Shown here one piece after another: positions 1 to 64,000 of a stretch of DNA of 64,000 bases (the first letter of the stretch is position 1; each line of letters opens with the position of its first letter). A model generated the notes under the pieces. It was not told the DNA's origin and searched no databases. It saw only the letters and a program-made list of their open reading frames with translations. The translations under genes were made by a program, and so were the position numbers. The stretch lies in NCBI RefSeq assembly GCF_006265095.1, contig NZ_VCNK01000014.1, forward strand, positions 62,001 through 126,000, in the 5' to 3' direction. Source of the DNA: Phaeobacter sp. B1627. GTDB lineage: Bacteria; Pseudomonadota; Alphaproteobacteria; Rhodobacterales; Rhodobacteraceae.

Positions 1-191
1 TGTGGGCGATGATGGCAAAGTCGGCGCAATCGACGCTTGACGCGGGGGCCTCTGACGCGGCGTTCTACGAGACAAAGATCGCCACCGGCCGCTACTACAT
101 GGCACGTCAGCTGCCTGCCACAAAACTGCACCTCGCCCGTATCGAGACCGGCGCCGACACGGTGATGGCGCTCGCGGCCGATCAGTTCTGA
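1..191 (+). CDS. Acyl-CoA dehydrogenase, C-terminal end (partial)
   Basis: Only the last ~62 codons are present; the reading frame enters at base 3 and the gene begins outside the window. The stretch [18 protein letters not shown] followed by an Ala/Leu-rich end resembles the extra C-terminal helical domain of large FAD-dependent acyl-CoA dehydrogenases such as FadE-type enzymes and the 3-methylmercaptopropionyl-CoA dehydrogenase DmdC. Such enzymes oxidise acyl-CoA to 2-enoyl-CoA. The position upstream of further beta-oxidation genes fits. The substrate cannot be judged from this fragment. Confidence 0.75.
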
Positions 192-288
192 TTGCAGCAG
201 GCTGTGACCTGAGAAACGGATGCGCCTTTCGGGGCGCATTCGGTCCCTGTGACGGCCGGGGCGCATTTGGAGATGAGAGGATCCGGAT

Positions 289-501
289 ATGCCCAAACGC
301 TTTCGCCTGACCCGCCGCTTTCCCGTCGCCATGACGGAGGACGGCTATCGCAGGCTCAAACGGTTTGCCCATGAGGCCGGTCTGGATGAGGGAGAAGCCC
401 TGTCCTTCCTGTTCGAACATTTCGACAGCGTCACGGACACCGAAAACCTGAGCCACCGGCTGCGGCTGTTCAACGCCGAACTGGAGGCCCGAAAACGATA
501 G
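289..501 (+). CDS. Small conserved hypothetical protein, 70 aa
   Basis: This short, strongly charged protein starts [12 protein letters not shown] and has an Arg-rich N terminus followed by a helical acidic segment ([17 protein letters not shown]). A purine-rich stretch (gagatgagagga) precedes the ATG. It lies between two acyl-CoA dehydrogenase genes on the same strand and ends 35 bp before the next start, so co-transcription is likely. No domain is recognised. The basic N terminus could bind nucleic acid or a partner protein, but nothing in the sequence proves this. Confidence 0.6.
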
Positions 502-536
502 CGCAGGTCGAACAGATCGCGCCAAAGGGGAGAGAG

Positions 537-1700
537 ATGGACGCAGATTTGGATTTTCGGTCCTCTTCCGCATGGATGACCGACGAACATCAGATGCTTG
601 CCGATATGACCCGGAGCTTCATCAGCCGGGAGTGGGCACCGAAGTTCGAAACCTGGCGCAAGCAGGGCGAGATGGACCGGTCGACCTGGTCCGAGGCTGG
701 CGAGCTGGGGCTGCTGTGTCCGTCTGTTCCCGAAGAATATGGCGGCGTCGGCGGCGATTTTGGCCATGAGGCCGCGATTCTGATCGAAGCCAGTCGCGCC
801 AATCTGGCCAGCTGGGGCCACGGCATCCATTCTGGAATTGTTGCGCATTACATCCTGTCCTACGGCACCGAAGAGCAAAAACGGCGGTGGCTGCCGAAGA
901 TGATCACCGGCGAGTTGGTCGGCGCCCTTGCGATGACGGAACCCTCTGCGGGCTCGGATGTGCAGGCGATCCGGACAAAGGCCGTTCTGGACGGGAATAT
1001 GTACCGGTTGAGTGGTCAGAAGACATTCATCACCAACGGTCAGCACGCCAACCTCATCCTGGTCGCGGCCAAAACCGACCCCTCTGAGGGCGCCAAGGGG
1101 ATCTCTCTGGTGGCGCTGGAGACCGACCACGCCAAAGGTTTCACGCGCGGTCGGAACCTGGAAAAGGTCGGCCTGCATGCAGCGGACACCTCCGAATTGT
1201 TCTTCGACAACATCGCGGTTGCGCCGGAAAACATTCTTGGCGGTGGAGAAGGTCAGGGATTCTACCAGATGATGCAGCAGCTGCCACAGGAGCGTCTGAT
1301 CATCGCCTGTGGCGCTGTCGGCGCCATGCAGGGCGCGGTGGAACGCACCATTGCCTACTGCAAGGAGCGTGAGGCCTTTGGCGGACCGCTGACACAATTT
1401 CAGAACACCCGATTCAAGCTGGCCGAATGCCTCACCAAAAGCAAAGTTGCCCGCGCGTTTCTTGATGAGTGCATGGTGGAGCACCTACGTGGAGAGTTGA
1501 CGGTCGCAAAAGCCGCCATGGCAAAATACTGGATCACCGACACCCAGGGAGACGTGCTGGACGAATGTCTGCAACTGCATGGTGGCTACGGTTTCATGCA
1601 GGAATATGCGGTGGCGGAGATGTGGGCCGACGCGCGCGTGCAACGCATCTATGGCGGAACAAACGAGATCATGAAGGAACTGATTGCGAGGTCGTTGTGA
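537..1700 (+). CDS. Acyl-CoA dehydrogenase (LCAD/IVD-like), 387 aa
   Basis: This is a full-length FAD acyl-CoA dehydrogenase that makes 2-enoyl-CoA in beta-oxidation or branched-chain degradation and passes electrons to ETF. The FAD/substrate segment [14 protein letters not shown] lies near residue 130. LPQERLIIA near residue 242 and a C-terminal [17 protein letters not shown] are visible. The C-terminal motif reads YGGT rather than YEGT, so the catalytic base should lie in the central helix, as known for long-chain and isovaleryl-CoA dehydrogenases. The start is set by aaaggggagagag directly before the ATG. The specific substrate is unknown. Confidence 0.93.
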
Positions 1701-1734
1701 CACATCAGTCGCGGTTCTGTGATGAGATCGGTGG

Positions 1735-1818
1735 ATGCCTCCGGCGGAGGTATTTCAGAAAAGATGAAAGCAAGGGGTGCATCCGCCCCCTGGCCTTGCG
1801 CCTAATGGGCGGATGCAC
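1735..1818 (+). repeat. REP-like element: GC palindrome, conserved tail and second hairpin
   Basis: The palindrome gcctccggcggaggta is followed by the tail tttcagaaaagatgaaag, then by a 12-bp perfect inverted repeat (gtgcatccgccc at 1777-1788, gggcggatgcac at 1807-1818). It sits 35 bp after the stop of the acyl-CoA dehydrogenase. A second copy of the palindrome plus tail lies at 25758-25812, also 3' of a gene and in the sense orientation. It may act as a transcription terminator or mRNA 3'-end element; the copy number in the genome is unknown from here. Confidence 0.7.
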
Positions 1819-1932
1819 TTTCACCTTTTACGGCCATCGGCTCCCCAGCCTGTACCGCACCGCCATATTGCCGCCTTCTTGGTTAATATTCCCTCAATTC
1901 AATTCATCTTTTGAGAAATACCTCACGGGGGT

Positions 1933-1953
1933 GTGGGGGTGTGAAACCCCCAC
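1933..1953 (+). repeat. G/C hairpin upstream of the GST gene
   Basis: The 8-bp arms gtgggggt and acccccac enclose the loop gtgaa. The hairpin lies about 20 bp before the ribosome binding site of the GST-like gene. It could be a REP-type palindrome or an attenuator-like structure; there is no U-run. Confidence 0.5.
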
Positions 1954-1985
1954 CGTGCCATCACCAGAAAGAGGAGCGGTTTGAT

Positions 1986-2618
1986 ATGGAACTCTATTGC
2001 TTCGGAGAAAGCGGACATTCGTACAAAGCGGCACTGGCGCTGGAGCTCGCGGGGCTGGAATGGACCCCGGTGTTTGTTGATTTCTTCAGCGGCGAGACAC
2101 GTGGCGAAGATTTTCGCGATGCGTTGAACGAAATGGGCGAATGCCCGGTTCTGATTGATGGCGACCTGACGCTCAGCCAGTCGGGGGTGATTCAGCAGTA
2201 TCTGTCTGACACCTACGGGCATTTCGGCGGCTCCGGCGCGGAAGACAAACGCGAAATCCTGCGGTGGCAGCTTTGGGACAACCACAAGCTCTCATCCATG
2301 GCTGGCATGTGCCGGTTTTTGATGAATTTCATACCCCGGGACAAACGCCCGGCAGAGGTCATTGCCTTCCTGCAGGGGCGTCTCAGAGGTGCCTATGGAA
2401 TTCTGAATGCGCATCTGGCGGAGCGTGACTGGATGGTCGGCCAATCTGTGACCAATGCCGATCTGACCTGCTGCAGCTACCTATACTACCCAGAACCCTT
2501 CGGGTTTGACCGCACCGAATGGCCCCATATCGACACCTGGCTGGCGCGTATCAGCGACCTGCCCGGCTGGAAACACCCCTATGATCTGATGCCCGGCAAC
2601 CCGTCGGATCGAGCTTGA
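1986..2618 (+). CDS. Glutathione S-transferase family protein, 210 aa
   Basis: The N-terminal thioredoxin-fold GST domain starts MELYCFGESGHSYKAALAL and contains the cis-proline region GECPVLID near residue 52 and LSQSGVIQQYL near 62. An all-helical C-terminal domain ends with NADLTCCSYLYYPEPFG. The length suits a soluble GST. The ATG was chosen over an upstream in-frame extension because gaaagaggagcgg lies just before it and the upstream region holds the hairpin. It sits 10 bp before the thiolase gene, so it probably belongs to the beta-oxidation operon. Its substrate is unknown. Confidence 0.85.
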   Translation: MELYCFGESGHSYKAALALELAGLEWTPVFVDFFSGETRGEDFRDALNEMGECPVLIDGDLTLSQSGVIQQYLSDTYGHFGGSGAEDKREILRWQLWDNHKLSSMAGMCRFLMNFIPRDKRPAEVIAFLQGRLRGAYGILNAHLAERDWMVGQSVTNADLTCCSYLYYPEPFGFDRTEWPHIDTWLARISDLPGWKHPYDLMPGNPSDRA

Positions 2619-2628
2619 GGAGACTATA

Positions 2629-3840
2629 ATGACCGAAGCGTATATCTATGATGCCGTCCGTACCCCACGCGGCAAGGGCCGCAAGGATGGCGCGCTGCAG
2701 GAGGTGACCTCGGTACGCCTCTCCGCGCTGACGTTGAACGCGGTGAAAGAGCGCAACAACCTGGAAGGCCACGCGGTCGAGGATGTGATCTGGGGCAATG
2801 TGACCCAGGTGATGGAACAGGGCGGCTGCCTGGCGCGCTCGGCCGTGCTCGCCTCTGATCTGGATCAATCCATTCCGGGCCTGGCGATCAACCGGTTCTG
2901 CGCCTCCGGCATGGAGGCCGTGAACCTGGCGGCCAACCAGATCAAGGGCGGTGCGGGCGATGCATATATCGCCGGCGGCGTGGAGATGATGGGACGCGTG
3001 GCCATGGGCTCGGATGGTGCGGCCATCGCGGTCGACCCGACATTGGCGATGGAGACCTATTTCGTGCCCCAGGGCATCTCGGCTGACATCATCGCCACCG
3101 AATATGGCTTCAGCCGCGATCAGGCCGATGCATTGGCCGTTGAATCCCAGCGTCGCGCCAAGGCGGCCTGGGACGACAACCGCTTTGCCAAATCCATCAT
3201 CACCGTGCGCGACCAGAACGGGCTGCCGATCCTCGGCCATGATGAATACATGCGCCCCGGCACCGACATGCAGGCGCTGGGAGCGCTCAATGCATCGTTT
3301 CAGATGATGGGCGAGGTGATGCCCGGCTTTGATGCGGTAGCGAAACTGAAATACCCGCATCTGGAGCGGATCAACCACATCCACCACGCGGGCAACTCCT
3401 CCGGCATCGTCGATGGCGCCGCGGCCGTTCTGATCGGCAACAAGGAATTCGGCGAGAAACACGGGCTGAAACCGCGCGCCCGCATCCGCGCCACCGCCAA
3501 GATCGGCACCGACCCGACCATCATGCTGACCGGCCCCGTGCCCGTCACAGAAAAGATCCTTGCCGACAGCGGCATGAAGATCTCTGACCTCGACCTGTTT
3601 GAGGTCAACGAGGCCTTTGCCTCGGTGGTTCTGCGCTTCATGCAGGCCTTTGATATCGACCCGGCCGTAGTGAACCCGAACGGCGGCTCGATCGCCATGG
3701 GTCACCCGCTGGGCGCCACCGGTGCGATCATCATCGGCACCCTGCTGGACGAATTGGAACGCCAGGACAAGGAATGCGGTCTGGCCACGCTCTGCATTGC
3801 GTCCGGAATGGGGGCCGCAACCATCATCGAGCGCGTCTGA
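2629..3840 (+). CDS. fadA: Acetyl-CoA C-acyltransferase (3-ketoacyl-CoA thiolase)
   Basis: This thiolase family enzyme of 403 aa cleaves 3-ketoacyl-CoA to acetyl-CoA and a shortened acyl-CoA. The nucleophilic cysteine lies in NRFCASGMEAVN near residue 91, the active-site histidine in GHPLGATGA near 360, and the second cysteine in LCIASGMGAA near the end. A strong gaggagac ribosome binding site precedes the ATG. The stop overlaps the start of the next cupin gene (TGATG), which implies translational coupling. With the downstream FadJ-like multienzyme it forms a complete beta-oxidation pair. Confidence 0.95.
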   Translation: MTEAYIYDAVRTPRGKGRKDGALQEVTSVRLSALTLNAVKERNNLEGHAVEDVIWGNVTQVMEQGGCLARSAVLASDLDQSIPGLAINRFCASGMEAVNLAANQIKGGAGDAYIAGGVEMMGRVAMGSDGAAIAVDPTLAMETYFVPQGISADIIATEYGFSRDQADALAVESQRRAKAAWDDNRFAKSIITVRDQNGLPILGHDEYMRPGTDMQALGALNASFQMMGEVMPGFDAVAKLKYPHLERINHIHHAGNSSGIVDGAAAVLIGNKEFGEKHGLKPRARIRATAKIGTDPTIMLTGPVPVTEKILADSGMKISDLDLFEVNEAFASVVLRFMQAFDIDPAVVNPNGGSIAMGHPLGATGAIIIGTLLDELERQDKECGLATLCIASGMGAATIIERV

Positions 3841-4325
3841 TGCCAAAGCTCGACCTGTCACAGATCCCGGCGCGGGACGGAACCAGCTACCCAGGCCGGC
3901 TCGCTGCGTGTGTTGCCGGGCGCAGCGCACAACCGCTCGGCGATGCCGGGGGGCTCAGCCAGTATGGTGTGAACCTGGTGCATCTGGAGCCCGGCGCCCT
4001 GTCGAGCCTGCGCCACTATCATATGGAGCAGGACGAGTTCGTCATGGTCACCGCGGGCGCTCTGGTGCTGGTGGATGATCAGGGCGAGCAGGCGATGAAC
4101 CCGGGCGATTGCGCCGCCTTCCCCAAGGGCGACGCAAACGGCCACCACCTTATCAACCGTAGCGATGCGCCGGCCTCTTTCCTCGTGATCGGAACGAGGA
4201 CCGCAACCGAGACCGCAATCTACAGCGACCTCGACATGATGGTGCAGGTCGCAGACGACATATCAAGCTACACCCGGAAAGACGGCAGCCCGCTGACGGC
4301 TGACCAGATCGGAGACGAAACATGA
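3840..4325 (+). CDS. Cupin-domain protein coupled to thiolase and FadJ, 161 aa
   Basis: This single-domain cupin has the metal-binding segment LRHYHMEQDEFVMVTAGA around residues 58-75 and a second motif NPGDCAAFPKGDANGHH around 92-108. The start codon overlaps the thiolase stop and the last codons overlap the FadJ-like start (ATGA), so the three genes are read as one coupled unit. The reaction is not known. Candidates are a small-molecule isomerase or lyase, or a binding or regulatory protein acting on a CoA ester or free acid in the pathway. The family is clear but the function is open. Confidence 0.85.
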   Translation: MPKLDLSQIPARDGTSYPGRLAACVAGRSAQPLGDAGGLSQYGVNLVHLEPGALSSLRHYHMEQDEFVMVTAGALVLVDDQGEQAMNPGDCAAFPKGDANGHHLINRSDAPASFLVIGTRTATETAIYSDLDMMVQVADDISSYTRKDGSPLTADQIGDET

Positions 4326-6523
4326 GCGATTTCACATACGACGTAGACGCAGACGGCATTGCCATCATCACCTGGGATGCGGTCGACAAGAGCATGAACG
4401 TATTGACCCGCGAGGCCTTCAGCCTGGTGGAGGAGTTCATCGACCGCGCCCTTGGCGACGATGCGGTCAAGGGCGTGGTGATCACCTCGGGCAAGAAGGA
4501 TTTTGCCGGCGGTATGGACCTGAACGTGCTGGCCTCCATCCGCGAGGAATCCGGTGAGAACCCGGCGCAGGGCCTGTTTGATTTCACCATGAACGGGCAC
4601 CGCATCCTGCGCAAACTGGAACGCGCCGGCATGGAGCCCAAGACCAACAAGGGCGGCAAGCCCATCGCCTGTGCCATCAACGGCACCTGCGCGGGCATCG
4701 GCACCGAAATCGCACTGGCCTGCCACTATCGCGCCATGACCGACAATCCCAAGGCAAAGATCGGCCTGCCGGAAATCCTGCTGGGCATTTTCCCCGGTGG
4801 CGGCGGCACGATCCGCTACTCCCGCATGGTCGGGGCCGTGGCGGCCGCGCCCGTGCTGCTTGAAGGCAAGATGCTGGACCCGAAAAAGGCCAAAGGCGCG
4901 AGCCTTGTCGATGAGGTCGCCGCCGATCCGCTGGAAGCGGCCCGCCAATGGGTGCTGAACGCGAAACCTGCTGACATCGTCAAACCCTGGGATGCCAAGG
5001 GCTATAAAATGCCCGGTGGCGCGCCCTATCACCCGGCCGGTTTCATGAACTACGTCGGCGCATCGGCGATGGTGCATGGCAAGACCCAGGGCGCCTTTCC
5101 GGCCGCCAAGGCGCTGCTCTCTGCCGTCTATGAGGGCGCGCTGGTCGATTTTGACACCGCGCTGAAGATCGAGGCGCGCTGGTTCACCCATGTTTTGATG
5201 AACCCATCCTCCTCGGCGATGATCCGGTCCCTGTTCCTGAACAAACAGGCGCTGGAAAAAGGCGCTGTCCGTCCCAAGGGGATCGAGGACCAGACCGTGC
5301 GCAAGGTTGGTGTTCTGGGCGCGGGCATGATGGGCGCGGGCATCGCGCTGGTGTCGGCGCAGGCCGGCATGGAGGTTGTGCTGGTGGACCGCGATCAGGC
5401 CGCCGCCGACAAGGGCAAGGCCTATTCCGCGAATTACATGGATCAGGGCATCAAGCGCGGCAAGGCCACGGCGGAAAAGAAAGAGGCGCTGCTGGCCCAG
5501 ATCACCGCAACGCCCGATCTCGATGCGCTGAAGGGCTGCGATCTGATCATCGAGGCCGTGTTTGAAGATCCCGGCGTCAAGGCCGAGATGACCCGGAAGG
5601 TCGAGGCGATCATCCCCGACGACTGCATTTTTGCCTCCAACACCTCCACCCTGCCGATCACCGAACTGGCCAAGGCCTCAAGCCGCCCCGAGCAGTTCAT
5701 CGGCATCCACTTCTTCTCGCCGGTTGAAAAGATGCTGCTGGTGGAGATCATCAAGGGCGCGGAAACCGGAGATCGCGCGGTGGCCAAGGCGCTGGATTAC
5801 GTGCGCCAGATCCGCAAGACGCCGATCGTGGTCAATGACGCGCGCTTCTTCTACGCCAACCGCTGCATCATCCCCTATATCAATGAGGGCCTGCGCATGA
5901 TCACCGAGGGCGTCAGCCCGGTGCTGATCGACAATGCCGCGCGTCAGCTTGGTTTCCCGGTGGGGCCCGTGCAGCTCAATGACGAGACCTCGATTGATCT
6001 CGGCGCCAAGATTGCCCGCGCCACCAAGGCGGCGATGGGCGACGCCTATCCCGAAAGCCCCGCGGATGATCTGATCTTCTGGATGGAGGCCGAAGGGCGT
6101 CTGGGCCGCAAGGCGAATGCGGGCTTTTTCGACTATGACGAAAAGGGCAAGCGCACCCACTACTGGCCTGGTCTGGCGGAGAAATATCCCCATGCAGACA
6201 GCCAGCCGTCGCTGATCGAGGTGCAGGAACGGCTGATGTTCTCGCAGGTGCTCGAAGCAGTGCGGGCGCTGGAAGAAGGTGTGCTGATGGACATCCGCGA
6301 AGGCGATGTGGGCGCGATCCTCGCCTGGGGCTTTGCCCCCTGGTCCGGTGGCCCGCTCAGCTGGCTCGACATCATCGGTGCCCCCTATGCCGCCGAACGC
6401 TGCGACCAGCTGACCGAGGCCTACGGCGATCGCTTCGCCTGCCCGGCGCTGCTGCGTGAGATGGCGGAAAAAGGGCAGACGTTCTATGGCCGCTTTGCCC
6501 CGGCAGAAGATCAGGCCGCCTGA
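4322..6523 (+). CDS. fadJ: Fused enoyl-CoA hydratase / 3-hydroxyacyl-CoA dehydrogenase
   Basis: This 733-aa multifunctional enzyme has an N-terminal crotonase domain (GTCAGIGTEIALACHYR, GLPEILLGIFPGGGG around residues 120-165). An NAD-binding Rossmann fold follows with VLGAGMMGAGIALVSAQAG near residue 330, then HFFSPVEKMLLVEI near 462, and C-terminal hydroxyacyl-CoA dehydrogenase domains. It hydrates 2-enoyl-CoA and oxidises the 3-hydroxy product for the upstream thiolase. The length matches FadB/FadJ (about 715-730 aa). The FadB versus FadJ label is not separable by eye. A hairpin terminator follows at 6566. Confidence 0.95.
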   Translation: MSDFTYDVDADGIAIITWDAVDKSMNVLTREAFSLVEEFIDRALGDDAVKGVVITSGKKDFAGGMDLNVLASIREESGENPAQGLFDFTMNGHRILRKLERAGMEPKTNKGGKPIACAINGTCAGIGTEIALACHYRAMTDNPKAKIGLPEILLGIFPGGGGTIRYSRMVGAVAAAPVLLEGKMLDPKKAKGASLVDEVAADPLEAARQWVLNAKPADIVKPWDAKGYKMPGGAPYHPAGFMNYVGASAMVHGKTQGAFPAAKALLSAVYEGALVDFDTALKIEARWFTHVLMNPSSSAMIRSLFLNKQALEKGAVRPKGIEDQTVRKVGVLGAGMMGAGIALVSAQAGMEVVLVDRDQAAADKGKAYSANYMDQGIKRGKATAEKKEALLAQITATPDLDALKGCDLIIEAVFEDPGVKAEMTRKVEAIIPDDCIFASNTSTLPITELAKASSRPEQFIGIHFFSPVEKMLLVEIIKGAETGDRAVAKALDYVRQIRKTPIVVNDARFFYANRCIIPYINEGLRMITEGVSPVLIDNAARQLGFPVGPVQLNDETSIDLGAKIARATKAAMGDAYPESPADDLIFWMEAEGRLGRKANAGFFDYDEKGKRTHYWPGLAEKYPHADSQPSLIEVQERLMFSQVLEAVRALEEGVLMDIREGDVGAILAWGFAPWSGGPLSWLDIIGAPYAAERCDQLTEAYGDRFACPALLREMAEKGQTFYGRFAPAEDQAA

Positions 6524-6526
6524 TCC

Positions 6527-6630
6527 GCAGGGTCTCGGGACAACGCAGGGTCTGGGGACAACAGAGGGTCGCCTTCAGGGGCGGCCCTTTTTCGTGCCCG
6601 TTCAGGCCCCACTCAGGCCCCGTTCAGGCC
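6527..6630. repeat. Two adjacent short tandem repeats after fadJ
   Basis: An 18-bp unit (gcagggtctcgggacaac) is repeated with one mismatch at 6527-6544 and 6545-6562. After the terminator hairpin, a roughly 11-bp unit built on ttcaggcccc is repeated three times at 6601-6630. The rest of the spacer up to 6751 shows no gene. Confidence 0.75.
6566..6592 (+). terminator. Rho-independent terminator of the beta-oxidation operon
   Basis: The stem is gggtcgcc (6566-6573) with ggcggccc (6580-6587), 8 bp including one G-U pair, and the loop is ttcagg. A run of five T follows at 6588-6592. It lies 43 bp after the fadJ stop. Confidence 0.8.
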
Positions 6631-6751
6631 AGCTCTCGCGCCGTGCTGGCCGGTTCAGGCGTCGTTCCGCCGCAATCCTGACCCGGGCCTGTGCGCCCCA
6701 GGTCCGCACGCGCGACCGAGGCCGGCACGCGGTCAGCTCGCTGCGGGGGCG

Positions 6752-7444
6752 TCAGTTGTAGGTGGCGTATTGCGGCTCTCCGGTGCCACCGCCGCCGGCC
6801 AGCACGCCGGGTGTCCAAAAGCTATCTTCGGTGATCATATCAATGACCAGTTCGCGCGCTTCGAGGGCAGAGAGCGGCGTGTAGAGTTTGTCGTCCTGTT
6901 CGGTGACACAGTAGTGTATCAAATCCTGCCGGGCGGGACAAAACGCCAGAATATCGGCGTCGATATAGATGACCTCATCCTGATCGAAGGTCAGAATGAT
7001 TGCCTCCATCGTGACCTGCTGCGGCGAGCGGGAGATCCCGCGATAGCCTTCCAGCGTGCAGGCCGGAACGATGGCATAGGGATCGCCCAGCTTGTCCTCG
7101 ACCAGGTCATGTTCGATCATGATGCCCTGCTCGGACTTCACCCACATCGGGTTGCGATTGCCGATGGCATCCCGGGGAATGTAGATCGGAGCCATGTCCT
7201 GGGCGCAGGCGGTATCTCCGAGCACCAGCACCTGCCGCTGAATGGTCTTCACCGCCTGCATGCCGTGATCGAAGGTCAGGACCTCATCGCCGATATTGAG
7301 CAGCTCGACCGGCCGCCAGCCAAAGGAGGTGGCAACCATGGTCCCGGTGAGAAACCCCGCATGGCCCGTGGCCACCATGGGATATTGCGTTGTAAATGCC
7401 TCTGCTATCGGGGAGGCATTTCGTTTTGCAAACCAATCCAGCAT
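6752..7444 (-). CDS. Hint (hedgehog/intein-type) domain protein, 230 aa
   Basis: The segment GFLTGTMVATSFGWRPVELL followed by NIGDEVLTFDHGMQAVKTI is the usual opening of bacterial Hint domains. The end contains an acidic SALEARELV segment. Many Roseobacter proteins of this type have the Hint module attached to RTX or adhesin domains; here it stands almost alone. The usual catalytic Cys/Ser directly after GFLTGT is replaced by Met, so self-splicing or cleavage is doubtful. There is no signal peptide. Function is unknown. Confidence 0.75.
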   Translation of the reverse strand: MLDWFAKRNASPIAEAFTTQYPMVATGHAGFLTGTMVATSFGWRPVELLNIGDEVLTFDHGMQAVKTIQRQVLVLGDTACAQDMAPIYIPRDAIGNRNPMWVKSEQGIMIEHDLVEDKLGDPYAIVPACTLEGYRGISRSPQQVTMEAIILTFDQDEVIYIDADILAFCPARQDLIHYCVTEQDDKLYTPLSALEARELVIDMITEDSFWTPGVLAGGGGTGEPQYATYN

Positions 7445-7590
7445 GTTCCTGTCCTTTCGACCTGATCTTGTGCGACGAACCTCTCAAGGGTTCAAAGCTC
7501 CAGCGACCGGTCCATGTTCACGAGTGTAGCAAACCGGTTCGGCCTGGGCGCGGTCTCTTTCGGAGCCGCCAATAGGCAAAGGGATAGGCG

Positions 7591-8241
7591 TTATTCGTTA
7601 AAAGAGTATTCAAATCGTTCGATTTCAACCGCACAGCATTTCCTCACGGCAGAGGCGGCGGCGTCATCGTAATAGGGCCGCCAGTCCCGCTTGCGCTCCG
7701 ACATATTGGTGCGCGGCAATTTCAGCCGGAACCCGAGATGGTCAAACAGCGGCTCTGCATCGGTCCCGAAATGTTCCAGCCGGATATAGAGGCTGCAATG
7801 CTCCTGGCCGTCGGATTGCCGCATGTAAGACGGCACTGGCGCATCGGAAAACGCGCGCATCACCAAAGGGTCGGTGATGAACCCCACAAAGGAGCGAGAC
7901 TGCGCCAGCGGCACCATCGGGTGGTCGAAACGCTGATGCTGCAGCCAGTGATAGAGGCTGACCGCGCGGTCCCAGGGATTGCGCACGAGGGTGAAGGCAA
8001 ACATCTGCCGCAGCTCTTCGGGTGTGGCCAGACCTTCGATGTCCGCCAGGGTGGAATGTTTCCACAACCGGCCGCGCGTCGTGACCCCCTGCAGGCGGTG
8101 GCGACGTTTTTTCGCCTTGGGCGTGTCGCCGAGCATCTCATCGCTGGCCATGGCGCGCGATTCCAATGCCAGCGCCAGCGCCGTTCCCCCGGTTTTCGGA
8201 GCATGGATAAACACGTAATTGCGGCCGCGCGACAGGATCAT
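7591..8241 (-). CDS. Sulfotransferase-family protein, 216 aa
   Basis: The N terminus NYVFIHAPKTGGTALALALE holds the P-loop-like 5'-phosphosulfate binding motif. The 3'-phosphate binding segment TLVRNPWDRAVSLYHW lies near residue 85-100. Both are typical of type II (carbohydrate) sulfotransferases, which transfer sulfate from PAPS to sugar hydroxyls, often in surface polysaccharides. The length of 216 aa is close to the short bacterial forms. It is a single gene with a 146-bp spacer to the Hint gene downstream, and is divergent from the acyl-CoA ligase. The acceptor is unknown. Confidence 0.85.
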   Translation of the reverse strand: MILSRGRNYVFIHAPKTGGTALALALESRAMASDEMLGDTPKAKKRRHRLQGVTTRGRLWKHSTLADIEGLATPEELRQMFAFTLVRNPWDRAVSLYHWLQHQRFDHPMVPLAQSRSFVGFITDPLVMRAFSDAPVPSYMRQSDGQEHCSLYIRLEHFGTDAEPLFDHLGFRLKLPRTNMSERKRDWRPYYDDAAASAVRKCCAVEIERFEYSFNE

Positions 8242-8382
8242 ATGCGCAGGCTAACCCATTCAAACCCATCCCGAAACCACCTTTGACCCGCGCCGCGAAC
8301 AGAAGAATGGCAGGGCCTTTGCGCAATCTCTTTCAATTTCCGCAAGAGCAGCGCAATATTCCATCCGACGGGGGAATTTCGG

Positions 8383-8428
8383 ACAGGTTACAGGTCCAGA
8401 CAGGGTACAGGTCCAAACAGGATACAGG
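8383..8428. repeat. 17-bp tandem repeat, about 2.7 copies
   Basis: The unit acaggttacaggtccag recurs at 8383-8399, 8400-8416 and, truncated, 8417-8428. It lies in the divergent spacer between the sulfotransferase and acyl-CoA ligase genes and ends just before the ligase ribosome binding site. Confidence 0.8.
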
Positions 8429-8440
8429 GGAGGAGAGCTC

Positions 8441-10069
8441 ATGGGGTGGCTGGCGGATGAAACGGGATTGGAGCGGACGGCAGCGAACTATGTGCCGCTC
8501 ACGCCCCTGTCGCACCTGCAGCGCGCGGCGCATGTTCATGCGGGCGAAACCGCGCTGGTCTACGGCCAGAGCCGGGTCAGCTATGCCCAATACCATGACC
8601 GCTGCACCCGGCTGGCGGCGGCCCTCGCGGGCATGGGGGTGACACCGGGCGATGTGGTGGCCACGATCCTGCCCAACATCCCCGCCCAGGCAGAGGCCCA
8701 TTTCGGCGTGCCTGCCTGTGGCGCGGTGCTGAACACGATCAACACCCGGCTGGATGTGGAAACGGTTGCCTATATCTTTGACCATGGCGAGGCCAAAGTG
8801 GCGCTGGTGGACAGCGAGTTCCTCACGCTCGCCGAGGCGGCCAAGGCGCAGATGGAGGGTGACGGCCCGATCCTGATCGAAGTCCCCGACGGGGAGGCCG
8901 GGATCAGCGCCAGTGGCCGCCACCCCACCTATGAGGACATCCTGGCCGAAGCCCCGCATGATTTCGACTGGATCATGCCCGAGGACGAATGGGAGAGCCT
9001 TGCGCTCAATTATACATCCGGCACCACCGGGCGGCCGAAGGGCGTGGTCTGTCATCATCGCGGCGCCTACCTGATGACCATGGGCACGGTGATTTCCTGG
9101 GGGCTGCGGATCCGTCCCGTCTATCTGACCATTGTGCCGCTGTTTCACTGCAACGGCTGGAATCACACCTGGATGATGCCGGTGCTCGGCGGCACTGTCG
9201 TCTGCTGCCGCAATATCACCGCCGAGGCGATCTACACGGCCATCGCGCAGGAGGGCGTGACCCATTTCGGCGGCGCGCCCATCGTGTTGAACATGATCGT
9301 CAACGCCAGCGATGCGGATCGACGCGCCTTTGATCATACGGTCGAGGTCTTTACCGCTGGGGCGCCCCCTGCCCCGGCCACGCTGGAAAAGATCGAGGCG
9401 CTCGGGTTTCATGTCACCCAGGTCTATGGCCTGACCGAGACCTACGGGCATGTGACCGAATGCCTGTGGAAGGACAGGGAATGGAACAGGCTGGACACCG
9501 CCGGACGCGCCGCGATCAAGGCCCGCCAGGGGGTTGCCTTTCCGATGATGGAGGCGGTCACGGTTCTCGATGACACTCTGACGCAGGTGCCCAAGGACGG
9601 GCGCACGCAGGGCCAGATCGTGATGCGCGGGAATTCCGTCATGAAGGGCTATCTGAAAAACCCCACCGCCACCGCCGAGGCCTTTGAGGGCGGATATTTC
9701 CATTCCGGCGACATCGCCGTGCAGCATCCCGACGGCTATATCCAGATCGCCGACCGGGCCAAGGACATCATCATCTCCGGCGGCGAGAATATCTCGTCTG
9801 TCGAGGTCGAGGGCGTGCTGATGGGGCATCCCGATGTCAATCTCGCGGCGGTGGTGGCGAAACCGGATGACAAATGGGGCGAGGTGCCCTGCGCCTTTGT
9901 CGAACTGAAGGCCGGTGCCCAGGTCGATGAGGCGGGGCTGATTGCCTTTGCGCGCCAGACTCTGGCCGGGTTCAAGGCGCCAAAGGCCGTCATCTTTGAG
10001 GAATTGCCAAAGACATCGACCGGGAAAATCCAGAAGTTTGAGTTGCGCAGACGGTTCAAGACCTTCTGA
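8441..10069 (+). CDS. Acyl-CoA synthetase (AMP-forming), 542 aa
   Basis: This adenylate-forming ligase activates a carboxylic acid to its CoA thioester. The AMP-binding P-loop YTSGTTGRPKGVV lies near residue 188. VYGLTETYGHV, YFHSGDIAVQHPDGY and DRAKDIIISGGENIS follow in the expected order, and the C-terminal lysine motif is KTSTGKIQKFELR. The length and the GWNHTWMMP segment recall medium-chain ligases, including the methylmercaptopropionate ligase DmdB. The ATG is preceded by ggggaggagag. The true substrate cannot be read from the sequence. Confidence 0.92.
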   Translation: MGWLADETGLERTAANYVPLTPLSHLQRAAHVHAGETALVYGQSRVSYAQYHDRCTRLAAALAGMGVTPGDVVATILPNIPAQAEAHFGVPACGAVLNTINTRLDVETVAYIFDHGEAKVALVDSEFLTLAEAAKAQMEGDGPILIEVPDGEAGISASGRHPTYEDILAEAPHDFDWIMPEDEWESLALNYTSGTTGRPKGVVCHHRGAYLMTMGTVISWGLRIRPVYLTIVPLFHCNGWNHTWMMPVLGGTVVCCRNITAEAIYTAIAQEGVTHFGGAPIVLNMIVNASDADRRAFDHTVEVFTAGAPPAPATLEKIEALGFHVTQVYGLTETYGHVTECLWKDREWNRLDTAGRAAIKARQGVAFPMMEAVTVLDDTLTQVPKDGRTQGQIVMRGNSVMKGYLKNPTATAEAFEGGYFHSGDIAVQHPDGYIQIADRAKDIIISGGENISSVEVEGVLMGHPDVNLAAVVAKPDDKWGEVPCAFVELKAGAQVDEAGLIAFARQTLAGFKAPKAVIFEELPKTSTGKIQKFELRRRFKTF

Positions 10070-10104
10070 ACACACAATAATCACCTCATATGACCATTGG
10101 GCCA

Positions 10105-10118
10105 GCAAACCGGTTTGC
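10105..10118. promoter_or_regulatory. 14-bp perfect palindrome, possible operator
   Basis: gcaaaccggtttgc lies 36 bp after the acyl-CoA ligase stop and 63 bp before the next gene. Its length and symmetry suit a dimeric repressor site, but no regulator can be named. Confidence 0.4.
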
Positions 10119-10180
10119 CGCCGGTGCCCGGCCCGTGCTAAAGCCGGTGAAGAACAAGATGGAGCAGGCAGACCGGTCTG

Positions 10181-11191
10181 ATGACGGTACTCCGTGAATT
10201 TCAGCGGCTCGAGGCGTCAGGGATCTGGCGCCCGTCGCCAGACGACCAGCGGCGGGACGTGATCGTCTCGCTTGGGGACGCGACGCTGACCATAACCGAT
10301 ATGCAGGACCGACCGCTGGCGCATTGGTCGCTGGCCGCCGTTGAACGCGCCAATCCCGGTGCCTTTCCGGCGATCTACCATCCCGATGGCGACCCCGGCG
10401 AAACGCTGGAGCTGGGCGAGGATGAGGTCACCATGCTCGACGCCATCCAGAAGGTGCAGGCCGCCATCCTGCGGGCCCGTCCCCATCCCGGTCGGCTGCG
10501 TCTCTTTGGCGGGCTGGGCGTTCTGGTGCTGGCGGTGATCCTGCTTGGCTTTGGCCTGCCCCGCACCATGCGCCAGCAGACCCTCGCGGCCGTCTCCGAC
10601 GTGCACCGCAAGGCGATTGGACAGGCCTTGCTGGGGCGGATCGAACGGGTCTCGGGTCAGGCCTGTTCAACGCCCGAGGCAGATCCGATCCTGCGGGCCC
10701 TCGCCGAGCGCGCCGGCGTGCGCCGGGTGGCGGTGATGCGCTCCGGCATTGCCGAAAGCCTGACCTTGCCCGGCGGCATCGTCCTGATCCACCGCGCCTA
10801 TGTCGAGGATTTCGAAGATCCCGCGGTCGCCGCCGGGGCCGTCCTCATCGAACGCGCCCGTACGCAAGACCATGATCCGATGGCAGAAATCCTCGATATC
10901 GGTGGCATCGTCGCGACCTTCCGGCTGCTGACCACCGGCGAAATCAAGCGCGAGACCCTCGACCGGTATTCCGAGGCGGTACTGGCCGCGCCTCGCCCTG
11001 CGGTCGCGGATGAGACCCTGCTGGCCGAATTTGCCCGCGCCGCGATCCCGTCGACGCCCTACGCCTATGCCCGCGATGTGACCGGAGAGAGCACGCTGGG
11101 CCTGATCGAGGCCGATCCGATGGCCGGTCGCGATCTGGCGCCGGTGCTCAATGACAGGGATTGGGTTCAGTTGCAGAATATCTGCGGCTGA
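10181..11191 (+). CDS. Membrane protein with M48-peptidase-like remnant, 336 aa
   Basis: A soluble N-terminal part (~100 aa) is followed by one hydrophobic membrane segment near residues 109-126 (GGLGVLVLAVILLGF). The C-terminal part contains SLTLPGGIVLIHRAYVE near residue 208. That stretch is like the LPGG element seen in M48 zinc metallopeptidases, where an HExxH helix usually follows. Here the following helix reads AAGAVLIERARTQDHD with no HExxH, so zinc protease activity is unlikely. A role as a pseudo-protease or membrane scaffold is inference. The gene stands alone. Confidence 0.7.
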   Translation: MTVLREFQRLEASGIWRPSPDDQRRDVIVSLGDATLTITDMQDRPLAHWSLAAVERANPGAFPAIYHPDGDPGETLELGEDEVTMLDAIQKVQAAILRARPHPGRLRLFGGLGVLVLAVILLGFGLPRTMRQQTLAAVSDVHRKAIGQALLGRIERVSGQACSTPEADPILRALAERAGVRRVAVMRSGIAESLTLPGGIVLIHRAYVEDFEDPAVAAGAVLIERARTQDHDPMAEILDIGGIVATFRLLTTGEIKRETLDRYSEAVLAAPRPAVADETLLAEFARAAIPSTPYAYARDVTGESTLGLIEADPMAGRDLAPVLNDRDWVQLQNICG

Positions 11192-11310
11192 CAGCGGAAC
11201 CTGTGACCGCCCACAGGACGCCGCTCGCGGGACCTGCTCTGGCCGCGCCCTGCCCACTCCCGAATGGTTGGCTCCCAACTTGGCCCCAGCTGACTGTGGA
11301 CCCGGCGATT

Positions 11311-11400
11311 TGGGTTCCAACTGACAAGACCCAAACGGCCTGAACCTGGGCTGACCGAACCTCGCCTGCCCGGATCTCGCCTGCCCGGACCTCAACTGAC
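11311..11400. repeat. 15-bp degenerate tandem repeat, about six copies
   Basis: In-phase 15-mers run tgggttccaactgac (11311), aagacccaaacggcc, tgaacctgggctgac (11341), cgaacctcgcctgcc (11356), cggatctcgcctgcc (11371), cggacctcaactgac (11386). They fill much of the 241-bp spacer between convergent genes. A 15-bp period could hint at a decayed pentapeptide-repeat reading frame on the minus strand, but no convincing gene is present. Confidence 0.7.
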
Positions 11401-11432
11401 TGGCCCCCAAATTGACGGACGGCGGGCGCTCT

Positions 11433-12869
11433 TCAGTTGCTGAGCCGTGCACCCTTGAAACCGGCCGCCTGCACCCGCCGCAACGCTTTTTGCGCACTGC
11501 CCGTATAGGGCCCGGACAGGACGACGCTATAGGTCTGACTGCCGCGTGTGACTGTTCCCAGGCGCATGATCAGGCCGGTCGCCTCGGCAAGGCTGTGCGC
11601 AACGGCTTGGGCCTCGGCAGGGTCGGCAAAGGTGGCGGCGCGGATATACCGCGCGGGCGCGGATGAGCGATCCGCTGCGGGGCGCGGCGCGCCGGCGGCA
11701 GAGCGGGTGGACAAGCGCAGCACCAGATCGCTGTCTCCATCCTGACCGGCGGCAGACCGACCGGGGGTCCCAGCCTGTGCCCCAGTCTGCACCTGTGTCT
11801 GTGGCTCTGTCTGTGTCTGGGCCAGCTCGGCGGCGTATAAACGCTGGGCCTTGCGAAGGGAGAACGGGACTTTATCCAGCGGTTGCAGCACCTGTTTGCG
11901 CGGCAGCCCGTTGGTCCAGACCTGAGCCATCTGCGCCTCTCCCGCCGCTGTATGCATGCCGCGCGACGCGCTCATGCGGTTGTCATCGCGATTGACGCGC
12001 ATATAGCCTTTCGGCACCGAGGGGCTCGCCAGCACCGCAGGCCGGATGGTCCGCTCTGCGCGATGCGGGTTCAGGCGTCCGTCCTGCCAAGCGGGCCGAT
12101 AGCCCTCCGGCACACGTACGTCTGCAAGCAAGAGGCGCTCCTCGTACAGGTGACGCGGCAGGATCCGGGTATCCGGTGTCAGCGTGCTGAGCGGATCCTC
12201 ACGCTGCGGCCCGCAGCGGACGCCGGGTCCTTTATTGATGTACTGCTGGCTCAGGGCAGAGGCTCCGGCGCAGGGGCCGGTGGCAGGGGCCGGTATCGGC
12301 TGTGGCACAGGCGCAGTGGCCGGCCGCACCGGTTGCGGCGTCGGCTGTTCTGCTGGCAGCACCCTGCGGGGCACCACTGCCGCACCGGTGGAGGTCGAGG
12401 CCGGGGTCCGTTCGGGCCTGACCGTGGTGACAGGCGGCCGCGCCGCAGCCACCCGAGCCGCCGCAGCCGCAGCCGTTGCGCCGGTCGCCGTCGCGGCCGT
12501 CGCATCCGGTGCACGGTCTTGCGCAGCTGCAGGGCCGGACACTGCCGCGGGCTCTTCGGGGGCGAGAGTGATGACATCGGGCCCTTGTTGCGAGACGGGG
12601 CGGTTCTTGGTTGTGCCCGCCACGGCGGTCGGCTCGGCTCCGCATAATTGCTGGCGCGCCCGGTTCACCCGCGGCACCCAGTTCACGTTGCCATCGACAC
12701 CGGCGCGAATAAAGATGCAGCCCTTGCTGTCCACATACTGACGCCCCTGATAGGAGGTCGGCGGAAATTCAGCAGGCTCTGCGGCGCTGCGGATGGTCTG
12801 CGCGCCAGCACCTGTGCTCAGTCCGGTCGCCAATATAATGGATACTGCCGCAATTCTTGTTATTTTCAT
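11433..12869 (-). CDS. Secreted SPOR-domain protein, 478 aa
   Basis: A signal peptide (MKITRIAAVSIILATGLSTGAGAQ) leads into a Cys-containing region. A long Ala/Pro/Thr-rich linker follows, then a C-terminal SPOR domain (ARYIRAATFADPAEAQAVAH to GPYTGSAQKALRRV, about residues 400-478). SPOR domains bind denuded septal peptidoglycan, so a role at the cell envelope or division site is likely. The ATG at 12869 was preferred over a TTG five codons upstream because the signal peptide then begins correctly. The Gln/Thr run near residue 345 is encoded by a slippery repeat. Confidence 0.85.
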   Translation of the reverse strand: MKITRIAAVSIILATGLSTGAGAQTIRSAAEPAEFPPTSYQGRQYVDSKGCIFIRAGVDGNVNWVPRVNRARQQLCGAEPTAVAGTTKNRPVSQQGPDVITLAPEEPAAVSGPAAAQDRAPDATAATATGATAAAAAARVAAARPPVTTVRPERTPASTSTGAAVVPRRVLPAEQPTPQPVRPATAPVPQPIPAPATGPCAGASALSQQYINKGPGVRCGPQREDPLSTLTPDTRILPRHLYEERLLLADVRVPEGYRPAWQDGRLNPHRAERTIRPAVLASPSVPKGYMRVNRDDNRMSASRGMHTAAGEAQMAQVWTNGLPRKQVLQPLDKVPFSLRKAQRLYAAELAQTQTEPQTQVQTGAQAGTPGRSAAGQDGDSDLVLRLSTRSAAGAPRPAADRSSAPARYIRAATFADPAEAQAVAHSLAEATGLIMRLGTVTRGSQTYSVVLSGPYTGSAQKALRRVQAAGFKGARLSN

Positions 12870-13051
12870 GGACCCGCCCCACAAGATATAGGCTCAGGAT
12901 GCCCGAAGTCCGAATCCGAGTAAAGCCGTTGGCGGCAACAATATGGCCGCGCGGACCAAATCATCGCCGTTTTGTCCCTCGTTTCGTCGCTCGGGTTTTC
13001 CCGCACCTGCAGCCCGGACCCCAGCGTCTGTTCGGACGCTCGGCAGCGGCG

Positions 13052-13684
13052 TTATTTCGTGCCGAACATCCGGTCGCCTGCATCCCCCAGACCGGGCATG
13101 ATGTAGCCCTTTTCGTTCAGCTGACGATCCAGCGAGGCCGTGACGATCGGCACATCCGGATGCGCCTCCTTCATCCGTGCGACGCCTTCGGGTGCGGCCA
13201 GCAGGCACAGGAAACGGATATCGGTCGCGCCTGCCTCTTTCAGCAGGTCGATGGCCGCAACCGAGGAATTGCCGGTGGCCAACATCGGATCCACCGCGAT
13301 CACCATCCGGTCGGAAATCTGCTGCGGCACCTTGAAGTAATACTGAACCGGCTGCATCGTCTCTTCGTCGCGGTACATGCCGACAAAGCCGACCCGCGCC
13401 GAGGGCACCAGTTCCAGCACCCCGTCCAGCATCCCGTTGCCCGCCCGCAGGATCGACACCAGCGCCAGCTTCTTGCCCGCAAGGATCGGGGCCTCCATGT
13501 CCTCCATCGGGGTCTCGATCGAGGTGGTGGTCATCGGCAGTTCGCGGGTGACCTCATAGGCCAGCAGCTGGGTGATTTCGCGCAGCAACTGGCGGAACTC
13601 CGACGTGGAGGTGGCCTTGTTGCGCATGATTGTCAGCTTGTGCTGCACCAGCGGGTGGTCAACGACTGTCAGGTGGTCACTCAT
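13052..13684 (-). CDS. upp: Uracil phosphoribosyltransferase
   Basis: The 210-aa enzyme converts uracil and PRPP to UMP. The PRPP-binding motif [11 protein letters not shown] lies near residue 130 and the uracil-binding C-terminal end is [18 protein letters not shown]. The start [17 protein letters not shown] is the canonical N terminus, with an Arg-rich upstream extension rejected because gaggagcgcgccc directly precedes this ATG. It is the last gene of the pyrimidine nucleoside salvage set, about 150 bp after deoB. Confidence 0.97.
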
Positions 13685-13790
13685 CGGGCGCGCTCCTCTT
13701 TGGCTTTTGTGTCTCATAGTCGGCAGGCCGGGAGGCAGGCAAGGTGTTTTCCCGCTCATGCCCCCGCGCCCGTCCTGTCCACCGTCCCGG

Positions 13791-13822
13791 ATTGGCCCCT
13801 GATCGGCCCCGGAGCGGCCCTG
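13791..13822. repeat. 11-bp tandem repeat between deoB and upp
   Basis: attggcccctg, atcggccccgg and agcggccctg follow one another. The repeat lies just after the deoB stop in the 154-bp spacer before upp. Confidence 0.6.
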
Positions 13823-13838
13823 TCTCACCCCCGACCAG

Positions 13839-15086
13839 CTACAGAAACGACCGCCCCGGCCCCTGTGCCGCCACCCCGAGATGCGCCGCAACCGAGGCCG
13901 CCACATCGGCAAAGGCAACCAGCCCGAGGCCCCCGGCCCCGGCGCCCGCAACCAGCACCGGCACCCGTTCGCGCGTGTGATCCGTACCCGGCCAGCTCGG
14001 GTCATTGCCGTGATCGGCGGTCAGGATCAGGAGGTCGCCCTGCCGCAGCCCGTCGATGACCCGGCCGATCTGCCCGTCGAACCACTCCAGCGCCCGGGCA
14101 TAGCCCGAGATGTCACGCCGGTGGCCATAGAGGCTGTCGAACTCGACGAAATTGGCAAATGTCAGGCTGCCGTCCTCGGCGGTCTCCACCGCATCGAGGA
14201 GATGCTCCATCAAGGTGGCATCCTCGCCTTTTTGCAGCGTGTCGATCCCCTGCATGGAGAATATGTCGCCGATCTTGCCGATGCCATGCACCCGTCCCCC
14301 TGCCGCCTGCACCCAATCGGTCAGGATCGGGGCCGGCGGGCGGATCGCAAAATCGCGCCGGTTGGCGGTGCGGGTGAAGCCGGTCTCGGGCGTTCCCACA
14401 AAGGGGCGCGCGATGACACGCCCCACCTTCATCGCATGCAGGCGCGGGGCGACGGCTTCGCAAAGCGCCAGCAGCCGGTCGAGGCCAAAGCTCTCCTCAT
14501 GGGCGGCGATCTGGAACACGCTGTCCGCAGATGTATAGCAAATCGGCCGGCCGCTCTGCATATGGGCGGCGCCAAGATCGGCAATGATGGTGGTGCCCGA
14601 CGCGTGGCAATTGCCCAAGATACCGTCCGTGCCGGCAGCCGCCGCCACATGGGCCACCAGATCCGGATCGAATGCGGCGCCGGTTTCCGGAAAATAGGTC
14701 CAGTCCCAGGGCACCGGCACCCCGGCCAGTTCCCAATGCCCCGATGGCGTATCCTTGCCCGCGCTGATCTCGGTGGCGGCGCCCCACAGACCCTCGGGCC
14801 GCGCCACCGCCGATGCGCCGCCCCGGTCCTTTGCGTCGCTCACCCCCGGTGCCGGCTGATGTGACGCCAGCTGCACCGCCGCCCCCAGCCCCAATCGCAC
14901 CAGCGTCGGGACGCGCAAGGGACCGGAGCGGCCCTCCTCTGCCCGCCCCTCGGCACAGGCCTGGGCAATATGGGCCACCGTATTGGCGCCCAGATCCGGC
15001 AGGTCCTTGTTGAAATACGCCGCCGCATCCGGCGCTCCGCCGATCCCGACAGAATCCATCACCACCAGAAAGGCGCGCGCCATCAT
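13839..15086 (-). CDS. deoB: Phosphopentomutase
   Basis: The 415-aa metalloenzyme interconverts (deoxy)ribose-1-phosphate and -5-phosphate. The N-terminal metal site [16 protein letters not shown] and the C-terminal alkaline-phosphatase-type motif [19 protein letters not shown] are visible. A GANT segment ([10 protein letters not shown]) follows the N-terminal motif as expected. The ATG overlaps the deoA stop (ATGA), which implies translational coupling. It uses the sugar phosphate released by thymidine phosphorylase. Confidence 0.97.
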
Positions 15087-16387
15087 CCGATCCTTTCATG
15101 CACCAGTGGCAGCACCGACGGGGCTGCAGACGCCACGCTCACCGCCGCCCGCAAGGCCGACGCCGCCTCTTGCGCGGCCTCCGGGCGGGCGGCATGGACC
15201 CGCGCGATCACATCGCCCCGCCCCACTTTGGTCCCAAGCGGCACCACATCGGACAGACCAACCGCCGGGTCGATTCCGTCGCTTTCCACCATGCGGCCAC
15301 CGCCAAGCTGTACCACACACAGCCCGAGCGCCTCGCCGTCGATGGCGGCAACATATCCGGCTGCCTCGCTGGTCACTTCTAGAATGACCGGTGCCTCCGG
15401 CAGGAACCGCTCCCACTTGTCGGCAAATCCCAACGGGCCGCCCTGGGCCGCGACCATCCGTGCAAACCGCTCCGCAGCGCGGCCGTCCTTCAGGATCGCG
15501 GCAATCCGTGCCTCGCCCGCCTCCGCCGTTTCCGAAAGGCCCGATTTCTGCAGCACTGTCCCTGCCAGGGCCGCCGTCAAAGCGATGATCGGACTGTCCT
15601 GCCCGCTGGTCAGTGCCCGCATCACCTCGGCCACCTCCAGCGCATTGCCGAGGCTTGCAACCAAGGGCTGGTTCATATCGGTGATCAGCGCCTGTGTCGG
15701 GCAGCCCGCCGCATTGGCCGTCTCCACCAGCGAGACCGCCAGCGCCCGGGCCGCCTCCGGGGTTTTCATGAACGCGCCGGAACCGATTTTCACATCCAGC
15801 ACCAGAGCCTCGGGGCTGGCCGCGAGCTTCTTTGACAGGATCGAGGCCGTGATCAGATCGAGGCTCTCGACCGTCGCGGTGACATCGCGCACCGCATAGA
15901 GCCGCTTGTCCGCCGGCGCGATCCGGGCCGTGGCCCCGACAATGGCACAGCCCACATCGGCAATGATCTGCTGCAGACGCGCCTGGGGCACCTGGGTGCT
16001 CAGGCCGGGGATGGCTTCCAGCTTGTCCAGCGTGCCACCCGTGTGACCCAAGCCCCGCCCCGAAATCATCGGCACGAAGGCGCCGCATTCCGCCAGCGCC
16101 GGCGCCAGCAGCAGCGAGACACAATCGCCGACGCCGCCGGTGGAATGCTTGTCGACCACCGGCCCCGGCACATCCCAGTGCAGCACATCGCCACTGTCGC
16201 GCATCGCCAATGTCAGGGCGCTCCGTGCCGTGGGCGGCAACCCGTTGAGGCAGACCGCCATGGCAAACGCCCCGGCTTGTGCGTCGCTGACCTCGCCGCT
16301 GGCAAGACCCTTGGCGAACCAGATCAGCTCCTCCTCCGTGGGGACCGCCTTCTGGCGGAGCTTGGCGATCACCGCGCGTGCATCCAT
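15083..16387 (-). CDS. deoA: Thymidine phosphorylase
   Basis: The 434-aa enzyme phosphorolyses thymidine or deoxyuridine to base and deoxyribose-1-phosphate. The phosphate/substrate motif DKHSTGGVGDCVS lies near residue 80 and SGRGLGHTGGTLDKLEAIPG near 110. The start at MDARAVIAKLRQK was chosen because a ggag box precedes it; a TTG three codons upstream would overlap the cdd stop. It lies 5 bp after cdd and overlaps deoB, so all belong to one transcript. Confidence 0.96.
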   Translation of the reverse strand: MDARAVIAKLRQKAVPTEEELIWFAKGLASGEVSDAQAGAFAMAVCLNGLPPTARSALTLAMRDSGDVLHWDVPGPVVDKHSTGGVGDCVSLLLAPALAECGAFVPMISGRGLGHTGGTLDKLEAIPGLSTQVPQARLQQIIADVGCAIVGATARIAPADKRLYAVRDVTATVESLDLITASILSKKLAASPEALVLDVKIGSGAFMKTPEAARALAVSLVETANAAGCPTQALITDMNQPLVASLGNALEVAEVMRALTSGQDSPIIALTAALAGTVLQKSGLSETAEAGEARIAAILKDGRAAERFARMVAAQGGPLGFADKWERFLPEAPVILEVTSEAAGYVAAIDGEALGLCVVQLGGGRMVESDGIDPAVGLSDVVPLGTKVGRGDVIARVHAARPEAAQEAASALRAAVSVASAAPSVLPLVHERIG

Positions 16388-16392
16388 TGCCG

Positions 16393-16830
16393 TCAACTCC
16401 GTTCCATATAGCCCGCATCAAAGGCACCGGGCAAAAGGTCACCGATGGTGGTGGTCTGCTCAACCCCGTCCGTGGTCGCAAGCGTGACAGAAACATCCGT
16501 TGCGCCGAACTCCTTGAGCTTCTGCCGGCAGCCGCCGCAGGGCGGCACCGGCGCGGGGCAATCCGCGATCACATAGGCCTCGGTCAGCTGTGTCTCGCCA
16601 GCCGCCACCATCGCGGCAATCGCCCCGGCCTCGGCACAGGTGCCCTCCGGGTAGGCCACATTCTCCACGTTGCAGCCCACATAGACGGTGCCAGACGCAG
16701 CCCGGATGGCGGCGCCGACCTTGAACTTCGAATAGGGCGCATGGGCGTTTTCACGCACCGCTGCGGCACGCGCACGCAATGGGTTTTCCGGCGGGGACAG
16801 TTTATCAGCAGACATGTTATCAGCAGGCAT
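16393..16830 (-). CDS. cdd: Cytidine deaminase
   Basis: This 145-aa zinc enzyme deaminates cytidine and deoxycytidine. The catalytic motif is NVENVAYPEGTCAEAGAI (zinc Cys and proton-shuttle Glu), and the other zinc ligands are in PVPPCGGCRQKL. The N terminus shows a duplicated five-residue unit, MPADN-MSADK, encoded by a 15-bp tandem repeat, so two ATG codons in frame could start translation. A ggag box favours the first. It is the first gene of cdd-deoA-deoB-upp. Confidence 0.95.
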   Translation of the reverse strand: MPADNMSADKLSPPENPLRARAAAVRENAHAPYSKFKVGAAIRAASGTVYVGCNVENVAYPEGTCAEAGAIAAMVAAGETQLTEAYVIADCPAPVPPCGGCRQKLKEFGATDVSVTLATTDGVEQTTTIGDLLPGAFDAGYMERS

Positions 16831-16867
16831 GGGCACACTCCATTTTCAGATTCTCCATTTTCAGATT
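16802..16867. repeat. Two 15-bp tandem repeats spanning the cdd start
   Basis: ttatcagcagacatg / ttatcagcaggcatg (16802-16831) duplicates the cdd start codon and its next four codons. Immediately adjacent, ctccattttcagatt occurs twice without mismatch (16838-16852, 16853-16867) in the 5' untranslated region and includes the ggag complement used by the first start. Confidence 0.85.
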
Positions 16868-16942
16868 TGAGCACCATTTGAGCGCCAGGGGGCGGAGGCG
16901 CGCCGTCGGGCTTTGAAACTTGCCATCCGTTCTTGCCGATCC

Positions 16943-16956
16943 TGACCAATTGGTCA
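16943..16956. promoter_or_regulatory. 14-bp palindrome upstream of cdd operon, candidate GntR-type operator
   Basis: tgaccaattggtca is perfectly symmetric and lies 113 bp upstream of the cdd start, in the spacer after the VOC-cupin gene. The GGTC/GACC half-sites are like those of GntR-family regulators. It most plausibly controls the nucleoside salvage operon. The regulator gene is not in the window. Confidence 0.5.
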
Positions 16957-17029
16957 AATGTGATCTGCCCTCTCTGGGGTCGGTCTGGGGCCTGCCGCCT
17001 CCGGTTGCCTCCCCTCTGCGCAGCGCAGC

Positions 17030-17059
17030 CCTGTCTCACTCAAGCCTGTCTCGCTCAAG
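17030..17059. repeat. 15-bp tandem repeat running into a stop codon
   Basis: cctgtctcactcaag and cctgtctcgctcaag follow directly. The second copy contains the stop codon of the VOC-cupin gene (17055-17057, minus strand). Confidence 0.8.
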
Positions 17060-18146
17060 CCAGATCCGTGTGGAACCGTCCCGGCAGGGTCACCTCCAGC
17101 AGTTCCAGATCCTCAGATGCCCCGCAGAGACGCGTCCGCATATGAGGCGGGATCACAAAGGCGTCGCCCTGCTCCAGATCATAGGGTGTGCGCCCCTCTC
17201 CTTCCAGCGTCACGGTGCCGGCCATCACAAAGGTGAAATGAATGTCGGTGTCATGGGCGGCCCAGGGACTGCTGCCCCCGCCCGGGACCGGCCGCACCAC
17301 CTGGACCCCGGCCACGCCCCCGGTGTTCTCGGCTATGGTGGTGTCGCGACATTCAAATCCCGGCAGACGAAACGCCTGCCAGTCCGCCCCGGCCGCCTGA
17401 TTGAAGACAAACCGCTGGCCGTCCCATTCGCGATCCGGCCGCAGATGCGGCGTGGGCAGCGTCATCTCGTGGTCGATCTCTGTCACATGTTCCGCGGGAA
17501 CCCCGATTTCGATCACCTGAACATTGTCACTGGCCTCCAGCACCCGGTGGCGGATTTCAGGCGGCTGAATGAAGCAATCCCCCGGCGTCAGGCGCATCTT
17601 GTCGCCTTGATCCTCATAGACCACATCGACCCAGCCGTGGATGCAGAAAATGAGCTGAAAGCCGACCTTGTGGAAATGCACCATATCCGGCACCGGACCG
17701 CCATCGGGAATGCGGATGTGGCTGGCAATGATCGACCCACCCAGTCGGTCCGGCACCAGATCCCGGTACTGCATGCCGGCCCGGCCAATGATCCAGGGCG
17801 CCTGATCCTTGAGCCGCCGGACGACGAAACTGTGCACCGTTGGCGGCATCTCCAGCGGCGGGTTGCGCGGCTCGATCAGGATCCTGGTCCCGTTGGGCGC
17901 GGTCAGGGTCCGGGCCCCGTTCGCAAACGCCTCCGGGTCCTCGGTCAGGATGCGGATCAGCCCCGGCGCAGTCTCGGCATCGCGGTCGATCCGAACCCGG
18001 ATCCCATGGCCGGAAAACACGCCAACCCGGGGATCATCAGCCGGGTATATCATATCAAGTTTCAGACCGAGGACCTTGGTAAAAAAGGGAATATCGTCCC
18101 GGAGTTCGGAAGTGGGCAAGAGGATCTCGGCGACCGTATCGGCCAT
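17055..18146 (-). CDS. VOC (glyoxalase-like) and double-cupin fusion protein, 363 aa
   Basis: The first ~110 residues (TVAEILLPTSELRDDIPFFT, then FSGHGIRVRI) look like a VOC-fold half domain. Two cupin domains follow: HFHKVGFQLIFCIHGWVDV with LTPGDCFIQPPEIRHRV around residues 160-210, and HDTDIHFTFVMAGTVTLEG with LEQGDAFVIPPHMRT around 305-345. The combination suggests a metal-dependent isomerase, dioxygenase or sensor for a small molecule. It is transcribed divergently from malic enzyme. The fusion is clear; the substrate is not known. Confidence 0.8.
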   Translation of the reverse strand: MADTVAEILLPTSELRDDIPFFTKVLGLKLDMIYPADDPRVGVFSGHGIRVRIDRDAETAPGLIRILTEDPEAFANGARTLTAPNGTRILIEPRNPPLEMPPTVHSFVVRRLKDQAPWIIGRAGMQYRDLVPDRLGGSIIASHIRIPDGGPVPDMVHFHKVGFQLIFCIHGWVDVVYEDQGDKMRLTPGDCFIQPPEIRHRVLEASDNVQVIEIGVPAEHVTEIDHEMTLPTPHLRPDREWDGQRFVFNQAAGADWQAFRLPGFECRDTTIAENTGGVAGVQVVRPVPGGGSSPWAAHDTDIHFTFVMAGTVTLEGEGRTPYDLEQGDAFVIPPHMRTRLCGASEDLELLEVTLPGRFHTDLA

Positions 18147-18351
18147 GTGCTTCTCCCAATCAGTTTTGGCTGTGGCGTGATTTGCGTCACCCTGCGCGCT
18201 CCGTCGGCCTTGATCAAGGGCGTTTGCCCGTTGCTGCAGAGGGTCGCGCCCGCCCGTGACCCTCTGCAGGCAATTGCAGGCAGCGCTGCGCCGATCCTTC
18301 CCCGATCCTTCCCATGCGTCAAGAATGCCGGTTCCCCTCCGTCACAAGTTA

Positions 18352-18365
18352 GTTTAACACTAAAC
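18352..18365. promoter_or_regulatory. Inverted repeat upstream of malic enzyme, possible operator
   Basis: gttta-acac-taaac is a perfect 5-bp-arm inverted repeat 24 bp before the maeB ATG, in the 243-bp divergent spacer. It sits where a repressor would block transcription or early elongation. The regulator is unknown. Confidence 0.4.
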
Positions 18366-18389
18366 AATCACCATGAGGAGCGCCCTTTC

Positions 18390-20669
18390 ATGACCGACAA
18401 GACCTCGGAATCCCTGCGCGACGCGGCTCTGCGCTATCACGAATTTCCGCGCCCCGGAAAGTTGGAAATCCGCGCCACAAAACCTCTGGCCACCGGCATT
18501 GACCTGGCCCGGGCCTATTCGCCCGGCGTCGCCGAAGCCTGCCTCGAGATCAAGGACAACGAAGACAACGCCGCCCGCTATACAGCGCGGGGCAACCTTG
18601 TCGCAGTGGTGTCCAACGGCTCTGCCGTGCTGGGTCTCGGCAATATCGGGGCGCTGGCGTCCAAACCGGTGATGGAGGGCAAGGCGGTCCTGTTCAAGAA
18701 CTTTGCCAATATCGACTGTTTCGATATCGAGCTGAACGAAAGCGACCCGGAAAAACTGGCCGATATCGTCTGCGCGATGGAGCCGACCTTTGGCGCGATC
18801 AACCTTGAGGACATCAAGGCACCCGATTGTTTCATCGTGGAAAAACTCTGCCGCGAGCGGATGAATATTCCCGTCTTTCACGACGATCAGCACGGCACCG
18901 CCATCGTGGTTGGCGCCGCCGCCACCAATGCGCTGCATGTGGCCGGGAAACGGTTCGAGGACATCAAGATCGTTTCGACCGGGGGCGGCGCGGCCGGGAT
19001 CGCCTGTCTCAACATGCTGCTGAAACTGGGGGTGCGGCGCGAAAATGTCTGGCTCTGCGATATCCATGGGCTGGTCTATGACGGCCGCAGCGAGGACATG
19101 AACCCGCATAAGGCGGCCTTTGCGCAGGCCTCGGACAAGCGCAGCCTGGATGAGGTGATCGATGGTGCAGACCTGTTCCTCGGCCTCTCCGGTCCCAATG
19201 TGCTGACACCCGAGATGGTCGCGAAAATGGCCCGCCGCCCGATCATTTTCGCGCTGGCGAACCCGACCCCGGAAATCATGCCCGACGCGGCCCGGGCGGT
19301 CGCCCCCGATGCGATCATCGCCACCGGGCGCAGCGATTTCCCCAATCAGGTCAACAACGTCCTGTGTTTCCCCTTCATCTTTCGCGGGGCGCTGGATGTG
19401 GGTGCGACCGAGATCAACGACGCAATGGAGATCGCCTGTGTTGACGGTATCGCGGAACTGGCGCGCACCACCACCTCGGCCGAGGCGGCAGCGGCCTACA
19501 AGGGCGAACAGCTCACCTTTGGCGCCGACTACCTGATCCCGAAGCCGTTTGATCCGCGTCTGGTGGCGGTGGTGTCCTCGGCCGTGGCGGGGGCGGCGAT
19601 GTCGAGCGGGGTTGCCAAGCGCCCCATCGACGATCTCGGGGCCTATCGGTCGAAGCTGAACCAGAGCGTGTTCAAATCCGCCCTGCTGATGAAGCCGGTG
19701 TTTGAATCCGCCCGCGCCGCCTCGCGCCGCATTGTCTTTGCGGAAGGCGAAGACGAGCGGGTGTTGCGGGCCGCCCAGGAGATCCTGCGCGAAACGACCG
19801 AAACACCGATCCTGATCGGTCGGCCGGAAGTGATCGAAAGCCGCGCCGACCGCCTTGGCCTGTCGATCCGGCCGGGCAAGGATGTGGAGATCGTGAACCC
19901 GGAAAACGATCCCCGCTACCGTGACTATTGGTCCAGCTACCATCAGATCATGGAACGTCAGGGCGTCACCCCGGATCTGGCCAAGGCCATCCTGCGTACC
20001 AATACCACCGCCATCGGCGCCATCATGGTCCATCGCGGCGATGCCGACAGCCTGATCTGCGGCACCTTCGGAGAATACCGCTGGCATCTGAACTATGTGA
20101 GCCAGATCCTCGGCGGTGGCAAATATACCCCCCACGGAGCGTTGTCGCTGATGATCCTCGAAGACGGGCCGCTGTTCATTGCCGACACCCAGGTGCGGAT
20201 TGAACCCACCCCGGAGGAAATCGCACAGACCGTGCTCGGCGCGGCCCGCCATGTGCGCCGCTTTGGCCTCAAGCCGCAGATCGCGCTGTGTTCTCAAAGC
20301 CAGTTCGGCAATATCCAATGCGACACCGGCGCCCGGCTGCGGGCGGCCATGAAACTCCTCGATGAGGCGCCCCGCGATTTTGTCTACGAAGGCGAGATGA
20401 ATATCGATGCGGCGCTGGATGCGGATCTGCGCGAGCGGATTTTCCCGAACTCGCGCCTGGAGGGCGCGGCCAATGTGCTGATCTTTGCCCATGCAGACGC
20501 CGCATCAGGGGTCCGCAACATCCTGAAAATGCGCTCGGGCGGTCTTGAGGTCGGTCCGATCCTGATGGGCATGGGCAACCGCGCCCATATCGTATCGCCC
20601 TCGATCACGGCGCGCGGATTGCTGAACATGGCGGCCATCGCGGGCACGCCTGTCGGTCTCTACGGCTGA
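18390..20669 (+). CDS. maeB: NADP-dependent malic enzyme with phosphotransacetylase-like C-terminal domain
   Basis: This 759-aa MaeB-type protein decarboxylates malate to pyruvate with NAD(P)H. The malic domain contains YSPGVAEAC near residue 45, [12 protein letters not shown] near 165, and the nucleotide-binding segment [13 protein letters not shown]. From about residue 430 onward a PTA-like domain ([20 protein letters not shown]) is present; in this family it is usually regulatory rather than an active acetyltransferase. The start follows a ccatgaggagcg ribosome binding site; the long upstream in-frame extension is antisense to the divergent gene and was rejected. Confidence 0.96.
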
Positions 20670-21039
20670 GCAACGGGGCTGGCGCCCCTGACCGGCCCCG
20701 GCTCCGGTCAGGGGACGGTCAGCGCCCGCCGCCAGACAGACCCGCGACCCCGACATTCCCAAGAAAGCAGCGGCCACTGAGTCGGTCCGCCGTACCCCAG
20801 TTTGCAAGTCGGATTGCAGCCCGGATTGCAGCCCGGACCGCTTTGCAACTTTGCAGAGATTGCGGGTCAACTTAGCGAAACCTGCTTCTGCCAGAGAGTT
20901 TGCAAAAATTTGCAATCTGCTCTGGCAAAATTCGCCTCAAAACAACGCCAATGTGACGCAGGGGCGCTCCGCCTGCTTGCCCCGGTGAAATGCTTGCGCC
21001 TACCCTCGCCGCCAAGAGGAGACAGAGAGGAGGATCGCG
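20670..21039. other. 370-bp spacer between maeB and prpE
   Basis: No gene is seen. The left part is GC-rich. The right part holds a 12-bp tandem repeat (ggattgcagccc at 20811-20822 and 20823-20834), several TTTGCAA boxes, and the prpE ribosome binding region (gaggagacagagaggagg). Confidence 0.7.
20842..20915 (+). promoter_or_regulatory. TTTGCAA boxes upstream of prpE (ScfR/PccR-like sites)
   Basis: tttgcaa-c-tttgcag lies at 20842-20856 and tttgcaa-aaa-tttgcaa at 20899-20915; a further single box is at 20801. Direct repeats of TTTGCAAA are the binding pattern I recall for short-chain fatty acyl-CoA regulators (RamB in corynebacteria, PccR in Rhodobacter sphaeroides). Their location before propionyl-CoA synthetase makes such control plausible. 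Confidence 0.6.
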
Positions 21040-22929
21040 ATGACATATTCTGAGGTCTACGCACAGTGGCAGGCAGACCCGGAGGGGTTCTGGATGGACG
21101 CTGCGGGCGCCATCAGCTGGGACCGAGCACCGACACGGGCGCTGAGCGATCTCGGCGAGGGCCTGTATGAATGGTTCGCCGACGCCCGCGTCAACACCTG
21201 CTACAATGCCGTTGACCGCCACGTCGAGGCCGGCCGTGGCGAGCAGGCCGCGATCATCTACGACAGCCCGGTCACCCACACCAAACGCGAGATTTCCTTT
21301 GTCGAGCTGCGCAACCGGGTCGCGACTCTGGCCGGGGCGCTCAGGGCCAAAGGGGTGGAAAAGGGCGATCGGGTGATCATCTACATGCCGATGGTCCCCG
21401 AAGCGCTGGAGGCGATGCTGGCCTGTGCGCGGATCGGCGCGGTGCATTCGGTGGTCTTTGGCGGCTTTGCGGCCAGCGAACTCGCCGTGCGGATCGACGA
21501 CGCCACCCCCAAGGCGATCATCGCCGCGTCCTGCGGGATCGAACCGGGGCGGATCGTGCATTACAAACCGCTGCTGGACGGCGCCATCGAACAGGCCAGC
21601 CACAAGCCCGATTTCTGCGTCATCCTGCAGCGCGAACAGGAAGTTGCGGAGCTGATCGAGGGGCGCGATGTCAACTGGCACGGCTTTCAATACGGGGTGG
21701 AGCCTGCGGACTGCCTGCCGGTCGAGGGCAATCACCCTGCCTATATCCTCTATACCTCCGGCACCACCGGTCAGCCGAAGGGGGTGATCCGCCACACCGC
21801 AGGCCAGCTGGTGGCGCTGAACTGGTCGATGAAAAACATATATAATGTCGACCCCGGCGATGTGTTCTGGGCTGCCTCGGATGTGGGCTGGGTCGTGGGG
21901 CATAGCTATATTGCCTACGGGCCGCTGATCCATGGCAACACCACCATCGTGTTTGAGGGAAAACCTGTCGGCACGCCGGATGCCGGCACGTTCTGGCGGG
22001 TCATGGCCGAGCACAAGGTCAAAACCTTCTTTACCGCGCCCACGGCCTTTCGCGCGGTCAAGCGGGAGGACCCCGAGGGCGATTTCGTCAAAAAATACGA
22101 TCTGTCCCACCTCGGCCAGGTCTTTCTCGCCGGTGAACGCGCCGATCCCGACACGATTGTCTGGGCGCAGGAGCAGCTGGGCGTTCCGGTGATCGACCAT
22201 TGGTGGCAGACGGAAACCGGCTGGTCGATCGCGGCAAATCCGCTGGGGATCGAGGCGCTGCCGGTCAAACTTGGCTCTCCGGCGGTGCCGATGCCGGGCT
22301 ATGAGGTGCATATCCTCGACGAGGGCGGGCATCCTGTCAGCGCCGGAGAACTGGGCGCGATCGCGATCAAACTGCCGCTGCCTCCGGGCACGCTGCCGAC
22401 GCTGTGGCAGGCGGGCGATCGGTTCAGGACGAGCTATCTCACTGCTTTTCCAGGCTATTATGAAACCGGCGACGCCGGGATGATGGACGAGGACGGCTAT
22501 CTCTATATCATGGCGCGCACCGACGATGTGATCAATGTGGCGGGTCACCGCCTGTCCACCGGCGCCATGGAAGAGGTGCTGTCGGGTCACCCGGATGTTG
22601 CGGAATGCGCCGTCATCGGGGTCGCGGACAGCCTCAAGGGGCAGATGCCGCTGGGCTTTCTCTGTCTGAACGCAGGCTGCAACCGCCCCCATAGCGAGAT
22701 TGTCACCGAGGTCGTGAAACGGGTGCGGGAGAAGATCGGGCCCGTCGCCGCGTTCAAGCTCGCCTGCGTTGTGGACCGGCTGCCCAAGACCCGCTCGGGC
22801 AAGATCCTGCGCGCCACCATGGTGTCCATTGCGGATGGCAGCAGCTGGAAGATGCCCGCGACCATCGACGATCCGGCCATTCTTGATGAGATCAAGACCG
22901 CGCTGCAGGAATTGGGCTACGCCTCCTGA
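21040..22929 (+). CDS. prpE: Propionyl-CoA synthetase
   Basis: This 629-aa AMP-forming acyl-CoA synthetase starts MTYSEVYAQWQADPEGFWMD, the form I associate with alphaproteobacterial PrpE. The P-loop YTSGTTGQPKGV lies near residue 245, WWQTETGWSIAANPLG near 387, YYETGDAGMMDEDGYLYIM near 480, and the acetylatable lysine motif LPKTRSGKILRATM near 586. It activates propionate (and perhaps acrylate-derived or other short acids) for carboxylation. The ATG follows gagaggagg. A hairpin terminator follows. Confidence 0.93.
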   Translation: MTYSEVYAQWQADPEGFWMDAAGAISWDRAPTRALSDLGEGLYEWFADARVNTCYNAVDRHVEAGRGEQAAIIYDSPVTHTKREISFVELRNRVATLAGALRAKGVEKGDRVIIYMPMVPEALEAMLACARIGAVHSVVFGGFAASELAVRIDDATPKAIIAASCGIEPGRIVHYKPLLDGAIEQASHKPDFCVILQREQEVAELIEGRDVNWHGFQYGVEPADCLPVEGNHPAYILYTSGTTGQPKGVIRHTAGQLVALNWSMKNIYNVDPGDVFWAASDVGWVVGHSYIAYGPLIHGNTTIVFEGKPVGTPDAGTFWRVMAEHKVKTFFTAPTAFRAVKREDPEGDFVKKYDLSHLGQVFLAGERADPDTIVWAQEQLGVPVIDHWWQTETGWSIAANPLGIEALPVKLGSPAVPMPGYEVHILDEGGHPVSAGELGAIAIKLPLPPGTLPTLWQAGDRFRTSYLTAFPGYYETGDAGMMDEDGYLYIMARTDDVINVAGHRLSTGAMEEVLSGHPDVAECAVIGVADSLKGQMPLGFLCLNAGCNRPHSEIVTEVVKRVREKIGPVAAFKLACVVDRLPKTRSGKILRATMVSIADGSSWKMPATIDDPAILDEIKTALQELGYAS

Positions 22930-22972
22930 TCCCCGCAGTTCTGTGTGGCCCCGGATGGATCATTCACACGCA

Positions 22973-22999
22973 AAAGCGGCCCCAGACGGGGGCCGCTTT
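22973..22999 (+). terminator. Terminator hairpin after prpE
   Basis: The 11-bp stem is aaagcggcccc (22973-22983) with ggggccgcttt (22989-22999), around the loop agacg, 43 bp after the prpE stop. The U-run is short (three T). Confidence 0.7.
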
Positions 23000-23116
23000 C
23001 TGATCCGGACTGTTGTCGGATCCTGTCTGTTTTTCGTATCTGCGTTTCGAGCCTGTGTCGTGAGCTTGCGTACTGCGCCTGTGCTCTGGTCCGGCCTGTG
23101 GATCCCGGCGCACAGG

Positions 23117-23167
23117 GGCTCTCAGCGCACAGTGGCTATCAGGACACTGCGGCTCTCAGGATACTGC
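23117..23167. repeat. 17-bp tandem repeat, three copies, reaching the csbD-like stop
   Basis: ggctctcagcgcacagt, ggctatcaggacactgc and ggctctcaggatactgc run at 23117-23133, 23134-23150 and 23151-23167. A fourth partial unit (ggcgatcaaa) contains the stop codon of the CsbD-like gene. A looser version of the pattern extends upstream to about 23040. Confidence 0.8.
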
Positions 23168-23172
23168 GGCGA

Positions 23173-23382
23173 TCAAAGCAGCTCTTTTTGACGTTCGGCG
23201 AAATCGTCGATCTGACGTTCGGCCTCATCCTTGGCCATGCCATAGCGTTCCTGCAACAGGCCCACCAGTTTCTGCCGGTTGCCCGCCACCTGATCGACTT
23301 CATCCTCGGTCAGCTTGCCCCATTGGTTCAAGGCCGAACCCTTCAGCTGCTTCCATTTGCCTTCGATGATATCCCAGTTCAT
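23173..23382 (-). CDS. CsbD-family stress protein, 69 aa
   Basis: The full-length small hydrophilic CsbD-like protein starts MNWDIIEGKWKQLKGSALNQ and continues with WGKLTEDEVDQVAGNRQKLV. The family is induced by general stress in many bacteria; its molecular role is not established. The ATG was chosen over a long upstream frame because the family always begins at this motif and a ggagcagag box precedes it. It is a monocistronic unit. Confidence 0.92.
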   Translation of the reverse strand: MNWDIIEGKWKQLKGSALNQWGKLTEDEVDQVAGNRQKLVGLLQERYGMAKDEAERQIDDFAERQKELL

Positions 23383-23596
23383 GATCTCTGCTCCTTTATG
23401 TTCAGGTCGGATCACAGTGCGCCATGCAGGGCGCGTGCTGCTTGACCGGACAACGTAGAGATGCGGGATTTGTTCCGCAGGCTGCGAAGATTTCGCGTGC
23501 GCGTCCACAGGTTCGCCTGTCACCCCCGAAACTGGCGGCGCGGCGTCCGGGGGCGGACAGGCGCGTGCGACACCTGCCCCCCCCTGTACAGAGAGG

Positions 23597-24139
23597 TCAG
23601 GGACGGACCGGCTTTGGCGTCGCAAAGAAGCGCACCGAAATCGCCGCCCGCGGCGCCGGATCGCCAATGCGGTGGCGGAACCGCACCTGATACTGCCCCT
23701 GGGCCATCGGATAGTAGCCGGCACAGGGTTCATCCCGATCCGCGGCCTGCGCCAACTGGGCCTGGATCTGCCGGGCATAGCTCTCGCCCAGTTCCGGCTG
23801 CCCGCCGGAGGAATAGGACACCCCCGGTCCCTGCCAGCTGGTCGAGCAGCCCCACCCCATCACGGTCTCATATTCCGAATGCGCCTGAAAGACCCAAGGG
23901 ATGCCGCCCGGGTTTGGCATCGCAAACCATGATGTGTTGTAGATGATCCCCTCCTCCGAATACATCAGCGACACGCTGGAGCAACTGTCCGTCGCCGGAT
24001 CGTAGTCGGCGCATTCATAGGGTGTGTCGATCATGTCCTCCATCACCTGATAGACCGAGACATAGTCCTGCGCCTGCAGGGGAGAGGCGAGCACGCCAGC
24101 ACTGCCCAGCAATAGGGCACAAACTGCTATCGGTTTCAT
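23597..24139 (-). CDS. Secreted hypothetical protein, 180 aa
   Basis: A clear signal peptide (MKPIAVCALLLGSAGVLASPLQAQ) precedes a mature part with four cysteines (in YECADYD, DSCSSV, GWGCSTS and EPCAGYY). This suggests two disulfides in the periplasm or outside the cell. The C-terminal part ends in a beta-rich segment (QYQVRFRHRIGDPAPRAAI). No domain is recognised. It is divergent from the amidase gene. Confidence 0.65.
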   Translation of the reverse strand: MKPIAVCALLLGSAGVLASPLQAQDYVSVYQVMEDMIDTPYECADYDPATDSCSSVSLMYSEEGIIYNTSWFAMPNPGGIPWVFQAHSEYETVMGWGCSTSWQGPGVSYSSGGQPELGESYARQIQAQLAQAADRDEPCAGYYPMAQGQYQVRFRHRIGDPAPRAAISVRFFATPKPVRP

Positions 24140-24289
24140 TTTGTTATCTTTCTCTCAAAAACAGGGGTCTTCAAACGGAGGTCGACCTTGCCACCACTCT
24201 GCACTCCGGCAATGAAGAAACAGCTAAGGCCAAACCCCCTTCTCACAGCCGGACGGGCGCATTAGGCTCCCCGTTCAAGGAGACCCCAT

Positions 24290-25723
24290 ATGGCACATCA
24301 AGACCTCTGGCGCCTCAGCGCGCGTGAATTGTCACATCTCACCACCCACGGCGAGGTCACCCCGACCGAAGCCGTGACCTCCACGCTTGCCCGGATGGAC
24401 GCGGTCAACCCTGCGCTGAATGCGGTGGTCGAGGATCTGCGTGACGAAGCCCTGGCCCGCGCTGAAGCTCTTGATACCCAGGCGGCGCTTCTGCGCGGCC
24501 CGCTTTACGGGGTGCCGGTCACCATCAAGATCAACGTTGATCAGACCGGACACGCCACCTCGAACGGGGTGACCGCACTCAGGGATCTGATCGCCCCGGA
24601 TGACGCTCCGGTGGTGCAGAACCTTGAACGTGCGGGGGCAGTGGTGATCGGGCGCACCAACACGCCCGAATTCTCCTTTCGCGCCGATACCGACAATCCG
24701 CTCTTTGGCCGGACCCATAATCCCTGGGGCCCGCATATTTCGCCGGGCGGCTCTTCCGGCGGCGGCGGCGCGGCGGTCATGGCAGGCATCGGCGCCCTCG
24801 CCCATGGCAATGACATCGGCGGCTCCCTGCGCTTTCCCGCCGCCGCCAATGGTGCGGTCACCGTGAAGCCCGGCCTCGGCCGCGTCCCCGCCTGGAACCC
24901 CAGCCAAAAAGCCGAACGGGGCCTGTTGGCACAATTGATGAGCGTTCAGGGCCTGATAACGCGCCGCGCTGCGGATCTGCACCTCGCCATGCCCGCGCTC
25001 ATTGCCGCCGACATCCGCGATCCGTTCCATGCCCCGGTGCCCTGGAACGGCCCCACCCCCGGCGCTCCGATCCGGGTGGCCTTCACCCGGAACACCTTTG
25101 GCTACGACTTGCACCCCGAGGTCGAAGCCGCGCTCCTCGCCGCCCGCGATGCCCTCACCGACGCAGGCTATATCGTCGAAGAGGCCGAGCCCCCGAATGC
25201 CTTCGAGGCCGGGCGCACCGGCTACCGGGCCTTGATGGGCGAAGTCCAGTCCCTGCTGAAACCAGATATCGACGCCCATGGATCAGATACCATCCGCGCG
25301 CTCTTTGACACCTACTTTCAGGAGTTTCCACCATTCACCGGCGATGCGCTCCTGGAAGTCTATGCAAAACGCAGCCACTATGCGCGGCAATGGGCCATGT
25401 TCATGGCCGACTATCCGCTGGTCCTGACCCCCTTCCTGCCACAGCCCTTCTTTGCCCCGGACCGCGACCTCGAAGGCGCCGAAGGGGCCCATGATGTGCT
25501 CGGTTGTGCGGTTTATTCCTACGCCATGAACTACATGGGACTGCCCGCCGCCTGTGTGCCCTCCCGTTTGGCGGCGCTGCCGAAGGGCCCACAGCCCATC
25601 AACGTCCAGATCGTGGCACAACGCTGGCGCGAGGACATGGCGGTTGATGCAGCCATCGCCATCGAGGACCGCATTGGGCCGATGGCGCCGCATCTCTGGG
25701 AGCAGATGACCGCCCCGTCCTGA
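24290..25723 (+). CDS. Amidase (amidase-signature family), 477 aa
   Basis: The Ser-cisSer-Lys triad is visible: Lys in VPVTIKINVD near residue 77, the first Ser in GNDIGGSLRFPAA near 180, and the Gly/Ser-rich signature SPGGSSGGGGAAVMAG near 155. Enzymes of this family hydrolyse amides; GatA is a relative, but there are no gatC or gatB neighbours and the sequence lacks GatA-specific context. It probably has a catabolic role such as hydrolysis of an aromatic or aliphatic amide. A aaggaga box precedes the ATG. Confidence 0.92.
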   Translation: MAHQDLWRLSARELSHLTTHGEVTPTEAVTSTLARMDAVNPALNAVVEDLRDEALARAEALDTQAALLRGPLYGVPVTIKINVDQTGHATSNGVTALRDLIAPDDAPVVQNLERAGAVVIGRTNTPEFSFRADTDNPLFGRTHNPWGPHISPGGSSGGGGAAVMAGIGALAHGNDIGGSLRFPAAANGAVTVKPGLGRVPAWNPSQKAERGLLAQLMSVQGLITRRAADLHLAMPALIAADIRDPFHAPVPWNGPTPGAPIRVAFTRNTFGYDLHPEVEAALLAARDALTDAGYIVEEAEPPNAFEAGRTGYRALMGEVQSLLKPDIDAHGSDTIRALFDTYFQEFPPFTGDALLEVYAKRSHYARQWAMFMADYPLVLTPFLPQPFFAPDRDLEGAEGAHDVLGCAVYSYAMNYMGLPAACVPSRLAALPKGPQPINVQIVAQRWREDMAVDAAIAIEDRIGPMAPHLWEQMTAPS

Positions 25724-25757
25724 CCGCCTTCCGTCCCGAGCCCGCCTCCCTCGGTTT

Positions 25758-25812
25758 CATCTTTTTGAAAATACCTCCGCCGGAGGCATCGCCCCGGGCC
25801 AGAGGTCCGGGG
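25758..25812 (-). repeat. REP-like element, second copy
   Basis: Read on the minus strand it runs gatgcctccggcggaggtat, then tttcaaaaagatgaaacc, with a preceding hairpin (arms gccccgg and ccggggc). The palindrome and tail match the element at 1735 closely. It lies between the convergent ends of the amidase and NAD kinase genes, sense with respect to NAD kinase. Confidence 0.7.
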
Positions 25813-25854
25813 CTGGTCCTGTCGCGCGTCAGCGCGCCCGCATGGGTGATCCGA

Positions 25855-26610
25855 CTAGTTGAACTGTTCAGAGATCAGCCGCTCTTCCAGCCCATGGCCG
25901 GGATCAAACAGGATCTTGTGACTGATGCGCCGCTCACTCTGGATCTCAACCCAATCGATATCCTTGAACGAAACCGAGTCCGCCTCCGCCATCACCGGCC
26001 GTTTGGCAGCGTCGATCACGTCGAACCGAACCGTCGCGCCACTGGGCAGCAAGGCCCCGCGCCAGCGCCGGGGGCGAAAGGCCGCGATCGCAGTCAGTGC
26101 AAGCACATCCGCCCCGATCGGCAGGATCGGACCATGCGCCGAGTAATTATAGGCGGTGGAGCCTGCAGGTGTCGCCACCAGCGCCCCGTCACAGACCAGC
26201 TCTGCCATCCGCTGGCGCCCATCGACAGAGATCTTCAGCTTGGCCGCCTGCGGCCCCTGCCGCAGCAGCGACACCTCATTGATGGCCATCGCTTCATGCA
26301 GCCCGCCCCGGCGATCCCGCGCCCGCATCCGCAGCGGGTGAATTGTCTCCTCCACCGCCGCCGCCAGCCGCTCCAGCAGCCCCTCTTCGCTATAGCTGTT
26401 CATCAGGAACCCGACGGTGCCGCGGTTCATGCCGTAGATCGGGACATTCAGATCAATGGTGTCGCGCAGGGTGTGCAACATGAACCCATCCCCCCCAAGC
26501 GCGACAATGACATCCGCCGCTGCCGCATCGACAGTGCCGTAATGCGCAACAAGTCCCTCCCGCGCGGTCTGCGCCAGAGGGGCCTCGCTGGCCAAAAATG
26601 CGATTCTCAT
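25855..26610 (-). CDS. nadK: NAD kinase
   Basis: The 251-aa enzyme phosphorylates NAD to NADP. The ATP/NAD site is [13 protein letters not shown] near residue 38, followed by [10 protein letters not shown] near 63, [10 protein letters not shown] near 107, and [18 protein letters not shown] near 148. The start [14 protein letters not shown] was chosen over an upstream in-frame Met because the family begins here. It is divergent from glyA with a 175-bp spacer. Confidence 0.95.
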
Positions 26611-26785
26611 GCGGCGCGATCCTGTTTCCGGAAGGGTCCAATCGGTTCCGAAACAAGCACAGGTTTTCCCCAATGACCAGACTTGCCGTTCCCCCGGCAG
26701 ATTTCGTCGCTTTACAGTCTTTCAGATCGGCAGAGTTTCCGATAGGAAATCCCGCAAAGATCATCCCCAACCAGACGGAGCCAGC

Positions 26786-28081
26786 ATGACTGTGACCACC
26801 CGTGACCCCGGTTTCTTCACTCAGAGCCTCTCGGAGCGTGACCCCGAACTCTTTGCTGCCATGCAGGCGGAACTCGGGCGCCAGCGCGATGAAATCGAAC
26901 TCATCGCCTCCGAGAATATCGTCTCTGTTGCGGTGATGGAGGCCCAGGGCTCTGTCCTCACCAACAAATATGCCGAAGGCTATCCGGGCCGTCGCTACTA
27001 TGGCGGCTGCCAATATGTGGACGTGGCCGAAAACCTCGCCATCGACCGCGCCAAGCAACTCTTTGGCTGTGAGTTCGCCAATGTGCAGCCCAATTCCGGC
27101 TCGCAGGCCAACCAGGGCGTGTTTCAGGCGCTGCTGAAGCCCGGTGATACCATCCTCGGCATGAACCTCGCCTCCGGCGGGCACCTGACCCATGGCGCCG
27201 CCCCGAACCAGTCCGGCAAATGGTTCAACGCCGTACAATATGGCGTGCGTCAGCAGGATTGCCTGATCGACTATGACGAGGTCGAGGCTCTGGCGATCGA
27301 GCATCAGCCGAAAATGATCATCGCCGGTGGCTCTGCCATTCCGCGCATCATCGATTTTGCCCGTTTCCGGGCCATCGCCGACAAGGTTGGCGCCTATCTG
27401 CACGTGGACATGGCCCATTTCGCCGGTCTGGTCGCCGCGGGCGAGCACCCCTCGCCCTTCCCGCATGCCCATGTGGCCACCACCACCACGCACAAGACCC
27501 TGCGCGGCCCCCGTGGCGGCATGATCCTGACCAATGATGCGGACATTGCCAAGAAAGTGAACTCGGCAATTTTCCCCGGCATTCAGGGCGGCCCCCTGAT
27601 GCATGTGATCGCGGGCAAGGCAGCAGCCTTTGGCGAGGCGCTGAAGCCCGAGTTCAAGACCTACCAGAAACAGGTGCGCGCCAATGCGGTGGCGCTGGCG
27701 GACGAGCTGATCAAGGGCGGTCTGGACATCGTGACCGGCGGCACCGACACCCATGTGATGCTGGTGGACCTGCGCCCCAAAGGCGTGACCGGCAATATCG
27801 TCGACAAGGCCCTGGGCCGGGCGCATATCACCACCAACAAGAACGGCATTCCCTTTGATCCGGAAAAGCCCACCGTGACCTCCGGCATCCGCCTTGGCAC
27901 GCCCGCAGGCACCACCCGCGGCTTTGGCGAGGAAGAGTTCCGCGAGATCGCCCGCCTGATTGTCGAAGTGGTGGACGGGCTTGCGCGCAATGGAGAAGAG
28001 GGCAACGCCGAGGTCGAAGCGGCCGTGCGCGAGAAGGTCTCGGCACTCTGCGCCCGCTTCCCGCTCTATCCAGACCTCTGA
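26786..28081 (+). CDS. glyA: Serine hydroxymethyltransferase
   Basis: This 431-aa PLP enzyme interconverts serine and glycine with tetrahydrofolate and supplies one-carbon units. The N-terminal part contains [20 protein letters not shown], the substrate region YGGCQYVD, and the PLP lysine motif [14 protein letters not shown] near residue 240. The ATG at 26786 is supported by cggag six bases upstream; the longer frame runs over the divergent promoter region. Two hairpins follow the stop. Confidence 0.98.
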
Positions 28082-28090
28082 GTGATCTGC

Positions 28091-28169
28091 CGGCGCCCTT
28101 GGGTCTCAGGGCGCCGAACACGAAAGAGAGACGAAACGCCGCCGCGCCCTCCACGCGTGGCGGTGTTTT
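28091..28169 (+). terminator. Two tandem terminator hairpins after glyA
   Basis: The first stem is cggcgccct/agggcgccg at 28091-28116. The second is aaacgccgccgcg (28134-28146) with cgtggcggtgttt (28156-28168), 13 bp with two G-U pairs, followed by a T. They lie between convergent genes and may serve both. Confidence 0.75.
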
Positions 28170-28193
28170 GCATGCGGGCCCCTCCCGGACCCA

Positions 28194-28559
28194 TCAGGCA
28201 AATCCGCGCCAGCGCAGCACGACCAACAACAGTGCGATGACCACCAGCAGCGCAAATCCGGTCGTCGCCGCAATGTCCAGCACCCGCCCCTTGCGCCGGT
28301 CGGCCAGATCCAGCTCGCTCAGATAGGCACGCAGACGCCGGGCCTTGCGCAACAGCCGCGCCTGATCCAGCGTCACCGCCAGCCGCGGGTTGCAAGACGC
28401 CTCTTCTGCCGAGGCCAGATCCTCGGCGACCCGGCGCAACCTGTAGGGCAGATGCCGCCGGGCCCGCCGCAGACTGTCCGACAGGCTGCCGCTCAGCTTC
28501 AGCCGCTGTTCCAGCAACAGGCTGATTTCGCTCAATTCGCCTTGTAGCGTCTCGGTCAT
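28194..28559 (-). CDS. Small membrane-anchored hypothetical protein, 121 aa
   Basis: An Arg/Leu/Glu-rich helical N-terminal part (SEISLLLEQRLKLSGSLSDS, probably coiled coil) is followed by one C-terminal hydrophobic segment (GFALLVVIALLLVVLRW, about residues 100-117) and a short basic end. The pattern suggests a tail-anchored inner-membrane protein with its helical part in the cytoplasm. No family is recognised. It is divergent from the esterase gene and convergent with glyA. Confidence 0.6.
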   Translation of the reverse strand: MTETLQGELSEISLLLEQRLKLSGSLSDSLRRARRHLPYRLRRVAEDLASAEEASCNPRLAVTLDQARLLRKARRLRAYLSELDLADRRKGRVLDIAATTGFALLVVIALLLVVLRWRGFA

Positions 28560-28647
28560 TGGCTCGGGTCTCCGCAGATGGTGGCGGCAATGACCCTACG
28601 CGCCGCCGCCCAAAAGCTCAATGTCGGCCCGGCCACAGAACCGGGCG

Positions 28648-28685
28648 GATCGGGGCAGATCAGGGCAGATCGGATCGGGACAGAT
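28648..28685. repeat. 10-bp degenerate tandem repeat (gatcggggca)
   Basis: gatcggggca, gatcagggca, gatcggatcgggaca and gatcac follow one another in the spacer before the esterase gene. A similar word (agatcggggcagatcagg) appears at 57060 before rsmA. Confidence 0.6.
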
Positions 28686-28738
28686 CACCCCGCCATATGG
28701 GGGCTGACAGTCGCTTGAGTTGCGGCTATCACGGCGAC

Positions 28739-29497
28739 ATGCTGAACACGATCTCCCATGGCTCCCCGACCGACCGCCCTCCTCTTTTGATCGCGCACGG
28801 GCTCTATGGCTCGGGCCGCAATTGGGGGGTGATCGCGAAACGTCTGTCCGATGAGCGCCTAGTCATCGCCGTCGACATGCGCAATCATGGCGACAGCCCC
28901 TGGCAGGACAGCCACAGCTACACCGATCTGGCCGAAGATCTCGCCGAGGTCATTGCGGCACACGGCGGACAGATGGATGTGGTGGGCCATTCCATGGGCG
29001 GCAAGGCCTCCATGATGCTCGCCCTGAACCACCCGCAACTGGTGCACCGGCTGGTGGTGGCCGATATCGCCCCCGTCAGCTACAGCCATACCCAGGCCCA
29101 TTTCATCACCGCCATGCGCAGTGTCGATCTCGACGCGGTGACACGTCGCTCGGACGCGCAGGAGCAACTGGCCGAGGCCGGTGTCGATGCCCAGCTTCAG
29201 AGCTTTTTCACCCAGTCGCTCGATGTCGAAAACCGCCGCTGGCGGCTCAATCTCGACGCGCTGGAACGCGAGATGCCCCATATCCTCGGCTTCCCCGAGG
29301 TCAGCATCTCCTGGGCCGGTGCCGCCCTGTTCCTGACCGGTGGCACCTCTGACTATGTGCAGCCCGCCCATCGCGACCGGATCAAACAGCTGTTCCCCAA
29401 AGCGCGCTTTGCCAAGATCCCCGATGCCGGGCATTGGCTGCACGCCGAGACCCCCCGCGCCTTCGAGGCAACGGTGCGCGCCTTTCTGAACGCCTGA
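28739..29497 (+). CDS. Alpha/beta hydrolase (YbfF-like esterase), 252 aa
   Basis: The oxyanion-hole segment is LLIAHGLYGSGRNW near residue 18, the nucleophile elbow is VVGHSMGGKASMML near 85, and the catalytic His is in DAGHWLHAE near 230. The protein resembles the short acyl-ester hydrolase YbfF. It probably hydrolyses small acyl esters or acyl-CoA. The ATG at 28739 starts the typical N terminus; the upstream frame crosses the repeat region. Confidence 0.88.
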   Translation: MLNTISHGSPTDRPPLLIAHGLYGSGRNWGVIAKRLSDERLVIAVDMRNHGDSPWQDSHSYTDLAEDLAEVIAAHGGQMDVVGHSMGGKASMMLALNHPQLVHRLVVADIAPVSYSHTQAHFITAMRSVDLDAVTRRSDAQEQLAEAGVDAQLQSFFTQSLDVENRRWRLNLDALEREMPHILGFPEVSISWAGAALFLTGGTSDYVQPAHRDRIKQLFPKARFAKIPDAGHWLHAETPRAFEATVRAFLNA

Positions 29498-29562
29498 CAG
29501 CCCTGCGAACAGGCGGGGCGGTTGCGGAGGGCTGCACCAAGGGCACAGCCTGACAGCCCCCC

Positions 29563-30465
29563 TCAGTACGTCAGCAGCAGGCGGTCCCGCACCGCCTCGG
29601 TCTCCATACGCTGACCGCCCATCTGGAACCGTTTCAGCATCGACTGGCCGGTATTGACCAGCGTTTCGCGCTCAAACAGCCCCGAGGGGATTTCGATGTT
29701 GCAGTAGACATCGCCCGATTTCTTGGTCCCGTCGATGGAGAGGGCCACCCGCACGCCGCGCGCCTTGCAGGCGGCGATGGTGGCAAACAGCTCCTCCAGA
29801 CGGAAGGCCTGCGCCCCGTAGAGGATGGTCTGGGAATGCGCATAGGGCGGGTCGCAATAGATCACATCCCCTGCCCGCGCCTGCGCCATAGCCATCCGGT
29901 AGTCGAGACAGGCAAACCGGGCGCCGGCCATGCGGTCGCGCCAGACCCCGACCCGCGTGGCAAATTTCTCCGGGCTGATGAGCGGGTGGCTGCCGCAGGG
30001 CGTCGACATATAGCTGTCCTTGCGCCGAAACCGCACCACCCCGCCATAGCAGGCGCGACACAGAAACAGGAAATCCGCCCCGTTGGGCGCCGCATTGTAG
30101 CGCGCCTTGATCGCCTCATAGACCTGTATCCGGTCGCCGCTCTCAAAGGCCGCATAACGGTCGCCATACCACGAGATCAACGTCTCCGGTGTTGCGCTGA
30201 GCGCCTGCCAGATCTCGACCAGCGGTGCGAAACTGTCGGATCCGAGCGCCCGGTGAGGCCGCAGGTTCGCCATCACGCCACCGGCGCCCAGAAACGGTTC
30301 GAAATAGGTGCCGTAGTCCTGCGGCAGGAAGGACACGATCTCATGGGCAAAGCGCTGCTTGTTGCCGACCCACTTCAGAAGCTGGCTCTTGAAGGGCGCA
30401 GGCGGCAGCCCGGTGGCCCCGGAGGATGGCAGCGCCCCGTCCGCCTCCGTCAGCGCTGTCTTCAT
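29563..30465 (-). CDS. Orphan D12-class (Dam-type) DNA adenine methyltransferase, 300 aa
   Basis: The SAM-binding start KSQLLKWVGNKQRFAHEI, motif YFEPFLGAGGVMANL near residue 54, and the catalytic DPPY tetrapeptide (VIYCDPPYAHSQTIL near residue 200) are all intact. The family methylates N6 of adenine, often in GATC. No restriction endonuclase or specificity gene is next to it, so it looks like an orphan methyltransferase that could act in gene regulation or be a phage leftover. The motif reads KWVGNK instead of the usual KWxGGK. The recognition site cannot be predicted. Confidence 0.85.
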   Translation of the reverse strand: MKTALTEADGALPSSGATGLPPAPFKSQLLKWVGNKQRFAHEIVSFLPQDYGTYFEPFLGAGGVMANLRPHRALGSDSFAPLVEIWQALSATPETLISWYGDRYAAFESGDRIQVYEAIKARYNAAPNGADFLFLCRACYGGVVRFRRKDSYMSTPCGSHPLISPEKFATRVGVWRDRMAGARFACLDYRMAMAQARAGDVIYCDPPYAHSQTILYGAQAFRLEELFATIAACKARGVRVALSIDGTKKSGDVYCNIEIPSGLFERETLVNTGQSMLKRFQMGGQRMETEAVRDRLLLTY

Positions 30466-30645
30466 GCCTGGGGGTCCCCTCTGTGATACTCTGGCATTCT
30501 GGAATTCCGGGCTTTATGACCCAGAAACCGCCATGGCGCCATGCGAAACAGCCCTGCGCCGCAGGCCGCATTTCACCTTTTGATCCGGCCCGCGCGCGAC
30601 TATAGTGATCGCCGGACCGTGGAACTGGAAAAGGCTGTACTGGCT

Positions 30646-31794
30646 GTGACTTCGATCAAAGTCCCTTTTAACCGCCCCTCGTTTGTCGGGCAGGAACTGC
30701 GGTGGGTCACTGACGCCATAGAACGCGGTCAGCTGTCCGGCGACGGCCATTTCACCCAGCTCTGCAACCAGCAGATCAAGGAGACCACCGGCGCCCGCGC
30801 CGCGCTGCTGACCCATTCCTGCACAGCAGCGCTCGAGATGGCGGCGATCCTGTGCAATCTGGAGCCGGGCGATGAAGTCATCATGCCCTCCTTCACATTC
30901 GTCTCCACCGCCAACGCCGTGGTGTTGCGGGGCGCGGTGCCGGTGTTTGTCGACATCGATCCGCTGACCCTGAATATTGACCCCGCCCGCGTCAGCGCGG
31001 CCGTCACCGGCAAAACCCGCGCCATCATTGCCGTCCACTACGCAGGCTTCCCCGCCGATATGGATGCCCTCGCCGAGATCGCCCTGGCGCATGATCTTGT
31101 CCTGATCGAGGACGCCGCACAGGCCTATGGCTCCACCTACAAGGGCCGCCCTGCGGGCTCGCTCGGCGATATGGCCGCCTTCAGCTTTCACGAGACCAAG
31201 AATATCATCAGCGGCGAAGGCGGCGCCCTGACCCTGACCCGGCCAGACCTGGTGGACCGCGCCGAGATCATTCGAGAAAAAGGCACCAACCGGTCCCGTT
31301 TCTTTCGCGGTCAGGTGGACAAATATACCTGGGTCGACATTGGGTCATCCTTCCTGCCGGGCGAACTGATCGCAGCCTTCCTGCATGGGCAACTGGAGAT
31401 GGAGCCAGAGATCCGGCGGCGGCGTTGTGGTCAGTTTGACCGCTATATGGCGGCCTTTGCCGATCTGGCGGCAGAGGGGGCCGTGGCGCTGCCGGTGATC
31501 CCGGCGCAGACCACAGGAAACGGGCATATGTTCTATCTGCGGCTGCCCGATCAGCAGCGGCGGGATGCCCTGATTTCCTACCTGAAGGAGCGCGGCATCA
31601 TCGCGCCGTTTCACTACGTGCCCTTGCATTCAGCCCCGGCCGGGCTGAAATACGGCCGCGCCGCCGGTGATCTGCCGGTCACCGACAACACCTCTGACTG
31701 CCTGTTGCGGCTGCCGATGTTCTACTCTCTCGGCGACCAGATCGAAGAGGTGATATCAGCCGTGACCGCCTTCTTTCGCAGCGGTGGCCGCTGA
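30646..31794 (+). CDS. dTDP-4-amino-4,6-dideoxygalactose transaminase (WecE/RffA-like)
   Basis: This 382-aa DegT/DnrJ/EryC1 aminotransferase closely follows the WecE pattern: VPFNRPSFVGQEL at the start, EVIMPSFTFVSTANAVVLRG near residue 78, the PLP lysine in FSFHETKNIISGEGG, and EKGTNRSRFFRGQVDKYTW near 210. WecE makes dTDP-Fuc4N from the 4-keto sugar with glutamate. A GTG start at 30646 was chosen because WecE proteins begin here; a GTG nine codons upstream is possible. It heads a three-gene operon. No dTDP-sugar synthesis genes are present in the window. Confidence 0.9.
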   Translation: MTSIKVPFNRPSFVGQELRWVTDAIERGQLSGDGHFTQLCNQQIKETTGARAALLTHSCTAALEMAAILCNLEPGDEVIMPSFTFVSTANAVVLRGAVPVFVDIDPLTLNIDPARVSAAVTGKTRAIIAVHYAGFPADMDALAEIALAHDLVLIEDAAQAYGSTYKGRPAGSLGDMAAFSFHETKNIISGEGGALTLTRPDLVDRAEIIREKGTNRSRFFRGQVDKYTWVDIGSSFLPGELIAAFLHGQLEMEPEIRRRRCGQFDRYMAAFADLAAEGAVALPVIPAQTTGNGHMFYLRLPDQQRRDALISYLKERGIIAPFHYVPLHSAPAGLKYGRAAGDLPVTDNTSDCLLRLPMFYSLGDQIEEVISAVTAFFRSGGR

Positions 31795-31795
31795 C

Positions 31796-32359
31796 ATGGC
31801 CTATCTCACGCCGGCGCAGCTGGAGGCCATGGGATTTGCAGGCCTGGGCCGCAACGTCCGCATCAGCGACAAGGCATCGATCTACGAGCCGGAAAAAATG
31901 TCGCTCGGCGATCACACCCGGATCGATGATTTCTGTGTGGTGTCCGGGCATGTGACCACCGGGCGCAATGTGCATATTGCGCCGCTGTGCCTCGTTGCAG
32001 GCGGCGCGCCGGGCATTCGGTTTGGCGATTTTTCGGGCCTTGCCTATGGGGTCAAAGTCTTTGCGCAATCCGATGATTATTCGGGCGCCTCCCTGACCAA
32101 CCCGACCGTACCGGCGGCCTACAAGACCGAGACAATGGCGCCTGTCACCCTCGGACGGCATGTGATTGTCGGCGCCAATTCCGTGGTATCGCCGGGGGTT
32201 GACCTCGGCGAGGGCACGGCAGTGGGCGCGGGTGCCGTCGTACTCTCCTCCAGTGCGCCCTGGACCATTCTCGCCGGGGTGCCCGCGAAGGCGATCAAGG
32301 CGCGCTCGACAGAGCTTTTGCACCTGGAGCAGGACTTCCTGCGGAGTGAAGCGCCGTGA
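31796..32359 (+). CDS. Hexapeptide-repeat acyltransferase, 187 aa
   Basis: The left-handed beta-helix repeats are visible as [LIV]GxxxxI patterns (GRNVRISDKASI, LGDHTRIDDFCVV, TGRNVHIAPL). The C-terminal catalytic-type segment LGRHVIVGANSVVSPGV leads to GVPAKAIKARS. Such proteins O- or N-acetylate sugars. It starts one base after the transaminase stop and overlaps the next gene by GTGA. N-acetylation of the 4-amino sugar from the upstream enzyme is the natural hypothesis. Confidence 0.9.
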   Translation: MAYLTPAQLEAMGFAGLGRNVRISDKASIYEPEKMSLGDHTRIDDFCVVSGHVTTGRNVHIAPLCLVAGGAPGIRFGDFSGLAYGVKVFAQSDDYSGASLTNPTVPAAYKTETMAPVTLGRHVIVGANSVVSPGVDLGEGTAVGAGAVVLSSSAPWTILAGVPAKAIKARSTELLHLEQDFLRSEAP

Positions 32360-33267
32360 GGCCTGACCCTGCCCGCGCCAACTACGTCATCTATGCGCCG
32401 GGCTTTGATCCCGACAGCGGCGGCGCGATCTTTCTGCACCAGCTGGCTCATGCGCTGACCGCGCTGGGCGAGGACGCCGCCCTGTGGCCCTGGGGCGTGC
32501 CCGCAAAGCGGTCCTTCGGCGGGTGGCTGAAACAGGTGCTGCGCAAACCGCGCGTCCTGTGGCAGGGAAATGCCGCCTTGTTGCGCAGGAACCCGACCTT
32601 GACGACCCGGGTCGCCCGACCCCGCGATCTGCGCGACACGACGGTCGTGGTCTATCCCGAAGTCACTCTGGGCAACCCGCTGGAGGCCCATCGCATCGCC
32701 CGCTGGCTGCTCTACAAACCCGGGCAAAAAGACCCCTATGCCTTCACCGAAGGAGAGATGTTCTTTCGCGCAGGCGAAATGTCGGATCTGCCCGAGATCA
32801 CCGGCGGCGCGCAGGATCTCTACCTCTGGCAACGCCATCCCGCCTATCGCAACGAGAACCGGCCCGACCGCAAGGGGGCCTGCTATATCCTCCGCAAGGG
32901 CCATGAAAAGGCGCGCATCCCGCAGACCGAGGATGCCATCTGTATCGACGGGATGTCACATGAGGAGACCGCGGAGGTCTTCAACGCCTGCGACACGTTC
33001 TACAGCTATGACGAAGCGACGTTTTATTCGCAATATGCCGCCATCTGCGGTTGCACCAGTGTCATCATCCCCGGCGCTTTCCGCACCCGCCAGGACTGGG
33101 TTGCCTCGCATCCGATCGGGCGGGTCGGTGTCGCCTATGGGCTCGACGATCTGGACCACGCCCGCGCCACGCAAGACCAGGTAGCCGAAGTACTGGCCGC
33201 TCAGGAACGGGCCGGGCTGGACACTGTTCGCAATTTCATCTCTCGGACCCGTGCCCCCTCCCCCTAG
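32356..33267 (+). CDS. Putative glycosyltransferase-like protein (WavQ-like), 303 aa
   Basis: The N terminus YVIYAPGFDPDSGGAIFLHQ resembles the first beta-loop-alpha unit of GT-B glycosyltransferases. VVVYPEVTLGNPLEAHRIAR and a following WLLYKPG recall LPS-core WavQ-type proteins. The C-terminal half contains SYDEATFYSQYAAICGC near residue 215. It starts with GTG overlapping the stop of the acyltransferase. It probably transfers the modified sugar to a surface glycan. The assignment is by pattern only. Confidence 0.6.
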   Translation: MRPDPARANYVIYAPGFDPDSGGAIFLHQLAHALTALGEDAALWPWGVPAKRSFGGWLKQVLRKPRVLWQGNAALLRRNPTLTTRVARPRDLRDTTVVVYPEVTLGNPLEAHRIARWLLYKPGQKDPYAFTEGEMFFRAGEMSDLPEITGGAQDLYLWQRHPAYRNENRPDRKGACYILRKGHEKARIPQTEDAICIDGMSHEETAEVFNACDTFYSYDEATFYSQYAAICGCTSVIIPGAFRTRQDWVASHPIGRVGVAYGLDDLDHARATQDQVAEVLAAQERAGLDTVRNFISRTRAPSP

Positions 33268-33670
33268 CAGGCTCCGGCAAGAGAAATGCCCTCTCAGACC
33301 GGCAGAATCGATTTTCCCGGATCGCCACCCGCCCTCTTTTGCTTGGCGCGCTTATTGCAGTCGTATGTCAGCGCCGCCCTCCCGATCCCCCCGACGCCCC
33401 TGATGCCCCCTGACGGCGCGTCAGCCGAGGACCTCGACCGCTCCCCTGGCCGCGCTGCTGGCCAGGGAGGACATGGCACTGAATGATCTGGCTTGCGGCT
33501 CAGCGTGTCGACAAACTGGGCGGGCGACCTTCAGCCGCAAAGACCTACAGCCGCGAAGGTGTGAGCGGCAGTTGGCAACGAATGTTGTGGAGTTGCTGCA
33601 GAGCCTATCGAAAACGACAAAGGCCGCTCTGATGAGCGGCCTTTATGCCATTGATCCCTTTGAGAGATTC
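33268..33670. other. 403-bp spacer between the sugar cluster and tRNA-Asn
   Basis: No credible gene. A short Pro/Arg-rich frame at 33286-33486 and another overlapping the tRNA look like chance. The last 50 bp contain the tRNA terminator hairpin. No copy of the tRNA 3' end was found that would mark an integration site. Confidence 0.6.
33619..33644 (-). terminator. Terminator hairpin after tRNA-Asn
   Basis: The stem is aaaggccgct (33619-33628) with agcggccttt (33635-33644), 10 bp perfect, loop ctgatg. On the minus strand it is followed by a T-rich stretch (gtcgttttc). It lies 27 bp beyond the 3' end of the tRNA. Confidence 0.85.
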
Positions 33671-33745
33671 TGGCTCCGGCGGTAGGGATCGAACCTACGA
33701 CCAATTGATTAACAGTCAACTGCTCTACCGCTGAGCTACGCCGGA
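33671..33745 (-). tRNA. tRNA-Asn (anticodon GTT)
   Basis: On the minus strand the 7-bp acceptor stem tccggcg pairs with cgccgga, the D-arm reads gctcagcggtagagc, the anticodon loop is ctgttaa, the T-arm is aggttcgatccct, and CCA is encoded at the 3' end. All arms fold as expected for tRNA-Asn. A promoter and a terminator flank it. Confidence 0.97.
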
Positions 33746-33756
33746 GTGTGGGGGCT

Positions 33757-33785
33757 CGTATAGCTTCGTGAACCGGGGGCGTCCA
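33757..33785 (-). promoter_or_regulatory. Promoter candidate for tRNA-Asn
   Basis: On the minus strand TGGACG (33785-33780), a 17-bp spacer, and TATACG (33762-33757) lie 11 bp before the mature tRNA 5' end. Each hexamer matches the sigma-70 consensus at four of six positions. Confidence 0.5.
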
Positions 33786-33999
33786 GCGAAAATTGCGTCT
33801 TCAGAACAAAGAATTTCACTGAGACCCGAGCCGATTTCGCCCAGCCGCTTAACACCCGCTCAACCGCCTTTATGCCCGGCTCACCCCGTTTCAGGACCGC
33901 CCACCAATAGGGAATTTCCAAAGCGCTTCTGCCGTGTTCCACTTAACGAAATAGAAATTGTCTTGAGCGAAGCTGGGTCATGCGAATTGGAGGGACACC

Positions 34000-35826
34000 G
34001 TGTTGTCAAAGTCTTGGTTTCGGAACATGCCAGTTAAACAAAAAATCCTGCTTCCGGGGATGGCTGGTCTGTTAATTATGATTGGCGTGATTACGACGTT
34101 CTGGGCGCAACGGTTGTCCTCGGCGCTCTATACCGGTTTTGAGCAGCAGGTCGAACTAACCGAAACCTATATTGCCGCGCCGCTGGCGACCGCAGCATGG
34201 AACTACAACGAAGAACTGGCAGAGAGCACGCTGCAGTCACTTGCAGAACGCGAAAGCTTTGTATTCGCGCGCGTCGTCAGCAGCGGAGATCTTCTGGCTG
34301 AGGCCTCCAAGGGCGACGCGATGCAAGAAGACTGGATCGCCAAAGCGGATGAATTGCTGGCTTCCGACACGCCGCGCCTTGAGACCGACGGGATCACCTA
34401 CTTCCAAACCCCGCTGCTGTTTGAAGGCGAGCTCGCTGGAACCATGGTTTGGGCGCTCGATACGTCGGTTATCACAGGCCAGATCATGCAGGCCAATATC
34501 GTGGCTGCGGGGCTCGGATTCGCCATTTTTGCAGTTTTCTCGGTTATCTTTTACATGATTGCCAGTGCGGTATCCCGACCGATCAATTCGATTGTAACTC
34601 ACATCGACGCACTTCAGCAGGGCAACATATCACTTGAAATCCCGGAAGCCGCGCGACGGGACGAAATCGGCGCTCTCGGCAAGGCTCTCGTCGACTTTCG
34701 TGACACCACCGCTGAACAGCAACGCATGGAAGAAGAAAAGCGAAAGCGCGATGAAATGCAGTCGCATGTCGTCTCTGCCCTGAGCGAGGCCCTTGGCAAT
34801 CTGTCAACCGGCGACCTGACAGCGCAGATTACAGAGTGCTTTCCGGATGATTATGAAAAGCTGCGCACAGATTTCAACGCATTGGTCAATCGGTTGTTTG
34901 ATACAGTTTCTGCTGTCGTTGAGGCCGCGGACAGCATCCAGAACGGTTCAGCTGAGATCAGCGCCGCTTCGGACGACCTTGCCCGACGCACGGAAAGCCA
35001 GGCCGCCACATTGGAAGAAACTGCGGCTGCCCTAGACGAACTCACCGCATCTGTTCGTCAGGCGGCAGAAGGCGCCAGCAGCGTCTCTGACACAATGGAA
35101 GAAGCTAAATCCGAAGCGGTGAACAGCGGCACAATCGTCAACAGCGCAGTGTCAGCAATGACTGAAATTGAACAATCGTCCTCCCATATTGGCCAGATCA
35201 TCGGCGTGATCGATGACATTGCCTTCCAAACCAACCTTCTGGCCCTGAACGCGGGCGTGGAAGCCGCGCGAGCGGGTGAGGCCGGGCGCGGTTTCGCGGT
35301 CGTGGCCTCCGAGGTGCGGGCCCTTGCGCAGCGGTCCTCTGACGCAGCCATGGAAATCAAGACTTTGATCGGAAATTCCTCCATACAGGTCGACCGCGGC
35401 GTCGATCTGGTCGGCAAAGCCGGCGAAGCGCTTCATTCCATCGTAGAACGCGTGACCCAGATTTCCGGATTGATTTCCAACATCGCCCAGGGGGCCAGCG
35501 AACAATCTGCCGGCTTGGGTGACATCAACAGCGGCATGGTCGAATTGGACCAGGTAACCCAACAAAACGCGGCCATGGTCGAAGAATCCACAGCCGCCAG
35601 CCACATGCTGAAAGCGAACGCGACAAACCTCGCTTCCATGGTGTCTCATTTCAAGCTCGGAGACGGCGTCCGAAGCATCCAGGAGGTGGCCTCACCCGAG
35701 ATCATGGAAGACGCGCCAGTCACGCCCTCTGCACATGGTGATGAATGGGACGAATATACCCCCGAGCCGACGCAAGCAGCAGTCGGCGCTCAAGGCGGGA
35801 CGGGCAAGATTTGGGATGATTTCTAA
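34000..35826 (+). CDS. Methyl-accepting chemotaxis protein, 608 aa
   Basis: Two membrane segments (LLPGMAGLLIMIGVITTFWA near 18-36 and an Ala/Phe-rich segment near 165-190) flank a ~125-aa periplasmic sensor domain. HAMP (SRPINSIVTHIDAL) and a long signalling coiled coil with the conserved hairpin tip DIAFQTNLLALNAGVEAARA near residue 405 follow. The end KIWDDF could be a CheR/CheB tether. The GTG start is backed by ttggaggg. The gene looks less GC-rich than its neighbours, and the ligand is unknown. The cognate che genes are elsewhere. Confidence 0.94.
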   Translation: MLSKSWFRNMPVKQKILLPGMAGLLIMIGVITTFWAQRLSSALYTGFEQQVELTETYIAAPLATAAWNYNEELAESTLQSLAERESFVFARVVSSGDLLAEASKGDAMQEDWIAKADELLASDTPRLETDGITYFQTPLLFEGELAGTMVWALDTSVITGQIMQANIVAAGLGFAIFAVFSVIFYMIASAVSRPINSIVTHIDALQQGNISLEIPEAARRDEIGALGKALVDFRDTTAEQQRMEEEKRKRDEMQSHVVSALSEALGNLSTGDLTAQITECFPDDYEKLRTDFNALVNRLFDTVSAVVEAADSIQNGSAEISAASDDLARRTESQAATLEETAAALDELTASVRQAAEGASSVSDTMEEAKSEAVNSGTIVNSAVSAMTEIEQSSSHIGQIIGVIDDIAFQTNLLALNAGVEAARAGEAGRGFAVVASEVRALAQRSSDAAMEIKTLIGNSSIQVDRGVDLVGKAGEALHSIVERVTQISGLISNIAQGASEQSAGLGDINSGMVELDQVTQQNAAMVEESTAASHMLKANATNLASMVSHFKLGDGVRSIQEVASPEIMEDAPVTPSAHGDEWDEYTPEPTQAAVGAQGGTGKIWDDF

Positions 35827-35879
35827 GGCCTGACCTACTGGGATGAACTACCTTCCCACCAACCCGCTGCTATTGCGGC

Positions 35880-36293
35880 GGGCATAGGTGGGCGATGATC
35901 ACAACGCAGAGGCACTTGCCGAAGCCGCGACGCGCCCGGCGAAGTCACTCGTCGCAATCGAATCGGAGGAACAGCTTGACCTCCAGGCCTTTCACCCGGC
36001 GCAGCAGCCTCTGGTGTCGGTCAGGAGGCGGCTGGCCAATCAAGGGTCGCCGCTTCCTGATGGAACGCGGCATGCGGGTTGGAACAGGGCGCCACGTCGT
36101 TCAAGAGGAACAGGCCAGATTGGCTGCGAAGGGCAATGACGATCTCTCGCACTCAATGCCGACACTTCTGTCTGTCATGACGCCACAGCTGGACGTGATC
36201 AATGACCGAATCGCAGCGATTGATGTCGAGATCACGGTTCTGGCCAAGGCGGACCCCGAGATGCAGTGGTTGATGGACAACAACCTGAGCTGA
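35880..36293 (+). pseudogene. IS110-type transposase fragment, middle part, frameshifted
   Basis: The translated segment DDHNAEALAEAATRPAKSL, then VAIESEEQLDLQAFH, matches the DAADAEAI...EEQLDLQALH block of IS110-family transposases. A frameshift near 36040 moves the reading to IKGRRFLMERGMRVGTG and on to the LxxLxx helices before LMxxxG. No start or end is intact. Its other half lies next to it on the opposite strand. Confidence 0.7.
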
Positions 36294-36294
36294 C

Positions 36295-36560
36295 TGTCTG
36301 AAAGAGCTGGATCAGTCGCACCTCGTGGCCCAGCTTGCCGATCTCACGGCCGCATAAAACGGGCGCCGCTGTGAGCTTCCATCGCGACAACGCACGTTGG
36401 CAGATGGCAGATGGCTAAAAACTCCAAGACCTGGCCCTCGTCGCCGATTCTTGCGCAGGACTGCGCACCCTGCTCTTGGACGACAGTCTTCGCCAGATCT
36501 AGCCCGACCGTGACAATCTCCGAAACAACCGTCCTCCTTTGTGGATCATCCCAGCCCCCC
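36295..36560 (-). pseudogene. IS110-type transposase fragment, N-terminal part, frameshifted
   Basis: On the minus strand VSEIVTVGLDLAKTVVQ followed by VLEFLAICHLPTCVVAMEA is the N-terminal RuvC-like DEDD start of IS110 transposases. After a frameshift near 36350 the frame resumes as GREIGKLGHEVRLIQLF. The next block expected in the family (DAADAEA) is exactly the first block of the adjacent plus-strand fragment, so the two parts together make one element with an internal inversion. Confidence 0.7.
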
Positions 36561-36660
36561 ATTGGCACATTGATGCCGTCAGGGAGCTGTCACATCATCA
36601 AGGCCCCCTGATGAGCCAATATAGGAGAGTACACCAATGGGGCGACGCCAAAGCGCGGCC

Positions 36661-39147
36661 TCAATGGCTGACGAAACTCCCCAGCAGTGTGTCCGCAGTT
36701 GCCCAAGCCTCGTATAGCCCGTCCAACATAGGAACTTCATCTGTAGAGACCTGCTCGATTGCAAGCATCGAATCCCGCAGCTCCGCCAGTCCCAATACCG
36801 CCGCAGATCCAGCCAAACGATGGGCTTCCTGGCGATGGTCGGTCGTCAACTGCGGGCTTCTCGCCAGTGTATCGCCCAGTTTGTGCATATCGCTGCGGAA
36901 CACGGACAGGAAATGCTGAGCCTTCTCGCGGCCAACAGCGGCGATGAATTGTTCGATATCGGACTCCGTCTCGGAAGGCCGGTCATCGCGTTTTGGGCGC
37001 GTCACGGGTGGAGCGCTGCAGCTGCGGCGATCCACCAGGTCCCCGAGATCGGCACGGCTGATTGGTTTGGTCAAGACTTCTGCGAAACCAGCAGCGAGAA
37101 TACGCGCGTGATCCTCGGCCGCAGCATGGGCCGTCAGGGCGACAATATCGACCCCCTCGGCCAGCCTCTCGGCGCGCGCGCGACTCAAGACTTCCAGCCC
37201 GTCGATCTCTGGCATACTGATATCTGTCAGGATCAAATCAAACGCCTGCGCCCTTAACGCGGCAATCCCTTCGCCGCCCCCCGCCGCACACACCACCTCA
37301 TGTCCGAGTTTCCCAAGCATTTTCTCAAGCAACAGACGGTTTACGTCATTGTCTTCTATGACCAAAATCCTTTTGGCGCGCTGAGCATCAACCTTCTTGG
37401 GGGATTTGTCCTGCGGAATCAACTTTGACGGCGGCAATGGAATGGTAAAGCTGAACGTACTCCCCTCCCCCAGCTCGCTGTCGCAAGAGATCTGCCCGTC
37501 CATCAACTTGACCAACCGTTGCGAAATCGCAAGCCCGAGACCTGTGCCCTCGCTTCCACGGGTGTAGCTCGGATCGATCATCATAAAATCATCAAAGATA
37601 TGGTCGAGATGTTCAGCCGCAATCCCTTTGCCAGTGTCAGCAACACTGAATTCTACCCGGTCGTCTTCTTTGCGGATGACATCGACCGAAACCGCGCCCT
37701 CTTTGGTGAACTTCAGGGCGTTGCCGATCAGATTGAGTAGGATCTGCTGGATGCTTCGGGCCCGGCCAATAACACCGGCCTCAGGACCAAGACTGCAGAA
37801 CACGCTGAGGTCATTGCTATTTTTCTGTGCATTGGCCTGCTGGCTGTCGACCAGACTGTGCACAAGCCCCTCCAGATCGAAGCTGCGTGCGGTCTCAAAT
37901 TCGGCCCCCGCTTCGAGCCGCGACAATTCCAGGACATCGTTCACATGATGCAGCAGCAATTCACCAGAAACACGCATGGCCTGAAGAAACTTCTGCTGTT
38001 CCAGAGAGGGCTCCATGTCATCCAGGATATCGAGAGACCCCAAAATCCCGGTAAGCGGCGTGCGCATTTCGTGGCTCATTACGGTAAGCAAACGGTCTCT
38101 GGCCTTGACCCCCGCCAATGCATCATCGCGCGCCTGGCGCAATTCCTCCTCCGCACGCAGCCGCCTTGATATATCCCGCACATAGCTGACCAGCACCTGA
38201 TTGCCGGCGGAGCGGCTGACGGTGAGCGAGACCTCAACCGGCAGACAGGCACCGGATTTCCGCGTTGCGGTCAGTTGAATGCGCCCGTCCCTTTCCCCCA
38301 TTCCCTCCGGGAGTTGCCCGGCGGCAATCTTGGCCGGGTCGGCAGAGACGAGGCGCTCAAAGGGCATGCCCATTGCTTCATCCGCAGAATAGTCGAATAT
38401 CTGCTCGGCCGCGCCGTTCATCGCGGTAATCCGTCCGCTCTCGTCCGCCATCAAAATCGCGTCGAGCGAGGAGGTCACCATAGCCTCCGCCCGGGCAGCA
38501 TCTTGTGCCTGCAAATAGGCCAGACGTTGCCCCCGACGATAGAGCCAGAGGATCAGCAAGGCCGTCATGGTCAGAGCAAGCAGCAGCGTCACCACGACGA
38601 TCGACAACCGCAAAAACAGCGTGTGCAGGATGACCCGTTCCACCCCGGCTGTTTCGGCCTGCAAAACAACACCGATCAATGCGAGTTTGCGCACATCGTC
38701 GCCGTCTTGCGCGACCAGCTGGCGCAAGAGGTCAAGACCCCCCAGCAGCACGTCGTCTGACGAATCGATCAGACCTGCCTGCTGTGTCAAACCTTGCTTG
38801 ATCCGTTCGAGTGTCGCCCCGCCTTCTGTATTATCGCGTATTTTAGCGTAAAGCGCGCTTTCACGATAGGTTGCGACCCGACTGTAATAAATATCGAACT
38901 GACGTCGGAGTTCGGGCAGATCCGCCGCCGTCGAGGCGCCGAAAACGGAGCGTTGATATTTCAGATAATCGACCTCCGCCTGTGACAGATTCCACTGCAG
39001 GTTATCTGTTGCGGCGGAGGCCAGCGCCTCGATCCGGCGCTGTACGTCTTTTCCCAATCGAACGGACTGAACCGCCAATAGTATCAAAACTACGGCGGCG
39101 GCAGCGATCAACCAACGTTGCACAAGCGGAACCTTTTGGCTTTGCAA
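36661..39147 (-). CDS. Hybrid sensor histidine kinase with receiver and HPt domains, 828 aa
   Basis: TM1 (about 11-31) and TM2 (about 180-205) flank a ~150-aa periplasmic helical domain. A PAS domain (AEAMVTSSLDAILMADESGR) follows. HisKA has the phospho-His in VMSHEMRTPLTGILGSL near residue 357, and HATPase has NALKFTKEG, DTGKGI and GTGLGLAIS. A receiver domain (Asp in LILTDISMPEIDG near 642) and a C-terminal HPt (His in EAHRLAGSAAVLGL near 775) complete it. This is a full internal phosphorelay needing an external response regulator, most likely the divergent LuxR-type one. It lies 43 bp after the Mo-fold gene. Confidence 0.95.
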   Translation of the reverse strand: MQSQKVPLVQRWLIAAAAVVLILLAVQSVRLGKDVQRRIEALASAATDNLQWNLSQAEVDYLKYQRSVFGASTAADLPELRRQFDIYYSRVATYRESALYAKIRDNTEGGATLERIKQGLTQQAGLIDSSDDVLLGGLDLLRQLVAQDGDDVRKLALIGVVLQAETAGVERVILHTLFLRLSIVVVTLLLALTMTALLILWLYRRGQRLAYLQAQDAARAEAMVTSSLDAILMADESGRITAMNGAAEQIFDYSADEAMGMPFERLVSADPAKIAAGQLPEGMGERDGRIQLTATRKSGACLPVEVSLTVSRSAGNQVLVSYVRDISRRLRAEEELRQARDDALAGVKARDRLLTVMSHEMRTPLTGILGSLDILDDMEPSLEQQKFLQAMRVSGELLLHHVNDVLELSRLEAGAEFETARSFDLEGLVHSLVDSQQANAQKNSNDLSVFCSLGPEAGVIGRARSIQQILLNLIGNALKFTKEGAVSVDVIRKEDDRVEFSVADTGKGIAAEHLDHIFDDFMMIDPSYTRGSEGTGLGLAISQRLVKLMDGQISCDSELGEGSTFSFTIPLPPSKLIPQDKSPKKVDAQRAKRILVIEDNDVNRLLLEKMLGKLGHEVVCAAGGGEGIAALRAQAFDLILTDISMPEIDGLEVLSRARAERLAEGVDIVALTAHAAAEDHARILAAGFAEVLTKPISRADLGDLVDRRSCSAPPVTRPKRDDRPSETESDIEQFIAAVGREKAQHFLSVFRSDMHKLGDTLARSPQLTTDHRQEAHRLAGSAAVLGLAELRDSMLAIEQVSTDEVPMLDGLYEAWATADTLLGSFVSH

Positions 39148-39190
39148 GGGCCCAGGTACTCCTCAATCGTAGCCACCGAAGCGGCAAAGT

Positions 39191-39664
39191 TTATCTTACG
39201 GTAATCCTGTTCAGCTGCCAGATGCTGCGTGAATAGATTTCCTCGGTACGGAATTCGGCACTACTATCATAAGGATAGACGAGCCATAGCGGCCCTTTGT
39301 CCCGCAAGGACATCGTCTTGCCGTTTCGCATATAAGCAATGATCGGGCCGCCTTCGCGGGCGTCCGACATGGGGATTTCAACAGCGTAGTCATTCACAGC
39401 AGCAGCTTCCAGAACTCCGCTGCTCACGCCGGCATGGTCCAGCAACTCATTGAGCGAGACCCCCACGAATTCCTGCACCCCATCACTCCAGATGGTGGTG
39501 GTATCCACTGCCCGTTCTTCGATGTCACGCAACTGCGGTATGGAAAACTCATGAACATCGTCCCCATTGCGTAGTGTCAGAACAACATCAGCCTCCGACG
39601 CCATGGCAGGTTGGGAAAACATCAGAGCAAATATCGTCGCCACAATCGTAAAAATGCGGGTCAT
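39191..39664 (-). CDS. Periplasmic molybdopterin-fold-like protein without Cys, 157 aa
   Basis: A signal peptide (MTRIFTIVATIFALMFSQPAMA) precedes a small domain with TTTIWSDGVQEFVGVSLNELLDHAG, YAVEIPMSDARE and GPLWLVYPYD. These are the core strands of the sulfite-oxidase/YedY molybdopterin-binding fold. There is no cysteine anywhere in the protein, so the molybdenum ligand is absent and catalysis is unlikely. The ATG follows taggag. It is upstream of, and apparently in one operon with, the hybrid kinase, which suggests a sensing or partner role. Confidence 0.75.
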   Translation of the reverse strand: MTRIFTIVATIFALMFSQPAMASEADVVLTLRNGDDVHEFSIPQLRDIEERAVDTTTIWSDGVQEFVGVSLNELLDHAGVSSGVLEAAAVNDYAVEIPMSDAREGGPIIAYMRNGKTMSLRDKGPLWLVYPYDSSAEFRTEEIYSRSIWQLNRITVR

Positions 39665-39753
39665 AAGGCATCTCCTAAATCGGTCAGGCCCCGTGATGAG
39701 GCGTCGCCCGATAGTGGCATGGCGCAGCAAAAACGGAATGAGCGCCTGCGTAT

Positions 39754-39766
39754 AGTCTGCTAGACT
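39754..39766. promoter_or_regulatory. Inverted repeat in the divergent kinase/regulator spacer
   Basis: agtct-gct-agact lies between the Mo-fold/kinase operon and the LuxR-type regulator gene, close to a TATAAG hexamer at 39771. A LuxR-type protein could bind here to control both directions. Confidence 0.35.
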
Positions 39767-39892
39767 TTCGTATAAGAAGGGTAAACCACATCGCTCAAAG
39801 GTGAACTGTTTTGTGCCCCTCATGTGCACGGGGTGCTCTAGCTTTGATATCAGCATGGCACTTTGGCCGGCCGCGTCAGGGAGGAGCACCAC

Positions 39893-40621
39893 ATGAGAAG
39901 CCATTTTAAGGCGCTCAGTACACGATTCAGCTCAAATGTTGATGGAAATGAAAGACCTGCGCCGGTACAGTCCCTCTACAATGGTAAAAATAGGGTACCG
40001 GGCCACATGCGTATTCTTCTGGCAGATGATCACGACATGGTACGTGACACAATTTCGGCGTATCTCAGCTCCGAAGGCGGAGCAGAGATCACGGCGACTA
40101 CAGATCTGCCCCGCGCCATGAAGGAACTCGAAGACAACGGCCCCTTTGACCTGGTGCTTCTGGACTATAATATGCCTGGCATGAATGGTCTGGATGGTCT
40201 GACACGTGCGCTCAAGGCCAATGGCGGCGGCGGCGTGGCAATTCTCTCCGGCAGCGCTCCGACAAATACCGCACAGGACGCATTGGATGCCGGGGCTATC
40301 GGTTTCATCCCGAAAACCATGGGGGCCCAATCACTGTTGAACGCAGTGCGCTTCATGAGCGCCGGCGAAATATACGCCCCGGTGGAGCTCATGCGGCGCG
40401 ACGCCGCGGCGCCGACCCATCCACTGCTTGCGCAACTCAGCCCGCGCGAGATCGAGGTCCTGAGTGGCCTGTGCCGCGGTCAGTCAAACAAGGAAATAGC
40501 GCGCGATCTGGGTCTGCAGGAAGTGACCATCAAATTGCATGTGCGCACGCTCTGCAGAAAGCTGGACGCCAAGAACCGCACGCAGGCTGCTATGACCGCC
40601 AAAGAGGCCGGTCTGTTCTGA
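39893..40621 (+). CDS. LuxR/NarL-type response regulator, 242 aa
   Basis: The receiver domain starts near residue 39 (MRILLADDHDMVRDT) with the phospho-Asp in LVLLDYNMPGMNG near 93 and the conserved Lys in FIPKTMG. The C-terminal LuxR HTH is SPREIEVLSGLCRGQSNKEI, then ARDLGLQEVTIKLHVR. The start at 39893 is preferred because ggaggagcacc directly precedes it. A later ATG at 40007 would remove the 38-residue N-terminal extension and lacks a good ribosome binding site. It is divergent from the kinase operon and probably receives phosphate from its HPt. Confidence 0.92.
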   Translation: MRSHFKALSTRFSSNVDGNERPAPVQSLYNGKNRVPGHMRILLADDHDMVRDTISAYLSSEGGAEITATTDLPRAMKELEDNGPFDLVLLDYNMPGMNGLDGLTRALKANGGGGVAILSGSAPTNTAQDALDAGAIGFIPKTMGAQSLLNAVRFMSAGEIYAPVELMRRDAAAPTHPLLAQLSPREIEVLSGLCRGQSNKEIARDLGLQEVTIKLHVRTLCRKLDAKNRTQAAMTAKEAGLF

Positions 40622-40708
40622 GCCGTCCGCCTGCCGCGCGCGTCTTGACGCAGGCGTCTGATAGCGACAGGCGTCATACCATGAGGTTGGAAAAATATCA
40701 CGAATGTG

Positions 40709-40891
40709 AAAAGGTTTGTGGCCGCTGCTGTATTCGGGGCCGCTGCCCTGGCGGATCCAATCCACGCAAATGAGCCGCATTTCCCTGGCGATCTGTTTCC
40801 GCTCCATATGCGGCGGTTCGGGCCGATAGGCCGCTTCGCAGCCCGCGTCACGTCAACGCCCCGCAACCGTACGGCAAAGCCCGCGACAGGC
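40709..40891 (+). other. Signal-peptide-like frame running into an antisense gene
   Basis: From a GTG at 40709 the frame reads KRFVAAAVFGAAALADPIHA, a plausible signal peptide, then NEPHFPGDLFPLHM. Beyond 40892 the frame continues antisense to the ManC-like gene and becomes Arg-rich noise. It may be the truncated 5' end of a lost secreted-protein gene. The evidence is weak. Confidence 0.25.
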
Positions 40892-42208
40892 TCAGGCGAA
40901 GCCCGCTGGAATGCCGCCGATGGCTGCGGGCGTCGATGGTGCGGGCGGCGTCGCGGATGCGACTTGCATCTGCACCATATGGAGCGGCATAGAGCCGGAA
41001 TTCTCGATGCGTCTGCTCCGGCCCGCAGGGATACGGGCGCTCTGGGTCTCCCAGATCCTTCGGATGTGAGCTCCCAGCGTGACCAGCGCATCGCCCTTGA
41101 CCACAATCCAATGCTCGGCCCCACCGGGTCCCGCCCGGAGCCGGACGGCCTCGCCCGGCTTGACCACCAGACGCTTCAGCGACAAACCCGGCCCCATCGC
41201 CACAGTCTCCCGGCGTCCCCAATCGAAATCCACAGAGCTAGAAACGGGCGCGCCGCCGGCCTGGGCTGAGGCAAGGCTTTGGTACAGGGCAATCATGTCG
41301 GCAGCATGGGGATGAGCGGCCGCCTGTTCCTCAAGACAGTCCGCGTGCCAGCCGGCAACCCCCGGATCCTGGCGGCGATCCAGGGCCGCATCGCGATCCC
41401 ACTCGCTATATTCGGTCCAGGCCTGATCGACCTGGATCGCCACCACACTGCGGGCCCGCTGGGCCACCGTCTTTTCAAAGGATTGCGGCTTCACGCGGCG
41501 ATAATTCTCGTTGTCCAGAAGCAGGGCGCCGCCCGAGACTGTGGCGCATTGGAAGGCATTCTTCACCGGCAGGAACACCCGACTTGCATGAAATTTATAG
41601 GCCGCCAGAAGCATATCAACCCGTGCAACATAGACCCCCAGCCCGCACAGCTGATGGTTGCCGACCAACAGATTGGACAGCGAGGTTTGCCGGTCAGATG
41701 GCATGACCCGGTTGACCGCCACAGGGTTTGTGTCGCGCGGGATCGAGGCGACCTCCAGGCTGCCATATCCCATGTAGTCGCGGCTGCGCCGTTGCCCAAG
41801 CATGACAATCTCGCCGCGTTGCGCCGCCGGGATGGCCTGACACAGAGCTTGATCCAATTGGCTTGCGTCCTCAAAATCAGCCGAGGCGGGAGCGACCACA
41901 ACCAGCGCATGCGGCGTGTTCTGAAGCGACAGGACGGCACTCAGCAGAGCCGCCGCTGGCTTGTGTTCACCGGGTTCGAGGATCAATCGCGTCACGGCGC
42001 CCGGCTGTGACTGCTGGCGGACGAGCGCGGCGCACTCCTGTGGTGCCACCACAACCGCCGGGGCGAAAATGTCACCGGATAATCTGGTCAGGAGGTTCGA
42101 GAACCGGCTCGCCACCCCAGGCGCATCTTCAAAGTGCATCGGACGCACACCGGATGTGAGATCGTCGGACTGTTGAGTGGAACCGGCGAGAATGATGGGA
42201 TGCAGCAT
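40892..42208 (-). CDS. ManC-like protein with eroded catalytic motifs, 438 aa
   Basis: The overall order of a bifunctional mannose-1-phosphate guanylyltransferase/phosphomannose isomerase is kept: MLHPIILAG start, LEPGEHKPAAA, DYMGYGSLE, and a C-terminal cupin with AEHWIVVKGDALVTLG. But GGSGTRLWP is replaced by AGSTQQSDD, LEPxxRNTAPA by LEPGEHKPAAA, SDVGSW by TEYSEW, and the metal-binding QMHHHRAEH by RAGPGGAEH. The reading frame is intact over its whole length. It therefore looks like a retained pseudoenzyme. The start was chosen by the cgagg box. Confidence 0.75.
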   Translation of the reverse strand: MLHPIILAGSTQQSDDLTSGVRPMHFEDAPGVASRFSNLLTRLSGDIFAPAVVVAPQECAALVRQQSQPGAVTRLILEPGEHKPAAALLSAVLSLQNTPHALVVVAPASADFEDASQLDQALCQAIPAAQRGEIVMLGQRRSRDYMGYGSLEVASIPRDTNPVAVNRVMPSDRQTSLSNLLVGNHQLCGLGVYVARVDMLLAAYKFHASRVFLPVKNAFQCATVSGGALLLDNENYRRVKPQSFEKTVAQRARSVVAIQVDQAWTEYSEWDRDAALDRRQDPGVAGWHADCLEEQAAAHPHAADMIALYQSLASAQAGGAPVSSSVDFDWGRRETVAMGPGLSLKRLVVKPGEAVRLRAGPGGAEHWIVVKGDALVTLGAHIRRIWETQSARIPAGRSRRIENSGSMPLHMVQMQVASATPPAPSTPAAIGGIPAGFA

Positions 42209-42568
42209 TTGAACCTCGTTTGGTTGGTATTCCGTTGCATACATATTTAAACGAAATCCCTTGGTTCTGCGCCTATCCATCCGTCTCTCCCCCGCTTGCG
42301 AAAGGATAGAGACCGATCTTTGGGATAGATTCGCCACCTCCGAGGGTCACAAATTACCGGCATTTGAGATATCATTATTTCATTTCGGAAAGACTAACGG
42401 CCCTTAACCATAATTTCCCTCAACTATCTGAAATAATTAACCAAGTATTCACCGAATCAAGCAAGGCGAGGTTTCTGTTGGCCGCCCTTCCAGGGCGCCC
42501 GTCTAGGCTCGGCAGCGGGCTGACGACGGGGGCTGACCTTTGAGCAAAGCCGCGATAATGTCACGGCT
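42209..42568. other. 360-bp AT-richer divergent spacer with CtrA-like sites
   Basis: No gene is seen. The AT-rich part holds TTAA-ccataat-TTCC at 42404-42418 and TTAA-ccaagta-TTCA at 42437-42451. Each is close to the CtrA consensus TTAA-N7-TTAA, and they are 33 bp (about three helical turns) apart. They lie between the ManC-like gene and the TfoX-like gene. Confidence 0.45.
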
Positions 42569-42904
42569 ATGACCACCCCCGTCTCCAGCATCCGCAACCT
42601 TGGACCCGCCTATCAGGAGGCCTGTACCCGCGCGGGCATTGACAGTGCTGAAGACCTGCGCAGGCTCGGCGCGGATGCGGCCTATGCCCGGCTGCTGCAG
42701 TCCGGGTCCAAGCCGCATTTCATCGGCTATTACGTATTGGTCATGGCGCTTCAGGGGCGACCGTGGAACGATTGCAAGGGCGACGAGAAAAAGGCGCTGC
42801 GCAAGCGGTTCGACGCCATCAGGGCACAGTCATTTGATAGCGAGCAATCGGCCCTGGATGCGATCCTCGACGAGATCGGCGTGATCGAGCGCCGCCGCGG
42901 GTGA
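42569..42904 (+). CDS. TfoX/Sxy C-terminal-domain protein, 111 aa
   Basis: The domain begins SIRNLGPAYQEACTRAGIDS followed by AEDLRRLGADAAYARLL, the helix-hairpin pattern of the TfoX C-terminal domain. The N-terminal domain of the competence regulator TfoX is missing. Stand-alone C-domain proteins are common in alphaproteobacteria; a link to DNA uptake is unproven. It is convergent with ndk. Confidence 0.85.
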   Translation: MTTPVSSIRNLGPAYQEACTRAGIDSAEDLRRLGADAAYARLLQSGSKPHFIGYYVLVMALQGRPWNDCKGDEKKALRKRFDAIRAQSFDSEQSALDAILDEIGVIERRRG

Positions 42905-42955
42905 CCGGCACGTCCCGGACTACCAAATCCCGCATTCCGCAAAATGAACACGAAA

Positions 42956-42985
42956 AAACCGCCACGCGCGATCACGTGGCGGTTT
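42956..42985 (-). terminator. Bidirectional terminator between tfoX-like gene and ndk
   Basis: The 11-bp stem is aaaccgccacg (42956-42966) with cgtggcggttt (42975-42985). On the minus strand it is followed by a run of six T, so it is strongest for ndk. Confidence 0.85.
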
Positions 42986-42991
42986 CAGACT

Positions 42992-43023
42992 GCCAGCCCC
43001 TCGGGGCATATACCCCGGCTGGC
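42992..43023 (-). other. Structured ndk 3' untranslated region
   Basis: The arms gccagcc (42992-42998) and ggctggc (43017-43023) enclose an inner hairpin cgggg-catata-ccccg. It lies between the ndk stop and the terminator hairpin and could stabilise the mRNA 3' end. Confidence 0.5.
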
Positions 43024-43049
43024 CGGTATCTTTTCAGGCGCGACGCGGC

Positions 43050-43472
43050 TTAGCCGACCAGTTCGAGGCCTGCGAAGAAATATGCGATTTCTTCCGCTGC
43101 GGTTTCTGCGGCATCGGACCCGTGTACGGAGTTCTCACCCACGGATTCTGCGAATTCGGCGCGAATGGTGCCGGCTGCTGCATCGGCGGGGTTGGTGGCG
43201 CCCATGATCTCGCGGTTTTTCGCGATGGCGTTTTCGCCTTCCAGAACCTGCACAACCACCGGAGCGGAGCACATGAACTCGCAGAGTTCGTCGTAGAAGG
43301 GGCGTTCGGCGTGGACTTCGTAGAATTTGCCGGCCTGTGCCTTGGTCATGTGGATGCGTTTCTGCGCGACGATGCGCAGGCCTGCTTCTTCGAACTTGGC
43401 GTTGATCGCACCGGTCAGGTTGCGGCGGGTTGCATCGGGTTTGATGATCGAAAAAGTGCGTTCCAGTGCCAT
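43050..43472 (-). CDS. ndk: Nucleoside diphosphate kinase
   Basis: The 140-aa enzyme transfers the gamma-phosphate between nucleotides. The start [18 protein letters not shown] is canonical, and the phosphohistidine motif is in [20 protein letters not shown] near residue 117. The length is exactly that of the bacterial family. A aaggagat box precedes the ATG. Confidence 0.98.
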
Positions 43473-43682
43473 CAGGCGATCTCCTTGGTCAGGTATATGT
43501 CGTAGGTTCAGTCGAGGTCAGAAGACCTCCGCAACGATCTGGCGCCGGGTAACACGGCTGATGCGTCATGGGAAGGGGCTTGTCGGTGCCTGAGTGCGCA
43601 ATCCCTGCCCTGCGGTCCAGTGGAGCCGCGTTTCTTGCCGCTGCGACAGGCTGAAGAGGCGAGCCCCGGCGCGGAAAGCCCA

Positions 43683-43760
43683 GCGCGAGACTTACGGCGC
43701 GAGACCCACGGCGCGATGGCTCCGCCGGGCCACAGTGGGCAACACAAGGGGCAACACAGG
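43683..43760. repeat. Two tandem repeats next to the DUF2235 stop
   Basis: A 14-bp unit (gcgcgagacttacg) is repeated three times at 43683-43724. A 12-bp unit (gggcaacacaag) is repeated at 43737-43748 and 43749-43760, ending 2 bp before the stop codon of the DUF2235 gene (minus strand). Confidence 0.75.
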
Positions 43761-43762
43761 GG

Positions 43763-45352
43763 TCAACTCTGACGCTCGATCCGGACTGACAGGCTGCCTG
43801 CGTTATTGCCGTACATGTGCCAGGCGTCATTGGCAAAGAGGTAGAGATAGCCACTTTGTTCCGCTGTGAAGGTCACGTCCTTGCCAAGGCGGTGGATCTC
43901 GTGCTCTTCGACGCCTTCGGCAAATTCGCTGGCCCCCTGCCCGTTCGCGATCGCCCCGATCAGGGCAAACCAGGGCGCATCGGGCACCCGGCGCGTGAAG
44001 GGCACATCCGCCTTTGCCAAACGTTTCACCGAGCGCAACAGGCCGCGCAGGGCTTCTGGCACCGCAGCAAGCCCATAGGCGATCTTGCCCAGATGGGCAC
44101 CCGATTTGGCACCATCCGCCGTGGCGGGCACAGACGCATCCAGCCACTCCCCCTTGGCGATCACCCGGTAGGTTGCACCCTCTTCGATATAGATGCCGGT
44201 GCTGTTCCATCTCGGCCGCGCGCTGGCCTGCGTCTGACAGCTCTCTCCCGGAGCCAGACGCAGGCTCGGCCAGTAGCTGCGCTCTCCGGGCGGGGGGGTC
44301 CGATGGCGGCTGAGGACAGAAGTATCAAAGCAGGTCCGTCCGTCCCAGCCGCCCGCACAGGACGCGCCGCCTGTCACTTCGGGCACCGCGCGGGGCCGGG
44401 TCGGCCGGTAGCGGAACAGACCAAGGAAAGAATTATGCCGCATCGCAAAGGCATCCGGGTTCAACTGACCGGGTGCGACGGGGCGCAGGCCCAACCCGTT
44501 TTTGCGCGCGTCCTGCAGCATCCAGTCGAGAGTGAGATCGCCGAGACCGCAGTCTGAGTAGCTTCCTCCCACGTCGCCGTGCACGCCGGGAAACCACCGT
44601 TGCTGCACATCCTGACCGGGGGCCCATTTGGTCCAGAGGGTGGGCGTGAAGTCCTGTCGGCGTTCATCCATGGCAAGCGCCTGACGCGCGCATACCACAT
44701 TGCCCCCAAGCTCCGTGTCGCGGAACCCGTGTTTGCGCGGGTCCCCGAGCACCAGCCGCAACAGCCCCTTGTCGTCGGGAATGCCCAGCGCGCCCACCGT
44801 GTCCCAGACGCCGATGAACCGGAACCCGAGCGTCTCGCGGTCGTGAAATGCGGTGCGCGTCAGCGGGCGCTCTCGCAGCAGGGCCGTCTGCAGAACCGTT
44901 TTCTCCCCCCGCACCTTGTTGGACTGATAGCGTTCCATCAGTCGCTTCACGATCTGCCAGGGGTCCTCATAGGGGGAGAGATGGTCCGGTCTGAGATCCG
45001 CAAGCCCCACATTGGACACCATCCCGGCGAGGCTGCGCACGGTATAGGCGCCCCGGCTGAACCCGAAGAGAAAGATCTCATCCCCCGGGGCGTAGGTCTC
45101 GGCCAGGAACTTATAGGCGCTCATGATATCATCTTCGAGCCGCAGCCCGATGGCACCGCCGAGGACGCGGCGGAAAAAACCACCCGAGGTGCCAACGCCG
45201 GTGCGGTAATAGACGATCTGCTCGGTTCCGGTGCTGTCTTGTGTATCCACCAGCGAATGCAGCTTTGCCACATTGGTGGGCGTCGGCGTGCCGTTGTCAT
45301 GCTGATCCGCCGTGTTCCACGTTCCGTCGCAACAAATGACCAACCTGCGCAT
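43763..45352 (-). CDS. DUF2235 hydrolase with PA-IL-like C-terminal domain, 529 aa
   Basis: The N terminus RRLVICCDGTWNTADQ and the nucleophile elbow FLFGFSRGAYTVRSLAG (Ser near residue 99) define the DUF2235 alpha/beta hydrolase family, which includes the Tle1 phospholipase effectors. The last ~120 residues (TYRVIAKGEWLDA, PWFALIGAI, GYLYLFANDAWHMYGNNAG) resemble the galactose-binding PA-I lectin fold. No signal peptide and no VgrG/Hcp neighbours are seen, so secretion is unproven. The start was chosen by the aagggggaa box. Confidence 0.85.
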   Translation of the reverse strand: MRRLVICCDGTWNTADQHDNGTPTPTNVAKLHSLVDTQDSTGTEQIVYYRTGVGTSGGFFRRVLGGAIGLRLEDDIMSAYKFLAETYAPGDEIFLFGFSRGAYTVRSLAGMVSNVGLADLRPDHLSPYEDPWQIVKRLMERYQSNKVRGEKTVLQTALLRERPLTRTAFHDRETLGFRFIGVWDTVGALGIPDDKGLLRLVLGDPRKHGFRDTELGGNVVCARQALAMDERRQDFTPTLWTKWAPGQDVQQRWFPGVHGDVGGSYSDCGLGDLTLDWMLQDARKNGLGLRPVAPGQLNPDAFAMRHNSFLGLFRYRPTRPRAVPEVTGGASCAGGWDGRTCFDTSVLSRHRTPPPGERSYWPSLRLAPGESCQTQASARPRWNSTGIYIEEGATYRVIAKGEWLDASVPATADGAKSGAHLGKIAYGLAAVPEALRGLLRSVKRLAKADVPFTRRVPDAPWFALIGAIANGQGASEFAEGVEEHEIHRLGKDVTFTAEQSGYLYLFANDAWHMYGNNAGSLSVRIERQS

Positions 45353-45387
45353 ATCGAAATTCCCCCTTGATAAAAAAAACATTTGCA

Positions 45388-45447
45388 CCGGGGGGCAGTC
45401 CCCCCGGAGCGCTTAAAACCGGGGGCAGCCCCCCGGACCGCTTAAAT
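45388..45447. repeat. Tandem GC hairpins, 31-bp period
   Basis: ccggggggcagtccccccgg plus agcgcttaaaa (45388-45417) is followed by ccgggggcagccccccgg plus accgcttaaat (45419-45447). Each unit folds into a strong hairpin. The tandem sits in the divergent spacer between the DUF2235 and ABC-F genes, where it could affect either 5' leader. Confidence 0.75.
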
Positions 45448-45579
45448 ATGACAAGGGTAGCATATTTGCGCTCAGGACCAATGCAGGAACCGGCCTTTCC
45501 CTGTCCTGCGGCAGACAGAGTTCCGGCAGGCGGCGGATAGTCATTGACCCCCTTCCCCGCTTTCGACATGAGAGACCCC

Positions 45580-47436
45580 ATGCTCAGGATCGAAAACATC
45601 ACATATTCCGTCGAAGGCCGTCCCCTCATGGAGGAGGCTTCCGCCACCATTCCGACAGGTCACAAAGTCGGCGTCGTCGGCCGCAACGGCACCGGCAAGT
45701 CCACCTTGTTCCGCATCATACGCGGCGAGCTGGCATTGGAGGGGGGCAGCATCAGCCTGCCGTCCCAGGCCCGGATCGGCGGCATCGCACAGGAAGTGCC
45801 CTCCTCGTCGGACTCGCTGATTGACACCGTGCTGGCGGCAGATGTCGAACGCGCGGCGCTGATGGCGGAATCCGAGACCGCCACCGATGGCACACGGATC
45901 GCCGAGATCCAGACCCGGCTGGCCGATATCGACGCCTGGTCAGCAGAGGCCCGGGCGGCCTCCATCCTCAAGGGGCTGGGCTTCGACGATGTCGACCAGC
46001 TGCGGCCCTGCTCGGATTTCTCCGGCGGCTGGCGGATGCGGGTGGCTCTGGCTGCGGTCCTGTTTGCCCAGCCCGACCTGCTGCTCCTTGACGAGCCGAC
46101 CAACTACCTCGATCTCGAAGGGGCGCTGTGGCTGGAGAGCTATATCGCCAAATATCCCCATACGGTGCTGATTGTCAGCCACGACCGCGGCCTTTTGAAC
46201 CGCGCGGTGGGGGCGATCCTGCATCTGGAGGACCGCAAGCTGACGCTCTATCAGGGGCCCTATGACACCTTTGCGCAGACCCGCGCCGCCCGCATCGCCG
46301 CCGCCCAGTCCGAGGCGCAGAAACAGGATGCCCGCCGCGCCCATCTGCAGAGCTTTGTCGACCGCTTCCGCGCCAAGGCCTCCAAGGCGAAACAGGCCCA
46401 GTCGCGCCTGAAGATGATCGAGAAGATGAAACCGATCTCTACCCCGCAGGAGGCGGCCATGCGCGCGTTCTCCTTCCCGGAGCCCGAGGAAATGTCGCCG
46501 CCGATCATCCACCTTGAGGGCGGCACCACGGGCTATGGCGAGGTCGAGATCCTCAGCCGGCTCAACCTACGTATCGATCAGGACGACCGTATCGCCCTCT
46601 TGGGCAAGAACGGTCAGGGCAAATCCACCCTGTCGAAACTGCTGGCCGACCGCCTGCCGCTGATTTCGGGCAAGATGGTGCGCTCCTCCAAGCTGCGGAT
46701 CGGCTATTTCGCCCAGCATCAGGTGGACGAGCTCTACGTCGATGAAACCCCGATCGATCACCTGCGCCGCCTGCGCCCGAATGAGGCGCCCGGCAAATGG
46801 CGCACCCGGCTGGCGGGGTTCGGGCTGCGGACAGAGCAGGCGGACACGCTGGTGGGGCGGCTTTCGGGCGGTCAGAAGGCGCGGCTGTCGCTGCTGCTGG
46901 CCACGCTCGACGCGCCCCATATGCTGATCCTCGACGAGCCGACCAACCACCTCGATATTGAGAGCCGCGAGGCGCTGGTGGACGCGCTGACCGCCTATAG
47001 CGGCGCCGTCATCCTGGTCAGCCACGACATGCACCTGCTGTCGATGGTCGCCGACCGTCTCTGGCTGGTGTCCGGCGGCACCGTCTCGCCCTATGACGGG
47101 GATCTGGACAGCTATCGCGATATGCTGCTGTCGCGGGAGAAACCGGCGTCAAAGTCGGCCCCGAAACCCGCCAAGAAGCCCAAGCGCCTGACCCGGGACC
47201 AAATCCTCGCACTGCGCTCTGAGGTGCGCAAGGCGGAGGCACGGGTCGTCAAACTGTCGGAGATGCGTGAGAAGCTTGACGACAAGCTCGCCGACCCGGA
47301 ACTCTACGAAAAGGGCAAGACCTCCGGCGTCGAAGTCTGGCAGAAGAAACACGCGGAATGCATCGAGGCGCTGGAGCGGGCAGAGGCGATGTGGATGAAG
47401 GCGCTGGAGAAGCTTGAGGTGGCAGAGGCTCAATGA
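45580..47436 (+). CDS. ABC-F family ATP-binding protein, 618 aa
   Basis: Two ABC ATPase domains are joined by a charged linker: Walker A GRNGTGKST near residue 35 and GKNGQGKST near 345, signature sequences FSGGWRMR and LSGGQKARL, and Walker B LLLDEPTNYLDLE and LILDEPTNHLDIE. A C-terminal coiled-coil extension is Lys/Glu-rich. ABC-F proteins act on ribosomes in translation quality control, without membrane domains. The start MLRIENITYSVEG is typical. The stop overlaps the marC-like gene (ATGA). Confidence 0.95.
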   Translation: MLRIENITYSVEGRPLMEEASATIPTGHKVGVVGRNGTGKSTLFRIIRGELALEGGSISLPSQARIGGIAQEVPSSSDSLIDTVLAADVERAALMAESETATDGTRIAEIQTRLADIDAWSAEARAASILKGLGFDDVDQLRPCSDFSGGWRMRVALAAVLFAQPDLLLLDEPTNYLDLEGALWLESYIAKYPHTVLIVSHDRGLLNRAVGAILHLEDRKLTLYQGPYDTFAQTRAARIAAAQSEAQKQDARRAHLQSFVDRFRAKASKAKQAQSRLKMIEKMKPISTPQEAAMRAFSFPEPEEMSPPIIHLEGGTTGYGEVEILSRLNLRIDQDDRIALLGKNGQGKSTLSKLLADRLPLISGKMVRSSKLRIGYFAQHQVDELYVDETPIDHLRRLRPNEAPGKWRTRLAGFGLRTEQADTLVGRLSGGQKARLSLLLATLDAPHMLILDEPTNHLDIESREALVDALTAYSGAVILVSHDMHLLSMVADRLWLVSGGTVSPYDGDLDSYRDMLLSREKPASKSAPKPAKKPKRLTRDQILALRSEVRKAEARVVKLSEMREKLDDKLADPELYEKGKTSGVEVWQKKHAECIEALERAEAMWMKALEKLEVAEAQ

Positions 47437-48056
47437 TCGACACGGCGTTTTTGGTCACATCCTTTGTGACGCTCTTTGTGATTATCGATCCCATCGGTCT
47501 GATGCCGGTGTTTCTGGCGCTCACGCAGGGCATGACCTCGCGCCAGCGGCGTGCCATCGCCCTCCGCGCCTCTCTGACAGGGGTCGGCATTCTGACGGTT
47601 TTCGCGCTGTTCGGGGAAAGCGTTCTGGGCTTCATCGGGATTTCAATGCCGGCCTTCCGCGTGGCCGGTGGGGTGCTGCTGTTCCTGACCGCGCTCGATA
47701 TGCTGTTTGAACGTCGCGCCGCGCGTCGGCAGCATCAGGGAGACGATATCGCCCCGGAGGATGACCCCTCGGTGTTTCCCATGGCGATCCCGCTGATTGC
47801 GGGTCCCGGCTCCATTGCCACCGTGATCCTGTTGACGGGACAGCATCCGGGCATCGAAGGGCTGGCCTCGGTGATGGCCATCGTGGTCGCCGTGATCCTG
47901 CTGATGCTGGGGCTGTTCTCCATCTCCGGTCTGGTGGAGCGCCTGCTTGGCCCGGTCGGGATCAATGTCGCCACCCGGCTGCTGGGTATGCTGCTGGCCG
48001 CGCTTTCGGTGCAGTTCGTTCTGGAAGGTCTGCGCGCCTTTGGCTTTGCCAACTAG
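47433..48056 (+). CDS. MarC-family integral membrane protein, 207 aa
   Basis: Six hydrophobic segments are visible. The N terminus IDTAFLVTSFVTLFVIIDPI leads into GLMPVFLALT, and the middle AIPLIAGPGSIATVILLTG is a family hallmark. The MarC family was long thought to export antibiotics, but its transport function is not firmly known. It is translationally coupled to the ABC-F gene. Confidence 0.93.
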   Translation: MIDTAFLVTSFVTLFVIIDPIGLMPVFLALTQGMTSRQRRAIALRASLTGVGILTVFALFGESVLGFIGISMPAFRVAGGVLLFLTALDMLFERRAARRQHQGDDIAPEDDPSVFPMAIPLIAGPGSIATVILLTGQHPGIEGLASVMAIVVAVILLMLGLFSISGLVERLLGPVGINVATRLLGMLLAALSVQFVLEGLRAFGFAN

Positions 48057-48105
48057 ACATCGCGGCACCGGATACCTAGGTCCAGCATCAGGAGGACGCC
48101 TTTCA

Positions 48106-48687
48106 ATGACATCAGATGATATGGGCCGGCTGGTCTACCTGATCGTATTGCTGGTGGCGGTCGGATCCTGGGTCTTCGTCCAGAACCGGCAGTCCCTGGG
48201 CAAGACCGCGCAGTATCTGGCCATCTGGGGGCTGATTTTTCTCGGCGTGCTCGCGGCATATGGGCTGTGGGATGATATCCGCGCGACGGTTCACCCCCGC
48301 CAGGCTATCGTCGCCGGAGGCGAGCAGATCACCGTGCCCCGCGCCCGCGACGGCCATTATTATCTGACATTGCAGGTCAACGGCCAAGCGGTCGAATTCC
48401 TCGTGGACACCGGAGCCAGCCAGATGGTTCTGAACGCGGCAGTGGCCGAACGCATCGGCATCGACACCAGCGACCTTGCCTATCTCGGCCGGGCGATGAC
48501 CGCGAATGGCGAAGTGCGCACCGCCCGGGTCAAGCTCGACACCGTGACGCTGGGCCCCGTCACCGACAGGAATGTGGTGGCCTGGGTCAACGAGGGTGAG
48601 CTGGACCAGTCCCTGTTGGGGATGGGCTACCTGCAGCGGTTCTCGGGGATTGAGATCCGCAACAACGAGCTGATCCTGACGCGCTAG
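48106..48687 (+). CDS. Membrane-anchored retropepsin-like aspartic protease (TIGR02281 type), 193 aa
   Basis: Two N-terminal hydrophobic segments (LVYLIVLLVAVGSWVFV and YLAIWGLIFLGVLAAYGLW) precede a periplasmic domain with the catalytic aspartate in VEFLVDTGASQMVLN near residue 104. LLGMGYLQRFSGIEI near residue 170 completes the retropepsin-like fold. The enzyme would act as a dimer on the periplasmic side. The start is set by aggaggacgcc. The substrate is unknown. Confidence 0.88.
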   Translation: MTSDDMGRLVYLIVLLVAVGSWVFVQNRQSLGKTAQYLAIWGLIFLGVLAAYGLWDDIRATVHPRQAIVAGGEQITVPRARDGHYYLTLQVNGQAVEFLVDTGASQMVLNAAVAERIGIDTSDLAYLGRAMTANGEVRTARVKLDTVTLGPVTDRNVVAWVNEGELDQSLLGMGYLQRFSGIEIRNNELILTR

Positions 48688-48858
48688 GCCAATGGGCGCC
48701 TGAACAATCGCCACACGTTTTGGCGCCCCGCGCGGGTTCTGAACCGCAGACCGTTTCTGCACTGCTCACCACAAGCAAAACCGCACGCCACTGGAAAATT
48801 CGGACAAAGCGGCCCTCCCCCTTGCCCCTGACAGGCCAGCCCGCAACCGGCAACGCCC

Positions 48859-49344
48859 CTAGGCAGAGGCCGCCTCGCTCTCGGCCTTCTTTTCCCATCG
48901 TCCCGACTCTTCGGACCAGTATTGCGCCGCGCAGCCCGCCCCCGTCAGCGCCTTCCATTGGCCACGCGCCTGCTGAACCGCCTGCGGGTCAGTACCGTCA
49001 AACAGGATGCAAACCCGCTCCAGCGTGGTGACGTCCTCCGGGGTCACGGCCGCTCCGTCCACGCTCATCACACAGGCCGGCTGATTGGGGGCCTGCGCCG
49101 ATGTGGTCAGCAGGATCGGCTGAAGCGCGTCATGCGCGCCCCCCGCGAGCCCATGCGGCAAAAAGCTGGTCTCCCCCCCGGACCAGAGCACATCATCCAG
49201 CCACGCCAATCGGTCCGGGTCAGCGCCGCGCACCGCGATACGCCACCCGGCGCCGCGCGCCTTTTCCAGCAGCACAGGCAATGTCTCCTGCAACGGCTTT
49301 CGCGTCAGGTGATAGAAATAGGCCGCCCCCATCTGATTGCTCAT
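48859..49344 (-). CDS. holC: DNA polymerase III subunit chi
   Basis: The 161-aa protein starts MSNQMGAAYFYHLTRKPLQE. The family pattern is visible in LPVLLEKARGAGWRIAVRG, PDRLAWLDDVLW and SFLPHGLAGG. Chi binds psi and SSB in the clamp-loader complex. The start overlaps the pepA stop (ATGA), a common arrangement of pepA-holC. Confidence 0.95.
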   Translation of the reverse strand: MSNQMGAAYFYHLTRKPLQETLPVLLEKARGAGWRIAVRGADPDRLAWLDDVLWSGGETSFLPHGLAGGAHDALQPILLTTSAQAPNQPACVMSVDGAAVTPEDVTTLERVCILFDGTDPQAVQQARGQWKALTGAGCAAQYWSEESGRWEKKAESEAASA

Positions 49345-50813
49345 TCGTCCTCGAACTGATCTCTCACCAGACGGTTCAGGGACATCACCCCCCAGCCCGT
49401 GGCCCCTTTGGGCGCGTAGGTGGTGTTGGATTTGACCGAGGCCACCCCCGCGATATCGAGGTGGATCCACGGGGTTTCATCCTTGATGAACCGCTTCAGG
49501 AACTGTGCCGCGGTGATGGCTCCGCCGGGACGGCCCCCGACATTCTTCATATCCGCGATATTCGACTTCAGCTGGTCATCATACCCCTGGCCCAGCGGCA
49601 AGCGCCAAGCCCCTTCATCCTCGGCCCCGGCCGCCTTCAGGAAAGCCTGGCACAGCTTGTCGTCATTGGAGAAAACGCCCGCGTTTTCATGTCCGAGACC
49701 GACAATCACGGCGCCGGTCAGCGTTGCCAGATCAATCACCCCTGCCGGTTTGAACCGCTCCTGCGTGTACCACAGCACGTCACACAGAACGAGCCGCCCC
49801 TCGGCGTCGGTATTGATGATCTCGACCGTGTCCCCCTTCATCGATGTCACCACATCGCCGGGGCGAATTGCTGTGCCCGAGGGCATGTTCTCGACCAGCC
49901 CCACAAGGCCGACCACATTGGCCTTGGCCTTGCGCAGGGCGAGCGCGCGCATAGTGCCCGCCACCACGCCTGCGCCGCCCATGTCCATGGTCATGTCTTC
50001 CATGCCCCCGGCCGGCTTCAACGAGATCCCGCCGGTGTCAAACACCACGCCCTTGCCCACAAGCGCCAGCGGCGCCGCCCCAGCCTCGCCTCCGTTCCAG
50101 GACATCACCACCACTTTCGACGGGCTGGCAGAGCCTTGCCCGACGCAGAGCAGAGTGCGCATGCCCAGCGACTCCAGATCGGCCTCTTCCAGCACTTCCA
50201 CCTCGAGCCCGAGGCTCTTCATTTCCGTCAGGCGATCGGCAAACTCAGTGGTGGTCAATACGTTCGCCGGCTCGCTGACCAGATCGCGGGTCATGTGCAC
50301 ACCTTCGGCAACCGCCATCAGCGGCTGATAGGCGAGTTCGATTTCCTCGGGGCGGTTGTGGCCGATCACCACCTCGCCGCGCGCATCGCTGCTGGCGGTT
50401 TTATGGGCGTCGAAACTATAGCCCCGCAAGGCCAGCCCAAAGGCGAGATCCGCCGCACGGGCCATATTTCCCGCTTTGACCATGAGCGCCGAGGTGCCCC
50501 GCGCCTCAGCCAGTTTGGCCCCGGCCTTGCGCGCCTCGACCGGCGTCATCCGGCGCGACAGGATCACAACATGCAGCGCCTCTGCCGCCAGACCCGCAGG
50601 CCATGCGAGGGTAATGACATGCCCCGGTTTGGCCTTGGCAAAGCTCTCGGAGGCGATCAAGCGGGCCACGGCCCCCTTGGTCAGCCGGTTGGCGCTGCGA
50701 GCGGCCTGATCCATTGTGCCCTCGGGCGTGACCACAATCGCAACATGGCCTTCGATGTCAGCCAGAGATTTGGGATCGTAGCTGGAAAAACGGATCGGTG
50801 TGAGCGCGCTCAT
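49341..50813 (-). CDS. pepA: Leucyl aminopeptidase
   Basis: This 490-aa M17 metallopeptidase releases N-terminal amino acids. The metal-binding motif GVVFDTGGISLKPAGGMEDM lies near residue 260 and the signature NTDAEGRLVL near 340. The upstream Met was rejected since caggagaccc lies just before the chosen ATG. Two Zn/Mn ions are expected. The gene is coupled to holC. Confidence 0.97.
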   Translation of the reverse strand: MSALTPIRFSSYDPKSLADIEGHVAIVVTPEGTMDQAARSANRLTKGAVARLIASESFAKAKPGHVITLAWPAGLAAEALHVVILSRRMTPVEARKAGAKLAEARGTSALMVKAGNMARAADLAFGLALRGYSFDAHKTASSDARGEVVIGHNRPEEIELAYQPLMAVAEGVHMTRDLVSEPANVLTTTEFADRLTEMKSLGLEVEVLEEADLESLGMRTLLCVGQGSASPSKVVVMSWNGGEAGAAPLALVGKGVVFDTGGISLKPAGGMEDMTMDMGGAGVVAGTMRALALRKAKANVVGLVGLVENMPSGTAIRPGDVVTSMKGDTVEIINTDAEGRLVLCDVLWYTQERFKPAGVIDLATLTGAVIVGLGHENAGVFSNDDKLCQAFLKAAGAEDEGAWRLPLGQGYDDQLKSNIADMKNVGGRPGGAITAAQFLKRFIKDETPWIHLDIAGVASVKSNTTYAPKGATGWGVMSLNRLVRDQFEDE

Positions 50814-51454
50814 TCGGGTCTCCTGTGGATCATCAGTTTCGGTGGTTCCGGACATGTCCGACCACTATTGCCCCCTAGGAGTAGCCGCTGCATCCAGCGA
50901 ATACCAGTAGCGGAAGGTCGGGGGCTTCACTCCACGCAGAGCGCGTCGCGGACAGGGCCTGGCACGCATAGGTTTGATCCTGCCCCGCCCTGCGTGCCGA
51001 CGCGCTTGCCAGCGGCCCTCCGGCCCCCCTCCCAGATCACTTCAAAGCAGCCTCCCTGCCCGATGCGCAACCTGACGCGCAGCCTGTGACCCATCTCGCA
51101 TCTGCCGGAGAAGAATGCAGTTTTCCCCCCTGCACAATTCCTCTAAGGTCCCGGCAACAATCCGAGCGCAAGATCATGGGGGGATCGGGTGTCACATAAC
51201 GACGGATACTTGTTGCCGCTCAGTCTGGCATACTGTCTGGCGCACAGTCTCGCGCACAGCCTGCCGTTCAGGCGCGCATACTCTCTGCCGCACTGGCTGG
51301 CATACAGTCTGGCACACAGTCTCTCGCTCTGCCACTCACTCTGCGGCCACGGGATCTCGGCCGCCTCCCGTACGGCTTCCCGCTCCGACGGTGAGGCCGG
51401 GCCCGGCGCGGCCCGGGCAGAGGTGCAGAACCTTCCGGGGAGAGGGCCTCTGCG
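50814..51454. other. 641-bp spacer between pepA and lptG, no gene
   Basis: All open frames here are low-complexity (His/Arg/Ser-rich) and stem from the 12-bp repeat at 51222-51341. A partner permease gene lptF, which I would expect just upstream of lptG in this group, is not found; the gap is too short for it (~1.1 kb). Confidence 0.7.
51222..51341. repeat. 12-bp degenerate tandem repeat, ten consecutive copies
   Basis: In-phase 12-mers run agtctggcatac (51222), tgtctggcgcac, agtctcgcgcac, agcctgccgttc, aggcgcgcatac, tctctgccgcac, tggctggcatac (51294), agtctggcacac (51306), agtctctcgctc, tgccactcactc (51330). The first, seventh and eighth units are the closest to one another. The array lies 114 bp before lptG. 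Confidence 0.9.
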
Positions 51455-52561
51455 ATGATTTTGGATTTCTACTACGCCCGGCGCTTCACCCAGTGGTTTC
51501 TGGTGATCTCCGCCGTTCTCATGAGCCTCGTGATGCTGATCGACCTGAGCGAACAGGTCCGGCGTTTCGAAGCACAGGATCTGAACATTTCGCAACTTCT
51601 CGGCCTGACGCTGCTGAATGCGCCCGGCACGCTGAGCGAATTTCTGCCGCTGATCATGATCCTCACCACCATCGTGCTGTTCGTTGGCATGGCCCGCAGC
51701 AGCGAGCTGGTGGTGACGCGGGCGATTGGCCGCTCCGGCATCCGGGCCCTGGTGCCGCCGGTGGCGGTCTCGCTGGTCATCGGCGGCCTCGCCGTGGGTA
51801 TTCTGAACCCGATGGTGGCCGCCACCACGAACCGCTACAAGGAACTCGCGGAGAGCTATCGCCAACCCGGCGCTGCGGCGGCCGTATCGCTGACCGGTGA
51901 GGGTCTCTGGCTGCGGCAGGGGGGGCAGAATGGCCAATCTGTCATCCATGCCGCCAACTACCGCGGCGATGCGGACGCGCTGTTCCTCTATGATGTTTCG
52001 ATCCTCACCTACGCGCCCGACGGCGGCCCCGTACGCCGTACCATCGCCGAAGAGGCCTCGCTCGATGGCGAGGATTGGGTCCTGCGCGACGCCAAGGTCT
52101 GGCAGCTGGCCGTCGGAGTGAACCCGGAGCAAGGCGCGCGGCGCTATGACCACCTGCGGCTTCCCACGACACTCACAAACGAGCGCATTCGCGACACCAT
52201 CGGCTTTGCCGAGGGGATCTCGATCTATGATCTGCCCCAGACCATCGCGGCCCTGACCGAGGCGGGGTTTTCCACCACCCGGTTCCGGGTCTGGCTGCAG
52301 GTCGAACTGGCCCGTCCGCTGTTCCTTGTGGCGATGGTCCTGGTGGGTGCGGCCTTCACCATGCGCCATTCCCGACTGGGGGGAACCGGGGTCGCGGTGC
52401 TGACCGCCGTCATGTTGGGGTTTTCGCTGTATTTCGTCCATAACTTCGCCCGCATCCTGGGCGAGAACGGCCAGATACCGGTGCTGCTGGCCGCCTGGGC
52501 CCCGCCGGTGGCCTCAATACTCTTGACGATGGGATTGCTCCTGCATGCCGAAGACGGTTGA
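51455..52561 (+). CDS. lptG: LPS export permease LptG
   Basis: The 368-aa YjgP/YjgQ-family permease extracts LPS from the inner membrane. Three N-terminal hydrophobic segments, the cytoplasmic coupling region MARSSELVVTRAIGRSGIRA near residue 80, a periplasmic jellyroll (GEGLWLRQGGQNGQSVIHAA), and three C-terminal segments are visible. GLWLR plus the end sequence favours LptG over LptF. It precedes lptD, another part of the same Lpt bridge. The LptF partner is not in this window. Confidence 0.93.
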   Translation: MILDFYYARRFTQWFLVISAVLMSLVMLIDLSEQVRRFEAQDLNISQLLGLTLLNAPGTLSEFLPLIMILTTIVLFVGMARSSELVVTRAIGRSGIRALVPPVAVSLVIGGLAVGILNPMVAATTNRYKELAESYRQPGAAAAVSLTGEGLWLRQGGQNGQSVIHAANYRGDADALFLYDVSILTYAPDGGPVRRTIAEEASLDGEDWVLRDAKVWQLAVGVNPEQGARRYDHLRLPTTLTNERIRDTIGFAEGISIYDLPQTIAALTEAGFSTTRFRVWLQVELARPLFLVAMVLVGAAFTMRHSRLGGTGVAVLTAVMLGFSLYFVHNFARILGENGQIPVLLAAWAPPVASILLTMGLLLHAEDG

Positions 52562-52565
52562 ATTC

Positions 52566-54779
52566 ATGACACGTCAGCGCCGCCCTGTGCTGCTGGCGAT
52601 GGTACCCCTGTGGCTGGGTCTGACCGGGGCGGCTGCGCTCGCGCAGACGGTGGCCACCCTCGCCCCCACCCCCCCTGCTTCGGCACCCGCGCAGGCGACC
52701 GAGGACGAGAACGCGCCCGCGATGCTGGTGGCCGACCGGGTCTTTATCTCACCCGGACACAAATTGGTGGCCGAAGGAAATGTCGAGGTCTTCCAGGGGG
52801 ATATACGGCTTCAGGCCAACCGGATCGTCTATGACCGCCAGAACGGTATGCTGAATCTTGAAGGTCCGATCCGCATCGATCAGAGCGGCGCAATCACCGT
52901 TCTGGCCGATACCGCAGAGCTGGACAACGGTCTGCGCGACGGCATCCTGCGCGGGGCGCGGCTGGTGTTTGATCAGCAGGTGCAACTGGCCGCCCTGCAG
53001 ATGACCCGGGTCGAGGGGCGGTATTCCCAGCTCTACAAGACCTCCGTGACCTCCTGCGATGTCTGTGACGACGGCCGCCCGCCGCTCTGGCAAATCCGGG
53101 CGGAACGGATCACCCATGACGAGCAGGAACGGCAGCTCTACCTGGAGAACGCGCAATTGCGGATCAGGGATGTGCCGGTCTTCTACTTTCCCGCCCTGCG
53201 CCTGCCGGATCCGACACTGAACCGCGCCAGCGGGTTTCTGATCCCGTCGCTGTCGAGCTCGTCCAACCTCGGGTTCGGTTTCAAACTGCCGTATTTCGTG
53301 ACCATCGGCCCCCACAGGGACCTGACCATCACGCCCTATCTGTCGGCCGATACCACCACATTGGACCTGCGCTACCGCCAGGCCTTTCGCAACGGGCAGA
53401 TCGAGATTTCCGGCGCGTTCAGCCGGGATGACATTCAGCCCGACGACGGACGCGGCTACCTCTTTGCCAGCGGCAGGTTCGACATCCAGCGCGGCTTCAG
53501 GCTGAGCTTTGATCTCAGGACGGTCTCTGATGACGCCTATCTCGCGGATTACGACATTTCCGACACCGACCGGCTCCGCTCCGATGTGACCCTCAGCCGG
53601 GCGCGACGGGATCAGCTGATCCAGATCGCGGCCTATAACTACAAAACCCTGCGGGACACGGAGAACCAGGATTTTGTGCCCGCGACCATCCTCACCGGGA
53701 CGTTCGAACAACGCCTGTTTCCCAAACGGATCGGCGGCGAGCTGCGGCTCAGGCTGAACGCGACGCAATTCAACCGCGCCTCCTCTCTGGATGCCACCGC
53801 AACCGAGGCCAACGGGCGCGATGTTACCCGGGTCTCTGCCGACATCACATGGTTGCGCAGCTGGATCTTGCCCGGCGGCGTGGAAACCACCTGGACGGCG
53901 GGCATCGGGCTCGACAGTTTTGCCCTGTCCGATGATGCCGCCTTTGACAACGAAGCGAACCGGGTCACGCCCAAAACCGCGCTGACCTTCCGCCGGCCGA
54001 TGGCGCGCCAGACGGCCTCGGGCGCCACCCAGATCCTGGAGCCGATCCTCCAGCTGGGGTGGACCAAGGTGAACGGCGATGATGTCCCGAACGAATCCAG
54101 CAACATCTCCGAATTCGATCAGGGGAACCTGCTCGCCCTGTCCCGCTTCCCCGAGGCAGATGCGCGGGAGGATGGCCGCTCTCTGGTCTACGGCGTGCAT
54201 TTCTCGCATTTCGACCCCTCCGGCTGGGAGGCGACCGGCATCGTGGCACAGGTCCTGCGGTCAGATTCGCAGGACGGTTTCACCTCCAGTTCCGGGCTGG
54301 ACGGGCAGAACTCCAATATACTGGTCGCCGGGCAGATCGGATTGCGGAACAATCTGACACTGACGGCACGGGGCCTGTTCGATGAGGAATGGTCCGTGTC
54401 CAAGGCAGAATTTCGCGGCGACATCAGCCGCGACCGGCTGACGCTTGCCGGCAGCTACCTCTGGCTGCAGGCCGACGCCGAAGAAGATCGCGACAGCGAA
54501 ACATCGGAACTGTGGTTTGACGGCTCATATGCGCTGACCCCCGCATGGGAAGCAGGCGCCAGCATGCGATATGACATCACCGACGGCCGGGCCACCCGCG
54601 CGGGCATTGGTTTGACATATCGAAACGAGTGCGTGACCCTCGACCTCTCAGTCAGCCGTCGCTATACCTCCACCACAAGTGTTGAGCCGTCGACCGATTT
54701 CGGTTTTACACTGTCACTCAACGGCTTTTCCGTAAAAAGCGGCACCACAACAAGCAGGCGATCATGCAGCACAACGTAA
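52566..54779 (+). CDS. lptD: LPS-assembly outer-membrane protein LptD
   Basis: The 737-aa protein has a signal peptide (PVLLAMVPLWLGLTGAAALA), an N-terminal LptA-like beta-jellyroll (GNVEVFQGDIRLQANRIVYD), and a large beta-barrel rich in alternating strands. TSCDVCDDGRPPLWQIRAER near residue 165 carries the cysteine pair typical of alphaproteobacterial LptD. It inserts LPS into the outer leaflet with LptE. An ATG 21 bp upstream inside lptG is possible. The 3' end overlaps surA by 16 bp. Confidence 0.95.
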   Translation: MTRQRRPVLLAMVPLWLGLTGAAALAQTVATLAPTPPASAPAQATEDENAPAMLVADRVFISPGHKLVAEGNVEVFQGDIRLQANRIVYDRQNGMLNLEGPIRIDQSGAITVLADTAELDNGLRDGILRGARLVFDQQVQLAALQMTRVEGRYSQLYKTSVTSCDVCDDGRPPLWQIRAERITHDEQERQLYLENAQLRIRDVPVFYFPALRLPDPTLNRASGFLIPSLSSSSNLGFGFKLPYFVTIGPHRDLTITPYLSADTTTLDLRYRQAFRNGQIEISGAFSRDDIQPDDGRGYLFASGRFDIQRGFRLSFDLRTVSDDAYLADYDISDTDRLRSDVTLSRARRDQLIQIAAYNYKTLRDTENQDFVPATILTGTFEQRLFPKRIGGELRLRLNATQFNRASSLDATATEANGRDVTRVSADITWLRSWILPGGVETTWTAGIGLDSFALSDDAAFDNEANRVTPKTALTFRRPMARQTASGATQILEPILQLGWTKVNGDDVPNESSNISEFDQGNLLALSRFPEADAREDGRSLVYGVHFSHFDPSGWEATGIVAQVLRSDSQDGFTSSSGLDGQNSNILVAGQIGLRNNLTLTARGLFDEEWSVSKAEFRGDISRDRLTLAGSYLWLQADAEEDRDSETSELWFDGSYALTPAWEAGASMRYDITDGRATRAGIGLTYRNECVTLDLSVSRRYTSTTSVEPSTDFGFTLSLNGFSVKSGTTTSRRSCSTT

Positions 54780-56041
54780 TTCTCCGCCGGGCCATCCGGG
54801 CCCTGATCAACCGGACGCGCACAGCTGCAGGCCTCGGCGCTCTGACCCTGTCGTTTGTGGCCGCTCTGCCGCTCTCACCGAGTGCCGCGCAGGGATTGTT
54901 TGCCCCGGCCATTATCGTCAATGAGGACGTGATCACCGCCTACGAACTGGAACAGCGCGCCTTGTTCCTGTCGGTTCTGGGCTCCGCGCAGGGCGATCCC
55001 CTCGTTGCCGCCCGCAAGGATCTGATCGAAGACCGGTTGAAACGGTCCGCAATGGCCGAGGTCGGGCTGACCCTCAGCGATGCGGAAATCACCGAAGGGA
55101 TGCGCGAGCTGGCCGCGCGCGCCAATCTGCCGCTCGAGGACTTCCTCGCCCGGTTGCAACAGGCCGGTGTCGCCCCCGAAACGGTTCGCGATTTCGCCTC
55201 TGCCGGATTGGGGTGGCGTGAATATGTGCGGGGTCGTTACCTGTCCCGGGCGCGCCCGACAGAAGAAGAGATCGACCGCGCCATGGGCTCTGCCGGATCG
55301 GGCAGCGTTCAGGTTCTGCTTTCCGAAATCATCATGCCCGTGGATCAGAACAACGCCGCACAGGTCGAGGAACTTGCGACCCAGATCGCGGACGTGAAAA
55401 CCAGCGAGGCCTTCGCGGCATCGGCGGCGCAGTTTTCCGCCTCTGACAGTCGTTTGGACGGTGGCCGCCTGCCCTGGATGCCCCTGACCCGTCTGCCGCC
55501 TCAGCTACAGGAGGTCGTGCTGGCCCTCAAACCGGGTGAAATCACCCGCCCGTTGTCGCTGCCCGGTGCGGTTGCGCTGTTCCAGATGCGGGGCCTGCGC
55601 GAAGTGGACGGCCGCAGCGCCCGTTTTGCCGCCATCGATTACGCGACATACCGCATTCCCGGTGGTCGCAGCGCCGACGCTCTGGCGCGCGCCAAGGAGG
55701 TCCGGGACGCGGTCGATACCTGCGACGACCTCTATGGCATCGCCAAGGATCAGGACCCGGCCGTGTTGTACCGCGGCAGTGTCGCCCCGGCGGACATCCC
55801 GCAGGACATCGCGCTGCAGCTGGCCAAACTGGACACAGGCGAATCCACCGCTGATATCACCCGCGACAACGGTCAGACCCTGCTTCTGGTGATGCTTTGC
55901 GGCCGCACGAGCGAGATCAACGCCACCCAGGAAGATGCCCGCCTCACGGTTGCCAACGCCCTGGTGCAGCAGCGGCTGAATGCCCTGGCCGACAGCCTTG
56001 TGGAACAGCTGCGGGCCAACGCGCGGATTGAGATGCGATGA
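54764..56041 (+). CDS. SurA-type periplasmic peptidylprolyl isomerase/chaperone, 425 aa
   Basis: A signal peptide (LGALTLSFVAALPLSPSAA) is followed by a SurA N-domain (IIVNEDVITAYELEQRALFL) and a parvulin-type PPIase domain around residues 180-285 (QVLLSEIIMP, GGRLPWMP, GEITRPL). A C-terminal helix closes the core domain. SurA guides outer-membrane proteins such as LptD. The gene overlaps the end of lptD and is coupled to pdxA. Confidence 0.92.
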   Translation: MQHNVILRRAIRALINRTRTAAGLGALTLSFVAALPLSPSAAQGLFAPAIIVNEDVITAYELEQRALFLSVLGSAQGDPLVAARKDLIEDRLKRSAMAEVGLTLSDAEITEGMRELAARANLPLEDFLARLQQAGVAPETVRDFASAGLGWREYVRGRYLSRARPTEEEIDRAMGSAGSGSVQVLLSEIIMPVDQNNAAQVEELATQIADVKTSEAFAASAAQFSASDSRLDGGRLPWMPLTRLPPQLQEVVLALKPGEITRPLSLPGAVALFQMRGLREVDGRSARFAAIDYATYRIPGGRSADALARAKEVRDAVDTCDDLYGIAKDQDPAVLYRGSVAPADIPQDIALQLAKLDTGESTADITRDNGQTLLLVMLCGRTSEINATQEDARLTVANALVQQRLNALADSLVEQLRANARIEMR

Positions 56042-57012
56042 CACGACCGCCGCAGGTGATTGCGCTCTCCTGCGGCGAACCAGCAGGCATCGGACCCGAG
56101 ATTGCCGTCGCGGCCTGGTCGCAGCTGCGCAGCTCCTGCCCGTTTGTCTGGATCGGCGACCCGCGCCACTTGCCGGCAGGAACAGAGTTCACCGAAGTCG
56201 CCACCCCGGCAGAGGCGCTCACCGTCAGTAGGAACAGCCTGCCCGTCCTGCCGATCCCCTTCGAGGGCGCCGCAACCCAGGGCACCGCGGATCCGCGCAA
56301 TGCCACCGGTGTCATCCGGTCGATCGAGACGGCAGTCGCGCTGGTCACGGCCGGTCAGGCCTCTGCCGTCTGCACGGCGCCGATCCACAAGAAAGCGCTG
56401 ATCGACGGAGCCGCTTTCGCCTATCCCGGACATACGGAATTCCTCGCCGCCCTCGCCGGTGTCGGACGTGTGGTGATGATGCTGGCGAGCGCCGAGCTGC
56501 GCGTCGTTCCGGCCACCATCCACATCCCGCTCTGCCAGGTGGCCGAGACGCTGACCCCGGCGCTCCTGCGCGAGGTGATCACCCTCACCGCAGAGGGTCT
56601 GACGCGCCAGTTTGGCATAGCCGCGCCCCGGATCGCGATCACCGGCCTCAATCCCCATGCCGGCGAAGGCGGTGCCATGGGGCAGGAAGAGCTGGCGTGG
56701 ATGACCGGGCTGATCACACAGATGCAGGCCGAGGGCCATCTCCTGACCGGGCCTCATCCTGCCGATACTTTGTTTCACGCGGCCGCCCGTGCGCGCTATG
56801 ATGCTGCAATCGCAATGTATCACGATCAGGCGCTGATCCCGATCAAGACGCTGGACTTCGACAAGGGCGTGAATGTCACCCTTGGCCTGCCCTTCATTCG
56901 CACCTCGCCCGACCACGGGACGGCCTTTGACATCGCCGGTCAAGGCATCGCATCGCCCTCCAGCCTGATCGAGGCGCTGAAGCTCGCCCAGACCATGGCC
57001 GCCTCCGTCTGA
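56038..57012 (+). CDS. pdxA: 4-hydroxythreonine-4-phosphate dehydrogenase
   Basis: The 324-aa PLP-biosynthesis enzyme starts with LSCGEPAGIGPEIAVAAW. AVCTAPIHKKAL near residue 110, metal-binding His in YHDQALIPIKTLDFDKGVNV near 260, and SPDHGTAFDIAGQG near the end are conserved. The start overlaps the surA stop. It acts in the DXP-dependent vitamin B6 pathway. Confidence 0.97.
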   Translation: MTRPPQVIALSCGEPAGIGPEIAVAAWSQLRSSCPFVWIGDPRHLPAGTEFTEVATPAEALTVSRNSLPVLPIPFEGAATQGTADPRNATGVIRSIETAVALVTAGQASAVCTAPIHKKALIDGAAFAYPGHTEFLAALAGVGRVVMMLASAELRVVPATIHIPLCQVAETLTPALLREVITLTAEGLTRQFGIAAPRIAITGLNPHAGEGGAMGQEELAWMTGLITQMQAEGHLLTGPHPADTLFHAAARARYDAAIAMYHDQALIPIKTLDFDKGVNVTLGLPFIRTSPDHGTAFDIAGQGIASPSSLIEALKLAQTMAASV

Positions 57013-57144
57013 GCGCCCTACAATCGCGGTGACGGATGGCGCCCGCAAGCCGGTCACAACAGATCGGGGCAGATCAGGCCAAACCGTGGCATATCAGAAA
57101 CAACCGCTTTCCAGATCGGTCCCAGCCGCCTATGAAGGCGCATC

Positions 57145-57987
57145 ATGAGCGCCATCGACACACTCCCCCCGCTGCGCGAGGTCATCGCGACCCATCAGCT
57201 CTCGGCCCGCAAATCGCTGGGTCAGAACTTTTTGCTGGACCTGAACCTCACCGCCAAAATTGCGCGCCAGGCCGGCGATCTGTCCGGCTGTGACGTGCTG
57301 GAGATCGGACCCGGTCCCGGCGGGCTGACCCGGGGCTTGCTGAGCGAAGGCGCGCGCCGCGTGCTGGCGATTGAAAAGGATCAGCGCTGCCTGCCGGCCT
57401 TGGCGGACATCGCGGCCGCCTACCCCGGCCGGCTGGAGGTGATCAACGGCGACGCGCTGGAGATAGACCCGCTGGCCCATCTGACACCGCCAATCCGCAT
57501 CGCGGCCAACCTGCCCTACAACGTCGGCACCGAGCTTCTGGTGCGCTGGCTGACGCCAAAAGAATGGCCGCCCGTGTGGCAGAGCCTGACATTGATGTTC
57601 CAGCGTGAAGTTGCCGAACGCATTGTCGCGCAACCCGGTTCCAAGGCCTATGGCCGTCTGGCGCTTTTGGCACAGTGGCGGTCCGACGCCAGAATTGTCA
57701 TGTCGCTGCCGCCGGGCGCCTTTACCCCGCCGCCAAAGGTCAGCAGCGCGGTCGTCCACCTGACCGCCCTTCCCGAGCCACGCTTTCCCGCCGATGCGGC
57801 GGTGCTGTCGCGGGTTGTCGCCGCCGCGTTCAATCAACGTCGCAAGATGCTGCGCGCCTCTCTGAAGGGGATCAGCCCCGCGATTGAGGACCATCTGCGG
57901 GCCGCGGGCATCCCACCGACCGAACGGGCTGAACAGATCAGCCTGGAGGCCTTTTGCGCCCTCGCCCGCAGCCTCAAATCTCTGTAG
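57145..57987 (+). CDS. rsmA: 16S rRNA dimethyladenosine transferase
   Basis: The 280-aa KsgA enzyme dimethylates two adenines near the 3' end of 16S rRNA. The start contains [20 protein letters not shown], the SAM motif is [16 protein letters not shown] near residue 52, and the catalytic motif is [10 protein letters not shown] near 120. It follows pdxA with a 132-bp spacer that contains a gatcggggca-type repeat. Confidence 0.97.
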
Positions 57988-58028
57988 CCACCGCAGGCAG
58001 GACCCGCCCGTCTTCAGGTTGACGACGT

Positions 58029-58084
58029 CAGATACGCATAAGACAGATACGCAAAAACCCCCGTGCGGCCGCATCGGGGGTTTT
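58029..58084. terminator. 15-bp repeat and bidirectional terminator after rsmA
   Basis: A 15-bp unit (cagatacgcataaga) is repeated at 58029-58043 and partly from 58044. The terminator stem aaaacccccg (58054-58063) with cgggggtttt (58075-58084) follows, with an 11-base loop. It serves rsmA and the convergent DUF4167 gene. Confidence 0.85.
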
Positions 58085-58112
58085 CATTGGCGTGCTAGGC
58101 TCCGATCAGAGA

Positions 58113-58796
58113 TTACTCTGCCGCTTCCTGAGGCTCTTCCGGCTTGGGCTTCGGCTTCGGCTTTGCCCGGCTGCGCTTTGGCTTGGCCTCGGCATCGGGT
58201 TTCGCCTCGGAATGTCCGTCCGGATTGCCGTCTGGCATGCCATCTGAGGCGGGCTCTTTCGGAGCAGCAGGCTTGCGGTTGCGCGGTTTGCGGCTGGGGG
58301 CCTTCTTGACCTCGGGGGTCTCAGGGGCAGAGGTCTGCCCCTCCGGCGTCTCCACCAGACCGCTGCTTTCGCTCACGGGCGCTGCAGCGTCGCGCGGATC
58401 CTGGATCTCGGGCTGCGGGCCCTCACCGGAAGCCGCATCCGTCGTCGCTTCACGCTCCTGACGTTCAAGCCGCTCAGCCCGTTCCCGATCACGTTCGGCC
58501 TGGCGTTCACGGTTTTGCCGCTCCTGCTCCTCCCGACGAGTGTCGATTTCGCGCTGCGCTTCGTTCAGCATCCGCAGGTAGTGTTCCGCGTGCTGCTGGA
58601 AGTTCTCAGCCGCAACCCGGTCGTTGCTCAGCTGAGCATCCCGCGTAAGCTGATTATACTTATCGATGATTTGCTGCGGCGTACCGCGCACTTTACCTTC
58701 TGGTCCATTGCTGTCGAACACGCGGTTCACAACATTGACCCCATTCGGGCGATTTCGGTTCGACTTTGAACGCGAACGTGATTTGGACGATCTCAT
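58113..58796 (-). CDS. DUF4167-domain protein, 227 aa
   Basis: The Arg/Ser/Asn-rich start (SKSRSRSKSNRNRPN) and VNRVFDSNGPEGKVRGTPQQ, then IIDKYNQLTRDAQ, identify the alphaproteobacterial DUF4167 family. A long charged helix (residues 75-115) and a disordered Ala/Pro/Lys tail (SRAKPKPKPKPEEP) follow. The very basic N terminus suggests RNA or DNA binding; the function is unknown. Confidence 0.92.
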   Translation of the reverse strand: MRSSKSRSRSKSNRNRPNGVNVVNRVFDSNGPEGKVRGTPQQIIDKYNQLTRDAQLSNDRVAAENFQQHAEHYLRMLNEAQREIDTRREEQERQNRERQAERDRERAERLERQEREATTDAASGEGPQPEIQDPRDAAAPVSESSGLVETPEGQTSAPETPEVKKAPSRKPRNRKPAAPKEPASDGMPDGNPDGHSEAKPDAEAKPKRSRAKPKPKPKPEEPQEAAE

Positions 58797-58823
58797 ATGC
58801 CTAACGTCAGCCTTAATTCTAAT

Positions 58824-58909
58824 TGTCGAAGTCCTCTACTGCGCATCCTGCGCTGGGTCTGCGAACTTTTTTGGGCTTGGCGTCGCCGAGAAAACTGTCG
58901 AAGTCCTCT
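58824..58909. repeat. 14-bp direct repeat upstream of the DUF4167 gene
   Basis: tgtcgaagtcctct occurs at 58824-58837 and again at 58896-58909, 72 bp apart, in the 229-bp spacer between prmC and the DUF4167 gene. It may be a duplicated promoter element or repeated regulator site. Confidence 0.6.
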
Positions 58910-59025
58910 TACAGCAGCGACACCTTGAGTAACCATTTTCCGACAGCACAAACAAGGGGGCAGTGCATGATATTTGACTCTTTTTTGTATTCCGCCGCCA
59001 AAATCGAGGAATTTCCGCCGAAATG

Positions 59026-59862
59026 TCACGTCTTCCGGCCCAAAACCACCCGGTCGCGCCCGTCCAGATCCTGCAGCCGGGTGACACCAACCAGCCCCGC
59101 TGCCCCCATCATTTCCGCAACCTCCGCCCCCTGGGTCGGCCCGATTTCCACAATCAGGCGGCCACCTTGCGTCAGATATGGCGCGGCGCTGCCGCAGATT
59201 TTGCGATAGGCCGTCAGACCATCGGCCCCATCGGTCAGCGCCATCTGGGGTTCATGGTCGCGCACCTCTGCCGACAGGCCATCCATTTCACTCAGCGCAA
59301 TATATGGCGGATTTGAAACAATCAGGTCAAAACGCCCCTCGACGGCCGAAAACCAGTCTGATCGCCGGATATCCGCGCGCGCCTGCACCCGGTGCAGCAC
59401 CGCATTCGCGCTGGCCTGCAGGCAGGCCGCCTCGCTCAGATCGACCCCAAGCCCAGTTGCCTGCTGCTGTTCGGCAAGCAAGGTCACAAGAATGCAACCC
59501 GACCCGATCCCGAGATCCAAAACCCGTTCAAAAGGATGCGCCAGCGCCGCCTCGATCAGCGTTTCCGTCTCGGGCCGCGGATCGAGCACATCCGCCGAGA
59601 CTTTGAACCGTCGTCCGTAAAAATCCCGCTCCCCGACCAGATGAGACACCGGCACCCGGATCGCCCGCAGAGACACCAGCTGTTCATAGCGTTCGACAAT
59701 CTCGGACGGCAGATCCTCCGGCGCGATCAGGGTGATGCGGCTGGCATCCACCCGGGCCGCATGTGCCAGAAGAACCCGTGCGTCCCGCGCCGGATCATCC
59801 ACACCCGCCGCCCGGAGCCGCGCGGTCGCCGCGACCATGGCCTGCGCAGCGGTGGTGGTCAT
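59026..59862 (-). CDS. prmC: Release-factor glutamine methyltransferase
   Basis: The 278-aa enzyme methylates the Gln of the GGQ motif in RF1/RF2. The N-terminal helical domain precedes the SAM motif [16 protein letters not shown] near residue 115, and the catalytic NPPY ([15 protein letters not shown]) lies near 183. The start overlaps the stop of prfA (ATGA), placing enzyme and substrate in one transcript. Confidence 0.96.
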
Positions 59863-60911
59863 TGCCCCATCTCCGCCAGCATCTGCGCCTGGTGATCCGA
59901 CGTCAGCGCATCGATGATTTCGTCAAGGTCGCCCCCCATGATCTGTTCAAGCTTGTAGAGCGTCAGGTTGATGCGATGATCCGACATCCGCCCCTGCGGA
60001 AAATTATAGGTACGGATCCGTTCGGACCGGTCGCCGGAGCCGACCTGGCTTGCGCGATCTGCGGAGCGTTCGGTATCGATCCGCTGCCGCTCCAGATCAT
60101 AGAGGCGGGTCTTCATCACCTGCATCGCGATCTCACGGTTGCGGTGCTGGGATTTTTCCGAGCTGGTGACCATCAGGCCGGTGGGCAAATGGGTGATGCG
60201 TACGGCCGAGTCGGTGGTATTGACGTGCTGCCCGCCTGCGCCGGACGCCCGCATTGTATCGATCCTCAGGTCATTCGGGTCGATCTTGATGTCCACGTCT
60301 TCCGCTTCCGGCAGAACAGCGACCGTCGCCGCCGAGGTGTGGATACGCCCCCCGCTTTCGGTCACCGGCACACGCTGAACACGGTGCACGCCGCTTTCGT
60401 ATTTCAACCGCGCAAAGACACCCTCGCCATTGATCCGTGCGACCAGCTCCTTGAGCCCGCCGAGTTCGGTGGACTGCTCTTCGATCACCTCGACCTTCCA
60501 GCCGCGGGCCTCGGCATAGCGGCTGTACATCCGGTACAGGTCACCGGCAAATAGCGCCGCCTCATCGCCACCGGTGCCCGGCCGGATCTCCAGAATCGCC
60601 GCCCGGCTGTCGGCCTCGTCCTTCGGCAGCAGGGCCAGCTGCAGCCGGTGTTCGGCCTCGGGCAAAGCCGCCCTGAGCGTCGGGATTTCCTCCAGCGCCA
60701 GCGCCTTCATGTCCGGATCGTCCAACATCTCTTCGGCATCGGCAAGATCGCTCAGAAGCTGCCGATAGGCACCGATCTGTTCCGCCACCGGGCGCAGATC
60801 GGAGTATTCCTTCGCCAGACGCGCGATATCGCCCCCAGGCCCATCGGCCATCGCCGCCTCGAGATACTGATAGCGTTGCAGGATCTGTTCCAGCCGGTCT
60901 TCGGGGATCAT
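59859..60911 (-). CDS. prfA: Peptide chain release factor 1
   Basis: The 350-aa factor reads UAA and UAG. The stop-codon tripeptide region [20 protein letters not shown] lies near residue 180 and the peptidyl-hydrolysis motif is [20 protein letters not shown] near 225. The length fits RF1. It is the first gene of prfA-prmC and is divergent from a small secreted protein. Confidence 0.97.
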
Positions 60912-60985
60912 CGTCGGATCTGTCTCACTGTTTCGGGCGCCGTCAGGGCTTTGGCGCGGGGCTTCACCTGTGATAGGCTAGTGCC

Positions 60986-61270
60986 ATGAAACATGCCAGT
61001 GTTCTTGTCTGTCTCGCCCTTCTGGTCGTCACGGCGGCCCGAGCAGATGTGACCGGCCCCGGCGGCAAGACCGTTGATTGCTATTGCACCGACAAACAAG
61101 GGGGCCGTATCGAATTGGGCGAAACCATCTGCCTGCAGGTCGACGGGCGCATGTTCATGGCCCAATGCCAGATGTCGCTCAATGTGCCGATGTGGCGCGA
61201 GGTACAGGAGGGCTGCCTGTCCGCGCGCGCCCACCAAACACCGGCGCCAGACAGCCTGCCGCAGCTGTAG
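60986..61270 (+). CDS. Small secreted hypothetical protein, 94 aa
   Basis: A signal peptide (MKHASVLVCLALLVVTAARA) precedes a mature part of ~74 residues with four cysteines (DCYCTDK, ETICLQV, AQCQM) plus EGCLSAR near the end. The odd number suggests two disulfides and one free or paired cysteine. The pattern looks conserved and periplasmic. No function is recognised. Confidence 0.7.
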   Translation: MKHASVLVCLALLVVTAARADVTGPGGKTVDCYCTDKQGGRIELGETICLQVDGRMFMAQCQMSLNVPMWREVQEGCLSARAHQTPAPDSLPQL

Positions 61271-61393
61271 CGCGCTCTTGGCCGGGCGAAGCCCGGCGCC
61301 CGGCCCAACAGGCGGGAGATTTCGCACGAAATCGAAGCGTCGGCGGGAGAGCCACCCCTGACCGGAGCGCACCCGCACTAACCTGCGCCCCCG

Positions 61394-61443
61394 CCCGACC
61401 CGCCGCAAGGCGCCATGGCGCGACCCGCCACAAGGCGGGATGG
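61394..61443. repeat. About 25-bp tandem repeat between convergent genes
   Basis: Two copies of a cgacccgcc(g/a)caaggcg-type unit, each ending in atgg, at 61394-61418 and 61419-61443. They form hairpins with flanking GC words in the 230-bp spacer after the small secreted gene. Confidence 0.6.
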
Positions 61444-61500
61444 CCCGCGTGCAAATGCCCCGGCAGGGTCACCGGGATCACCGGCAGTTCAGCCCGCAGT

Positions 61501-62451
61501 TCAACCTTCTGGCACCTGCCCGGGGAGAATGCACAGCATCTCATAGATCAGATTCGCAGCCACCAATGCAGTATTGCCCGAGGTGTCATAGGGAGGCGAG
61601 ACTTCAACCAGATCAAAGCCCACCACATTCAGCCCCTTGAAGGCGCGGATCAGCTCCAGGGCCTGCATCGTCGTCAACCCGCCGATCTCCGGCGTGCCCG
61701 TTCCCGGCGCAAAGGCCGGATCAAGACTGTCGATATCATAGGAAATATAGACCGGCCGATTGCCGATATCGCGACGGATTTCGGCCCCCATATTGTGCAG
61801 CGACCGGTTCCACAGCTCTGATGCGAGAAAATGCTGAAAGCCCCAGCCCTGGGGTTCTTTCAGGTCATCGGGACCATAGCCAGTCCCCCGGAGCCCGATC
61901 TGATACACTTTGTCATCCACCAGCAGCCCCTCTTCGTGGGCGCGGCGGAACACGGTGCCGTGGGTCTCTTTCTCGCCGAACATCTCGTCATTCACATCCG
62001 CATGCGCATCGATATGGATCAGCGCCACCGGCCCGTGTTTGCGGGCAATCGCGCGCAAAATCGGCAGGGTGATCGAATGGTCTCCGCCCATGGCGACGGG
62101 CATGACATCCTGCGACAGGATCGCATCATAGCTGTCTTCGATAATGCGGAGCGATTCCGGCAGGTTGAAGGTGTTGATTGCCAGATCGCCAATATCAGCG
62201 ATGTTCAGGTGATCAAACGGAGCCCCGCCCGTGGTCATATTATAGGGCCGGATCATCGCGCTTTCGGCGCGGATCTGCTTGGGGCCGAACCGGGTCCCGG
62301 ACCGCCACGAGGTCCCGATGTCCATCGGCACCCCCAAAACCGCAACATCCAGCCCGTCCAGCGAGGTCGCCTGCGGCAGGCGCATATAGGTATTGGGTCC
62401 CGAGAACCGGGCCAGATCATTGCCGCTGATCGGTTGATTGAACTCTGTCAT
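61501..62451 (-). CDS. speB: Agmatinase/ureohydrolase-family protein, 316 aa
   Basis: The dinuclear Mn-binding motifs are complete: AMGGDHSITLPIL near residue 120, LIHIDAHADVNDEMFG near 145, and YISYDIDSLDPAFAPGTGTP near 228. The family hydrolyses guanidino compounds (agmatine, guanidinobutyrate and related) to urea and an amine. It overlaps the upstream paralog by 4 bp. Exact substrate is not decidable by eye. Confidence 0.92.
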   Translation of the reverse strand: MTEFNQPISGNDLARFSGPNTYMRLPQATSLDGLDVAVLGVPMDIGTSWRSGTRFGPKQIRAESAMIRPYNMTTGGAPFDHLNIADIGDLAINTFNLPESLRIIEDSYDAILSQDVMPVAMGGDHSITLPILRAIARKHGPVALIHIDAHADVNDEMFGEKETHGTVFRRAHEEGLLVDDKVYQIGLRGTGYGPDDLKEPQGWGFQHFLASELWNRSLHNMGAEIRRDIGNRPVYISYDIDSLDPAFAPGTGTPEIGGLTTMQALELIRAFKGLNVVGFDLVEVSPPYDTSGNTALVAANLIYEMLCILPGQVPEG

Positions 62452-63413
62452 CGCTCTCTCATCTTCCAGCCCAGAAGGCAGATAATACTCATTGCAACAT
62501 GCGCGCCTGCGATTGCCGTGGCGCCGGTGGTATCAAAGGGAGGCGACACCTCGACCACGTCGCCGCCCTTGATGTTGATCCCGCGCAGCCCCTTGAGGAT
62601 CGCCTCCGCCTGCGCCGAAGTCAAACCGCCCCAGACCGGCGTGCCGGTGCCCGGCGCATAGGCCGGATCGAGACAGTCGATATCAAAGGTCAGATAGACC
62701 GGCCGGTCCCCCAGTATCTCGCGGATACGGCGCGCGGTCTCTGCGGGGCCGATCTCGTGAACGGTGGGCGCATCGATCGTGGGCACGCCAAGAGTGTCCT
62801 CGTTGGTGGTGCGAATGCCCACCTGCACCGAGGTTGCAGGGTCGATGATGCCGGATTTCACCGCCTTGTAGAACATGGTGCCATGATCGACGCGGGTGAA
62901 ATCATCATCGGCCCAGGTGTCGCTGTGGGCATCGAAATGCAACAGCGACACAGGCCCGTATTTCTCGGCATAGGCCTTCAGGATCGGGAAGCTGACATAG
63001 TGATCGCCGCCGATGGCAACCGAGGCCGTCTCCGTCGCCAGAATCCCCCGGATATGATCCGTCAGCGTATCCGGAAAGGCAGGCACATTGGCATAGTCAA
63101 AGGCCAGATCGCCATAGTCGACAATGGCCAGCTCGCTCGCCGGGCAGATGTCCCAACCATAGGGCGCATCCGGGCTCTGCAGCGCCGACGCCTCGCGCAC
63201 GGCCCGCGGCCCCAGACGGGTGCCGGGACGGTTGGTCACCGCCTGATCGAACGGAATACCGGTGACGGCGATATCTGCGTGGGTCAGATCCTTGCTGTAG
63301 CGTCGTCGCAAGAACGACAACGCCCCGCCAAAGGTATTCTCGAAACTCAGACCTTTCAGGTCTTCTCGGGTGAACGCCTGATCCACCTGGGTCTTTGCGT
63401 CTTCCAACGCCAT
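62448..63413 (-). CDS. Second agmatinase/ureohydrolase-family protein, 321 aa
   Basis: The motifs are AIGGDHYVSFPIL, LLHFDAHSDTWADDD and YLTFDIDCLDPAYAPGTGTP. They differ from the downstream paralog at several positions around the metal site (DHYVSF versus DHSITL), so a different guanidino substrate is likely. Two ureohydrolase genes overlapping in one operon suggest a pathway rather than redundancy. An M20 hydrolase gene precedes them. Confidence 0.9.
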   Translation of the reverse strand: MALEDAKTQVDQAFTREDLKGLSFENTFGGALSFLRRRYSKDLTHADIAVTGIPFDQAVTNRPGTRLGPRAVREASALQSPDAPYGWDICPASELAIVDYGDLAFDYANVPAFPDTLTDHIRGILATETASVAIGGDHYVSFPILKAYAEKYGPVSLLHFDAHSDTWADDDFTRVDHGTMFYKAVKSGIIDPATSVQVGIRTTNEDTLGVPTIDAPTVHEIGPAETARRIREILGDRPVYLTFDIDCLDPAYAPGTGTPVWGGLTSAQAEAILKGLRGINIKGGDVVEVSPPFDTTGATAIAGAHVAMSIICLLGWKMRER

Positions 63414-63502
63414 ATCCGGCTGCTCCCTCTTCTCGGGTTGTGGCCCTCGCCATAGCGAAAGCGGACGGGCTTGTCATCCGAAAGCCCGCCCGGCTGTGAA
63501 AC

Positions 63503-64000
63503 TCAGACCACCGGCTGTGCTTTCTCCACCAATCGGGCGAAAAACGACGCCCCAACGGGCGCGATGGCATCGTTGAAATCATAGTCCGGATGATGCAGGC
63601 CGGCTGTCTCTCCCTGACCGAGGAACAGATAGGCGCCGGGGCGGGCCTGCAGCATATAGGCAAAATCCTCCGCCCCCATTTCGCGCCCCCCGTCGGCCTC
63701 GACCTGCGAGGCCCCGGAGATATCGCGCGCCACATCTGCCGCAAAGGCCGCCTTTGCCGCGTCGTTGATGGTGGCGGGGTAGCCGACCTCATAGTCCAGC
63801 TCCGCACGGACGCCATAGGCCACCGCACAGCCTTTGACGATCTCGTCCAGACGGGTCATCACCATGCGCTGGACATCAGGATTGAAGGTCCGGATCGTGC
63901 CATTGATAAAGGCGGTTTCGGGGATCACATTGTCCGCCGTGCCGGTATGGATCTGAGTGACAGAAATCACCAGATCCTCGGTTGCGTGGTGGTTGCGGCT
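63503..64000 (-). CDS. M20-family amidohydrolase, C-terminal part (partial)
   Basis: The frame is open to the window edge. TQIHTGTADNVIPETAFING, then TIRTF, and MGAEDFAYMLQARPGAYLFL are the dimerisation-domain and metal-site ends of hippurate hydrolase/N-acyl amino acid amidohydrolases. The enzyme would hydrolyse an N-acyl amino acid. It lies 89 bp upstream of the ureohydrolase pair on the same strand. Confidence 0.9.
   Translation of the reverse strand, partial: SRNHHATEDLVISVTQIHTGTADNVIPETAFINGTIRTFNPDVQRMVMTRLDEIVKGCAVAYGVRAELDYEVGYPATINDAAKAAFAADVARDISGASQVEADGGREMGAEDFAYMLQARPGAYLFLGQGETAGLHHPDYDFNDAIAPVGASFFARLVEKAQPVV

Follow-up and report, generated by a model that had tools for sequence, protein, structure and literature searches.

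Locus-specific tandem repeats of about 10 bp and longer in the intergenic spacers of Phaeobacter sp. B1627 and its sister species

The intergenic spacers of Phaeobacter sp. B1627 (G000) and of its sister, the MAG MedPE-SWcel (G010), carry many short tandem arrays, and among 17 sampled genomes of the genus the excess is limited to this two-species clade. The excess, its restriction to the clade within the sampled genus, the privacy of the units, their turnover between the sisters, the preference for a unit size and the biases in position and reading frame are all direct observations. The reading that we favour, with a probability of roughly 70%, is that the arrays are products of a clade-restricted tandem-duplication process that favours units of about 10 bp and larger, and that they are neutral and filtered by selection.

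The arrays were recognized in the window, a 64-kb stretch of the B1627 genome. A lag-self-match score (match +1, mismatch -1.5, periods 8-40, threshold 12) applied to 38 spacers totalling 9,587 bp yielded 17 tandem arrays, compared with a mean of 0.09 and a maximum of 2 in 100 dinucleotide-preserving shuffles per spacer, which confirms the original observation that spacers of the window harbor tandem repeats. TRF returned 56 rows with a score of at least 30. The arrays are built as minisatellites, with head-to-tail units of roughly 10-100 bp, and the only match to a known RNA family in the window is a tRNA. Twelve of the 14 loci first proposed (6527, 8383, 11311, 16838, 17030, 20811, 23117, 28648, 43683, 43737, 51222 and 61394) fall within the 17 arrays, and the remaining two also bear repeats. 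At locus 11311 the repeat proved real and its position incorrect, the true array (4.6 copies of a 15-bp unit) occupying 11342-11410. Locus 13791, an 11-bp unit in about 3 copies (13786-13820) that the sister lacks, was missed at first because the gene caller had placed it within a gene; treating the sequence that precedes the uracil phosphoribosyltransferase (UPRTase) domain as spacer gives it a score of 14.0, with a score of 10 or more in 8 of 500 shuffles. The weak 15-bp repeat at 58029-58055, the faintest of the proposed loci, scores 10.5 and so falls under the threshold, yet none of 500 spacer shuffles reaches 10. Five of the 17 arrays had not been listed previously: 6602, 16796, 33526, 45400 and 51297, the last being a continuation of the 51222 array. 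The gene caller was home-made and misplaced some starts, as at 13791; four gene calls in the window were replaced by hand and other stretches were left uncorrected. Among the frames added by hand, three have Pfam support and 49101-51089 has none.

Along the window, an 18-bp unit in 2.5 copies (6526-6570) begins 2 bp past the upstream stop codon, and the sister spacer carries other arrays; an 11-bp unit in 2.6 copies follows at 6602-6630. A 17-bp unit in 2.8 copies (8382-8428) directly precedes the ribosome-binding region of an AMP-binding enzyme gene, and the sister carries a distinct short repeat at the corresponding position. Three neighboring repeats comprise a 15-bp unit in 2.4 copies (16796-16831), an exact 15-bp duplication (16838-16867) and, from TRF, an 11-bp duplication with one substitution (16865-16887), the latter two being single copy in the sister. 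At 17030-17061 (15-bp unit, 2.1 copies) the sister spacer has a different 10-bp array, and at 23100-23170 (17-bp unit, 4.2 copies) an unrelated array with 7.8 copies of a 10-bp unit. Further arrays are a 12-bp unit in 3 copies (20802-20837), nested periods of 10, 15 and 25 bp (28643-28687), a 16-bp unit in 2.1 copies that scores at the threshold (33526-33558), a 14-bp unit in 2.4 copies (43683-43716), a 12-bp unit in about 2.6 copies that extends to the end of the neighboring gene (43731-43767), a 29-bp unit in 1.6 copies that is missing from the sister (45400-45446) and a 25-bp unit in about 2.5 copies (61385-61447). A degenerate 12/24-bp array upstream of an LptF/LptG-family gene (51214-51344; TRF counts about 8.5 copies of the 12-bp unit) is mostly missing in the sister, where the flank is nearly identical.

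The same pattern extends beyond the window. In a sample of about 17% of the B1627 genome, together with stretches of the sister and 15 congeners (G014 lay outside the sample, as did spacers below 30 or above 1500 bp and pieces below 5 kb), we counted 95 arrays in 99.8 kb of B1627 spacer against 1.35 expected from shuffles, 81 in 55.9 kb of sister spacer against 0.9, and 11 in 135 kb of pooled congener spacer against 1.15, two of the congener stretches (L198 and L117) overlapping by about 1 kb. These counts correspond to 0.95, 1.45 and 0.08 arrays per kb, a 12- to 18-fold excess over the congeners, which themselves lie above chance. When gene calls are ignored, arrays of period 10-18 number 125 in 746 kb for B1627, 93 in 400 kb for the sister and 22 in 783 kb for the congeners, and the excess is 6- to 8-fold; for one stretch (L279), which has no gene calls, spacer flags are invalid. 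By our own measure, arrays of about four or more copies occur at 31, 70 and 2.5 per Mb, respectively. Of the 11 congener arrays whose period is not a multiple of three, 7 reside in a single genome (G009). Outside this set of congeners, Phaeobacter sp. CECT 5382 has an in-between density of 10 arrays in 18.4 kb. Density is uneven between stretches of B1627 (chi-square p 0.0002), where it tracks GC content; the corresponding value for the sister is p 0.16. The suggestion of a genome-wide tandem-duplication process is supported for the sampled portion of the genome, albeit unevenly between contigs, and in the window and the wider sample alike shuffled sequence does not reach the observed density. 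Four contigs (C35, C44, C50 and C60) have fewer arrays per kb, which may reflect the replicon they belong to; in plasmid searches a stretch of C60 (L213) matched a plasmid replication initiator gene.

Most units measure 10-18 bp (76/95 in B1627, 69/81 in the sister), with 45 and 48 of these, respectively, at 12-15 bp. The 15-bp units that had appeared to recur do so only as part of this spread. Median copy number is 2.8 in B1627 and 3.0 in the sister, mostly 2-4 and at most 11. By eye, few units look like multiples of a 3-8-nt repeat.

The sisters share no array in tandem form: none of 37 arrays in 34 orthologous spacers, one of which retains no sister sequence between its flanks, is tandem in both species, and the units are therefore not conserved across species. 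Turnover here is measured between species, each represented by one genome. A control pair of congeners at a similar distance (G005-G016) is free of arrays in its 13 aligned spacers (10 distinct, three counted twice); it differs by 0.39 substitutions per four-fold site versus 0.32 for the sisters, and its aligned spacers differ in length by a median of 2 bp versus 20 bp.

The position of the arrays is biased. Convergent, codirectional and divergent spacers hold 1.70, 1.06 and 0.42 arrays per kb in B1627 and 3.29, 1.40 and 0.63 in the sister, and coding DNA is about 7-fold (B1627) and 16-fold (sister) poorer per kb than spacers. Periods divisible by three account for 75/84 and 29/30 coding arrays, respectively, versus 38/95 and 37/81 spacer arrays. 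These biases bear on the alternative that selection keeps the arrays for a size-dependent function such as nucleoid binding or small RNAs, a role proposed in PMC8161180 for repeats in bacteria whose size is constant while their sequence varies. Unit size is indeed concentrated and sequence diverse here, and in both sisters the units are enriched in CAG/CTG and GC over other spacer DNA. We nevertheless regard a selected function as unlikely, given that no array is tandem in both sisters, divergent spacers are the poorest in arrays, most arrays are missing from congeners and the period within genes obeys the reading frame.

Unit length is also informative with respect to the proposal that slippage is ordinary, at an ordinary rate, and that its products are only tolerated or kept in greater number by the clade, for instance through weaker selection. 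Relative to a control of five shuffles, exact 10-18-bp duplications are in excess by 0.25 per kb in B1627, 0.75 in the sister and 0.01 in the congeners, whereas the excess of exact 5-9-bp duplications is 0.33, 0.41 and 0.41, and is thus no greater in the clade. Only units of about 10 bp or longer share in the excess, apart from slight contrary signals at 8-9 bp. At lags 8-9, weak similarity reaches 4.7 times the level of shuffles in B1627 and 2.5 times in congeners (15 cases versus 7); arrays of period 9 within genes number 8 in 636 kb of B1627, 4 in 340 kb of the sister and 2 in 624 kb of the congeners. Median spacer lengths are alike (177 bp in B1627, 182 bp in the sister, 179.5 bp in congeners), and the distances of the two sisters to congeners resemble those among congeners. 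Mere retention accommodates the intermediate density of Phaeobacter sp. CECT 5382 and the weak lag similarity above chance that congeners also show, but with short duplications, spacer lengths and distances all unremarkable we assign it a low probability. Decayed similarity at lags 10-18 outside arrays, at 5.6, 4.3 and 1.7 times the shuffle level in B1627, the sister and the congeners, speaks for the favoured duplication process.

Generation of the arrays by staggered-break end-joining or by small mobile or dispersed elements is very improbable. Although additional matching at the junction amounts to no more than 1 bp in 20/55 clean exact duplications, as in blunt joining, Ku was detected in none of the 10 genomes searched. 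Units matching another array at 90% or more number 4/95 in B1627, compared with 2 after shuffling, and the doubled unit at 16838 occurs once in the whole genome. In the sister such matching units number 11/81, compared with 0-3. Finally, chance or an artefact of gene calling or assembly, which the home-made caller with its misplaced starts, hand correction at only four places in the window and the status of the sister as a MAG might suggest, is negligible in the face of shuffles far below the observed counts, few arrays in congeners with the same caller, an excess that persists without gene calls, the agreement of two assemblies and the substitutions between copies.

Under the clade-restricted duplication process that we favour, the arrays would come from a mutational process rather than from any specialized element. 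Along the branch that leads to both sisters, the rate at which stretches of about 10 nt or longer are re-copied next to themselves would have risen several-fold or more; later slips of a unit length would enlarge the duplications, and substitution and deletion would erode them, so that patches of spacer could be rewritten while flanking genes are still about 90% identical. Arrays, presumed neutral, would survive where they do least harm, mostly in convergent and least in divergent spacers, and within genes mainly in frame. The duplication step probably belongs to DNA replication or repair, through backward strand slippage or a retained 10-18-nt loop or flap, and its cause may be an inherited change in either. 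Points against this reading are the presence of the candidate genes considered below, the contrary signs at 8-9 bp, congener counts above chance, the uneven density in B1627 and the matching units in the sister. More tentatively, a heritable and otherwise near-silent mutator may have been fixed in this one clade; point substitutions and 5-9-bp duplications would then arise as often as in related species, and tandem duplications of about 10 bp or longer some ten times as often.

Candidate genes were assessed by presence of the gene or domain, a test compatible with missense or regulatory defects. RecJ is present in 18/18 genomes, ExoVII in 17/18 (missing only in the 67%-complete G014) and the PolA 5'-3' exonuclease domain in 10/10, and MutS and RecG are likewise present, arguing against loss of any of these as the cause. 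SbcD does not separate the clade because its model passes the cut-off only in G015 (1/18 genomes), and an extra Y-family polymerase was rejected, with two matches in 23/24 genomes and one in G006. Over 672 compared residues, part of the protein, PolA has 12 substitutions specific to the two sisters, compared with 13 for one control pair (G011+G013) and at most 2 for others; the long stem of the clade may be their source. An apparent xseA fusion in both sisters was discounted, since the extra part of the long open frame precedes the conserved start of XseA and bears no resemblance to it. Bacterial Okazaki primers are about as long as the array units. A link to them is unsupported because CAG/CTG does not favour either strand as judged by GC skew, the two orientations being found in 29 versus 24 arrays in B1627 and 29 versus 32 in the sister.

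To our knowledge, little is established about how minisatellites are born and what keeps them rare in most bacteria. Here, arrays are about 10 times as dense in two sisters as in the 15 congeners sampled, although the sisters exceed these relatives neither in 5-9-bp duplications nor in the pace of point substitution. Because an inherited difference between close relatives should explain the excess, the question becomes accessible to comparative genetics. If the proposed mutator is real, its dependence on unit size would point to a safeguard by which bacteria keep long loops or flaps in check, acting at about the length of one helical turn or of an Okazaki primer and lost or altered in this clade, and the sisters and their congeners would constitute a natural experiment for finding it. 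The case also shows that the content of spacers can turn over between genes that keep both their sequence and their order, and cautions against taking such repeats for conserved regulatory sites.

Among known systems, flap-endonuclease or single-stranded DNA exonuclease mutants of yeast and E. coli form short tandem duplications whose junctions often share a few bp of homology; here, in contrast, the lineage is natural and the corresponding genes are present. The arrays also differ from dispersed elements such as REP and CRISPR, which place the same sequence at many loci. In the available parts of the literature surveyed, including PMC2884548, PMC6749651 and PMC8161180, we found no report of these clade repeats. 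According to PMC6749651, satellite-rich prokaryotes such as Methanosarcina have about 40% of satellites with unique sequences, and our genomes resemble them in having many short satellites at a density that varies within a genus; that survey required at least four regular repeats, used a different program and gave a top bacterial value of 23 per Mb, so our per-Mb values are only roughly comparable. The same survey describes Burkholderia and Chloroflexus satellites, which likewise have short non-coding units, but originate from microsatellites of 6-8 nt and belong to families shared between loci, whereas B1627 units rarely match between loci. The repeats of Subirana and Messeguer (PMC8161180) also comprise many arrays per genome that differ in sequence at each locus and share a similar unit size, with strong density differences between related species. 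Those repeats have units of 20-21 or 52 nt and at least four repeats; ours mostly fall outside both limits, with units spread over 10-18 bp rather than fixed and mostly 2-4 copies, and they turn over between sister species while congeners are nearly array-free. What is new in the present case is the clade-restricted excess and its limitation to units of about 10 bp and larger.

Scoring by lag self-match (match +1, mismatch -1.5, periods 8-40, threshold 12) found 17 tandem arrays in the window's 38 spacers, which total 9,587 bp, bearing out the original observation that at least a dozen of them hold repeats of 10-25 bp, and dinucleotide-preserving shuffles of the same spacers, the randomised-sequence control, gave a mean of 0.09 arrays. 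Twelve of the 14 loci originally listed are among the 17. The locus at 13791 scores 14.0 once a gene boundary is corrected, while that at 58029 lies above all 500 shuffles of its own spacer but is weak, scoring 10.5. As separate observations, two copies of a dispersed element, 35 bp long and bearing a CTCCGGCGGAG palindrome, lie in the window (25756-25790, minus strand; 1734-1768, plus strand), where none is expected. Its 17-bp core recurs in 13 of 279 fetched loci and a 32-bp part has many matches in congeners; the element may be a shared terminator-like repeat. Domain matches also identify two minus-strand products, one (43763-45388) carrying a T6SS Tle1-like phospholipase domain and the other (6752-7444) a Hint_2 domain.

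The window lies on a contig of 220 kb in the B1627 genome (4.35 Mb in total, 134 contigs). Its thymidine phosphorylase family protein has its best named relatives in the metagenome-assembled genome MedPE-SWcel (94% identity) and, both at 81%, in Epibacterium sp. Ofav1-8 and Tritonibacter horizontis, which places B1627 near Tritonibacter/Epibacterium within the Rhodobacteraceae. MedPE-SWcel is also the closest genome within the genus: contig C24 of that genome includes the whole 21,311-bp MedPE-SWcel locus without a single difference. It is treated here as the sister.

A genome-wide process was originally inferred, and the excess does extend outside the window across the sampled 746 kb of B1627, which we compared with 400 kb of the sister and with smaller samples from 15 other members of the genus. 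Spacers of B1627 hold 95 arrays in 99.8 kb (1.35 expected; 0.95 per kb) and those of the sister 81 in 55.9 kb (0.9 expected; 1.45 per kb), against 11 in 135.4 kb (1.15 expected; 0.08 per kb) for the 15 congeners pooled. Because gene calls could bias spacer densities, arrays of period 10-18 were also counted without them, giving 125 in 746 kb of B1627 and 93 in 400 kb of the sister. The congeners yielded 22 in 783 kb, and a set of other named loci, most of them from Rhodobacteraceae, 36 in 906 kb. The excess over congeners is then 6.0-fold and 8.3-fold for B1627 and its sister, respectively, or 5.1-fold and 6.8-fold with only periods not divisible by three. One congener, G009, alone holds 7 of the 11 congener arrays of this last kind, so the congener background is uneven. 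Among the genomes sampled in the genus, the array excess sets the two-species clade apart. Outside the genus, a Seohaeicola has one array and a Ruegeria and a Shimia none; Phaeobacter sp. CECT 5382 (loci L005 and L260-L264) is intermediate, with 10 spacer arrays in 18.4 kb and a gene-call-free ratio of 2.9 (p 0.053). This high-array state may have arisen more than once, with Phaeobacter sp. CECT 5382 perhaps a separate instance.

The arrays are private and young. Across 34 orthologous spacers, with 16 arrays in B1627 and 21 in the sister, none of the 37 is tandem in both species, and the seven spacers with arrays in both (near 6527, 11342, 16838, 20802, 23100, 28643 and 61385) carry a different one in each. 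For the duplications at 16838 (15 bp) and 16865 (11 bp) the sister retains the single copies that gave rise to them. Units matching another array at 90% or more number 4 of 95 in B1627, against 2 after shuffling, and 11 of 81 in the sister, against 0-3, so some of the sister's arrays are related to each other. (In a Lentisphaerae MAG locus, L076, two 14-bp arrays at 11394 and 11909 are related in sequence; some 0.5 kb separates them, and they lie on opposite strands.) Over 43 genes, divergence between the sisters is 0.32 substitutions per four-fold site. A control pair of congeners, G005 and G016, stands at 0.39; their 13 aligned spacers, of which 10 are distinct, contain no array, and the median spacer length difference is 2 bp versus 20 bp between the sisters. 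Distances from the clade to congeners resemble those among congeners, and thus point substitution does not look faster in the clade. The spacer at 20650-21040 spans 370 bp here versus 1,310 bp in the sister (L002), where the extra 1 kb or so seems to hold small reading frames. Mapping onto the compared sister stretches failed for three spacers at 33270-40100, a lower-GC stretch beside tRNA-Asn with chemoreceptor and hybrid histidine kinase genes.

Plain slippage is expected to favour short units. Exact adjacent duplications of 5-9 bp exceed shuffles by 0.33, 0.41 and 0.41 per kb in B1627, the sister and congeners, respectively; the corresponding figures for 10-18 bp are 0.25, 0.75 and 0.01. 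With no short-unit excess over congeners, the process is therefore not simply more slippage. The size gate is imperfectly clean because weak similarity at lags 8-9 reaches 4.7, 2.8 and 2.5 times the shuffle level and 9-bp arrays occur in genes (8 in 636 kb, 4 in 340 kb and 2 in 624 kb), both series given in the same order. Outside arrays, weak similarity at lags 10-18 stands at 5.6, 4.3 and 1.7 times the shuffle level, a pattern that spacers built up of older and since decayed duplications would produce.

The resulting arrays are subject to filtering by selection. Array density per kb falls from convergent through codirectional to divergent spacers (1.70, 1.06 and 0.42 in B1627; 3.29, 1.40 and 0.63 in the sister), and the period is divisible by three in 75 of 84 and 29 of 30 genic arrays, respectively, compared with 38 of 95 and 37 of 81 spacer arrays. 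Coding units of 12, 15 or 18 bp number 57 and 56 per Mb in the two species and 16 in congeners, so the process seems to act in genes as well. Density is heterogeneous among B1627 stretches (p 0.0002), not clearly so in the sister (p 0.16), and tracks GC content, with rank correlations of 0.56 and 0.64. It is reduced on B1627 contigs C35, C44, C50 and C60, the last carrying plasmid-type genes; recent acquisition of such DNA may explain this, as may composition or replicon. Relative to the remaining spacer DNA, array units are enriched in CAG/CTG and have a higher GC content, with no CAG/CTG strand bias found in them.

The evidence fits a mechanism in which replication or repair would be altered so as to handle displaced or looped strands differently once these reach about 10 nt, after which an initial duplication would grow unit-wise. 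Extra match at the junction amounts to 0-1 bp in 20 of the 55 clean exact duplications and to at least 2 bp in the other 35, where it may reflect microhomology or the onset of a third copy, inseparable here. From the routes to tandem duplication known in model organisms, a lesion would be expected in PolA, RecJ or ExoVII; all three genes were found, with their reading frames open. Over 672 residues of PolA, 12 changes are specific to the clade, whereas control pairs have 13 or no more than 2, a comparison that decides nothing. Genes for MutS and RecG also occur, a search for Ku in 10 genomes found none, and Y-family polymerases do not differ between the clade and the others. Missense changes, regulation, other genes and acquired genes are possible causes.

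Searches of the open-access literature found no published account of this clade's repeats. Satellite-rich prokaryotes are known (PMC6749651), as are bacterial repeats whose sequence varies while their size stays constant at 20-21 or 52 nt (PMC8161180). The present arrays are of this general kind, but differ in unit size, the contrast with congeners, turnover between sisters and size preference.
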